Shown here: piece after piece, positions 1-64,000 of the stretch
How positions within the stretch are numbered: the first letter of the stretch is position 1
Layout of the letters: each line of letters begins with the position of its first letter
Assembly (NCBI GenBank): GCA_030272155.1
Contig: CP126202.1
Span: forward strand, 4,857,501 to 4,921,500
Source of the DNA: Tetradesmus obliquus
Lineage: Eukaryota; Chlorophyta; Chlorophyceae; Sphaeropleales; Scenedesmaceae
Reading direction: 5' to 3'
DNA: 64,000 nt
Translations under genes and position numbers: made by a program
The notes under the pieces: generated by a model
The model's database searches: none
What the model was told of the DNA's origin: nothing
Seen by the model: only the letters and a program-made list of their open reading frames with translations

Positions 1-389
1 TTGGCGCGAGCCTGCTTGGGCTACAGTGGGTGATCATCACTTCTGGGCCGCTGTTTGACATGGAGGTGCAGGGATGCCCACGCTGAAATACTTCGGCAGC
101 CCGCGAGACAGTGGAGTTGGCGGAGCGCTGTGCCCGTTTGTGTTGTGTTGATCCTAAGCAGCAGTGCAACAAGCTGGCTGCTGCTTTTGGACCACTGGTT
201 GGTTTTGTGGCATCGTGTGGACGTAAATCGACTCTGCAGGGTTTGCTGGTTGGAGCCTCTTGGCAGAGGCCTAGGGCTGCGCTGGATGTGCTGGCAATGG
301 AGTTGGCCTTTGGCCAAGGAATGGGTTGCTGCCCTTGCAAAATGTTGATTGGGCCTTCATGCATTATACTTGGATACTTGGAGTGCCAA

Positions 390-623
390 GAGACTTTGGC
401 GGGGGTGTTCTGGCTCAGCATTGCTTGAAGGTGCGCAGCTGTGCATGACCAGCGTACTTCGGTATCCTGGCTCTGTATAGAATTCATCATTTTGCATTAT
501 CGTGGGCGGATTATGTTGCTGATCAGCGTGCTGGACCACACAGCCTTGTTCCTGATGATGTGAAAAGGCAGTTTTAGGCATGGTAACTGCACAATTGCGC
601 ACCTTCAAGCAATGCTGGACCAG
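390..623. mobile_element. MITE-like element with about 38-bp inverted ends
   Basis: A 22-bp sequence at 416-437 is repeated exactly in inverted orientation at 596-617. The match extends with a few mismatches to about 409-446 and 586-623, so a segment of about 215 bp has terminal inverted repeats and no coding capacity. The stretch 390-491 (left end plus interior) is about 90 percent identical to the reverse complement of 24656-24757. Two dispersed copies plus inverted ends suggest a non-autonomous DNA element. I could not define a target-site duplication. Bases 1-389 hold nothing I recognise. Confidence 0.5.
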
Positions 624-2200
624 AAGCCTCCCTGCCCAAAGGCTCCTGGCGTTCCCAGTGGGCTGATCATGCAGGCACAGCAGACCAGCAGCACAGGCTC
701 ATGTGATAGACATACTTGTAGGCGCAAAGAAGGTTTACAGAGCAGCAGCAGCGGTAAATGAGCACGCCCGGGCAGGGCGGTCATCTGCGCCCACTGCACC
801 TCCTTGAGGTAGTGCCGTGTAGATCGTGATGTTTGCAGCCCGCAGCAGCTGGTGGCAGCTTGCCTTGGCAGCTTGCCAGTAACTGGCAGCGCCGCTGCCA
901 TCGCAACGCCCATCCACTGCAGTGTCTGGTGCGCACCGGTGCTTGCAGGAACGTGCAGCATCCACCAGCATGGCGTATGTTCCAGCCTTATTTGGCTCTT
1001 GACACGTATTATGTTGAGCCCGCAACTCGCAGCATAGCAGCCTCTTGGGCTGCTTGCAAGCAGCTGCTCTGCAGGACCTTTCCGGGTTGCAACGGTTGCA
1101 ACAAGCCATTGCAGAAAATTGTGGTCGCACAGTCACTGAGTGCCACTCAGCACCCAGTGGGTGCTTCACACAACAAAATTATTGTGTATCTGACCATCTT
1201 GAGCTGTGTGCGCAGGCAGCAACCAGGGACAGGTGCCACCGGTCAAGCAGTACTGCTACCCTGGGAGTGGCTCCTACAGCGCCATCGCAGTACTGCAGCT
1301 AGCTGCAGCTAGCACTGCTAGCAGCTGGCAGCTGCTCCACTGCTTCACAAGGTGCTTGCAAGGCATGTGCTAGATCTGTAGTTACCACAACAGTACAGCA
1401 GTGTAACATTCAACATCCTGTAAAACCGGTCAGCTTTTTCCGATTTGTTATGTTCACCTGCAGATTGCCGGTGTGGGAGCAGCGTCTGCTCTCCTCGGAG
1501 GTGGTTGCTGTGAAGGGGGTTCTGCAGATTGCATACTGATTGCAAATCTCGTGCATCACTTTAAAATAACAGAACTGGCAATTTCACATTTAGTTCGCTG
1601 GCGCTCGCAGCTCTGTGCGATTGCAGAGCAGATATCAGTAGTCTCACGCCTTCCACACACACCAGCCGCTTTTGTGAGTGAAATTGCGTAACTACGTGAC
1701 AAAAGAAGTCATCAAGACTGTTGGTTGTTTGTGCAGCCTCAGGCTGCTGGGCCTACATGCAGAACTTCCCTCGCACCTGAAGACATCTAATACAGAAGAC
1801 AAGCGATGGACGCCTGAAATACCCTCTGAATCACAAAAGATTTCACCAGCTGATTCGGCTTGTGGCAGTCCGTGTCTGTCACCCGTCGGGTTCCCCAATA
1901 CAGCTGCTGCGGGTGATGCACAGCCTGCCGCATTTTTATTCAAAGAAACAGTAGAAGACATATAAGCGCAGTCATAGGCTGGTTGGCGTCAGCCGAGCCT
2001 GTTTCATGTCCTGTTACGTCATAACGCTCATTGGCGGGTCCCACTGGACATGCCCTCTTTGTTGCCCCTATACTGAGTCTCAATCTCTACCCTGACCTGA
2101 CACCCCCTCCTCTTCCTCTAGTTTAAAAGAGGGGTACTAAACTAGAGGAAGGGGGAGTCTATCGCCACATGGCATCTGGTTTAGCAGCCACCGCCTATGC
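624..2200. other. Unassigned stretch upstream of the CBM14 gene
   Basis: No reading frame here resembles a known family. The stretch may hold 5' exons or the promoter of the CBM14 gene that follows, but I see no cysteine-rich exon with matching phase. A near-perfect 14-bp inverted repeat around the short segment 2115-2155 (ctctagtttaaaagagg... against its complement) could fold into a hairpin. Confidence 0.3.
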
Positions 2201-4822
2201 ATGCATGCAGACATGGCTGCAGCCTTACACACACTTTCAAACATGTGTTCAGCACCTGGTAGTCTTTCTGTAGTCGCCTTTGGTTGCGTCGACTCATACT
2301 GGTACCACTGGAGATGCCCTGCAAAGCACATTCAATGTGCCAATTTGGGTACATACCAGCCAGCACACTTGCACACTGCTACAAAAAACTCAAGACCTTG
2401 TTTCCGGACCCTACAGGTTGGCATAATAGGATGTCATGCACTGCAACGCTGTCGCGTGCAGACCTTCTGCGTGCCTCAGGGCATTACCCTTGGATGTGGA
2501 GCCTTTGTTGGAGCAACCTACCAGAACTGTGGATCTCGCTACGCCAAGGCACATGCACTTGCGATCGCAGCAAGTGCTGCGGATGGCAACTACACAACTC
2601 CAACTCGTGCACAGTCAACCGCTAATTTCCGGCCCCTTCTGGCCGTGCTTCTGAAGGACTTCAACACCACCATGTTTGCAGGGGCAAAACAGCCTGCTTG
2701 CACAACTGCGCTCAGCTGCGTCTGCAATGTGAGCATTCAGCTATTTGCACAGCGAATGGCACGGCTTTTGACCAGGAAACAATCAGCAGAGCTGCACCCC
2801 TGACTGAAGCTGACTTGCAGCCTGATGGCTCTTGCTGTGCTGCAGCTAACATGCAGACCAGCATCAGATTACATGTTCATGTTTGCAGCAAACGTGGCAG
2901 CAGCAAGCAGTGTGTAGCTGCCACTTTGTTGGAGCTGATTGGCTTTGTGCATGTTTTGAAGCAGATCGTGCTGTGGTATGTTTCTGTTGCAATTGCAACT
3001 GCACCATATGCATGTAAGAAATGGCGGGAACAGCCTGATCACCTTTGGTCTGTGTGCAACTGGCCTCCTGCAGGGCGTCAAACCCGGAACGCGCCTTGCC
3101 AACAGCTTTTCCACAGTTTCTGGGTTCAATGTGTGTGGCTTCAAGGGAACAGCAGTCACGCAGGATTGCAGTCCCGGCACTAAGTACAATACCTCGATTG
3201 GCGGCTGCCAGGCAACTTTGGCAGCAGCAGCAGCAGCGGCAACGGCACACTTCAATCTCTGTGCAAATGCAACAGATGGGGTGCATGCCCACAAGAACAA
3301 CACCGGCGGTTATCAGGTGAGCACACCACATTTTGCTGCACAAGTTGGAACCCACAGCAAGAAGACAACGTTGGTGCCCACTCTGAGGCCGTGAGTCTGT
3401 GCCATGTCTGTTGCATACACCTTGCGCTTTGTAACACAGCGTGCTCAGCAGGAGCTGTCATTTGTGCGGTGCCACAGCGTTTGACGGTCAATGTCGCAAC
3501 TCGTAACATGTCACATCAGCTGAGCATGTATTGTGTCTGTGGTCTACTTGTGTCGCACCCAGATTGTGAGTTGCAAGGAAGGGCAAGAAGTGCAGGAGCC
3601 ACAGATCCTGGCTCAGACATCTACTGCTCCAGGGGCAGCAGCAGCCAGTGCAGTTCCAGCTGGCGGCAAGGTGGCCGCGCCTGAAGCCATTGCAGCTGCC
3701 GCAGCAGGCAACTGCAGCACAATTGAAACATTCTGCAAGGTGAGCTGAGGTAGCAACAGTGGTGTCTACTTTTGGCAGATGTCCGCCAACCAGCTTTGGC
3801 GATTTGTTGCAGCTAGCAGTTGGCCATGTCAGACAGTGGATTCATGCATGCTGCCGGGCTCAGTACACTCTTGAGAGGGTGGGTTCATGTGATGTTCATG
3901 AGGCGTGAGCAGCTCTGCTACCTGAAAGCAGCAATTGAGGCGCTGATTGTGATCACCTGTTGCAGCAGCACCCCCCACCCCCCACCCTATTACATCACCA
4001 GTTGCAGTCAAGATCAGCCTTGTACTCAGCTTTGTTGTCTGTACAACCACAACTCTGCTGCTGCAAGCAGAAACAAGCAAGCAGGAACCAGATATGCGCA
4101 TGTTTGTCATTGAGTTGCTCTTGTCCAAGACGTCTGCCTGAGCTGTGTATGGCAGGGTTTTGCAGCATGTCTACGGCTATCTGCTTTCACCTGAATAACT
4201 AAATTACTATGCTATTGCTGTCCTGCAGGGGCGGAGGGATGGCCTGTATGCCAACACCATCTCTTCATCCTTCAGAGCAGCAGCTGCTGCTGCTGCTACA
4301 GCTACAGCTGCCGCTGCTGCTGCTTCGAGTGCCAGTGGCAGGCCTATTGCCAGAGTGACGTTTGAAATTGCAAAGCAGCCAGCTGCCCTGCAGAGCTATG
4401 TGCGATGCGCTAGAGGCCTTGCGCTGCCAGAGTCCTGCCTAGCTGGGCAGGTGTTCTTCGCCAAGGACAGAAATTTCACCAGCTACATCCCTGCAACAGC
4501 GGGCGCGTCGCGCACAGCTCCAGCAGGATGCACGAGTTTGAAGTGTGCATGCCGTGGCCGCGCCGATGGCATTTACACTCACCCAAGCGACCCTGCGAGG
4601 GCGATCATCTGCTCGCTGCAAAGTGCGCACCCCTTCGACTGTCCAAGCGGGTTTGTTCCTCAGGTTGACAAGGGCTGTGCGAGTTTGAACAGCACGAGGC
4701 CTCTGAACCGCACCAGGAATGGTAACAGCACAGGGGTTGGCCGCACAGGCAGTGCTGTCAGCCTGGCAGAACTGCTTGTGCGACCACCTGGTGTGAAAGA
4801 GCCCCCATCAATCACACCTTGA
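2201..4822 (+). CDS. Protein with repeated chitin-binding peritrophin-like (CBM14) modules
   Basis: Four exons fit: 2201 or 2417 to 2728, 3074-3316, 3563-3739 and 4229-4822. All introns are GT-AG and phase 0, giving up to 513 residues. Cysteine modules of the CBM14 type recur. One spans the first junction (CVCN then GVKPGT, GFNVCGFKG, DCSPGTKYN, GGC). A second starts at ATDGVHAHKNNTGGYQ and continues across the next intron (IVSCKEGQ). A third begins FCKGRRDGLYANT and is split by an Ala-rich linker. The last is the best: GRADGIYTHPSD, then IICSLQ, FDCPSGF and a final Cys. Many N-x-S/T sites suggest a secreted glycoprotein, but no signal peptide is visible at the ATG at 2201, so the 5' end is probably missing or wrong. 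CBM14 binds chitin or related glycans; a wall or extracellular role is inferred. Confidence 0.6.
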
Positions 4823-7454
4823 GGAGCCCTGACATGATATGGTGTGCACTTGCGGGCGCCTCAGAAGTAAGATTGCTACATGTATGCTCCTGGTCCCAGG
4901 ATGTTATGGGGGTCATTTAAGCAGCCCTTGACAGCAATACAGTAGATAGCACTATGGCACATGCCCTTTCTGCGACTTCGCTGCCTTTGCACAGAACGCT
5001 TATCAGTTGGTTGCTGCAGTCACTGCTCAGTAGTGAGACAATGTTTTTGAGCAGTGATCTGTCTGGCCAGCTACAGTGTTTTCGAGATGAAATAACTGGG
5101 CAGTGATCTTTCTGGCCAGCTACAGCATTACCTGATGGTGAGAGGGCGGTTGACTGATGGAACGGATGCACAAAATTTTAGTGCTCCAAAGTCAGATATG
5201 GCTATGTGTAGTAGTGGACTAGCTGTTGCTGAATTGCTGGCTTAGTTGTGTAGGTTACCTCTCAGCATGGAAGGAACCAAAACAACCTGTTGGCGTTGAT
5301 AGTTGTGTTGTTGGGGCAGAGCTGGCGTACATCGGAAGAGGGTGCATTTCTACCTGCTGTAGAGGCTGGCCCTTGACATGGAAGTTGCTGGCTTTTGATG
5401 CGGCGGTGTATACAGCATATCCAGCATGGGAGCATGTCATGGATGAGGCCTGCTGCTTCTATCAATGCAGCAGTGGTTGCATATGCATTCTTTGACAAAG
5501 GTGCTTTGAAGATGCACCAGAGGAACTGTGCTTCTGTAGCAACAGGAGCACACTTAGTGCACGTTCAATGTAGATGCTGCGCAGAGGCACTACAAACAAT
5601 ACTTTGTTGCATATGCATTCTTCAGCATATGCACCAGAACACATGTATTGTTGCATGAGCAAACCTGGTGACATGTGATGTAGATACGGCAGAAGCTTGT
5701 GTAGTCTGTTCAGTGCCTGGGTTGGAGTGATCCGCGTGTCTACTATTCCAGAATGATACTTGATGCAACCATGAAAGGCAAGCAACACCATGATGGCGTG
5801 CAAGGTGTTAGGCTGGTTGCTGTGGACAATGACGGCCACCTGTCGCGGGTATCATTTGTTTGTGTGAATTGATGCGTAGTAGTACATGTACCTCTGTATG
5901 ATTGCTGTCCATACGTGTGATCAGGTGCTTTTGCAACATGTGTTTTGTGTTGCGTTGGTCCTCAGGTTGGCAATGGTTGTGCTGACAAAAGGTTGTGCTG
6001 GCTCAATCAACAGGTGACATATTAGCAAGGTCCTTAACCCCTGCGTTGGTCGACGGCTTGGCATGCAGTCACCAAATGTTGGTAGCGTCAGTGATATGGG
6101 TTTCCCTGCGCACTGGAGCCGGTGGTAGCTGGCGGGCGCTGCTCTTGGTGATGGCAGCAGCAGCACCAGAAGCAGCACTGCTAGCATATCAATATTATGA
6201 TTCCTGACGTGCTGTGCTCATGTATTATGTGTAGCGAGTGGCATACCCACTCACACCATCCATCGTGATGTTGATTGCTATGGCTGCAAGCACGCAGCGA
6301 CACTTGTTGTTTACAGCCTATGCATGCGGCATGCAGTTGGCGCTGGTGTGACTGGCGAACAACCACACACTGTGCGAGCAGCTTCTTGTGAAGCAGTGCA
6401 GGAGCCCCACCAGACAATGGCTAGCTTGATCTTGGCAAATTGTGCCTGTCAGCAAGGCTGTTTTGTCTGCTTTGAAAGTGACTGTCGCGCAGCATGGTGC
6501 ACAGTTGCAACACAGCGATGCGTGTCCCACAGCAGCAGTACAGCTTCTTAGCCTACTGTCTTGCGTGCTTAGCACTTATCTGCTGGGATCTGATACGTCA
6601 TGTCAAGGCAATGTCCAGGGGCAGCAATCCCCCGATGCGCGCCTCATCATTTGACCGCCATCAAGTATTCAGCTAGCAGCAGTTCAGTTGCGTCTCACAG
6701 GACACAAGTGATGTCCCAGAAAAATCCCATTCATCATCATCGCATCACCAGCCGAGCCATTGTATCCACGTCTAAAAAATGATGCGCCCTGTGATCATGT
6801 GACTAAGATGTGAGAAGCAAATAGCGGCACAAATAAATGTATATGGTGCTGTCCACCTGTGTCCTCTGGTTGAACGGCAGCATTGACAGTGGCTGGAAAT
6901 GCCTGCAAAACAGCAACACTCGTGATCCAGGCAAGCCCCTCATAAGCCCCTCTGTTCATCAGAATCTGGCAGACTCTGGCACACAACCATCGTGGCCTGA
7001 CAAGCACACACATAGCTCAGCTGCAGCTACGTGCTGGTATCAGTCCACCTCGCAAAAAGACACTTTGTCTGCAGCCACCAGCCACCAGGTCTCGCTCAGT
7101 GCAATACAAATACTCTTGGCTACTGTGGCTGCAGCTACTCACAGCTGTGTGCCAACTGCTGCTGTGTGCCAACTGCTGCTGTGGGCACGCTGCATGGCAC
7201 TCAATTGCTGTCACTGCAATCTTGCAGCAGCAGAGTGCACTCAGCGGCCGCTACACGAATACATCAGTGCTGACTCTCAGTGCAAACTCGACAGACACTA
7301 CAAGCTCCTCAGCGCAAGATGCGCACACACCATTCTTCAACCTGCCTGCATGACGCCCGCTCGCGTGGCTATCACAAGTGTTCGCAGAGCACCAAGACCC
7401 TTGCAAAATGGTCGCCGTAAGTGTTTGGCCTGCAGTAGTTTCAACTGCCGCCGC
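4823..7454. other. Intergenic stretch between the CBM14 gene and the NAR1 3' end
   Basis: The genes on either side converge here, so both 3' ends should lie in this stretch. I see no protein family in any frame. A pair of near-identical 30-bp direct repeats lies at about 5051-5080 and 5101-5130 (cagtgatctNtctggccagctacag), and a 17-bp unit is doubled at about 7143-7178. Nothing else stands out. Confidence 0.3.
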
Positions 7455-10400
7455 TCAAGCGGCCTTTGCTGCAGGCTTCCTCTGGCTGTAGAAGAAGGCC
7501 GAGGCTGCCGCCATGCACATCGCGCCAGCTACTGTGTTGCCCAGTGTCACTGGCAGCAAGTTGCTGACCAGGAACTGCTGCATGCTGACGTCCGCACCCA
7601 GAGCCATGCCGAGTGGGATGAGGAACATATTGGCGATGCTGCGGCAAGAGAGACAAGTACAGCACAGAAGCAGGACGCGAGGTGCAGCGGCAGGTGCACA
7701 CAGGTCAGTCAGCAGGCAATAGTCACACAAGGGCGTGTTGGTATTATGTGGGTCCTGGCGCAATCTGACGATTGTGTGAGCCGCACTGGCAAGCGCATGC
7801 TGGCGTCGGCGCCCAGCGCCATGCCTAACGGGACGAGTAACATGTTGGCGATGCTGAGGCAGTACATCACAGCCGGGGAACAGGAGAAGAGGTAGCGCGG
7901 CAGGTGTACACATGCCAGTAAGCAGTAAGGTGATGCTGTATGGCGTGCCAGTATCTCTACTTAGGATGAGGCTCAGCTGGCAATGTGGAGCTGCACACAG
8001 CTATGCAGCTGGCTCAACAGCACAGCAGCCGCATTCAGCAAGGCCTGGCACTATGCAGCTTTCCAGGCAGCAGGGTGACACATGACAAGCCCTAAGTGGA
8101 TTAGCAGCTCGCTGGTCTAGCGAGCAGTGGGCAGGGTCACATCCTGCAACAAAATGTGCCGCATCCTATATCGTATCGCACTGTGTTGTGCCCGGGCACA
8201 CCTGTGCTCCCTCAAAGGCGCAGAAGCTGAAGATGGGCAGCCAGACGGCCAGCAAAGAGGGACACCACAAGCAAAAAAGCTTGAGCGGAGTAGCGGCCCG
8301 CTAGCCTATTGCCTGGGGCCAGGTTCAGTTCCTGTGAACTTGCAGTGTGATGTGCTGCTTTGCCTGCAATCCTACCTGTGCTCGCCACCGAACGCGCAGA
8401 AGCTGAGGATGGGCGGCCAGATGGCCATGAGCTTGCCAGGCAGGCTGGATGATGCAGTGGCGCACCACACCGCCAGGCACACAAACCAGTTGGCCAGCAC
8501 GGCACGGCTGAAGGCCTGCGGCGGCAGCAGCGGCAGCAGCAGCAGCAGCGGTGGTGGTTGCGCTAAGATCAGCAGCAGCTGGTGTTGCAGCAGTGGCTGC
8601 TGAAGCGTAGCACCAATACTCCAACAACACAGCAACACAGCCCCATCCCACCCCACCCCACCTCCACCTACCTTGCCACAGCTGAAGCTGGCCTGGCCAG
8701 GGCCTCCTCAACTGACGAGACAGCCAATTGGCTGGTTTGCAAACAGCTAGGCAGGCTCTCTGTGCACCCCCACCCCTCTCCCCTCTTCCTCACATCCCAC
8801 CCCCACCCACCTCGCCAAAGCTGAGGCTGGTCTTGGCCAGGGCCAGAACATGACCCGCCGCCCTAACCACTTAGCCAGCAAACACAGGCACAGAGTGGTT
8901 GCAACACCAGACCTGCTGGGGTGCAACCCCTCAACTGACGAGACAGCCAGGCAGAGCCAGGCAGGCTCTTTGTACACCCCCAAATTACAAGTCGCAAGTT
9001 CTACATGTACAGCATCCCCAGCGTATGTTGGCGTGCGTTTATCAAGGAAGACGGCTTGCAGGCCGAGGCTCACGTCATGGTAATGTCGTGACAGACCCCT
9101 GCCATCTACCCCACCCACCTCGCCGAAGCTGAGGCTGGTCTTGGCCAGGGCCACCTTGATGGGTGCTGCGCTGCCTGCAGGAAGCAGCCCAGTGGCCAGC
9201 ACCACTGCCAGCACAGCAAGGCTGCCGATGAAGTTGCCTGCCCAGGACACGGCCCAGTTCCTGGCAAGGTCGCTGAGCTTAATCTTGCCCTCGCACAACG
9301 CCATGGTGGCCTTCATCGTGTTTCCTGCAAGCAGCAGAGCAAGCAGCTGTTTACTTGTTAGTGCGTGTTTTTTGGGCCTCAGCCGTAAGGGCCACAGTTC
9401 CTGGCCAGGTCCCCGAGCTTTCTCTTGCCCTCGCACAGCGCCATGGTGGCCTTCATGGTGTTTCCTGCAAGCAGCAGTACAAGCAGCGAATCTAATTAAC
9501 AGTCCGATTGTTTGGGTCTAGCTGTTTCTGCAAGGGCTACCCATCACACAGCGCCATGGTGGCCTTCATGGTGTTTCCTGCAAGCAGCAGCGGCGCAGTG
9601 CGGCATGCGGTTGTGGTCTGTTTGAGCCTCAGCAGCTGCTGTGCCAGCATTTGGTCAAAACACGGGCGCGCCACGCGGTAGAGGAGCACCTTCCAGCAAG
9701 CAGTAGTGTACAGTAGGGCCTGGGCGCATGTTTAACGCTCAACAAGCCACCAACACGAGTCGCTGTTTTGCGGGCAATCGGTGTGCGCTTTGGCAGCCAC
9801 TGCCGCCGCAACAGCTGCTGCTGATTTCAGGGCAACCATTGCTGCTGCTGCTACTGCTGCTGTGTCTGCATAGTGTGCCGCTGCACCTGTGAATAGCTCC
9901 GCGCCGTGCAGGAAGGTGACCACAAGCTCCAGAGGGAACAGGACACCGCAGATGCTACAGTGCTAGGCTCCAGCAGCAGCTGACACAACAACAGCAGCTG
10001 GTGCTGCCCGGAGCAACCGCTCCTGCAACTGCTGCTGCTGCTGCCGTTGTTGTGGCAGCTGCTGCTGCTCCAGCAGCTCACCTGTGAATGCTTCTCGCCA
10101 TGGGCCCCACAGGGAACTGGACAACGCAGATGCTGCAGGGTACAGAGGCAGCTGACACAACACCAGCAGCTACCTGCTATATGTATATCCAGCAGCTCCC
10201 CTGTGAACAGCTCCGCTCCGTGCAGGATGGTGACCATGAGCCCCACCAAGAACCGCACGATGCTGTTACTGACACCACAACAGCAGGTGGTGCTGCCTCC
10301 TCCCCAGAGCAACCACCCGCGCAACTGCTGCGCCCTCACCTGTGAACAGCTCCGCTCCATGCAGGATGGTGACCATGAGGCCCACAGGGAACAGTGCTGA

Positions 10401-11177
10401 GAACACCAGCTTGGCCAGCCCGGGGTGGGCAGCAGACAGGCCTGCAGGAAAGCACACACCAGCAGGCAGACAATGAAATGACCCAAGCAGATACATGTGA
10501 TGTAGGGCGGCAGACAATTCTGCAGGAACGTGTGCATACGCACCAGCAGGCAGCTGCGCAGCAGCAAGCAACAAATAGACATGAGCAGATGACTGCAGTG
10601 CTATGCCGCAGCTCTGCCGCAGATCAGCCAGCCCTGTTGCTTGGGAGCTGCTGGGCTGTGAATGTCAACCATGTTGTGTTACCAATGTTGCACTGTCTTT
10701 TGCACCTAAGTGTTGCCAAGGTAGCTTGCAGGAAGGGGCTGCTGTTGAGCTACTTACTGCCAGGCGCAGTAGACCCTTCCACAAGGCCCTTAGATATAAA
10801 ATTATAAGGCACTTCGCTGCAGCCATCATAGAATAAGTTCAATCTTGCACACTGCAGCAGGCTGCTGCAAGCCCGGCATCCGAGCCAGCAGTGTGCACCC
10901 ACCTGGCAGTATGTTGACCACAGAGGTCGCCACAAAGCCGCCAAAACTGACATACACGCCAGCATACACCGACAGCACCAGCAGCTTAAACAGAGGGATC
11001 TCCGTGCAGCGCTTCACGCCATCAGCAGCCAGCGCTGCATATACTTCTGGTGGTGTTTTCATGGGTGCTGCTGGTGCGGGCGTGGCTACTGACACAGCAG
11101 CAGCGGTTGCTGCTGCTGCCTGGGCTGCAGAGGCATCTAGCAGGGACTTGAGCTGTGCCTCTGACAGTGTCAGCTGC

Positions 11178-11208
<31 letters not shown>

Positions 11209-11477
11209 CCGTGTGTGTGAGGGATGCCACTCGAGCTGGAGTTGCAGGCATAGGCAGGGCGGGATGCACACACATGTGTGAGATCACAGCACTGCTGCAG
11301 TTAGTAAGAATCCCTGCGTGATGTTTTACTGTAAGGGGGCAGCTGCAGGTGAGCAGCATGCAGCTGCTGCTGATTCTGCGACAGCCGGTAGGCCCTGTGT
11401 GTCGGAAGCTGAACAAATTCAGCATGCTGTGGGTTGAGTTTTCAGGGAGAACATGTCCTGCAAGCTGTGCTGCTGGC

Positions 11478-11512
<35 letters not shown>

Positions 11513-11764
11513 TCTACTGCATGCGCACAGATGAGCAACCAAATCATGCTGACTGACAAACAGTACAATGAAACAACGCACATCTGTCTGGTATGGGCAC
11601 GTGGTGAGCAGAAGCTAGCTGGAGTGTTTTGGCGCCCTCTGCACACCTTGCTGGACAAGGCGCGCCTTGGCACCTAACAGCGTCCGTCTCGCCACACATG
11701 CTTTTGTTGTTGAGGACTGCAGTAGCCTGCAAGAAGTGCATCCTGGGTTGCTCCGGAGCATCAT
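7455..11764 (-). CDS. NAR1: Plastid nitrite transporter, formate/nitrite transporter family
   Basis: Six exons in minus-strand order: 11764-11674, 11235-10903, 10441-10340, 9324-9119, 8515-8376, 7638-7455. Phases close and give 351 residues, close to the about 355 of Chlamydomonas NAR1.1. Residues 1-30 (MMLRSNPGCTSCRLLQ...) are Arg/Ser/Thr-rich and acid-free, as in a chloroplast transit peptide. A Gln run and an Ala linker follow to about residue 90. The FNT fold starts near PPEVYAALAADG. FNT signature 1 is ILHGAELFTG (167-176) and signature 2 is AVLANWFVCLA (249-259); SIANMFLIPLG and NLLPVTLGN are also present. The family forms pentameric anion channels, and algal NAR1 carries nitrite into the plastid stroma. 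It lies downstream of NRT2 on the same strand. The N-terminal exon is inferred from phase and composition and is the least certain part. Confidence 0.92.
7786..7853 (-). repeat. Intronic copy of NAR1 exon 6 acceptor and 5' end
   Basis: Minus strand reads an AG acceptor followed by codons for SIANMLLVPLGMALGADAS, against SIANMFLIPLGMALGADVS in the real exon 6 at 7638. It sits inside intron 5, about 215 bp from the true acceptor, and loses the frame after about 20 codons. Confidence 0.85.
8202..8262 (-). repeat. Intronic copy of NAR1 exon 5 donor and 3' end
   Basis: Minus strand encodes LLAVWLPIFSFCAFEGAQ followed by a GT donor. The true exon 5 end is KLMAIWPPILSFCAFGGEH with its donor at 8376. 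Same orientation, about 174 bp downstream. Confidence 0.8.
8672..8848 (-). repeat. Two intronic copies of NAR1 exon 4 donor and 3' end
   Basis: Copies end at 8811 (LALAKTSLSFGE then GTGGGT, nearly identical to the true end at 9119) and at 8672 (more diverged, GTAGGT donor). Both lie in intron 4 in direct orientation. Confidence 0.85.
9392..9577 (-). repeat. Two intronic copies of NAR1 exon 4 acceptor and 5' end
   Basis: The true exon 4 begins at 9324 (GNTMKATMALCEGK). Copies with the same TTGCAG acceptor begin at 9464 (GNTMKATMALCEGKRKLGD, later out of frame) and 9577 (GNTMKATMALCD, then stop). Spacing is 140 and 113 bp. Confidence 0.88.
9887..10262 (-). repeat. Three intronic copies of NAR1 exon 3 donor and 3' end
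   Basis: True exon 3 ends at 10340 (VGLMVTILHGAELFTG). Copies end at 10201 (VGLMVTILHGAELFTG kept, but the donor has become GG), 10082 (degenerate, donor GTGAGC kept) and 9887 (LVVTFLHGAELFTG, donor GTGCAG kept). Spacing is 139, 119 and 195 bp. The FNT signature survives in two of the copies. Confidence 0.88.
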
Positions 11765-13249
11765 GTCGGTTTGGCCACTGCTCCGCGACAAAAATGATGG
11801 CGATATGGCCTTGACGGCAAAGCTACACGGCAACACAGCACTGAACGCCTGGAAAAAAGTCAATGGCCCTGTCTAGCCTGGCGAAGCCGTCTAGATTACT
11901 ATAGCTTCGTCGCCTTACTATATGTCATTTCGATCAAAGTTACACATGCTTCAAATCGTGTGGCGAGGTCTGGTTACAACGAGCTGTGTGGAGAGGATGC
12001 TTTGAATTCGACAACCTTTAACGAATTCTAGGATCAAACACGGGCAGCCGACGTGTTCTGGCGAGGCACCGAATAGTCCCCTCTGAGACCGGGCCCCAAG
12101 GACACAGGGAAGGCTCTGATGTAGTACCGTACGATTTCCATTCGATTAATATCAGGAATGGCTGCCAAGCACACAAAATGGTCGTACTCTCGTCATCTTA
12201 GCACTGTTCCTCGTCCCAGCCAGGGAATACTGCAAGCCATCTTGACCAACCAAATATCACATCCATTGTCAGACAAGAGTAGCCCAGTCAGCAGACCAAC
12301 AGAGGGAAGATTATCATTGGTTACATCGTGCAGCTTGACGCATCAACCCAAACATATTATGTAGCTTCTTGATAGGATCTACCCTACGATGCTGCATAGC
12401 CCATGTTACGTCCAGCAGTCTGCTGCTGCACTGAGTGCAGGGCCTGCTGTCTGACGAGTGCACTGCACTGCAGCAGTACCCACTGCCAACAACATCAATC
12501 AAACCAAACAGATAAAGCTGCATATCCAAGTGTATTTGATCAGCGCAATACATGACATCATTACTGCAGGGTGGTAAAGCAGGGCTGCAATCCCATTGGC
12601 AACTCAGGCTGCTGGCAAATGGTCAAACACGAGCTGCGGCTGCATGCCGTGCTGTGCCACGACAGTGCAGGCAACGAGCTTAGCGACAATCACTTCCATA
12701 AGAAACATCATGCAGCTCACAGGCTGACACAAGCATATCAAGTCATGCGTGAAACACGGCATGCCAGCACACCATGCGCTCTCAATCCAAGATTGTGTGA
12801 GCATGGCGGCTGCAGGTGAGTTCTTCAGATGCTGCAGCTCAGCACAAAACGCATTAAACATCAGAGAGTGACTGACGACTCGAGACAGCAGTGCCGGCTG
12901 ATGGCATGGCGGCTGTCTACATGCAGCCAAATGCATCCACGACAGCAAATGAACACGCAAAGCAACTATGCATCCATCCCTTCATCCACATATCCATCTA
13001 TCCATCCATGTATATGTAGTACAGTACTTGATCCTTATGTGGCTCCTGATATTGGGGAATAACAATCCCTTTTGTCGAAGGCCTTGTCGACTTGCCAGGC
13101 ACAGCACCAGCTGCCGTCTGCTGAACTGCCCCCTTCCCAATTGTTGCAGCAGGCGGCCATGCAACATTCCCATGCATGGCTGCTGCGACGCCTGCTGATG
13201 CAAAACCTCGGTGGACCACATAGCACCTGGGGCGTCGCCGCCAAAACCG
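11765..13249. other. 5' flank of NAR1
   Basis: Upstream side of NAR1 (transcribed leftward). Bases 11880-12150 are noticeably more AT-rich than the surroundings; on the minus strand a CATATAGTAA stretch lies about 155 bp before the first ATG, a weak TATA candidate. No protein family is recognisable up to the satellite at 13250. Confidence 0.3.
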
Positions 13250-14440
13250 GCAGCACAGCAGCGCCAGTTCACAAGCCTGCAGTGCAGGTCACATGGATGC
13301 CATGCAGTGCCGCAACCCAGCAGCCAGGGCAATGCATCGTCCCCAACATATGCAGACAACACAGCACGAGCGGCATGTGTCCCCTGATGTACCAGCCATC
13401 AAACAACAGCTAGAGTGCTGCCAGGTCACCCCAGGTGGTGCCAGAGCACAAGAAGCCAGTACACGCACTGCTGCAGGCAGCCGGGCACCCTGCAGCACAG
13501 CAGCGCCAGTTCACAAGCCTGCAGTGCAGGTCGAATGGATGCCATGCAGTGCCGCAACCCAGCAGCCAGGGCAATGCATCGTCCCCAACATATGCAGACA
13601 ACACAGCACGAGCGGCATGTGTAATCTGCCTTCCAACCATCAAACAACAGCTAGAGTGCTGCCAGGTCACCCCGGGTGGTGCCGGAGCACAAGAAGCCAG
13701 TACACGCACTGCTGCAGGCAGCCGGGCACCCTGCAGCACAGCAGCGCCAGTTCACAAGCCTGCAGTGCAGGTCGAATGGATGCCATGCAGTGCCGCAACC
13801 CAGCAGCCAGGGCAATGCATCGTCCCCAACATATGCAGACAACACAGCACGAGCGGCATGTGTAATCTGCCTTCCAACCATCAAACAACAGCTAGAGTGC
13901 TGCCAGGTCACCCCGGGTGGTGCCGGAGCACAAGAAGCCAGTACACGCACTGCTGCAGGCAGCCGGGCACCCTGCAGCACAGCAGCGCCAGTTCACAAGC
14001 CTGCAGTGCAGGTCGAATGGATGCCATGCAGTGCCGCAACCCAGCAGCCAGGGCAATGCATCGTCCCCAACATATGCAGACAACACAGCACGAGCGGCAT
14101 GTGTAATCTGCCTTCCAACCATCAAACAACAGCTAGAGTGCTGCCAGGTCACCCCGGGTGGTGCCGGAGCACAAGAAGCCAGTACACGCACTGCTGCAGG
14201 CAGCCGGGCACCCTGCAGCACAGCAGCGCCAGTTCACAAGCCTGCAGTGCAGGTCGAATGGATGCCATGCAGTGCCGCAACCCAGCAGCCAGGGCAATGC
14301 ATCGTCCCCAACATATGCAGACAACACAGCACGAGCGGCATGTGTAATCTGCCTTCCAACCATCAAACAACAGCTAGAGTGCTGCCAGGTCACCCCGGGT
14401 GGTGCCGGAGCACAAGAAGCCAGTACACGCACTGCTGCAG
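13250..14440. repeat. 241-bp satellite, about 4.9 tandem copies
   Basis: Units start at 13250, 13492, 13733, 13974 and 14215; the last is cut at about 14440. The inner copies are almost identical (for example gcagcacagcagcgccagtt at each start), while the first differs at several sites. The period is not a multiple of three, so the long frames that run through the array on both strands cannot be one repeated protein domain. It lies between NRT2 and NAR1. Confidence 0.95.
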
Positions 14441-15481
14441 GGATGTTATGAGCAGCCGCACTTCAAGCGCTACGAGGATAATAAAGACTAGGTGGGACAG
14501 ATCATCGTCACCACGAATGCAGTAGTGTGAGCTGCCAGCAGCCTGTCGTGCACGGCTGCAATGCATGCACAGGAGCAGTCGGCAGCTCACAAAAAAAAAG
14601 TGCAGGCCAGGATGCGGCAGATATGCCCTCGCCAGCAACAAACAACTCCGAACAACAACAATAGTACCACTGAAACACCTGCGGCTCTCAGCTTAGCAGC
14701 CGTCCACATCAATCCAGATGCAGCCGAGATCGGACCCTGTAACCTGTGTGGTGACAGCCCTGAGCAGCATCGTGTGCCCAGCACTAGCCACACACATGCA
14801 TGGTCAAGCCCTTAGTAGCAGCCTCCTCTGCATGCTATGCGGCATGTCAGCCGGGCTGTCGCATGCAGTGCTGAAACAGGCAGTTGAAATGACCCTGCAT
14901 GTGTGGGACACAAAAACAGCCGGCTGCAAATCCAGCCAGCAGCTGGCATGCAGTGTCTCAATCAACAAATAACCACGCCCTGTTGATAGCACTGCCACGC
15001 ACTGTAGGAATGGCGGCGGCAGCAGACATAACACACCCTTTCTGGGCTGTTTCACTAGCCAGCTGCTCATTCACTTTCTCACCAACTGTGCTTATGTTTC
15101 CTACTATCAACTGCATAAAGTGGTGTTTGAATGGCTGCTGTCACGCATCTGACACGCAGCCAACAGCAGCGGCAACCCTGTTGAACACATTTCTGCCAGG
15201 CAAAGGCAGCACACAAATTGACAGCACCAGGACTGCACAGCAACCAGCAGCAGCCATGGCCCAAGCCAAGGCATAGCCAACCGCTGACAAAGTGTGTGCG
15301 CGACGCAACAGAAATATGTTCTTCTGTAACGTGCAGCAGTACAGTGGCACTGTAGATAGTATGCAGACACGATCCGTACGCCCATTTACACGTGATGCGG
15401 CCAGACACCAATGGATAGTTCAAACAACAGTTGATGCATGCTCTGAGCTGCCCCGAGCGCCGTATTAACCTCATGTTATGC
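14441..15481. other. 3' flank of NRT2 with a candidate polyadenylation signal
   Basis: On the minus strand TGTAA, the usual polyadenylation signal of chlorophycean algae, is found at 15386-15390, about 92 bases after the NRT2 stop codon. I see no gene in the rest of the stretch, and in particular no NAR2-like protein. Confidence 0.4.
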
Positions 15482-16171
15482 TCAAACTCGGTCCACAGCA
15501 CCTACACGGTCCAGCACAGCAGCAGCAGCAGTGCCTGCAGCATCTGCAGCACCCTCACTCCCACTGTGCGCACCGCCAGCACCAGCATTCTGATCACCAG
15601 CAGCAGCAGCTGCTGCATTTGCTGCGCTAGCTGCTGCTGGCATTGCCAGCTCCACATCACCCCCAGCAGCAGCAGCAGCAGCACTAGCCTGTGCAGCTTC
15701 TGCATCTGTGGTAGGCTGTGCAGACATGAGCGGCACAGGCACAGCAAGCTGCAGGTGTTGTGGCAGTGCCATGAGGCCCTTTAGGCCCCTGCGGCAACTC
15801 CCCTCGCCACTGGACAGCGCCGCACTGCTGCTGCTGCTGCGGCCCGACCCATCCTGCTGCTGCTGCTGCTGCCGCTGCCGGCGCCAGGTGGAAGGGCTCA
15901 GAGGGCAGCGGATGCAGCAGCAGCCGGCGTTGGTGCGTTCGCTGCGGGCTTCGTGTGCAAAGGCGAGGGCCGGGAGGTGCAGACCGGCTGCGCGCTCTCC
16001 GCTGCTGTACTCGGAGATGTAGTAGCGCTCCTCGGAGGTGCCCGGCTGGCTGGACGTGAACATGCCACCCCACCTGCAGCAACAGCAGCAGCAGCAGCAG
16101 CAGCGGCAGCAGGAACTCGTCAGTTGCACGACATTGGCATACATGAGATGTAGTAGCGCTCCTCGGAGGAG

Positions 16172-16210
<39 letters not shown>

Positions 16211-16302
16211 ACTTATCAGTTGCATAACATTGGCAGACATAAGATGTAGTAGCGCTCCTCACTGGTGCCCGGCTGGCTGGACGTGAACATGCCACCCCAC
16301 CT

Positions 16303-16334
<32 letters not shown>

Positions 16335-17129
16335 TACTTGTCGCCCTTAATTGCGTTCAACTTGCAGTACAGTGAGCTTGTCAGCCGTGCAGCTGCATGT
16401 GCTGCTGCACCGTCCATCGCTCCCAACACGCCCTTCACTGTGCTGGCTAGAATACGCATGCAGCTTGCACTACAGCGCCTAGCTTCCTTTGCCGTCAAAT
16501 CTTGAATGCAGCTCATTGCGCGTTGTTGCACACAGGCTTTGCTGACTCACATGGGCCAGGCCAGCAGGCTGGTGAATGCGCTGACGCAGATGACAGATGA
16601 CAGATAACAAGTGGCAGATGATGAACAGCAAGGACTTTGAGCTAGTTCTGGCATGCAACTTTTTATAATCCCAACACATAAACGCCCTGCACAGCACCCG
16701 GGCTTACATGGGCCAGGCCAGCAGGCTGGTGAAGGCGGAGAGGCAGATGACGATTGGCAGATGAGCATTGCACATGCACCTGCCGCTGCCAGACACCAAA
16801 CAATCCCCAAACACCTTCCCAAACACGACCCCAAAAGCCCTGCACAGCTCTCAGCGACTCACATGGGCCAGGCCAGCAGGCTGGTAAATGCGGCAGATGA
16901 CACACGACAGATGACAAGTGGCAGATGATGAACAGCAAGGACTTTGAGCTAGTTCTGGTATGCAGCTGTCCTAATAATCCCAACATATACGACACCCTGC
17001 ACAGCAACCGGGCTCACATGGGCCAGGCCAGCAGGCTGGTGAATGCGCTCAGGCAGATGACGCTGGTGCCCATCCAGTAGAAGCCCTCGTAGGCCGAAAA
17101 GTCAAAGTAGGAGAAGAACACTGCCTGCA

Positions 17130-17160
<31 letters not shown>

Positions 17161-17373
17161 ATGGTTATGTGCAGCCCAGTTCAGCATGAGAGCATCCAAT
17201 AGAGCCCTCAAGAGCAGAGTCTTCAAAAGTAAGCAGACGGCTAGCACTGGAACAGCTACAGCCAGCCATTGAGCCAGCCAGCCATTGAGCCAGCCAGCCA
17301 TCGAGCCAGCCAGCCATTGATCTAGCCAGCCAGCCGCGCTCGCCTGCCTGACTGCTGTGCCCAGGCTGCTGCC

Positions 17374-17423
<50 letters not shown>

Positions 17424-17862
17424 GCTTTTGCTAAACAAACTGCCAGCCATCCCCACCTGCGTCACTGCCGAGCCCAGGCTGCCGCCTGCTGCCACAATGC
17501 CCGTGACTGTGCCTGTGGAGCGCTTGCTCACAAACGGCACGATGCCAAACACGCATAATCCAAGGTGCAGGCAGCCAGCCAGCTAGCCAGCCAGCCTGCC
17601 GCCCTCGTCTGCTGAGCCTAGGCTGTTGCCTCTGCTGCTGCTGCTGCTGCTGCTACGCTTTGGCTAAACAAACTGCAGCCAGCCAGTGCCCACCTGCATC
17701 ACTGCCGAGCCCAGGCTGCCGCCTGCTGCCACGATGCCCGTGACTGTCCCCGTGGAGCGCTTGCTCACAAACGGCACAATGCCAAACACGGCCCCGCAGG
17801 CCATCTGGCAGCAGAAGGAGAACACAATCAGGATGCCCACCTGCAGAGTATTGTGTACAGAC

Positions 17863-17913
<51 letters not shown>

Positions 17914-20900
17914 GTAGCAGCGGTAGCAGCGTGCTCACTACACCACACTGCCATGCATGCAGTTCCGCAGACCATGTGCTGTGCTTGCATTGCATACGAC
18001 AAGTCTTTTGCATGCACACAGCCTGATAAGGTTGCCTCGCCCTGTTGCCTTTCAAGCCCATAGCGGCCATTGTTATTTTTGTTGTTATTTTTGCTTTGCC
18101 GCGTGCTCACCGTGGCCAGCAGGTAATCGTGCACCACGCCCACCAGCAAGCAGAACACGCCCCATCCCCTTAGCAAGCTGACAACAGCTGCTGTTTGAAT
18201 TCAGGCACCTTCACGCGCTCACTGTGGCCAGCAGGTAGTCGTGCACCACACCCACCAGCAGGCAGAACACCTCTTTACTATGCGTGCAGTTCCGCAGATC
18301 ACGTGCTGCGCTTGCATTGCATACGACAAGCCTTCTGCATGCACACAGCATGAACATGTTCCCACGCCCTGTTGCCTTTCGAGCTGACAGCAGCCATTTC
18401 TTGTTATTAATGTTATTTTTGTCACACCCACCGTGGCCAGCAGGTAGTCGTGCACCACGCCCACCAGCAGGCAGAACATGCCCTCCAGCAGCAGCAGCAC
18501 CTGCAGCACCCACAGCCGGCCCCGCATGCCGCGCAGGCCGGCAGCCAGGTCGCTGGCAGCGCCCCCGAGGAAGCGGCTGACCACGTTCATCAGGCCCAGC
18601 CCGCCGCCTGCAGTGCAGTTGCGTTACATCTTGTTTGTTATTATGTTATTATGTGACAACCAGATGCTGACAACAGTCATCAGGCCCAGCCCGCCGCCTG
18701 CAGTGCAGTTGCGTTACATATTGTATGTTATTATGTTAAATGTAACAACCAGATGCTGACCACATTCACCAGGTCCAGCCCTCGCACATGCAGGCAGCAA
18801 AACACAGCACGCAGACACAGCATGGCACAATGGGTACAGCACAGCATCATAGCACAGGCCCAGGCCTCACCTAGCAGCCCCGAGGCTGTTAGAGGCAGCC
18901 CAAAGTGGTTGAACAGGCACAGTGCATTCACGTTGTGCGTGGTCAGCTCCACGCCAAAGAACAGCGCATAGAACCCTAAATCCATGAACCAACCACATGA
19001 GCAAAACTGCAACGTGCTACCGGCGATGCAGCGTTGCATGCTTGTACACATCCAAGCTGCGACACTGCTACCCACAGCCGCAGCCAAGCAGGCGCACTCA
19101 CCTAGCAGCCCCGAGGCTGTTAGAGACAGCCCAAAGTGGTTGAACAGGTAGAGTGCAATCACGTTGTGCGTGGTCAGCTCCACGCCAAAGCACAGCGCGT
19201 AGAACACTAAAACCATGAACCAACCACATGGGCAAAACTGCAGCGAGAATGTGATGCCGGCGATGCAATGTTGCATGCTCTGTGCACATCAAGCTGCGAC
19301 ACTGCTACCCACAGCCGCAGCCAAGCAGGCCTGCCCAGGGGCACTCACCCAGCAGCCCTGAAGCCGTCAGCAACAGCCTGAAGTGGTTGAACAGGTACAG
19401 CCCAGCCCAGCCCAGCCCAGCCCAGCCCAGCACACCGCACCACACCACGGCACAGCACGGATCAGCACAGCTCAGCAGTCACGCGAAACACCGATCAAAC
19501 ATTATAAACATATCCCACGCCTCACCTAGCAGGCCTGAAGCTGTGAGCGACAGCCCAAAGTGGTTGAACAGGTACAGCGCGATCACGTTGTGCGGTGGTG
19601 CAACACCGCTTTACGCCAAAGCACAGCGCGTAGAACACTAAAACCATGAACCAACCACAAGAGCAAAACTGCAATGAGAATGTGCTGCCGCCGATGCAGC
19701 GTCGCATGATTGTACACATCCAAGCTGCGACACTGCTCCCCACAGCCGCAGCCAAGCAGGTGCGCTCACCTAGCAGCCCTGAAGCCGTCATCGACAGCCC
19801 AAAGTGGTTGAACAGGTACAGCCCAGCCCAGCCCAGCACGGCACAGCACACCACACCACACCACAGCACACCACACCACAGCACGGCACAGCACGGATCA
19901 GCACAGCTCAGCAGTCACGTGCAAAACACCGATCAAACATCACAAACATATCCCAGCGCTCACCTAGCAGGCCTGAAGCCGTGAGCGACAGCCCAAAGTG
20001 GTTGAACAAATACAGCGCGATCACGTTGTGGGTGGTCAGCTCAACTCCAAAGCACAGCGCGTACGCCAGCGCCAGCACGTACAGCCGGTAGTTGGTCAGC
20101 ACGGAGCGCCACGCGGCGCAGGGGTTGGTGCGGCGGAAGTGCCCACGGTCGCGCCTGCGGCAAGGTTGCGGCAGGCGGGCGTCAGAGGCAGAGGTCAGAC
20201 AGAGAGACTGTGGTCCTTGGCCTACTTCAGTGCAGCAGGTTGCAGAGATGGTGATGGTTTGGCTTGATATTTTTAGCTATGGCAGAACAGCACTGACGGC
20301 AGCTAGCCGCTGCTGACCCATGCACAACATGTGCTGCCCGATGCACAACTGCCGCGCTGCTGCTCACCCCAGCTGTGGGGAGGAGCACAACGGCAAGTCG
20401 ACGGCAGCAGTAGCTTGCATTTCATGGAAGCACAGTGCGCTGACAGTGGCGTGGGTGTATTGCGTGCACCCTGCTGCTCACCCAATATGTGGAAACGAGC
20501 CCAGCGGCGAATCATCGGCAGCGATCAGCACCAGCACGCCCAGCAGCAGCTGCAGCACGCCAGGCACAAACAGCGCGATGCGCCACGCAATGTCGGGCGC
20601 GACAAGCTTTGCGAAGGCCTCGTATAGCAGCGGCGTGAGGAGCAGCGCTGCGCCCGCGCCGGTGTTGCCCCAGCCTGTGGCAGCAGCAGCGCGACAACAG
20701 GGCCAAGAACCAATGAGCGAGGGCAATTACAAAGACTGGGACGCAGCTGCAACACAGAATTGGCGCACCTGCGGACAGGGCATGCGAGTTCCCCACCAGC
20801 TGTACAGCGAAACTTTAAGAACTCGGAACATATCAGCTGCGCATTCTCCGGCATGCATTGTGTTGTGTACAAAGTGCTCGCCGCACCTGCCGACAGCGAG

Positions 20901-21660
20901 TTGGCGCGCCCCACCAGCTTCACGTTGAACATACCTTGCTGCTGTCTTCCCCCGCAACGCCCAACACAATGACCTAACGCAGTTCTACCGTCATCGCACC
21001 TGCTGACAGCGCGTTGGCGCGCCCCACCAGCTTCACATTGAACATGCAGGTGGTCCAGGTCTGGTTGACCACAAACATGGACAGCCCAGGCCCACCATGC
21101 AGCGACAGTTGTGTGCTGCGCAAGCTGTCAGCAATGAAGCTACCGACCCCAAACCTTTGCCAGCCGGCAGCCAAGCCAGCAGACTGCTGCACAAACCACA
21201 AACACAGGAACTCGGCACTTGCCGCACCTGCGGACAGCGCGTTGGCGCGCCCCACCAGCTTCACATTGAACATGCAGGTGGTCCAGGTCTGGTTGACCAC
21301 AAACATGGACAGCCCCAGGCCCACCATGCAGCGACAGTTGTGTGCTGCGCAAGCTGTCAGCAATGAAGCTACCGACCCCAAACTTTTGCCAGCCGGCAGC
21401 CAAGCCAGCAGACTGCTGCACAAACCACAAACACAGGAACTCAGCACTTGCCGCACCTGCGGACAGCGCGTTGGCGCGCCCCACGAGCTTGACATTGAAC
21501 ATGCAGGTGGTCCATGTCTGGTTGACCACAAACATGGACAGCCCCAGGCCCACCATGCAGCGCATGGCCACGTAGCCGGCAGCGCCGTGCACCAGCGCCA
21601 TGGCAAACGCAAAAGGGGCGGTGCCCAGCAGCATGGCTGCGGCGCCGTACCTGTAAATGC

Positions 21661-21710
<50 letters not shown>

Positions 21711-22903
21711 GGGTGCACAGGTTTGCAGAGGTGCGCGGGGCATGGTCCGTAGGGAAGAGTATATGCAACGGGCGCGGTGCCCAGCAGCATGGCTGCGGCG
21801 CCATACCTGAGAATGCACAGCAGCAGCAGCAGCAGCAGCAGAGGGTGCACAGGTTTGCAGAGGATGTGCAACGAGCGCGGTGCCCAGCAGCATCGCTGCG
21901 GCGCCGTACCTGTACATGCACAGCAGCAGCAACAGCAGCAGCAGCAGCACAACGTGCACAGGCAGGAAGCAGGGGCATGCTGGTGTAGTGCTGAGAAGTA
22001 GTGTCTTATGGGGCTGCTGTGCTGGTGCGTGGCTGCTGTAAGGCCGTCAGCTGCACAGTTGCATGCAGCATGGCCTGCTGCGAGCGCAACGTGCCCCGCA
22101 CTGGAGTGCCCTCCGCCCCACGAAGCATCCTTGACAACCAGCCACAACAGCCTGGTTTGCACCCCACGACACACCAAGACACCCTTTTGACAATCAGCCG
22201 CAACACCCTGGCCGTTGCGCCATACATTGACTTGCTGCGCTGGCATGCTGTCACTGTGGCGGCTCACCTGGGCCAAACATGTCTGTGAGCGTGCCCATGA
22301 CAAGCCTGGATCCAATAGCGTGAACAATCAACCGACTAAAACTATGAACTTGAGCTACGCACGAGTCAGGGTTGTTTGTCCAGTGGCAGCAGTGCCGTGC
22401 TGCTGGGCTCTAAGAGCTATGCACAGTCCATGCCGCAGCGCTGCGCTGCCATGTTGTCCCCAACTCCGCCCATTCCTCCAAGCCCCAACCCTCCGTCACC
22501 AAACACGCCCAGACAGGCTTACATTCCAGCTATTACACACTGCATCGTCTCACCTGGGCCCAAACATGTCTGTGAACGTGCCCATCACCAGCCTAGATCC
22601 AATGGCGCCACACACTGATGCAATGCCGCCATTTCCAATGTCTGTGGCTGTCAGGTCCAGGCTGTCGCGTAGCACCGGCAGCACCGCCGCTGGTGCGAAT
22701 GTCGTGGCAAAGGTGATAAAGAATGCGGCCCAGTTCAGGTGGAATGCGCGCATGTGGGGCCGTGCGAACGAGCACAGGTCGAGCCTGCATGCCTTGCATT
22801 CTGCGTCCACTGGCAGCGCAAATTGCTGCGTGGGTGCGCCCGGCGGCATGGATCCCTGCTGCACTGCTGCTGCAGCAGCAGCTGGCGGGCCGGAGCTGAA
22901 CAT
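15482..22903 (-). CDS. NRT2: High-affinity nitrate transporter, NNP/NRT2 family
   Basis: Eight exons in minus-strand order: 22903-22554, 21650-21457, 20674-20482, 20154-19964, 18607-18432, 17840-17694, 17124-17018, 16073-15482. Phases close and give 649 residues, about 100 more than Chlamydomonas NRT2. Exon 1 carries MRAFHLNWAAFF and LTATDIGNGGIASV (residues 51-97). AGWGNTGAGAALLLTPLLYE (about 181) matches the first NNP signature, and STGTVTGIVAAGGSLGSAV (about 397-415) the second. FGVELTTHNVIALYLFNHFG and GMRGRLWVL are family-typical loops and helices. It is a plasma-membrane MFS proton/nitrate symporter that in algae usually needs NAR2. After the conserved tail (SQPGTSEERYYISEY) comes an unusual Gln/Ser/Ala-rich extension of about 140 residues. 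It is followed on the same strand by NAR1. The start at 22903 (MFSSGPP) is the first in-frame ATG before the conserved region. Confidence 0.95.
16141..16300 (-). repeat. Two intronic copies of NRT2 exon 8 acceptor and 5' end
   Basis: True exon 8 starts at 16073. A copy starting at 16300 keeps the CTGCAG acceptor and reads WGGMFTSSQPGTSEERYYI before a stop. A second, shorter copy at about 16141-16172 keeps only the SEERYYIS part. Confidence 0.88.
16551..16893 (-). repeat. Three intronic copies of NRT2 exon 7 donor and 3' end
   Basis: The true end at 17018 reads AFTSLLAWP-AT then GTGAGC. Copies end at 16863, 16708 and 16551 with the same TSLLAWP codons and GTGAGT, GTAAGC and GTGAGT donors. Spacing is 155-157 bp. 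Confidence 0.9.
17457..17557 (-). repeat. Intronic copy of NRT2 exon 6 donor and 3' end
   Basis: The copy reads FGIVPFVSKRSTGTVTGIVA and GGSLGSAVTQ followed by GTGGGG, against the true exon end at 17694. It is almost intact, including the transporter signature. Two shorter, decayed copies of the last 35 bases lie at about 17345-17375 and 17597-17630. Confidence 0.88.
18111..18275 (-). repeat. Two intronic copies of NRT2 exon 5 donor and 3' end
   Basis: The true end at 18432 reads FCLLVGVVHDYLLAT. Copies end at 18223 and 18111 with the same codons and GTGAGC donors; spacing is 209 and 112 bp. Confidence 0.9.
18675..18785 (-). repeat. Intronic copies of NRT2 exon 5 acceptor and 5' end
   Basis: True exon 5 starts at 18607 (GGLGLMNVVS). 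A copy starting at 18697 keeps the CTGCAG acceptor and reads GGLGLMTVVS; a more decayed one near 18757-18785 reads GLDLVNVVS. Confidence 0.8.
18871..19819 (-). repeat. Five intronic copies of NRT2 exon 4 donor and 3' end
   Basis: The true exon 4 end is at 19964 (LYLFNHFGLSLTASGLL). Direct copies end at 19770, 19526, 19349, 19102 and 18871. All keep HFGLSLTASGLL with small changes and all but the 19349 copy keep CTAG then GTGAG. The longer ones (19102, 18871, 19526) also keep FGVELTTHNV, with a frameshift in the 19526 copy. Non-exonic sequence between copies is repeated too (for example near 19020, 19260 and 19690), so the unit is exon end plus about 100 bp of intron. Confidence 0.93.
20887..21345 (-). 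repeat. Three intronic copies of NRT2 exon 2 donor and 3' end
   Basis: The true end is at 21457. Copies end at 21228, 21000 and 20887. The first two are near-perfect 229- and 228-bp tandem units that encode VGLGLSMFVVNQTWTTCMFN and KLVGRANALSA then GTGCGG or a near match; the third keeps about 45 bp. Confidence 0.93.
21662..21709. repeat. (CAG)16 microsatellite
   Basis: Sixteen uninterrupted CAG units lie 12 bp from the NRT2 exon 2 acceptor, so the transcript carries (CUG)16 where a polypyrimidine tract would be expected. Similar tracts precede several other acceptors in the window. Confidence 0.95.
21755..21909 (-). repeat. Two intronic copies of NRT2 exon 2 acceptor and 5' end
   Basis: True exon 2 starts at 21650 (YGAAAMLLGTAPF). 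Copies start at 21806 and 21909 with the same YGAAAMLLGTA codons, each behind its own (CTG)n tract and CAG acceptor. Confidence 0.9.
22268..22318 (-). repeat. Intronic copy of NRT2 exon 1 donor and 3' end
   Basis: The copy reads GSRLVMGTLTDMFGP then a GTGAGC donor, against GSRLVMGTFTDMFGP at the true end 22554. Same orientation, 286 bp downstream. Confidence 0.88.
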
Positions 22904-25788
22904 CCAGCCGAGGGCAGCAGCTGCTGCCTTGTGTGCGGGGCGCGCTGCTGCTGCTAGCACGAGCGGCGGCTGTGCGGGGGCCTCATCGTGTGTGGGGAAG
23001 ACTGCTTGCCTGTCCAGGCATACGCTGCAGAGGCAGCATAGACAGCAGAACTAGGGTTGGGCGCTGGCAGTGGCAGCAGCAGCAGCGGTGCCTAGGAGTG
23101 CTGCTGCGTAGCGAAGGGAGGTGCTCTGATTGATTATGTCAGACATGCCTGCACATCAGGGACCTGGAGATGCAGCCACTAGCTTGAGGTGTGCTGCCAC
23201 ATCGGTTTGAATGGCACGAAGAACATCAAATCAACTATTCTTCAAGATATTTGGGACTTGCTGGTACAACACAGCAGGTGTGCCTCCATGTGCTGCCCAT
23301 GTGACCCACCTGCTGCTGCTTGTTGGCCGGTGCCAGGCATCAGCTGCAGCTCATACAGCTCTGCGATCGCTGGGTTGCTGAGCACAACAACCCGCCTCTA
23401 GCATCGCTCAAAAACGACCAGCGACGAAAGGTGCAGCAGCTGCACTTCAACTCCAGATGCCCAGGCAGTTGTGGATGCTTTAGGTCTGTCGAAACGCTGA
23501 TGGTCAGCAAATTTTATACGCTTGTTCAGCGAATGTGCTGGCTGGCTTGCTGACGAGATCTGTTGTGTTGTCTGTGATCGTCGCAGCGGCAAAGGCAACG
23601 TCAGACTCAACATCTGTAGAAGCATGGCAGGTTGATGAATGTCACAGAACACAGACGCGGCCTCCGGTACCGATGACCTGAGCGGTCCCACGGGGTAACA
23701 TGTTACGATACAGTGCGATGCCCCACCTGGCGGGCACAGGCCACTTCCCTGCAGGTCGGATTGCTTGATCGTCAGTTTGAAATCATAGGTTTTCTGGTAT
23801 GTGCTGTGACCGAAGGTAAAGATGGGCTGAACGCTGAACGGTCGTCCTGCACCCGCGCAGGCTCTTCACTGGTGCCGGCACTACACGCAGTGGGTGCTGT
23901 GTGGCCATATCCTGCCAACAGCTGTCACAGAAATGGGCCAAATATCAGCTAGATTGCATCATAGGGTCTGGTGTGACAAAGGTCTGAATGGGCCAGCCTC
24001 AGCCAGCCAACACCAGCTGGGCTGTCATGCCGCACTGCGACATCTTTTCCAATGGCGGGGGAGCGCTGCTTGCTAAGCACATGTCCTGGTGACCAGTAAT
24101 TGCAGCAGTTAAATGCGGTTGATGAAGGAAGTGGAAGGCGCTGCATGAGGATCCTAGTCGTCAGGCCAAATTTCTGCTCAGCAGTGCTGCTGCAAGTGGC
24201 ATGCCTGCCTTATTTGCCTGCCTCAGGCTGCCGTGGGTATTGCTCCAACTGCAGTGGCACTGCTGAACCTTCAGGAGCCGTGCGTTTGATACGTTTAAAT
24301 GCAATTACGTTTGCTTGTTTGCGTGCTCTTGTCAGTTCTCTTGTCAAGGGTGTAAGCATAAGAATGCTACTCGTGTCACGCAGTCCCACTGCTCCAGCAG
24401 CTCTGGCTGCAGGTCACCTGCAATGGTTGCCTTGTCACAGTGTGCCTGGATCCAAGACCATGGCCTGGAACTGTGCACATTTCCTCATGCACATTTGCAG
24501 AACACATTGTTCCGGATCATCAACACCGATATCCTGTTGTGGCTCCTACGGTCTTAGGTGCCACTGGCCTGGCCTGGTGCTCAGGATCCTGCGACGGACC
24601 TAGCAGGACCCAGTAGGACTCACATGTAACCAGCCTGCCTGTCATGATCAAGTAGAATGACGAATTGTAGACAAAGCCACGATACCGAAGTACGCTGGTC
24701 ATGCACAGCTGCGCACCTTCAAGCAATGCTGAGCAAGAAGACCCCCGCCAAAGTCTCCTGCCAGTGCAAGTGATGCCAGCAAATCAACGCCGCCACCCAC
24801 GTCACGCACACCTTTCACCTCATGTGCGGCTTCAATGTTAATACCGTTGAAAGGTAAACAGCATCGGTCAACTGCGGCATCATGCCGCAGTTCTGGACCC
24901 TCCAGAGTTCTGTAAGAGGAGTAAATGCTTTCCACCCGCAGCTGCCTGCCCCATCTGCCCGATGAAGTAAGAAACAGGAACATTCTGCGTCGGTGGAACA
25001 GAAGGCCAAGGCCTCTCAGGGTCTCTTCAATTTCAGTTACCAGCAGCGTCATCACTGTTCCAAGCTGGCACTCCAATGACGTTCAAGCCAGACAAGAGAC
25101 AGAACAGCACGGAAGGTTGTGTGATCAGTATATCAACTACAGGTTCTATCTGAACAATATTTCGTGTCTTTACGGCGGACATGCGTCAGAGCGTGCGTGA
25201 TGATTGAAGGGACCATTTTACCAGGCTATGAGTATCCTGCACTATCCGCAGCAAAAAGTTTTCTTTGTCTCGAAACAAGTATATGGTGCCGTTGTTGTCA
25301 GCAATACTACGACAGACCCATGTGACCCCTTGCGCGCAACATAACATTACGGACATTTTGGGGGGGGGCGATTTGCCGCCCCGAGAACTGCGTAACTTGG
25401 CTTGCTGATCGTGACTCTGCGTTTGTTAGTGCAAGCAACACACAGAGCAGCCTAGAGTCAGTCTGTTTTTCACGCCTTCGCTGCTGTGGTGTTCTACATT
25501 GGCCCAGGCGCGGAATTTGTATTGCTTGTCTCTTTACAGTCGTTATTTTGACTGGTTTTCATTGGCCAAGAGTTTTCAGCAGCAAGCTGGAGGCAGCAGT
25601 GCAGCTGTGACTGGAGCACTAGCACCAGGCCGCTGGGGGCTATACCGGCGTGCATACCCAGGCGTGTTTGTTCATTAGTATCAGGGCGTCAGCTCAAGGT
25701 GCGCTAGGCGTACAGCGGAGGGATTCCGTGACTGAGTCATGCCTTTGGCTGGGCTGTTGTGGCGGAGCACGCACCGCTGCCTACAGTT
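22904..25788. other. Divergent intergenic region between NRT2 and the DUF506 gene
   Basis: The two genes are transcribed away from each other, so both promoters must lie here. I see no coding family. The stretch contains the inverted relative of the MITE-like element (24656-24757). A run of nine G lies near 25362-25370. No NIT2-type motif is claimed. Confidence 0.35.
24656..24757 (-). repeat. Inverted dispersed copy of the MITE-like end
   Basis: About 102 bp matching the reverse complement of 390-491 at about 90 percent by eye, including the 22-bp inverted-end sequence. Only one end is recognisable here, so this copy is partial. Confidence 0.8.
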
Positions 25789-25811
25789 ATGGCAGATCTA
25801 GATGTATTGCT

Positions 25812-25817
25812 TATAAA
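25812..25817 (+). promoter_or_regulatory. TATA-like box before the DUF506 gene
   Basis: TATAAA lies 101 bases before the ATG at 25918. If it is a real TATA box, transcription would start about 25840, which excludes the in-frame ATG at 25789 and favours the start at 25918. Confidence 0.35.
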
Positions 25818-25917
25818 TCCAGCCGGCCGGCTAGCTTGCTTAGCTTGCCAACCTGGCTCTGCTGAAAGGGCACATCACGCATTTGCCCGCAGGGACGCCT
25901 CCTGGATTGGGAGGCCA

Positions 25918-28755
25918 ATGTGGAAGGGCCTCAAAAAGGCCCTGGGCAAGCCGGGGAAGTCGAAAAAGGCCAGCAGCAGCTTCGATCGGTTTGGCCTGGA
26001 TGTCAGCACCCGCTCGACGTCCTCTGCGGCGCCCAGCAGCGTGCTGTTCCCGCTGGATTTGGCAGATGCGGATGCTCTAGCATCGTGGTCTGAGCAGAAC
26101 GTGGAGCAGGAGCAGCAGCTGCCGTCGCTGGGACGGCGGGCAGGTACAGCAGCAGCTGGGCCAGACCCCCTCACAGCCTCTCAGCTGCAGCAGCAGCTGC
26201 AGCAGCAGCTAGTGGTGCAGCAGCTGGTACAGCGCACGGATGACCATTCTGCGGGCAAGCGCCAGGCGGCTGCGCTGCAGAAGCGCATCGACAACCAGAT
26301 GCTCAACCCGTCCACATGCTTGTACCAAATCAGCTCCCTGCTGTCGCTGTCCACGCTCTTTGAGCACAAGGTGAGCAGCAGGCTTGCTGCCTGGCTAGGT
26401 GTGGCAGCATCAGTAATGGCCACAACGACAGCATGACGGGCAGCAGTTGTGCAGCAGAGTTCAAATTCGGCGATGTGTCCGCCAGTGCTGCAGTGGTACG
26501 AGCTTCTCGGCTTGGCTGGTGCACCGGTGCTTTAGCCTGGGCCTACATACCTCCAACCGCTGCTTACACTTCTGCGGCACTGTCGCTGTGTCTGGTGTCC
26601 TGCAGTTGCAACGAGATGCGTTTACTGCGCTGCGGCAGCTGCCGTGCCCGCTGGTCAGCGGCGCAGCAGCAAACGCAGCTGCAGCGGAGCGCCAGCACTT
26701 GCAGGAGCAGCAGCAGATGTTCAGCGCGAGCCCACAGCAGCAGCAGCAGCTGGCGCAGCTGCGCTGCGAGCACAGCGGCAGCACCTGCAGCAGCGTCGGC
26801 AGCAGCTGCGGCGGCTGCGTAAGCCGCACCGCCAGCGCGACAGCCGCCAGCACTGCACACGTTGCGCTCACACTTTCGCGCTGGGGCTACCGTGTGATTG
26901 TGCGCAAGGTGCTGCACAGCAAGGCCTACTGGACCAAGTCCATGGATAATACGTTTATTGTGGCGCTGGATGCCAGCAGTGGCAGCCATGTGGAGTATGT
27001 GGTGGACCCTCACTTCAAGGAGACCTTCAACGTGGGCGTGATGAGCGCCAACTACAGGTGTGCGGGTTGATAGTGCATAGTGCGCTTGTTTGTTCGGTGG
27101 TTGGCTGCTGGGGATGACGAGCATGAGGCAAGCATCGGAAGCAGCAGCTTTGGGTGTGAGCCAGCCAGCAGCAGTTCTAGCGTAACAGCACCGCAAACAA
27201 GCGAGCCAGTAGCAGCCCAACAGCATTCTGCCTTTGCGCCAACCTTTCAATCACTCACTCTTGCCGCGCTTTTCCTGCTGCACCGCATGTCTTCTTCCCT
27301 CCCTGCAGCGCCGTGTGGCACAGCCTGCCGCAGGTCTTTGTGGGCATGCCGTGCCAGCTGCAGCCTGTGGTGCAGCTGCTGTGCGAGGAAGTGGAGCTTT
27401 CCTTCCTCGAGGCAGGCCGGCCCTGCCCGCCCTGGCGCGAGTGGGCCGCCACTATCAACAGATGGATGAGTGACCAGTATGTGGATATTCTGGTGCCGGA
27501 GCCAACCGCAACAGATGATGAGGTGGTCGAGTTCATCACACGCTGCTGCCAGTTCAGCGGCGCAGCAGCAGGGCCTGGCAGCGCTACAGCAGGCAACTCT
27601 GGGGCCAGTGCAAGTACTGCCAGCACATGCAGTCCGGTGAATCTGAACCAGCAGCGCTTGCAGGACAAGATGCACGTGAGCAGCGTGCTCAGCAGCGCCA
27701 GCACCAGCAGCAGGCGCTGCGTTCCAGAGCCGTTACACAAGCAGCTAGGCTTTTCTGCGGTTGCAGAAGATGAGGGCGCAAGCCAGCTGCTGCCGACCAC
27801 GCTGCGGGATGCATCCTTCACTTCAATCACATCTGAGGCTTCTGCGGAGTCAGTGCAGATGCTCAGTGAGGCGCAGGCGGCAGCAAAGGCAGCAGCAAGC
27901 AAGCCGCTTGGCATTGCAGCGCGCTCGCTGAGCGTGCCGTCTGCTGAGCTGCTGAGCAGCAGCGCAGATAGCGGCAGCGTTTTGGATTGTGAATGCTTTG
28001 AGGAGGTGCCAGACTTGCTGCAGCCTGCAGCGCAGCAGCAGCAGCAGCCAGATGCGGCAGCAAGCCAGCAGGCATGCGAGCTCGCCAGCAGCAGCAGCAG
28101 CAGGGATGCCAGCGCAGCAGCTGAGCAGCGGAGTGCTGGGCAGCCTCCTGCGGGCCGCAGCAAGAGCTTGCTGACTGCTCACATGCAGCTGAAGGCGCAG
28201 CTGCAGCAGCAGCAGCAGCGGCTGCTGTTCCCTGCAGCCAGTGCAGCATGCCTGGGGCAGGGCATGCAGGTAGTGCCGCAGCTGCAGCAGCAGCAGGTGC
28301 CGGTTGCAGCGGATGCGGCTCTGCTGCAGCAGGTAGCGCCTCAGCAGCAGCAGCAGCTGCTGCTGCAGCAGTTGCAGCTACAGCACCAGCAGATGCTGGC
28401 GCAGCACATGGCGCTGCAGCAGCCGCAGCAAGGGGTGCAGCCGCACCTCACACAGCAGCAGCTCGCACTGCTGCAGCAGCGCTGCAGCCAACCCACACAG
28501 CAGGAGCGGCCAGGAGTGGCATCACTGCAGCAGCAGCAGCTTGTGGCGCCATTGCTGCCAGTGGTGCACACGGTGCGCCCTTGCGGGGTTGCTACGGCAG
28601 CACCTGCGGCCCAGGCTGTGCTGCAGCAGCAGCTACAGCAAGTGCAGCAGCAGCCACGGCAGCCGCTGATGCAGGTGCAGCAGCAGCTGCATGCCGTGCA
28701 GGCTCCTGTGCAGCAGGAGCAGCCGCGGCTGCTGCGCCTGATCCAGCGCAAGTGA
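25918..28755 (+). CDS. DUF506 / PDDEXK-like family protein of unknown function
   Basis: Three exons: 25918-26370, 26606-27057, 27309-28755; GT-AG introns, phases 0 and 2, 783 residues. The plant DUF506 core spans about residues 238-355 across the second junction: SRWGYRVIVRK, the hydrophobic strand TFIVALD, VEYVVDPHFKETFNV, then AVWHSLPQVFVGMPCQL and PPWREWAATINRWM. These are the blocks that in land plants read GYDA...SEFEIARPT...LPEVFVG...PPWR. The family has a predicted restriction-enzyme-like fold, but no enzymatic activity is established. The N-terminus is basic (MWKGLKKALGKPGKSKK). Residues after about 360 are Gln/Ala-rich low complexity, an alga-specific tail. An in-frame ATG at 25789 would add 43 residues. 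Its introns show no exon-end copies. Confidence 0.9.
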
Positions 28756-35480
<6,725 letters not shown>

Positions 35481-35840
35481 CAAACACAGCACACATCCTC
35501 ACGCTTTCACACGTATGAGGGCAGCAGCCGCACACTGCCCAGCCGGCCCTGCAGTCCCACACCAGCCACACCTACGATGCCACACATCCTCATTCTTTCA
35601 CACCAGTGAAGGCAGCAGCCGCACACTGCCCAGCCGCCCCTGCTGCGCCACCCCGTCCAGCCCAGGCACACCCTCACACTCTCACACCAGTGAGAGATGG
35701 CAGCCTCACACTAGCCACACCAGTGAGAGCAATAGTCTCACACTTTCTCCCGCCAACCATGACTCCGACCCTCACTCTTTCACACCAGTGAGGGCAGCAG
35801 CCTCACACTTCCCAGCCGCCCCTGCTGCGCCACGCCGCCC
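35481..35840. repeat. Imperfect minisatellite of CACACCAGTGAGGGCAGCAG type
   Basis: The core cacaccagtgaggGCAGCAG, followed by ctcacacttcccagccgcc, recurs about five times with variable spacers (near 35510, 35605, 35685, 35725 and 35783). It lies just beyond the bZIP stop codon, probably in its 3' UTR or flank. Open frames here are Pro/His/Ser-rich by-products. Confidence 0.75.
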
Positions 35841-36100
35841 AGGCCAGGCACCCCCTCCCCTGACACCAACGCCACCTCATCATCATCACTCACACCCACA
35901 ACAGCAGCCCCAGGCCCGCTTGCACCAGCAGCAGCACCAACACCGCCACCACCTGCTGCTCCGCCTGCAACAGGCAGAGTCTCACCAGCAGCAGCAGCAG
36001 CAGCATCAAGGGTGGCAGCAGGCAGGGTAGCCAGACCCATGCCGGGCAACACACCCCTAGGGGCTGCTGCTGCTGCTGCTGCTGCTGAGTCGATCAGCTG

Positions 36101-37923
36101 CTATGGCGAGCGCAGTGCAGCCGCCAGAGCATGTGGTGCTGCTGTGGGTGACATCAGCATTGCTACTAGATCCAATGCAGGGTGTTGTAGCAGGCCTTGA
36201 GGGGAGCAGAAGGCTCCGCTGCCACCAGCAGCAGTTAGCTGCAGCCCCCCCGCAGGTCCAATGTGAGTTGGTGTATGCTGCCCTTGCTCTGATTGGTGTG
36301 CTGTGTGGAAGGTGTTGATAGTTCTAATAGGGCTGAGAAGGGCATTGCTGCCTTGAGCAGCAGCAGCAGCAGCAGCAGCGTAGGCTTGAGCCAGGCTCAA
36401 AGGGGTGGGTGAGGGGGAGGCCAGGCCTGCTGCTGCTGCTGTTGCCGCCTGAGGAATCAAGCTGCCGGCATGAGGGCTGAACGGAGCTGCTGCTGCTGCT
36501 GCTGCTGCGGACAGATGTGGCAGTGCATTGCTGCTGCCGCTGCCGCTGCCAGCACGGTGCTGCTGCTGCTGCTGTGCATTGTGTGCTGGCTCTGCAGCAG
36601 CATCCCTGCCTGCTGCTGCCAGCTGCTGAGCCAGGCCAGCCACAAAGCTCCGCTGCAGCAGTGTCACCTCATCTTCTGTCACTCCATCCACCAACCCACC
36701 AGCACCATCATCCCCTGCTGCTGCTGCTGTTGCTGCTGCTGGTTGTTCGGCCTCCTCCTCCTGACCTTCCCCTGCTGCTGCTGCTGCACCTGCAGCTCCA
36801 CTGCCAGCTGTAGCCGCACCCCTGGCAGCATCTGCCTCACCAAACAGATCGTCAAAGGCACTCAGTGACAGCAGATGCGGCAGCGCTGGCAGCTGGAAAC
36901 TTGCACTGCGGCTGCCGCCTATGCCAGCAGCAGCAGCAGCAGCGGCAGGGGGTGTGCTGCCAGGTGTTAGAGCAGGCGTGCCAGCCCTGCCTGCCCCGCC
37001 TGCTGCAAACATAGCGTGCATTGCTCCCATCATTGCGGGTGAGAGCTGTGCACTTTGCGCTGGTGATAGCAGCGTAGTGGGGGACTGCAGGGCTGCTAGC
37101 CGCGCTGAGGGCACAGGCGAGAGGAATGCTGCACTGGGACACTGGGAGAGAGGAGGCCGGGGCAGCCGAGCAGGCGTGCCTGCTGCTGCTGCTGCTGCTG
37201 CTGCTGGAGCTGCTGGAGGCCGTGGCGGGGTGCGCGCAGCTGCTGCTGGAATCGCCGGCCTGTTCATCTGCTGTGCAGTACTAGCTACATCTGCGCCCGC
37301 TGCGGCTGCAACAGGCTCAGGTGTTGCCAGAGTCACCTGCTTGCTGCTGCCATTGCTGCTAGGCAGCAGTTGTTGCTGAGCAGCGCTGACACCTGCTGTC
37401 GGCACTGCCTCCACCAGCACATCAGCTGCCCTAGCAGCCAGCTGCTGAATGGCCAGCTGCTGCTGAGCAGCATTGCCAGCCTTGCTTTCATCCACTTCAC
37501 TGCTGGGAGCTGCATCTGCAGCTGTGGCGTCCCCTGCAACTGCCAAATCCATGACTGCAGGTACTGCTGCTGCATCAGATGTTGCTGCCGCTGCTGCTGC
37601 TGCTGCTGCCTGCAGGGCAGCTTCCAGCTTGGACCTCTTCCTAGGTGGCAGCATCATGCCACTGCTGCCAGCTGCCACATCAGCATCAGCAGCAGCAGCG
37701 CTGTCATCAAACTGGTGCCACACATCCACAGCCGCTGCTGCTGCCGCCGCTGCTGCTGCTGCTGCTGCACTGGGCTCAGCTGCTGGCGCTGCTGGCTGCA
37801 CTGCAGGCACGGTGTGCCTCCTGCTGCTGCTGACTGGCTTGGCTCTTTTGCGGGAGCGCATACGCGGCGATGGCTGCTGCTGCTGCTGCTGCGCACCACC
37901 AGGCCCTGCTGCTGCTGGGCTGC

Positions 37924-37954
<31 letters not shown>

Positions 37955-39277
37955 TGCTGCACAGCGCGGTGAGCTTGCCTGCAGCAGCTCCGGCACACCC
38001 CCTGCTGCTGCTGCTGCTGGTGGCTGCAGCATGCCAGCCCTCGGCGTGGATGGATGGAAGCTCTGAAGCCCACCAACACCAGCAGCAGCACCAAACCCTG
38101 GTGCATCCATCCCTGCTGCTGCTGCTGCTGCTGCCCTTGGGCTGCTGCTCTCAAACTTAACCCTCAACCCGCTCATAAACCTTGGAGATGCAGCAGCAGC
38201 AGCAGCAGTGGGGCTGCCAGCTACCACACTGTCCCTTGCTGGTGTGTCACACAGCGCTTCCTCTGCTGCTGCCAGCAGCGCAGCTGCCCTGCTGCTCCTG
38301 CTGCCAGGTGACAGCAAATGCAGACTGCTGGGTGAAGTAGTAACCCCAGTAGTAATGCAGCGGCCCTGGGGCTGGCACATCTGGCTGAAAGGATCAGTCT
38401 GCAGCAGGTCTGAGGCACTGGCAGCAGCAGCAGCAGCAGCAGCAGGGAGGCGGCTGCGTGGGCTGACTGCTGCTGCCACAAAGCTATCTAGAGGGCCAGC
38501 AGCAGCAGCAGCAGCAGCAGTCGAGCCAGGTGCTGCAGCCACCGCTGCTGCCGCTGCCAGTGCGGCTAGGCCTGATGAGCCGCCGCCAGGTCCTGACAGA
38601 CTGCCTGGGTCCTGATGCAGGCCTGACAGCCCCGGTCCTGCCAGCCTGAGCATGCTGCTGCTGCTGCTGCTGCCGGGTCCTGACAGACTGGCCAGGCCAG
38701 GTCCTGACAGCCTGAACCCTGCTAGGCTGTGTGGCACATGCGGCACCTGCTGCTGCTGAGCAGGCGACAGCTTGCTGCTGCTGCTGCCGCCGCCAAATGC
38801 AGATCGCCTGCTGCTGCTGGCTGCAGGAGGGCTTGCCGGCTGCGCCTCTGCTGCTGCTGCTGCAGTGCGATTGTTGGAGCCCAAGGTGGGTGGAGGCATC
38901 AGCTGAGTCAGGCCAGGCAGCAGCTGCTGCTTCCTTGCAACACTGCTGCCTCCGCTGCCGCTTATCGTACGAGCTTGCTGTGGTGCTGCTGCTGCTGCTG
39001 CTGCTGCAACGTCATATGTTGTGGCTGCGGCAACTGCCGGCATGGGCAGCTGTGTTGCCTGTTTTGCTGCAGGACTTGGCAGCAGCATGGGTGGTGCCAC
39101 CATTCTGAAACAAGTCTCAGACAGCACTGCAGAGCCAGGCTTGCTGCTACTGCTTGCAGCCACAACAGCAGCAGGCACTGTGCTGAGCATCACCAGACTT
39201 GTGCCAGCAGCAAGAGCTGCAGGCACAGCAGGCTGCTGCTGCTGCTGCAAGGACAGCTTGGCAGGGCTGCGCCTGGG

Positions 39278-39310
<33 letters not shown>

Positions 39311-42300
39311 AGGTGCTGCTCCCAGCTCAGTCTTCACCCTCCCAGCAGCCTCACCCTCTGCTGCTGCAGCTGGTTGTGATGCTGGTGCAGCAGCAGCCAG
39401 TGCTGCAGCCGCGGCAGCAGTTGCAGCCACCAACTCTGCTGCCACGCCAGGAGAGGCAGCCACCATCCTGCCGCCGCTGCCGCTGCCACCCTTGCTGCTG
39501 GTCCTGCTGCCTGACCAGCTGCGCATCTTGCTGCTGCTGTTGTTGTGCTTGCGTGCTGCCCTTGCTGCTGCTGCTGCCGGAGTGACAGGCTCATCGGCAG
39601 GCTCAGGTGCTGCTGCAGCAGCTGCAAAAGGAGATGCCAGCACCTTGCTGTTGTTCCCTGCCTTGCTGCCGCCTGCTGCTGCTGCTGCTGCTGGGCTCTC
39701 TGAGCGCCTGCCTGCTGCTGGCCGCTGCTTGGCAGCAGCAGCAGCAGCAGCAGGTGTTGCAGGCAGCACTGCTGCTGCTGCTGGGCCAGGCGAGGGCCTC
39801 CCACCCTGCCTCCTACTGCTGCCTCCTGCCCCTAGCTTGCCATGTGCTGCTGCTGCTGCTACCAGCCCTCGAGGGACCTGCTGCTGCTGCTGGCCTGTGC
39901 TGCCCAGCTCACCGCCAGCCAGCCCTGCCTGCTGCAGCCGCCCCCTCAGCTGCTCTTCACTGCTAAACCCTAAAGCCCTGAGGACCTGCTGCTGAGTCAG
40001 CCTGGCTGGCAGCTGACTAAACCCTGCTGCGGGGTTTAGCAGACCTGCTGCTGCCAGCTCAGCGGCTAAGGCGTTGGCCAGTGCTGTTTCGTGCCGGGCT
40101 GCTGCTGTGGCCTCGGCTAGCTGGCGCTTGACGTCCTCATACCTGCAGCATAGGTAGCGCAAAGTGTCAGCCCTAACTAGTTTGTGACGGGTTTGCTTTG
40201 TCGATGGCGAACAATGTGTGCGGGTGCATGGCATTGGCCAGTGCCTGTTTTGCGGCAGGCTGCGGTGGCCTCGGCCAGTTGCCACTTGACGTCCTCATAC
40301 CTGCAGCAACTACACAATAGATGTTTGGCAACTTGTGTCTCGTAGCGCATTGGTTCTTTTGTCATGAACATGAATGCCAGATACCCCTAGGTGCCTGCAG
40401 ACCTATGAACACAGCAAGGTGCAGCACCCACTCGAGTCATAGGCTGAGGCGAGGCCAAGCCAGTTGAAACAAAGGAAAGATTGAAGAAGTGCAGCAGAGG
40501 ATGAAGCAAAGGTGGGCAGAGGGCGGGCACACCCAGGAAAGCGCACAACCCTTGTGCAGCTCAGGCTGGTTGAGTTGAGTGCGCCGTCTGTCCTCGCAAC
40601 AGAACCACGAGCTCAACTCAGACAGCCTGAGTTGCTACGGATGCAACGTACACTTTGCTGACAATCACTTTAATCACCCTTCCCCTTTAGCTCAAGCAAT
40701 CAGAAACGTGAGTTGTACTGCTGCCAGCCACAGCGCCCTGCAGGCTCTCCGCCAGCTGCATGTCTCCTGTGCAAAATGCTCAAGAAAGAAGTGTTGCGAA
40801 GTATGCTCATCTTCTGTTCTGCCACGTGCTGACAATGTGCTGACTATTTGCTAAGTCAGACCCCAAGCCATGCGAGGACACAGGACCTGCACACAGATAC
40901 TCTGCCTCCAAACAAAACACAGCTGCTCAGCCGCCAACATGATATGTGTCAGCCGCCGCCTTACCTCCCAGTGACCGCCTCCACCGCGCCCTGCAGGCTC
41001 ATTGTACTGCTGACGCGGCTCAAAAGTAATAGCTACTCCGTCTCAAACCAGCCAGCACCACGAAACAGCACAGCACCACAGTGCTGGTGCAGCTCAGGCT
41101 GGCGGAGTGGGCTGTGCCACTGGGACAGCTCCCAGAGAGCATCAGCCACTCTGCCAGCCTGAGCTGCTGCACACGCAATACAGATGCATTGCTGTTACAG
41201 CACACGCAGCAACTCCCATTTTTTCTCTCGATACAGCTGAAGGGGCCCTTTTGACGCTGACAAGTGCACGCATGCCATGAAGCCACCTTGAAGTGGCTGC
41301 CTCCACCGCGCCCTGCAGGCTCGACACCAGCTGCATATTCACTTGCTTTAGCCCAGTGACATGCATTGCAACGTGTGCTCATCCGTTATTTACTTGCAGA
41401 CATGTGACAGCCGCCACAGCCCCTTGCTGTGACCGCCTCCAACACTCCTTGCTGTCTCTCCGCCAGCTGCATCTTCACTTGTTTCATACACGGTGATCAA
41501 AAACAGTGCATTGTGAAGTATCAGCAGCCGCCGCACCTTGCAGTCACCGCCTCCACTGCCCCTTGCAGGCTCTCCACCAGCTGCATCTTCACTGACTCGA
41601 TACGAGCATACAAGCAAAAGGGAGCGAAAGGGAGTAAAAGGGAGATCCAAATGCATGGCAAATGACATGTGGCAGCCGCCACGTTACTTTTTGGAAGGCC
41701 TAAACCCCTAAACCCCTAAAACCCTAAAACCCCTGACACTAACTGCCGCACCTTGCAGTCACCGCCTCCACAGCGCCCTGCAGGCTCTCCACCAGCTGCA
41801 TCTTGCGCGCACGGCAGCGCCGCGCAGCAGCGCGGTTCTTCTCACGCCTGCAACGGCAGCGGCAGCAGCAGCAGCAGTGGCGGCCGCGGCGGCGCAGGGC
41901 AGGCTGGGTTAGGACATAACAACACAGCATGCAGCATGAGGCAGAGTCCAAAAAGGCAGGAACTAAGCAAGGACATAGAGCATGCAGCTGCAGTGCAGCA
42001 GCCATGGCTGTTGTTTGCAGCACGTGTGTGGCAAGCCAAGAGACAGTGACCCTTGGCCTGTGATCAGCTTTCACAAAAAAATAGCGCGGCAGCTGGCACC
42101 TGCGCTATGCAAGTGACTGCCCCCAGCTCTGTTTGATCACTGAAGGCTGCTCCCCAGTGCAGTGCCTGCCATCCTCCACAACATCCTCTGGTCAACAGTG
42201 AATTGCATCCCTACTGCACACACCCACCCATACACCATTTCTTAAGCATGATGCACCCACATCCCACCGCAACCCAATAGTCACAAACCACCCATAACCC

Positions 42301-43366
42301 ACCTCACACGCCGCCGCTCCTCAGGTGTAAGTGGCACCCGCCTGCCGCCACCAGCACGCCTGCCACCCTGCCCCTGTCCACCACCATCACCATCATCACC
42401 ATCATCTCCATCATCATCGCTGCCGTTGCCGCTGCCACTGCCAGCATCATCGCTGCCTTCATCATCTTGAAACTCTGCTCCACCACCCCCTGCCCCACCA
42501 AACTTCAACGCCTGCTGGCCCCTGCTGGCAGCTGCTGCTCTGCCACCTGCAGCAGTGCCCCGCCGCCCACCACGCTGCTGCTGCTGCCGCCGCTGTGCTG
42601 CATTACCGCCCCGCTTGCCGCCCCGTTTCGTTGCCGGCCTGCTGCCGCCATCTGAGGAGTCTGCTGCATCTGCAAAGTAGTCATCATTGTCATCCGCATC
42701 TTCATCATCTTCTGCAGCATCAGATGCAGCAGCAGCATCCCAAGGTTCGTCATCATCACCATTGCTGATGCTGCCGCTGGCTGCAGGGCTGCTGCTGCTG
42801 AATCCGCTTGCATCCTCATCATCGTCTTCATACTTGACCGCTGCCGCTGCTGCTGCTGGTGCTGCTGCCGCGGCGCGGCGCATGCCAGCGCCGCGCCTGC
42901 CGCTACCAGCAGCAGTGGATGCAGGTGTCCTGCTGCGCTTGCGACTGCTGCCACCTGCTGCTGCTGCCACTGCATCTGGAGATGGTGCAGCAGCAGCAAT
43001 GGCAGACAGTGCAGCAGCGCGCACATCATCTTCTGCTGCTGCTGCTGTGGCCTTGTTTCCTGCAGGGGGCCTCTTGGCAGCGCGCCTTGTGGCGCGGCGT
43101 GGGGGCGAGTTTGGGCCGGCGGCGACAGCAGCAGCGATGGCAGCTGCTGTTTCTGGATCAATGCTGTCTCGATTGGCCAGTGCTGCTTCTAAAGCAGCAG
43201 CGTCGTCCGGCTGCTGCTGTGTCATGGGCAGGCCTGGCGCTGCTGCTGCGGCGGCGTGATCTGCTGCTGCTTGCATGTGGCCAGGGGCGGTTGTGCCGGC
43301 CCCAAGTGCTGCATGGTTGAGGGTTGAAAGTAACATGGCTGGCTGGGGGCTTGATCCTGCACGCAT
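36101..43366 (-). CDS. Very large bZIP transcription factor
   Basis: Three exons in minus-strand order: 43366-42303, 41847-41752, 40142-36101; phases 2 and 2, 1,733 residues. The basic region is assembled across the first junction: ERRRVR then REKNRAAARRCRARK (about 350-371), with the bZIP signature N-x7-R. The coiled coil follows (MQLVESLQGAVEAVTA, then across the second junction RYEDVKRQLAEATAAARHE) with hydrophobic a/d positions L, V, V, Y, V, L rather than a regular leucine ladder. The N-terminal part has acidic Asp/Glu runs and GGRRGTAAGG basic patches. The 1,346-residue C-terminal exon is Ala/Ser/Gln low complexity with conserved-looking islands: ALGFSSEEQLRGRLQQAG, a nuclear-signal candidate PPRKRSKLEAAL, and LLSLSAFDDLFGEAD near 36860. 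It should bind DNA as a dimer in the nucleus; targets cannot be told. The start is one of two close ATGs (43366, 43336). Confidence 0.85.
40205..40300 (-). repeat. Intronic copy of bZIP exon 3 acceptor and 5' end
   Basis: Reads YEDVKWQLAEATAACRKTG behind a CTGCAG acceptor, against YEDVKRQLAEATAAARHET at the true start 40142. It remains open in frame with the true exon, so it could be read through. Confidence 0.85.
40730..41610 (-). repeat. Five intronic copies of bZIP exon 2 donor and 3' end
   Basis: The true end at 41752 reads KMQLVESLQGAVEAVTA then AAG-GTGCGG. Direct copies lie at about 41540-41610, 41420-41490, 41285-41348, 40970-41015 and 40730-40790. The first retains VKMQLVESLQGAVEAVTA and the same donor; the others vary (MQLVSSLQGAVEAATS, MSLQGAVEAVTG and so on), with AAG-GTGGCT or GAG-GTAAGG at the donor. 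Confidence 0.9.
41699..41734. repeat. Interstitial telomere-like repeat
   Basis: About 36 bp of CCTAAA/CCCTAAAA units (cctaaacccctaaaccccta, then aaaccctaaaacccct), that is TTTAGGG/TTTTAGGG on the minus strand. It lies in bZIP intron 2, 17 bases from the exon 2 donor. Confidence 0.7.
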
Positions 43367-44364
43367 GGGGAGGAAGAGGACCAAACACGCAGCAGTGGTG
43401 AGGCAGCATCACAGCATTGGACTGGTTGGCTGGAAAACGCTGCGCAGCGAAATGCATGGTCTGCTGCGCCTCTGCGAATGGGATAACTACATTGTTCCAA
43501 GCCCAAATGTCACACGCAGAGCTGTAGACACGGGCAGCATGATAGCAATGCGTCACCACCAGGCTGTGCTGCTGTTGCAGGCGCGCCAGGCACAAAACGC
43601 ACAGCATGCGGTTTAAACGGAATAATTAGAAACGCATTACATCATTCAACCAAAGAGATCATAAGCCAGATAGCGGCAGCATCATGGCGGGCAGACCTTT
43701 AATCAAACTGTAGCCATCCTCTTCATCATGCAGGTGCCTCGTCTCATTGACACGATAAATGGGATGCTGCCTGGCGACGTCGTGAGGGGGAATGTGGCTC
43801 CAGGGCGCCTGCTGCTAGCGGCCTACACGACCTCGATCAACCCTGGACCGCTTATTGCTCATCCGCGTCGCAACCCAGCAAACGCTGCTGAACGCGTAAA
43901 TGCCGCGTTGCAGTATATTCACTCTCCTGCTCAAGGGTGGTCCTGCCAACCTCGGAAGTCCAAGGTGACATCACACTCGTGGCAGGCAGTACAAACAGAA
44001 GCTATTACACATGCGCAGGCCGTGCTGCTGTCATCTGTCAGCTCGCAAACATCCGTGAGGCTCGTGCAAATCGACGCCAGTAATCTGAATCCAGAGTAAT
44101 GTCACCACAGCCTGTTTCATCAACCCATTGCCAATGCGCAGGCTTGTGTTTGCGTTCAGACACGCCTGCGCAGGCATGCCGGCAGCTAGTCATACATGCA
44201 ATAGATAGGGACGCTTCCACAAAGCCACATTTTCTGATTCTTCTGACCAGCACCCCATAAGTTAACAAGTCCATAGGTTTTAATACAACACAGTTCTTGC
44301 GGAACAGTCCCCAACCACCAACCAATCACCAACCCACCACCCACCCCTCTCTGCCGAGCTCTCA
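43367..44364. other. Intergenic stretch between the bZIP and PHD genes
   Basis: Both genes are on the minus strand, so this holds the bZIP promoter and the PHD 3' flank. One plus-strand frame with an ATG (43728-44099, 123 codons) has mixed composition unlike the CTG-driven frames, but matches nothing I know and has no visible context; I do not call it a gene. Confidence 0.3.
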
Positions 44365-44533
44365 TCACTGCCTGCCCCGCTTGCTGCCAGCAGCAGCTGC
44401 CACCGCCCCCTGCTGCTGCTGCTGCTGCTGCCTCTCCACGCACCCCGCACACACAAAGCCGTGCGGCTCCTGCTCCTCGTCCCGTATGCCGTTGCAGCGC
44501 GTGTGCATCCAGTAGCCGCAGCCGTCACACACA
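44365..44533 (-). pseudogene. Downstream copy of the PHD finger 3' half
   Basis: Reads VCDGCGYWMHTRCNGIRDEE and GFVCAGC, then a Gln run and GSKRGRQ with a stop at 44365, the same ending as the true terminal exon at 44615. It lies after the real stop codon, lacks the first CxC of the PHD finger and an acceptor in phase, and is probably non-coding or 3' UTR. It could serve as an alternative last exon. Confidence 0.75.
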
Positions 44534-44614
44534 TTATTGTGTGGCTGCTGCTCCTTCACACGCCAGCACCAAGTCAACGCCATCACCACCACCCGGCATC
44601 ACCTTGTTGGCAGC

Positions 44615-47330
44615 TCACTGCCTGCCGCGCTTGCTGCCCGCTGCCACCGCCCCCTGCTGCTGCTCCTTCTCCGCGCGCGCCGCTTCGCACCCTTTGCAAA
44701 CAAAGCCATGTGGCTCCTGCTCCTCATCCCGTATGCCGTTGCAGCGCGTGTGCATCCAGTAGCCGCAGCCGTCACACACGATCATGCGCTCGCCATCGTC
44801 ATCGCGGCAGCCGCAGCTGCAGGACACCGCCCAGTCCTCCACGCCACCCGCATGGCGGAACCTGCAAGCGTGATAAGACAGCAAGCAGCAGCATGTGCAG
44901 GTGCAGAAGCGTTAGGACACATGGTAACGGCAGCCGCAGCTGCATGACACTGCCCAGTCCTCAACGCCGCCCACGTGACGGAACCTGCAGCACGGCAACA
45001 CAGCAGCAGCATGAAAGGAGAGCACGCGCCTGCAAGGGTGATGCATATGCCGCTGTCATGTACTCGTGTGCTGTTGCACCTGCACGTGGCTGTGATGGCA
45101 GCGCAGCAGTTGCCAAGCAACCACTGACAGTTGCACTGCCGTCATGGATGTTACCTTGCCTCAGCCCTGGTGGTTGTATGTGGCCATCATCCGACACATT
45201 CCACAAGCGGATTCAAGCAGAACAGCCTGCGGCGCTTCACTTCAGAGGCATACGCACTGCCGATGCATGTGGTCTAGTGCAGCTGCTTGCTGTTACCCCA
45301 AGCTGAAGCTCAGAAGGTTCTGTGGGGACCACATCACGTCAACTGCCAACCATGCCTGGCTGCCCTGGCTGACACCACCCTCAACCCCTCACCGTGGCTC
45401 GGGGTCCAGCCCGCTGCCCACAGCATCTACTTGAAGACACCCATGCACACTGCCAATGCACCCCAGTCCAACAATTATACACCCTGCTGCTGCTGCTGCT
45501 GCTGCATCCCCCTCTCACCGTGGCTCGGGGTCCAGCCCGCTGCCCACAGCAGTCAGCTCGCAGCCAGCCGGCACCTTCTCCCCCAGCAGCAGCAGCCCAG
45601 CATCAGGCACGCCTGCTGCTGCCACGTCATCAGCACCCTGCTGCTGCTGCTGCTCTGCGGGCAGTAACACCCCCTCAGGCAGCCCAAGCAGCTGCTCGCA
45701 GCGCCAGTGATCCGCCAGCCTGTACACTGCTGAGAATGCCTCAGTGACGAGGCGCTTCACGTCTGCCAGGCTGGCGCGGTCAGGCACGCAGATGAGCTCA
45801 GCTGGCGTGATGTGGCTGCTGCGGCTGCGGCGTGCCAGGGCGCCGCCGGGCAGGCGTACAGTGCACACGTCCAGCAGGTGGCTGGCGGTGAGGTCCAGCT
45901 GCAAAGGGGGGGGGGGGGGGGGGGAGGGAGGGCAGAGCAACAAAATGGGGGTGTTGACAAAAGGGTGCAGAGGCGTGCTAAGGAGCCGCCGGGCAGGCGC
46001 ACGGTGCAGACATCTAGCAGGTGGCTGGCGGTGAGGTCCAGCTGCAAAGCGGTGAGGGGGAGGGGCATCAAGAACGAAGTTCAGAGGTGTGTTAAGTTGC
46101 ATGTTGGGCAGGCGCATGGTGCAGACATCCAGCAGGTGGCTGGCGGTGAGGTCGAGCTGCAAACAGGGGGTGCAGCATTCAACAAGAGTGCAAGGGTTTA
46201 GGGTCTTATGTTATGGGCAGGCGCACGGTGCACACATCCAGCAGGTGGCTGGCAGTGAGGTCCAGCTGCAAAGGGGGGAGGGGGGGGCATTAAGAACAAA
46301 GTTCAGAGGTGTGTTATGTTGCATAGAGGGTAGGCACACGGTGCAGACATCTAGCAGGTGGGCGGCGGTGAGATCCAGCTGCAGGGGGTGGGGGTGGGGG
46401 TGGGGGTGGGGGTGGGGTTGTTGACAAGAGTGCAAGGGGTGAGGGTGGAGATCAGAGTGCTGATGCGTGTACGTGTTGCATGGTGGCACAGGGCACCAGG
46501 CACAGCAGCAGGTGGCTGGCGGTGACGTCCAGCTGCAACAGGGGCACAGCATGGCAAGGCAAGGTAGGGCGCAGGCCATAGTTGGTGATGTACGTTACAG
46601 GGTCAAGTTAGATGCAGTTATATGGTCAAGTGGCACGGCCGGCATGGCAAGGCAGGCAGCAGGCACAAGGAGGCCGCGCTACTTGTTTGTAGTGACAGCA
46701 GCAGCAGCAGCAGCAACGGCGCATCGTGGCTCGCACGCGCCTCACCTTGACCATGAGCCGCACTGGATGCGGCAAAGGACCAGCCGCCACAACAGCAGCA
46801 GCAGCAGGGTCAGCAGCAGCAGCAGCAGCAGCAGCAGGGTCGGCTGCTGCAGCTGCCAGAGCCTCATCCACTGCTGCTGCCACATCACCGGCAGGCTGCG
46901 CGCCTGCACCATCCTGCTGCTGCTGCTGCTGCTGCGGTGCATCCACCTGCATTGCCTCAGCCCCGCTGCCGCCTGCTTCACCCGCTGCTGCTGCAGCAGC
47001 GGCAGCCCCATCCTGACCAGCTGCACTGCTCTCCTGCTGCTGCTGCTCAGGTTGCTCCGGCACCACCTGCTCCTCATCAGCAGCAGCATCAGCATCAGCC
47101 ATTGCCACGTCAGACGCTGCACGCTGTGCCGGCACAGCCGCTGCTGCTGCTGCTGCATCAACAGCCTGCTGTTGTGCATCAGCAGCCACTGCTGCTGAGG
47201 CTGGCAGCTGGCCAGTGCCAGGCAGAGCCAGCGGCTGCTGCTGCTGCTGCTGCTGCGCCGCTCCCTGTGCCCCTGGCTGTTGCAGAGCTACTACAGTGAT
47301 GCCAGCAGCTGCAACTGCAGCTAGCAGCTC

Positions 47331-47382
<52 letters not shown>

Positions 47383-47560
47383 GAATCGACATCTGCAGCC
47401 TGCTGTTGCTGCTGCGCTGCTGGCTGCTGGTTGCTGAGCTCAGCAGGTTCCTGCTGCAACTGACCTGCTGCTTCTTGCTGTTGCTGCTGCAGCTCAACCT
47501 GTTGCTGCTGCTGCTCAGTTTCCACACCTGCCTGCTGCTGCTGCTCAACTTCCATACCCG

Positions 47561-47591
<31 letters not shown>

Positions 47592-47831
47592 AGGAGCCTG
47601 CTGCGGCTCCTGCTGTGCCTCTGGCTTGACATGTGTACACAACTGCTGCTGCTGCTGCTGCTGCCAGCCCTCAGGCAGCAGCTCCCCTTTATAGTCCTTC
47701 ACAAAGTGCTTGATGTCGCGCATCGTCTGCAAAGCAGCAGCAAAGCACGGCAGCTGCAGCACAACTGGCGCCTGCTGCTGCTGCTGCTGCTGCGATCGGC
47801 GGCCTAGCCGGCCGGGCAGCTGCAGCACAAC

Positions 47832-47862
<31 letters not shown>

Positions 47863-47958
47863 AATGAGGTGGGGTCAGTGGAGCCCTGGGGCTTGCTGTC
47901 AGCAGCAGCAGCAGCAGCAGGGTCTGCTGATGTTTCACCCTCGGCTTTGGGGGCTACC

Positions 47959-47995
<37 letters not shown>

Positions 47996-48166
47996 CAGCA
48001 TCTGCAGTGCTAGGCTGCTGCTGCCCTGCCGAGGCGTCGCCAGCAGCAGCAGCTGCTGCTGGCCCTGCTGCTGCATCGCCTGCTGATGGTGGGGCTTCCA
48101 CTGGTGCTGCTGCTGCCTCAGCAGGTGTAGCTGCAGCTGCTGCTGCATGGTCGCTGCCGCCATCGT

Positions 48167-48214
<48 letters not shown>

Positions 48215-50507
48215 TGTTGTCTGCTGCGGCTGCTGCCTCAGCAGCCGCAGGCTGAGCATCGCCAGGCGCTGCAGCTGCAGCTGGGCTGGCATCAGCCATG
48301 GCTACTTCAGGCACTGCTGCTGCTGCTGCTGCCGGCTGTGCTTCGGTCCCTGCTTCTGCTGCCTGCTCAGCTGCAGCACATGCAGCAGCAACCTCATCAG
48401 CAGCTGAAGCAGCAACCACACCGGGCGCTGCGGCTGCGTCTGCTGCAGCAGCCGACTCAGCAGCTGCATCCTGCTTCGGCTCTGTCAGCTGCTGCTGCTG
48501 CTGCTGCTGCTCTGGCTTCACCTCCAGCTTCGGCTGCTGCTGCTTCGCCCCTTTCGCCTTTACTGCTGCTGCTGCTGCCTCCACCGCCTGCTGCGGCCTG
48601 TACAGCCGCAGCACGTTATTATACACATACTGCAGATCCGCCAGCACCTGATCAACAGTCCGTATGCCGGCAACACTTCTCGGCAGTAGCCCAGGCTTTA
48701 AGTCAGGGTGGTGCGGCTCAGGCAGAGCAGCAGCAGCCTCAGCACCCCCTGCATCCCTGGACCCTGAACCCCCTCCGGGCTCATCTTGGCTGCGCCGCTG
48801 CTTCCTGCCGCCACGCCTGCCGCCGCCACCGCCACCGCCGGTACCTTTGCTGCTGCTGGGTACGTATGTTGTGTCGCCACCATCCCCTGCTGCTGCTGCA
48901 GCAGCAGCAGCGTTTTTGCGGCCTGCCTTGCCGCCACCGTGCCAGCCGCCGCGCTTGACAGGGGGCGCGGCGCCCTCGCCAGCTGCTGCTGCTGCTGCTT
49001 TCGCCGCACTGTTGCTGCTGCTACTGCTGCCGAACAGCAGGGCATCGCCGCTTGCCTCAGCAGCAGCAGCAGCAGCAGCAGCAGGCCCAGCAGCCAGTGC
49101 TGCCCTGCCAGCTGCAACCTTATCAGCAAGCTGCGGAAGGTCATCACATGCACGCGTGGCAGTGCGAGGTCGCTTCGAGCTGCGGCAAGCCCCTGCTGCT
49201 GCTGCTGCTGATGGGGACAGCATGGGGAGGCCTACAGGGGCTTCTGCTGCCTCCCTTACTGCTGCTGAGGCCTTGCGCTTGCGGCCATGCAAGCTGACTC
49301 CCAAAAGTGCCGCACCCTCATCATCATTCGCTGCTGCTGCTGCTGCCGTGTGGCCGTAGCCGCTGCCAACATCTGCGTCCCATGCTGCCGCTGCGTGTAT
49401 GTTGCTTTCGGCAGCAACGGCAGCAGCGCGGCGCGGCGGCGGCGCTGCTGCTGCAGCTGCACGAGGCGACTTCACAGCTGCTGCTGCTGCTGGTGCGGCG
49501 GCTGCTGCTGCTGCTGCTGACTTGCCTGTCCCTGAGGGCTTGCCGCTGCCAGGCTGCTTGATCTTCAGCTTCAGCTTCTTACCACCCACCTTCAGACCCC
49601 CCGCTGCTGCTGCTGCTGCTGCCGGCTTGACTGGCTCAGCAGCAGCAGCAGCATCTTCTGCTGCCACCTCGGGAGGCTCAGGAGCCGGCGGCACCAGCTC
49701 AGGAGCAGCCGCCTGCACAGCTTCCGGCAGCGGCGGCAGCGCCGCACCCGCTGCTGCTGCCGCCCGCGCCGCATCCAGTGCCTCAGCCACAGCCGCCTGC
49801 TCAACTTCCAGCGCAGCAGCAAGCGCCGGTAGATCCGGCGGCGGGGCGCCTTTCTTCTCTGCGCGCCTTCGCTTCTCATCTGCATCGTATTCTGCCATGT
49901 GGCGGTCGTACACGGCGCGCGCCGCTTTGTGTGCTGCTGCTGCTGCTGCCAGCGCGAGGGCCTCAGCCGGGCCTGCGTTTGAGGCCTTTGCGGCTTTTTC
50001 GGCTGTGCCGAGCGCCTTTTTGGTGTTCTCCTCGTCTAAGACGTACTGCGGCTTGACAACCCAGCGCCAGCCCTGCTTCTTTTTGGGCATGCTGAAGATG
50101 CTGCTCTTCTTGCGCTTGGCCTTGGCCTGCTTCTTCGCTGCCGCCGCTGCTGCCGCTGCTGCGGCGTCTGGTGCAGCGCCGGCAGTGTCAGCGCTGGTGG
50201 TGTTAAGCGCTGCTGCTGCTGCTGGATGCTGTGGGTGTGGGGTGCTGCCTGGGGGTGGCGGTGCTGCAGTGGTGGCGGCTGACTTGGCAGGCGGCACACA
50301 TGCTGCTGCTGCTGCTGCTGCTGCTGCGGCTGCTGCTGCTGGTGCTTCTTGCTGTGGTGCTGCCACATCAACAGGAGCAGGGGCAGCAGCTGCTGTGTCA
50401 CTGGGCCCAACAGCAGCAGGGGCGTCCGAGGTAGGCTCACGCAGAGCCTCTTTGCTGTCAGCAGCATGCTGGACAGCAGCAGCTGCCTCGCCATCAGCTG
50501 TGACAGG

Positions 50508-50538
<31 letters not shown>

Positions 50539-51003
50539 TTATGCCTAACCTCGTGTGCATGCTGCTTCTGGTGGCTACGGCCATGAGCAGCCGCAGTAGC
50601 AGCAGCGGCAGCGCCATCTGCGCTGTGCCGCCGCTGCCGGCCTACCTTGCCAGCGCTTTCATGCACCTGCTGCTGCTGGGGCGGCTGCTGCTGCTGCGGC
50701 GCCTCCTCTGCCTGCTGCTGCGATGCACCTGCATCTGCCACAGGTGCTGCTGCTGCTGCTGCTGCTGCTGCGCAGCCTTCAGCTGCTGCATGGCTGGGCA
50801 CTGCGCCCACAGCATCTGGCTGGTGGTGTGCTGCTGCTGCTGCTGCATGCCTGGTGCTGTGCCGAAGGTGGTGGGCGGGAACATCCTCTTCACCATCAGC
50901 AGCAGAAGCAGCAGCAGCAGCAGCAGCAGGTGTTGTAGCAGGTGCTGCTGCCGCCTGCTGCTCCTCTGCAGCAGCGCTGGCCTCCACAGCAGGCTTGGCA
51001 ACA

Positions 51004-51041
<38 letters not shown>

Positions 51042-51244
51042 GCTGGATGCCTTGCCAGCTGCAGCCTTTGACTGCCGAGGCTGGCCTCGCTTCGGCTTGC
51101 CTTTTTCATCTGCAGCTCTTACAGGGCTGCCTGGTGCAGGCTGCTGCTGCTGCTGCTGGTGCTGCTCAGCTTCCTGGGCAGCAGCAGCAGCAGCAGGGTG
51201 GTGCTTCTGCATACTGCCCCTGCCGCCCCTGCCAGCAGCTGCTG

Positions 51245-51277
<33 letters not shown>

Positions 51278-51315
51278 TGTTCTGTGCTTCAGCACTTGCT
51301 GGCACAGCCTCATCA

Positions 51316-51352
<37 letters not shown>

Positions 51353-51555
51353 GCGCTTCTTCTGCTGCTGGTGGTGCTTCTTTCTTCATGAGTGCCGCAA
51401 TGACTGCCTGCCTAGCCTTGTGCATTGCCAGCGATACAGCTGACTTTGACTTGTGGCTTTTGCGGGCCTTGGAACCAGCCTCCTCAGCAGCAGCAGTGGC
51501 AGCAGCAGCAACATCAGGCGGCAGCGCACCAGCCTCATGCCCTGCACCACCATCC

Positions 51556-51589
<34 letters not shown>

Positions 51590-52920
51590 CAGCATCTGCC
51601 TCTGCAGGTGCTGGCGCTGCTGCTGCCGCTGCTGCTTCGCCAGAGGTGCTCAGCTGCCGCAGACGGCTGCGTGGCTGCGGCCCATCAGCAGCAGCAGCAG
51701 CAGCAGCAGCAGGCGCTGCGCCAAGCTGCTGTAGCTCGCGGGGTACCCTCTTGGCCTTGCTGCTGCTGCTGACTTTTGCTGGTGCTGCTGCCGCAGCAGG
51801 ATCCGCGGCTGTGCCATTCGCCAGCGCATGTTGCTCCGTGACTTGCTGCTGCTGCTGCTGCTGCTTGGCATGTCGCTGCTTGCCCTGCTTTGCTTTGTGC
51901 ACTTCATGCTCAGCAGCATCCGGCTGTTGATGCTGCTGCTGCTGCTGCTGCTTGCCGGCCGGCAGGGCCTTGCTAGGCGAAGCTGTTGCTTCACCTGCTG
52001 CTGCTGCCGGCTCTGCGTGCTGCTGCTGCTGCTTTGGCTGCCGCTGCTTGCCCTGCTTGCCTTTGTGCACTTCATGCTCAGCAGCATCTGGCTGCTGCTG
52101 CTGCTTGTCAGCCGGCAGGGCCTGGCTGGCAGAAACGGTTGCTTCACCTGCTGCTGCCGCTGACTCTTCATGCTGCTGCCGCTGCTGCTGCTTCTGCCGC
52201 CGCTGCTGGGCATGCCCTGCCTTCTCTGCTGCTGCTGCCGGCGCTGCAGGGTGGTGCAGCACAGGCGACGGTGCTGCTGCTGCTGCTGCTGCCGCCGCAT
52301 GCACTGGGTGGTGCGCATGGCTGTCAGCCTCACCAATACCAGCACCACCAGCAGCAGTAGCAGCAGCAGCGTCAGAGTCGGCTGCAGCGCTGCCGCCATG
52401 TGAATGATGGCCTCGGGTCTCTCTGCGAGGCACCCACTGCAGAATGGTCCAATCAGTGCGGTGCCTTTTGCTGGGACTGCCAGTGCCACAGCCAGCCTCA
52501 GCAGCAGCAAGCGCAGCAGCAGCATTAAGCGGCTTCTCATCCACTGCTGCTGCTGCTGCTGGCTCGGCAGCTGGAGTGTGTGGGGCGTCTGCAGCAGCAG
52601 CCATCGCCTCAGCAGCAGCAGCAGCAGCAGCGGCAGCAGCAGGGGTACTGCTGCTGCCCTTAGGGCCCACCCTGGAGCGTGCCTTGCCAGCAGCTGCTGC
52701 TGACTTCTTGCTGCTGCTTGCTTGCCCAGCAGCAGGTGTGGTTGCAGCAGATCCAGCTGCTGCTGCCTGCTGCTGCTGCTCGTTGATGTCCTTTTCCTGC
52801 TTCACAGCAGGGCCAGCAGCAGCAGCAGCAGCAGCGGCAGCAGGGGGAGCAGCAGCGGCGCCGCCACCAGAGGAGGAGCGCGCCCTGGCCCTCAGCTGCC
52901 TCTTGCCGCCTGACACCTCA

Positions 52921-52960
<40 letters not shown>

Positions 52961-53086
52961 GCTCATGCGCATGCTCAGCCACATGCTGCTGCTGCTGCTG
53001 CTGCTCCTGCTTGACCTCCGGGTGCGGGTGGTCTGTCCTGTGGCGGGTGCGCAAGGCAGGGCCTGCATCTGCGCCTGCCTCAACCT

Positions 53087-53119
<33 letters not shown>

Positions 53120-53600
53120 GCTCTGCTGCAGGAGCAGCAGCTGCACCGCTTTTCCTGCTGGCCTTTTTCTTGCTGCTGCCAGCTGCAGCAGGTGTAGGAG
53201 CAGCAGCAGCAGCACTGGCAGGTGCTGCTTGAGTTTGCAGCTCTGTTTTGCTGTCATGATGCTGCTGTGTGCTATCCTGCTGTGTGCTGTCCTGCTGCTG
53301 CAGCATGTCAGGCTGCTGCTGTGCTGCGCGCTGCCGCGTCGCCCGGGCGGCGCTGCTGCCACCACCACTTGCACTGCTGCGGTGCCGCCGCGACTCGATG
53401 TTTGCTGCTGCTGCTGCTGCTGCTGCTGCAGGAGACAGCATAGCACCGTCAACACTGCTAGAGCGCCGCCTAGCCATGCTTATGCTTCCTTTGCCGGCCG
53501 ATGCGCCGCCGCTGGCTGCTCTTGCGACGCGCTGGAGGCACTGGTTGCAGCCAGTGGGCCTGAACCTGCACTTGGAGCAGCCCAGTGTGGGTTCTGGCGG

Positions 53601-53636
<36 letters not shown>

Positions 53637-55503
53637 GGTGGCTGCTGCTGCTGGGGTGGCTGCTGCTGCAGCGTCAGTTGGCTCGCCAGCAGCAGCTGGC
53701 ACCTCCACAGCTGGCACAGCAGCAGCGGCGGCTCGCTTTTCACTCTGCTCTACTGCTGCTGCTGCTGCTGCTGCTGATGCTGGCTTGTCTGCTGCAGCAG
53801 CTGCAGCTGCAGCCTCAGGCAGGCCTGAGCCCAGCTGTGTTGGACGGGCATGCTGCTGCTCCTGCTGCTGCTGTTGAGGCAGCTGCTGTGCGGCGCGCTG
53901 CCGCGTCGCCCTAGCGGCGCTGCTGCCACCACCACTCGCACTGCTGCGGCGCCGCCGCGGCCCAGCTGCCGGCGCAGCGTTTGCAGGCGCTACTGCTGCT
54001 GCCGGGGTGGCTGCTGCTGCTGCTGCTGCCGGGGTGGCTGCTGCTGCTGTTGCTGCCCGGGTGGCTGCTGCTGCTGTTGCTGCCGGGGTGGCTGCTGCTG
54101 CTGTTGCTGCAGGGGTGGCTGCTGCTGCAGCGTCAGCTGGCTCTGCCGCGGCAGCTGGTTCTGCCGCGGCAGCTGGTTCTGCCGCGGCAGCTGGGACGTC
54201 CAAAACTGGTACAGCAGCAGCTGAGACCGGCTGTTCACTCTGCTCAACTGCTGCTTCTGCTGCTGCTGCTGGTGCTGCTGCTGCTGCTGATGGCTCGTCT
54301 GCTGCAGCATCAGGTATGCCTGACCCAGGCTGCTGATCAACCTCCGCAGCTGAAGCTACTGCTGCTTCTGCTGCTGCATCTGGAGCCGCTGCTGCTGCAG
54401 CCTCACCAGCAGCAGGCTGAGCAGCAGCAGCTGCATCGCTCGCTTCGTCAGCAGCATCAGCAGGCGGTGTGGCTGCTGCTGCTGCTGCTGCCGCATGAGC
54501 AACTTCTGCATCATCTGCTGCAGCACTGATTGGAGCAGCAGCAGTAGCAGCAGCGTCAACATCTGCGCTGACGGGCGGCTCAGCAACACCAGCAGCAGCA
54601 GGGTTGACAGCTGCGCTGATGAGCGGCTCAGCACGACCACCAGCGCCGCCAGCCTCCTCTGCACCAGTGTCAGCTGCAGCAGCAGCAGCAGGCAGTGCTG
54701 CAAGATCGCCCACCGGCTCAGCTGCAGCTGCAGATGCTGCAGCCGTTCGCTCCTGCTCTACATCAGAAGCAGCAGCAGCAGCAGCAGCAGCAGCAGTGCT
54801 GCTGGCCACACCAGCCGCATCTGGGGCAACCTCCGTCGTCGGATCCACTGCTGCCTCTCTGCCTGTGCCTGCATCTGCTACATCTGCCCCTTCTTCTGCT
54901 GCTGCTGCTGCTGCTGTGGTCTGCTCTGCTGGCAGCTGCTGGCCTTGCTGCTGCTCCTTCACCTCTGCAGCAGCAGCAACAGCGGCATCTCCAGCGGCTT
55001 CTTGCTGCAGCTGCGGCTCATCCTGCTGCTGCTGCTGCTCTGGCTCAGGCAGCTGCTGGTCGCTGTCAGCCTCGCCAGCTGCTGCAGCAGCAGGCTCGTC
55101 CACTGATGGCTCTTTTGCTGCCAGCATGTCTGCTACGGCTGCTGCTGCGTCTGCTTGTGCTGCTGCGTCGTCTTGTGCCGCTGCATCAGCTTGTGCTGCT
55201 GCTGACGTGTCAGCAACTGCAGCAGCTGCTGCCAACTCTTCAGCAGCTGCTGCTTCTAACGCGTCGGCTGCTGCAGGAGGATGCTCCAGCACATCCCCTG
55301 CAACTGCCTCAGCAGTAAAGTCAGCAGCAGGCTCCTCAATGGCTGCTGCTGCAGGCTGAAGCCCTGAGGCGGCCTCAACAGCAGCAGCAGCAGCAGCAGG
55401 ATCACTGTTCTCTGACTGCTGCTGGTCTTGTGGCTGCTTCTCTGCAGCAGCAACCTGATCCTCTGCAGCAGCAGCTGGGGCAGCTGCTGATGCTGGAGAC
55501 ATG

Positions 55504-55539
<36 letters not shown>

Positions 55540-55611
55540 CCAGCCTCAACAGCCTCGACAGGCTCGGAAGCAGCAGCACGCTGCTCAGCCTCTGCTGGTT
55601 CCGGAGGCTCG

Positions 55612-55644
<33 letters not shown>

Positions 55645-58235
55645 CCAGCCTCAACAGGCTCAGCAGCAGCAGTAGCGGCAGCAGCAGCAGCAGCGGGATC
55701 AGCCTCACTGCAAGCATGCTGGGCAGCGGCCATGTCGGCATCAACCTCTGCAGCATCTGCTGCACCAGCTGCTGCCACACCATCCACTGCTGCTGCTGCT
55801 GCTGCTGCTGCCGTCCCCTCTGCGGCAGCACCCTCATCTGACGCAGCAGCATGCTGCTGCTCCTGAGGTGCATCCACCTCCATCTCTTCCACAGGCGGCA
55901 GCACATCCATTGCTGCTGCTGCTGCTGCTGGCAGCTGCTGTGCCTCACCAGCTGCTTGCTCAGCGGCAGTTGCATTAGCATGCCCACTGCCAGTGTCAGC
56001 TGCTGCTGGCTCACGCCCAATAGCAGCAGCAGCAGCAGCGGCAGCAGCAGCAGCGGCAGCAGCAGCAGCTTCATTACCCCGCTGTTGACCTGCAGCTGAA
56101 GGGTCGCACTCAGCTGCTGCAGGACTGGCTCCTACGCCTGCGGCAGCAGCAGCAGCAGCACCCTCTGCAGCAGCAGGAGCAGCAGCAGCAGCAGCCTCGC
56201 CGGCTGCTGCAGCCTCCTCCTGCAGCTCAGCAGGCAGCAGCAGCGCCAGCTCCGGCACCGGCTGCAGCGGCAGCTGCACATCAAACACAGCAGCAGCACC
56301 ACTACCACCACCTTCAGAGCCCTGCTGCTGCTCTGCTGCCTGCTGCAGCTTCATCCAGGAAGGCACTCGCACTGACCGCCTGCCCTTGGCTGGTGTGCTG
56401 CCAGGGCAGGAGCTGTTGGTGTTGTCATCATCTGCTGCCTCAAGTGCCTCCAGCTGCTGGCCTGGCAGGCAGGCCACATCCAGCTGCTGCGGCCGCGGCC
56501 GCCCGCTGCTGCTGCTGCCGGGCTGCTGCTGCTGCTGCTGCTGCTCACCCTGCTGCTGGTGGGGCACTGGCGATGCTGCTGCTGCTGCTGCTGCTGCTGA
56601 GTTGGTGGTAGGTGTGGCGGGGGCGTCTTCTGGGGCTGCTTCTGCTTGCGCCAGCGCAGCTGCTGCTGCCAGCGCTGCAGCTACAGCAGGGTCGTGCTGA
56701 CTGTCGCCCAGCTGCTGCTGCTGCTGCTGCCATTCGGCAGCAGGTGACACGTCTGCTGCAGCATCACCAGCAGCAGCAGCAGCAGCGCCTGCCGCTGCTG
56801 CAGCAGTAAGCTTGCGCTTCTTGGCAGCTGACAGCCACTGCTCTCCAGTGCTCCCACTGCCCGGCCGCGCACGCTTGCCCAGGTGGCTGCTGCTGCTGCC
56901 ACCCCCTGCTGCTGCTGATGCTGCTGCTGCTGCTGCTGTGGCTTCATCCTCTGCCTCGCATTCACTGGAGATGCCCAGCAGCAGTGCGGTGCGCCTCCAG
57001 CCAGCAGCACAGCGCAGCCACACGTCAGCACCTTTTGCAGATGAGGACGGCTGCCCAGACACAGCAGATGGAGTGGCTTCTGCAGCTGCTGCTGGCGCAG
57101 GCGAACGTGCTGCTGCATCTTCCTGCACTGAAGATGCTGCAGCAGCAGCTGCTCGTGCAGGCGCTGCTGCTTCCTCCACTGAGGCTGCTGCTGCTGCTGG
57201 CTCCAACGAGGGTGCTACTGCTGCTGCTGCTGCTGCTGCATGGTCCGCCTGCTGCAGCTGCGGCACCATGGCAGCAACGCCAGCAGCTGCTGCTGATGAT
57301 GATGATGCCTCAGCTGCTGGTTGCTGCTCAGCCTCCTGGCCCTCAGCACCAAGCACTGCTGCACTAGCAGCAGCAGCAGGAGCAGCGCCACCTGCTGCTG
57401 CATGTGCTGCTGCTCCTGTTGCATAGCCGTCCAGCCCCATCAGCTGCTGCTGCTGCTGCTGCTGATCCTCCTGCTTCGCCGCAGACTCTTGCACAGATTG
57501 CTGCACAGGCGCGGCAGCTGCAGCAGCAGCATCCGTCACAGGCACAGCAGCAGCTGCTGCTGCTGCTTCCACAGGGCTTTTCTGCGGCAGCGGGCGCACC
57601 CTGGGCCTGCCTTTGGCCTTGCCAGCACTAGTAAGCCTGGTGGGAGCTGAGCCTTGCTGCCCACCCTGACCAGCTGAAAACACCATGTCTGCAGCGCCTG
57701 CTGCTGCTGCTGCTGCTGCATCGCCCTGGCCTGGCAGCATGGATGCAACGCCTAACTTGTTGCCGCCTGCTGCTGCCGCCGCCGCCGCCGCTGCTGCTGC
57801 TGCTGCTGCGCGTGGCGTGCCTCTTGGCGTGGCTGCTGCTGGCAGCTGCAGCTGCGGCAGGGTGAGGCCACCCGGCAGGGGGCTGGCTGAGTGGGAGCGG
57901 CCGCGCTTACCACCTGCAGCAGCAGCAGCAGTTGCAGCAGAAGAAGCAGCAGCAGTTTGTGTGAGGCCACCCGGCAGGGGGCTGGCTGAGTGGGAGCGGC
58001 CACGCTTACCACCTGCAGCAGCAGCAGCAGCAGCAGCAACAATTGCAAATGACGACAGCTGCCACAACACCTAGGTGAGCAGGACACCACAGACAGCTTG
58101 GGCAGTCAGGTGTCACGTACAGAAGCGTAGCCTCGAAGCCATGCAAAAAGCTAAGAACATAACACAGCAGTTAGCCGTGGTCCAACAACCAGCACACTTT
58201 GCGTGACGAGCCACCTGCAAGCACACGGCTCCCAC

Positions 58236-58273
<38 letters not shown>

Positions 58274-61200
58274 CCCAGCCCACTGACATGCCCCCTCTGA
58301 CGCACCTCTGCCTGTTTTGCCGCTGCCGCGGCCAGAGCCTCCTGCAGCCAGCAGCTGCGCATACAGTGGCGGCTCACGCCAGCCGGGCGGCGGCGGGTAC
58401 AGTGCGTCATACGCCTCAGGCCGGGCGCTGCAGGCCAGCAGCCGCCGCAGCAGCGGGCCCAGCGCTGTCACCGGCTCGCCTGCATGGCAAAAAAGTGGAT
58501 GGCAAGGTGATGATTAAATTGGCACTGTGAGGCTGGCGTGCAAGCATCCGGTAGCATGTCGGTGTTGTAGTACGCAAGAGATGAAAGAAACGTTGCAGCA
58601 GCAGCTTGGTGATCATGTCGTGCAATGCAGCGGGCCCAGCGCTGTCACTGGCTCGCCTGCATAACACGAAAGTGGATGGCAAGGCAGGTTACAGCTTGAC
58701 TTCTTATTCTGAGGATAGGGGCACAACATGCCTTCCAGCGCTGTGACTGGCTCGCCTGCATGACACAGTGTTGACAGAGTGCTGGATGGCGAGGCAGGTG
58801 GCAGCTGACTTAAAACATTGAGGATTGGTGGCGTGCAAGCATACAGCAGCATATGGATGTATGGAGGCAAGGGCTGTACACAGCGCTGTGACTGGCTCGC
58901 CTGCATGGCGGTGTAACAGAAGGCACGGGTAGCAGGCGCAGGCCTCATAAGTAGCGTGCAAAGGAGCACGCAAGCATACAGCAGCGGGTGGGTGTTACAG
59001 TAACAAAGGGCTGAAGGCAGCATTGCAGCAGCAGCTTGGGCTCGCTACGCAGCCCACCATCCTGATTGTTACACCAATCTACCCCCTTCCCACCTACCTG
59101 CTGCGCCGAAGTGCTGCAGCAGCGCCGGCATGGGCTCGCCCCGCAGCCCACACTACTGGCAGTTCATCAGAATACCCCATCTGCCGACATTGCCCGCCCT
59201 CACGGCTGACAGGTGACCAAATCTTCCCTCTCTCTCTTACACGCACCTGCTGCGCCGTAATGCTGCAGCAGCGCCGGCATGGGCTCGCCCCGCAGCAGCG
59301 CGGCAAAGTCGGCAGCAATGCCCGCCAGCGGCGCGCCCACCACAGCCGCCACTGCTGCCGCGTACTGCTGCGGGCTGATGTTGTAGGAGCCGCGCCCAAA
59401 GCCGTACCCAAACTTGCCGTACCTGCGCGGCGCAGTGATAACAATATGATGTGACATCTGCTGAGCTCTTTAATGCAGTGACCATGTGCGGATATAGGGG
59501 TACCATGGTGCTGGTAAACCGCCCGTGTTGGCTGTTGTCAGATGCAACCAGACATGCAAAGCTGCCATGAGTGCGGCTGCAAGTTACTGCTGATGGGTCC
59601 AGCAGTGTGTGCAACACAGTCGCAGCCTGCGCCGCTCACCAGGTAGTGCCAAAGGCTGCTGTGTGCAGCACGCGCAGCAGCATGGTCAAACTGCCAGCAA
59701 GGCAACTACAGCTTACTGCTGCTAGTTGGTCCAGCAGCGCCTGCAATCTACCCTACTCACCAGGTGGTGCCAAAGGCCGCCGTGTGCAGCACGCGCAGCA
59801 GCATGCCACTCTTGTTGGACACGTCCTCCACTGACACAGCCCGTGCCCGCAGCAGCACGCACAGCCTGTCCCACACAGTGAGCAGCTGCTTGCCTGTGGG
59901 ACAGCAAGCAGCAGCAGCAGCAGCAGCAGCACGGATGAGGGTGGGCATCGCCAGGAGTGCCGGCTGCAGCATGCTACCAAATTGTTCTTAACATGGGGAT
60001 CTGCTGCATCAAGCCTTTGACTGCTTGAACCACCAGCTGTTAGCTGCTGCTGTTGCTGCTGCTGTAAGCACACTGGGTGCTGCCACAGTGCTGTTGCAGC
60101 ATCATGCCTAGCAACAAGTGCCCTGCCTGCCTGCCTCTGCTGCCTGCCATCCTCCTGACACCTGCTGGGCAGCCAGCCGACCCTGCTGCAGCCCAGCTGC
60201 TGCTGCCGTCCTGCAAGCGCGGCGGCCCCAGCACCAAATGCACTGCCTGCCTGCGTCTGCTGTCAGCCTGCCATCCTCCTGGCACCTGCACTGTGCAGCG
60301 AACCATGCTCCTGTCCAGCTGTTGCTGCTGCCCTGCAAGTACACCCAACCACCTAACAGCCATTCCGCAGCCTGCAGGCCCTGCTCGCTGCTGCTGCTGC
60401 TGCTGCTGCAGTGCGCACAATGCATGCTGTTGCTTGCACATCCACCGGCAAACCAACCCGCCCACCTATCAGCCGCCGCGAGCCGCCCTGGCTGCCGTTC
60501 ATGCGCAGCAAGTGCCCGAAGCCGTTTGCGTGCAGCACGCCGTGCAGCAGGTGCTCCTGGCTCTCAAACACGCTGTGCGCTGCGTTATACGGCCCGTGCT
60601 CCTCATCTGCATCGTAGCCCTGCTGGCCGGGTGCGGGTGGGGCCCACTTGTGGCTCAGCGGTAGTTTGCCTGTGGCCTTGCCTTCTACTACTGCTGTCAG
60701 CTGGCGGGGGTCCTCCAGGGTTGATTCGGCTGGTATGATGAAGTGGTAACGCGCCACAGACACGGGGTGATGCTGCCAGCCTGGGTGAATGTTTGCAGCA
60801 GCATATGACAACGGCAGGGCAGCAGGGGTGATGCTGTTGCAGGAGCATATGCAGTGAAAGGGCGCTAGCAGAGTTGACTCGGCTGGTATGATGAAGTGGT
60901 AGCACGCCACAGACACCGGGTGGTGCTGCCAGCCTAGGCGCAAGAGAATGAGGCCCAGCAGGTGTGTGGTGTGCATACAACAGGGTATCACAAGCTACTA
61001 AGTGATGTTGCCAAACACGTAGTGTTACCTAAAAGATGGTGTCTTGCTAGCTGAATGCCGTATTGTCTGACACCCGCTGCAGGTGGGGCGCGGGCACTAC
61101 GTGACGTGGCAATGAGGAGGACAAAATCCGTGCGCTGCTAGCTAGGGCTTGTCCTTGCAAGCTGCAACGAGGTGCAGGAGGCCCTGCTGCTGCTGCTGTT

Positions 61201-61686
61201 GCTGCTTCTGTGCCACTATCCTTGCTAGCCCTTGTGTTGAGGTTGCTATTGCTGCGAATGCTGCTGACTGTTGAGCAGTTGCGTCGGGTACAGTGTTGTT
61301 GAGCCAACACCCGGCTGGCCTGCCTCAGCCACTGCAAGCGTCCTGCAAGGCCTTTAAAGCAAGTGCTGCTTTATTTAGGCCATCAGGGCCTTGCTCTGCC
61401 CCCCTAACTGCCCCTGCTGCTGCTCACCCATGCATCTGCACTGGTCACAGACAGTGCCATCCTTCTCATCCAGCTTCTCCTCATACACGTGCAGTAAGGT
61501 CACGCCTTGCGATGATTCTAGCTCGACAATGTAGGCATTGGCCCTACGGAGGCTGCCGAGCGGTAGTTTCTTGCCATACTTTGCTAGAAAGTCCTTGACG
61601 TTGCACCTGAAGGCGTCCGCATACAGCGGTGCCGGGTGCAGCCAGGGGACCTCTGGTTGCTGTTGATGTAAGACAAGCGATCCCAT
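44615..61686 (-). CDS. Giant MS1/MMD1-type PHD-finger protein
   Basis: Eight exons in minus-strand order: 61686-61428, 60780-60466, 59893-59761, 59422-59247, 58479-58306, 57913-46746, 45898-45519, 44861-44615. Every phase closes, giving about 4,283 residues. The order of blocks matches the land-plant MALE STERILITY1/MMD1 family: FRCNVKDFLAK and VCDQCRCMGW (1-88), HPVSVARYHFIIP, LLHGVLHANGFGHLLRMNG (to 191), WDRLCVLLRARAVSVEDVS, YGKFGYGFGRGSYNIS (236-250), then, after a 3,700-residue low-complexity insert, ELICVPDRASLADVKRLVTE and the PHD finger VSCSCGCRDDDGERMIVCDG...CGYWMHTRCNGI...FVCKGC with complete Cys4-His-Cys3 ligands. Plant relatives read histone H3 marks in meiotic or tapetal cells; function here is inferred only as a nuclear chromatin reader. 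The first ATG is uncertain; an upstream exon is possible. Confidence 0.85.
44925..44984 (-). repeat. Intronic copy of PHD exon 8 acceptor and 5' end
   Basis: Reads FRHVGGVEDWAVSCSCG behind CTGCAG, against FRHAGGVEDWAVSCSCG at the true start 44861; 123 bp upstream in the transcript. Confidence 0.88.
45393..45425 (-). repeat. Intronic copy of PHD exon 7 donor and 3' end
   Basis: Reads GSGLDPEP-CG then GTGAGG, the same as the true end at 45519 (GTGAGA). 126 bp apart. Confidence 0.85.
45906..45924. repeat. Poly-G run of 19
   Basis: Nineteen G on the plus strand, that is C19 in the PHD transcript just before the exon 7 acceptor; the nearest copies of the same junction have shorter C runs, so it is probably a slippage-expanded polypyrimidine tract. 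Confidence 0.9.
45970..46532 (-). repeat. Five intronic copies of PHD exon 7 acceptor and 5' end
   Basis: The true exon 7 starts at 45898 (LDLTASHLLDVCTVRLPGG). Copies with a GCAG acceptor start at 46041, 46156, 46265, 46378 and 46532, spacing 109-154 bp. They keep LDLTASHLLDVCTVRLP with small changes and then diverge. All are in the same orientation and the same phase at the junction. Confidence 0.93.
46384..46419. repeat. (GGGGGT)n tract
   Basis: Six G-runs separated by single T on the plus strand next to one of the copied exon 7 acceptors. It has strong G-quadruplex potential in DNA; the transcript carries the C-rich strand. Confidence 0.9.
51830..52170 (-). repeat. Degenerate repeat inside the giant PHD exon
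   Basis: A protein unit of about 50 residues occurs at least twice (PDAAEHEVHKGKQGKQRQPK and PDAAEHEVHKAKQGKQRHAK), each followed by a Gln run and preceded by GEATxSxSxALPAxKQQQQ; a third partial unit is present. Basic, Lys/Gln-rich. Confidence 0.85.
53480..54000 (-). other. Cys-rich and Arg-rich islands in the giant PHD exon
   Basis: GCSKCRFRPTGCNQC near 53540-53590 is the clearest non-repetitive island in the exon. Its C-x2-C-x6-C-x2-C pattern could bind zinc; I believe similar modules occur in plant and algal chromatin proteins, but this needs checking. Two near-identical islands RRSSASGGGSSAARATRQRA (about 53330-53400 and 53885-53955) flank it. Confidence 0.6.
57919..58012 (-). repeat. 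In-frame copy of PHD exon 6 acceptor and 5' end
   Basis: True exon 6 is taken to start at 57913 (GKRGRSHSASPLPGGLTLP). A copy starts at 58012, exactly 99 bp upstream, with the same CTGCAG acceptor, and stays open in the same frame. Using it would add 33 residues, so two in-phase alternative acceptors exist. Confidence 0.88.
58630..58900 (-). repeat. Three intronic copies of PHD exon 5 acceptor and 5' end
   Basis: True exon 5 starts at 58479 (GEPVTALGPLLRR). Copies of the ATGCAG or equivalent acceptor plus the GEPVTALG codons start at 58656, 58755 and 58900. Only 20-27 exonic bases are kept. Confidence 0.85.
59098..59150 (-). repeat. Intronic copy of PHD exon 4 donor and 3' end
   Basis: Reads RGEPMPALLQHFGAA then GTAGGT, against RGEPMPALLQHYGAA then GTGCGT at the true end 59247. 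Confidence 0.87.
59640..59690 (-). repeat. Intronic copy of PHD exon 3 donor and 3' end
   Basis: Reads MLLRVLHTAAFGTT-TG then GTGAGC, against the same codons and GTGAGT at the true end 59761; 121 bp apart. Confidence 0.88.
60870..60933 (-). repeat. Intronic copy of PHD exon 2 acceptor and 5' end
   Basis: Starts at 60933 with a CCTAG acceptor and reads GWQHHPVSVACYHFIIPAES, against GWQHHPVSVARYHFIIPAES at the true start 60780. The frame stays open well past the copy, but the conserved continuation (LLHGVLHANG) follows only the 60780 copy. Confidence 0.88.
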
Positions 61687-63948
61687 GGCTTGGCCGTGCA
61701 CCAGGCAGCACTCAGCCCACAGTGCTGGTGTGAAGCGAAGTAAGCATGATGAGTGAGCAGCAGCAGAGCCATGCCCGATCGTAATGTATACAAACCATGT
61801 GCCGCTCGAGACAAGGCTAGCTGCGGATACTGACTGCCGGAGTGATACATTTTGGCTGAGATGGAGTCATTTCTTCCTGCACCGTTGAAGTCCACCAGAC
61901 TTGCACGCTATCAAAGCTAAAAGCTTGGTAACATCTGCTGGGTGCGCTGTTGCAGGGCCATGTGGGCTGAAGACAGGATCGGCAATTTCAAGCAGCACAG
62001 CACTTTCAGGTGCCAGTGAGCTGTATGAAACCGACACCTCACGGCACTTAACCTACTTGAAAGTTCATGTGATGAAATCAAGGGCATCACGTGCTTGAAA
62101 GGCAAGCAAATGAACGCAGAGGACCTTGCCGTGAGCGCGCGAAAGGGTGATATGGTGAATGCACGGCGCTAAAGCTGATGAGCACACCACCCAAAGCGCT
62201 GGAATGTATGGTTATCTGTACTGATGAGCATGGCTTTGGACTGCATCCTCTGTTGCAGGTGTTCACGCTTCGCCGGTTGTGCGCACTGTGAACATGTGAA
62301 CGCGGAGATACTTTCACAGGCTGCCGGGGCGTTGTCCCTGGAAAACAAAAATTCATTTTGCAATTATGCTGGGTTAACATGCACATGTGAAGTGGAAGTC
62401 GAGGAAAGTCGAGGGTTGGCGACTTGCCCAGCAACCTTCAATCCTACAGTGCACTGCTGCTGTGGCTTGATCCTCAACAGCTGGCATGCCATCCTGCAGC
62501 GCAGGAGTATGGTCCCTGGCAGCTGGAAACATTTGAATATACAATTGCAACGTATCAGGAGTTACCAAGGCAGCGCCAAGACGCTGTGCAACAGTGCAGC
62601 ACAACTTGTTGAACTCAGTTCAGTTGGGCGCAGTGCGCCCAGCTAGGCTGGTGAGTGTGCTACACGTGGACACCATCTACATCAGTGTCATAAATTCACA
62701 GCATTGAGCTGGTGATGCAGCTGATACACAAACGCCTGTGAATTGCCGGGCTCGACGGCAAATGCCACACACGCATGCAACTAAGCAAGACAGAAAAGCT
62801 GAAGAACGGATGCTGTCACACCAAGGTACCTGCTGCCAGCATGCCTCAAGCGCTGGCGGTGCTGACACATGTGTTCTGTACAAAACGTTCACAAGCTATC
62901 AAGTGAGGCCGCAGGCCTGCTGGCAGCCCACCTGCTAGCTGTTGTGCTGCTGCAGAAAATGCACAGCATGCCATGGCAGATCACACCCTCGCGCATCTGT
63001 TGACTAGCGATACGTCGGGCAGACACATGCACCAGAAAATAGCAACAGATGTGCAAGCAACTGTATGAGCAACTACGCGGCCAGCTGTGCGCTCTGTGCC
63101 AGCGTAGTCAACTTCACAATTCCACCATACATAGATGCTGAACAACAGCCCCGTTTGATAGTGTCATGCCAACGCCTGGGACTGCAACAGAGATGTGTTA
63201 TACGTTTTACTGCTGAGCGAAACATCAGCCCATCAGCAATACCTACTGTGTACAACAGCAACCTGTGCGAGTAAACTGCATAATGACACAACTGTGCAAA
63301 CTGTAACGGCATGGCCTATGCTGGCATCCTGCAGCACAACAAATGCGCAGGCAACATGCTATGTGCATGCTTCACAGCAGCTCAGATACCCATGCATGGC
63401 AGCACATGCTCCACAGTGACCACATCGCGCCCTACTGTGCTGCCATCGCTGCCAACTCGCTTTGTGCAGCAAGCAGCTGGATGAAGCTGCCATGCAACAT
63501 CTGTGTTCTGCTGTACCGTGCTGTCATGGCAGCAACATGTATTAGCCTGTCTGCCACAAATCTTGCTGGATGCCACCAATTGTGCTGTCTGCAACAACTC
63601 CAGGGTTTTGACGAACACCAAGACCACTGGGGGGATACACATGCATGTGAGAAGGGTAACTGATGTTGGCTGGTATAACGTGCGAGGTCGCTTCTGCTGA
63701 AAGGGGGCCTGTCTGAGCGTGCCAGTCAACCTGAGACTCAGTGCATAGCCGGCACGGCGCGCACAGCACCGCCATGATGCGCTGGGCTGCTGGCAGCATG
63801 CAGCATGCAGCACCAACTATACATCTGTTGCACATGGCGTGCCACAAACAGTTTTCTTGAGTTAGGTCTGCACTTCAAACAGCCTCCTGCACTACACAGC
63901 TACGCCTACATGGAAGCCGCCTTTATGTCAAAACGAGCCTGATCAACC
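61687..63948. other. 5' flank of the PHD gene
   Basis: Upstream side of the giant gene. No family or consistent splice pattern is recognisable on either strand. A plus-strand frame at 62224-62646 is Cys-containing but unlike anything I know. The PHD promoter, and possibly a further 5' exon, should lie within the first few hundred bases. Confidence 0.3.
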
Positions 63949-64000
63949 TCAAGCAGCAGTGACCTGGATGCGCTTGGGCTGTGGCTTGGGTGTGGGCTCC
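63949..64000 (-). CDS. Possible C-terminal end of a further minus-strand gene
   Basis: Reading into the window from its right edge, the minus strand gives EPTPKPQPKRIQVTAA and a TGA at 63949-63951. A Pro/Lys-rich end like this is compatible with a coding 3' terminus, but 17 codons are not enough to identify it. Confidence 0.25.
   Translation of the reverse strand, partial: EPTPKPQPKRIQVTAA

Follow-up and report, generated by a model that had tools for sequence, protein, structure and literature searches.

Why should an intron carry repeated copies of the exon end that adjoins it, each with a splice site of its own, and can such copies account for its length? The question is raised by a stretch of 64,000 nucleotides in the genome of the coccoid green alga Tetradesmus obliquus (hereafter the window; C12:4857501-4921500 of a 104.7-Mb, 17-contig genome), and it bears on a weakly explained problem, the growth of introns without transposons. 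Introns average 462 bp in T. obliquus, whereas the means for three related Sphaeropleales are 230, 302, and 284 bp and that for Chlamydomonas is 270 bp; no mechanism is named in the passages on intron length of the study that reports these values (PMC5966456).

Copies of exon ends in the window

Self-comparison of the window after masking of short-period repeats yielded 106 direct but only 5 inverted local repeat pairs (members less than 3 kb apart). Exon boundaries were set by a purpose-written spliced protein-to-DNA aligner, guided by the proteins P0001-P0003 for NRT2 and by the gene's own exon translations for NAR1, and the gene models are based on homology and GT-AG ends. Matches to exon ends with a score of at least 40 were accepted as copies in these two genes. 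This search gave 31 matches, 30 of which reach the junction, with copies in all seven introns of NRT2 and in three of the four introns of NAR1; CTG-repeat matches, which turned up at a lower threshold in unmasked sequence, were gone after masking.

The NRT2 gene (15482..23024, minus strand, by spliced alignment to P0001-P0003) has exons at 23024 (start uncertain)-22554, 21650-21457, 20674-20482, 20154-19964, 18607-18432, 17840-17694, 17124-17018, and 16073-about 15482, the 3′ end of the last exon not being fixed. Its joined exon translations have proteins of Tetradesmus obliquus and Scenedesmus as their first matches. On the same strand, intron 1 (21651..22553, 903 nt) contains a donor copy at 22320-22252 and acceptor copies at 21920-21877 and 21817-21765. 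Intron 2 (20675..21456, 782 nt) contains donor copies at 21333-21188, 21104-20995, 20932-20877, and 20801-20751, the first two of which, with the exon end, make up a tandem repeat of period 229 bp, an example of the clean tandem units found in some arrays. A single decayed donor copy (20408-20357, 77%) is present in intron 3 (20155..20481, 327 nt), and the longest array is found in intron 4 (18608..19963, 1356 nt), with donor copies at 19822-19762, 19632-19486, 19401-19341, 19201-19094, and 18970-18859 and acceptor copies at 18797-18755 and 18717-18666. Donor copies also occur at 18269-18220 and 18162-18108 in intron 5 (17841..18431, 591 nt) and at 17553-17423 in intron 6 (17125..17693, 569 nt). 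Finally, intron 7 (16074..17017, 944 nt) contains donor copies at 16901-16838, 16752-16669, and 16594-16546, an acceptor copy at 16331-16242, and a partial match at 16172-16145 that stops short of the junction.

P0001, an NRT2 protein annotated in another T. obliquus record, carries the segment HGNEVFCLLVGVVHDYLLATVG after the normal exon end. The first copy in intron 5 reads HSKEVFC in the same frame as this segment, and the two segments are alike, which suggests that the segment in P0001 is an exonised copy and, therefore, that copies can be annotated as exons; arrays of this kind may thus be a trap for gene prediction. The intron-5 copy behind the segment is probably older than the split of the two strains. 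The idea that the copies are a source of new exons, put forward in the first-pass annotation of the window, stays open with this one exonised-looking case. Near-identical arrays are prone to misassembly, but it is scarcely credible that the copies are an assembly artefact, since most of them differ from their exon by several per cent, many are separated by unrelated spacers, and P0001 belongs to a separate annotation of T. obliquus.

The NAR1 gene (7458..11035, minus strand) has exons at 11035-10903, 10441-10340, 9324-9119, 8515-8376, and 7638-7458, which are matched by PF01226 at 4865003-4867945 of C12; eight copies are distributed over introns 2-4, and intron 1 has none. In the putative gene first named bZIP, the repeat pairs were read by eye within 39985..41830 (minus strand). 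Copies of the exon end at about 41745-41830 lie on the donor side at about 41530-41590, 41284-41343, 40950-41000, and 40728-40761, three with a recognisable donor and one cut short, and an acceptor copy of the exon start near 40070-40150 is located near 40230-40308. The 3′ part of the PHD gene (44678..46560, minus strand; PF00628 match at 44615-44911) has exons at 45898-45684 and 44861-44678 with one acceptor copy between them, and five further acceptor copies were recognised by eye upstream of 45898, in the region 46054-46498, each with its own pyrimidine-rich stretch ahead of TGCAG. In the 5′ part (58331..61617, minus strand), five copies were modelled: one donor copy after the exon at 59865-59761, and one donor and three acceptor copies in the intron at 59246-58480. 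All six copies in the PHD model, which is rough and includes spurious exons of 2-4 nt, reach the junction. A 3814-codon open frame rich in Ala and Gln runs (46626-58070, minus strand) is probably a single exon of the PHD gene; inside it, an in-frame 99-bp tandem duplication at 57862-58014 (minus strand) encodes the peptide GGKRGRSHSASPLPGGLT twice.

Direct, diverged copies of exon ends with their splice sites are thus present in the adjoining introns of all four genes in which they had been reported, and the earlier count of about 45 agrees with the present one of about 47 (31 + 6 + 5 + 5). The DUF506 gene, described as free of copies, is indeed so: PF04720 falls in the open reading frame at 27181-28752, and no local direct repeat is found from about 22.6 to 30.8 kb.

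The window has other repeats besides. An intergenic tandem array between NAR1 and NRT2 (13247-14441; a 241-bp unit repeated 4.9 times, about 98% alike) indicates that tandem duplication extends beyond genes. Several direct repeats spaced about 90-400 bp occur at 35372-35868, in a stretch that belongs to none of the genes assigned here, and a perfect (TG)70 dinucleotide run occupies 29560-29699. A sequence of about 129 bp recurs in inverted orientation 24 kb away (376-504 and 24643-24771; 88% alike) and is possibly a dispersed element.

Occurrence in other genes and relation to intron length

Two samples from elsewhere in the genome were analysed together with the window. The kinase sample comprised 40 loci (14 contigs, 198 kb) in which the domain is split, selected among 149 protein-kinase domain matches, and the nitrate-family sample consisted of relatives of NRT2 (three loci) and of NAR1 (five regions). 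After filtering, these chosen families and the window provided 149 introns from 49 genes, namely 100 kinase introns, 38 nitrate-family introns, and 11 window introns (seven of NRT2 and four of NAR1). The first-pass annotation had proposed aligning introns to the exons of the same gene; here, the exon ends at 298 junctions were compared, on both strands, with their own intron and with the introns of other genes. Own introns gave 74 matches on the plus strand and none on the minus strand, so that chance is excluded as the source of the matches. Other genes' introns gave 27 plus-strand matches and one minus-strand match, and between-gene examples link kinase paralogues. The junction is included in 70 of the 74 own-intron matches, as expected from the earlier description of copies that extend from the junction on both the donor and the acceptor side.

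The copies are not confined to the four genes of the window. Local repeats in the 40 kinase loci are all direct, 94 in number and distributed over 19 loci, and copy-bearing introns amount to 12/100 in the kinases (8/39 genes) and 8/38 in the nitrate family (4/8 genes), compared with 10/11 in the window; no copy was detected in the other 88 kinase and 30 nitrate-family introns. The window genes are therefore exceptionally rich in copies, and the sample from which the habit was first described overstates the average. Long copy-bearing introns were seen in L062, L063, and the NAR_C4 region, five in two NRT2 relatives and four in two NAR1 relatives, with one short NAR1-like intron in each of the latter. 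The NRT2 relative L061 has no copies, and copy density differs from gene to gene. The model of L062, a second NRT2 gene, was guided by its annotated protein P0020 (OEZ86_001410) and matches it exactly over residues 32-516; this protein is obtained by splicing past all of the copies, which in the models lie within one existing intron.

The presence of copies is closely related to intron length. No copies occur in introns of 80-199 nt (0/13) or 200-249 nt (0/37), and the proportion rises through 2/35 (250-299 nt), 4/27 (300-399 nt), and 13/24 (400-599 nt) to 11/13 (600 nt or more); pooled, copies are found in 0/50 introns below 250 nt and in 24/37 introns of at least 400 nt. The median length is 572 nt with copies and 260 nt without, and when the duplicated span (measured on either side from the real junction as far as the most distant copy) is subtracted, the copy-bearing introns also have a median of 260 nt (p = 0.37 against copy-free introns). 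Duplicated spans make up one fifth of the sampled intron sequence (10,588 of 51,928 bases; 2,601 of 30,954 in the kinases alone). The extra length of the sampled copy-bearing long introns is explained by a visible duplication process, and growth by local duplication is well supported, because the relation to length and the remainder of 260 nt are what it predicts.

Splice signals, decay, and history of the copies

The anatomy of the copies was described for the 70 matches that reach the junction (43 donor and 27 acceptor copies), leaving out the four that stop short of it. The exonic part is 14-110 nt long (median 46), and the copies are spaced 90-314 nt apart (median 129) with no preference for reading frame (26/27/17 by spacing modulo 3). 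On its exonic side every copy ends inside the exon; none spans a whole exon, and a duplicated whole exon with both splice sites was not encountered among the 70. The copies were also considered as mini-exons, but no regular acceptor was seen by eye ahead of the donor copies. GT is retained in 39/43 donor copies and AG in 25/27 acceptor copies, which is about what the identity of the exonic parts (about 0.9) predicts. At individual donor positions, the nucleotide of the real site recurs in 41/43 (+1), 40/43 (+2), 31/43 (+4), 40/43 (+5), and 25/43 (+6) of the copies.

Exon and copy differ at 5.6, 4.2, and 17.6% of first, second, and third codon positions (pN/pS 0.19). This third-position bias hints at coding constraint on the copies, but the direction of the amino-acid changes goes against it: among 44 amino-acid differences between exon and copy in NRT2 genes with protein relatives, 36 are assigned to the copy and 5 to the exon, with 3 left unclear; 18 of the differences affect residues that are identical across all relatives consulted. 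L062, polarised by hand against P0009, has 11 copy-derived differences and one exon-derived difference. Furthermore, copies could be aligned with one another without a break in six cases, NRT2 intron 4 supplying three, and there the exonic blocks (identity 0.887) and the spacers (0.901) are about equally alike. On these two grounds, the decay of the copies resembles that of non-coding DNA and is about as free as in the sequence around them; the extra synonymous differences must have arisen on the exon side or derive from a diverged source. In the six copy-copy alignments of this type, third positions of the blocks differ by 24.6% and other positions by about 5%, a pattern that would fit an exonic block overwritten by a diverged functional exon.

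These results bear on the proposal that the copies form a splicing-control layer, in which they would be kept as competing sites that regulate splicing. Their retained GT and AG dinucleotides, and the good splice signals of copies that lack sequence homology to the real site, are what such decoys would show; nevertheless, judged from these sequence comparisons, a regulatory role is improbable, because the retention scarcely departs from the general identity of the exonic parts, most amino-acid changes lie in the copy, the blocks decay like the spacers, and the spacing disregards frame. The exact reproduction of P0020 by splicing past the copies likewise tells against the proposal.

The arrays do not have a single, simple history. 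Homologous spacer in the same intron (z of at least 5) accompanies 43 of the 70 copies (42 by the unrounded cut-off), two are marginal, and 25 have the exonic block without spacer homology (block-only copies). Simple duplication of whole units was tried as a complete answer and given up, in view of these 25 copies and of neighbouring spacers that mostly look unrelated. The latter appearance is partly due to higher-order (A-B-A-B) arrays: L036 intron 9, read by eye, has the order exon-A-copy-B-copy-A′-copy-B′-copy-C. By codon position, the block-only copies mismatch at 6.0, 4.9, and 16.2%, compared with 4.9, 3.4, and 14.3% in the 29 copies with a spacer matching that at the real site, and they are not older than the others. 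Long maintenance of block-only copies was likewise set aside, their blocks being neither more diverged nor more constrained than the rest. Their splice signals are unrelated in sequence to the real sites, with GTNNG in 13/16 donors (the background frequency of G at +5 of intronic GT is 0.28), YAG in 8/9 acceptors, and a mean pyrimidine content of 0.74 ahead of the acceptors (background 0.49; all real acceptors 0.68). Since these signals are good but unrelated, both junctions of a block-only pair were probably functional at some time.

Block-only copies thus suggest filler sequence, conversion, or exchange with a diverged homologue. In the last case, an exon end together with its own flank would be added when diverged alleles or paralogues, their introns no longer alignable, engage in repair or unequal recombination with each other; alternatively, exon-copy conversion would rewrite the block. 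The independent, working-looking splice signals, the excess of synonymous differences, and the copy-copy alignments with third-position divergence in the blocks beside spacers that are 0.90 alike all point in this direction. So does a pair of tandem paralogues, NAR_C14a and NAR_C14b, whose exons align at 18-34% third-position difference and whose introns do not align except for a few edge bases (one 96-bp match lies upstream of the first modelled exon); as far as alignment can tell, the pair illustrates a fast turnover of introns in this genome. On the other hand, the third-position bias is the same with or without a homologous spacer, which exchange itself does not predict, and we regard exchange as a rather unlikely account of the copies as a whole. 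It is tempting to speculate, with still less assurance, that fast intron turnover leaves alleles sharing only their exons, such that break repair between diverged homologues would use exon ends as the sole homology and leave junction-anchored half-exons with their own splice signals.

A block-only copy also resembles an exon end duplicated around foreign sequence, as would result if introners, intron-like mobile elements, were inserted beside existing introns with long target-site duplications. When the introns were compared with 324 kb of genome, however, no family was apparent among 40 of the 186 off-locus matches, these 40 being 21-66 nt long and mostly simple-repeat-like or pieces of paralogous exons, and on this limited comparison insertion of introners seems very improbable.

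Proposed passive intron growth and comparison with known systems

The structure of the copies, their precision at the junction, their strand bias, their occurrence in other genes and contigs, their relation to intron length, and their decay are all matters of direct observation. Together, we consider that they are best explained, with a probability of roughly 0.72, by recurrent local duplication across exon-intron boundaries, which would act as passive intron growth as long as splicing goes on using the outermost sites. A local DNA duplication, perhaps generated by break repair or template switching, would repeatedly copy a stretch across the boundary (a median of 46 nt of exon, the splice site, and adjoining intron) and leave the copy in the intron in the same orientation. 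Such an event would be harmless, in that the outermost donor and acceptor, on intact exons, would still be used, and a copy with one splice site and a partial exon would not be recognisable alone as an exon. The copies would then decay as non-coding DNA, units would be re-duplicated into arrays, and a base intron of about 260 nt would reach 400-1400 nt through repetition. P0020 supports the view that copies can be skipped, and exon definition may be what hides them from splicing. Some exonic blocks may have come from a diverged homologue, by haplotype exchange or exon-copy conversion. Several observations sit poorly with this explanation: most kinase (88/100) and nitrate-family (30/38) introns carry no detected copy; plain tandem duplication does not explain the 25 of 70 copies without homologous spacer, whose blocks are equally well preserved; the third-position bias is more than free decay of the copies alone would predict; and intron-only duplications are rarer than expected from random placement.

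The last point bears on a possible variant to which we give somewhat less than an even chance, namely that tandem duplication strikes at random, with no preference for junctions, and that junction-spanning events are merely the harmless ones that survive. Tandem arrays do exist outside genes (13247-14441) and in frame within a coding region (57862-58014), and junction copies are more readily recognised because exons are conserved. When units of the observed sizes are placed at random in copy-free introns, however, about 40% of the duplications are expected to be intron-only, whereas the count found was 2 to 5, set beside 38 junction sides (p = 4e-7 to 4e-5, or 9e-4 to 0.02 if detection of intron-only events is halved). 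The intron-only tally was drawn from direct repeats in 3 of the 119 introns without copies, although one of these proved to be a missed junction copy, its repeat passing the acceptor, and from three spacer-only alignments elsewhere. Survival alone also leaves the 25 copies without spacer homology unexplained. Of the original proposal of intron growth by local tandem duplication anchored at splice junctions, the growth is upheld by the length relation, the 260-nt remainder, and the 8/39 kinase genes, and the evidence for anchoring beyond survival bias is moderate (p = 4e-7 to 0.02).

If, as in the more speculative reading of repair between diverged homologues, exon ends are the substrate of growth, a long intron in this lineage would amount to a pile of former splice junctions, and the spliceosome would have to recognise exons as units, skipping up to five nearly perfect decoy sites. 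The arrays, in which a real site stands beside near-identical copies about 100-250 nt away, provide a natural test of splice-site choice.

In tandem exon duplication, which includes mutually exclusive exons, exon sequence is duplicated within a gene; the copies in T. obliquus differ in being partial exons with one splice site each. In the titles and abstracts consulted, we found no description of serial exon-end copies as an intron habit, a weak form of evidence, since subscription journals lay mostly outside the scope of the search; by term look-up, PMC12571836 has no word beginning with “intron” or “tandem,” and PMC7590803 has no term beginning with “intron,” “tandem,” or “alternative splic.” Introners, as described in PMC9860276, are likewise insertions that alter intron content, reported mainly in fast-evolving lineages such as green algae, but they form dispersed families of similar introns, whereas the copies in T. 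obliquus derive from the local exon end and showed no dispersed family among the 40 off-locus matches inspected. Direct repeats near splice sites have been reported at exon-intron borders in many taxa; as presented there, they have a mean of 11.4 bp, reach 30 bp, and are read as insertion footprints rather than serial copies of exon ends (PMC11782384). Another comparable case is the lengthening of new introns by staggered double-strand breaks in Daphnia (Li et al., 2014; PMC4202315). As in T. obliquus, introns there contain internal direct repeats, a part of which recur in the adjacent exon, and a passive trend toward longer introns has been proposed. The repeats in Daphnia, however, are 4-17 nt long (4-12 nt when shared with the exon) and are found in 61.1% of new introns and 16.2% of established ones, whereas those in T. 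obliquus comprise 14-110 nt of exon and a splice site, are serial and tied to length, and occur in introns that need not be new. Finally, the potato RdRp gene provides a tandem duplication across an intron-exon boundary that carries splice signals, as here; in potato the event gave rise to a new intron and inserted a segment of exon (PMC4974935), whereas in T. obliquus it is the existing intron that becomes longer, and splicing would take out the copy along with it.
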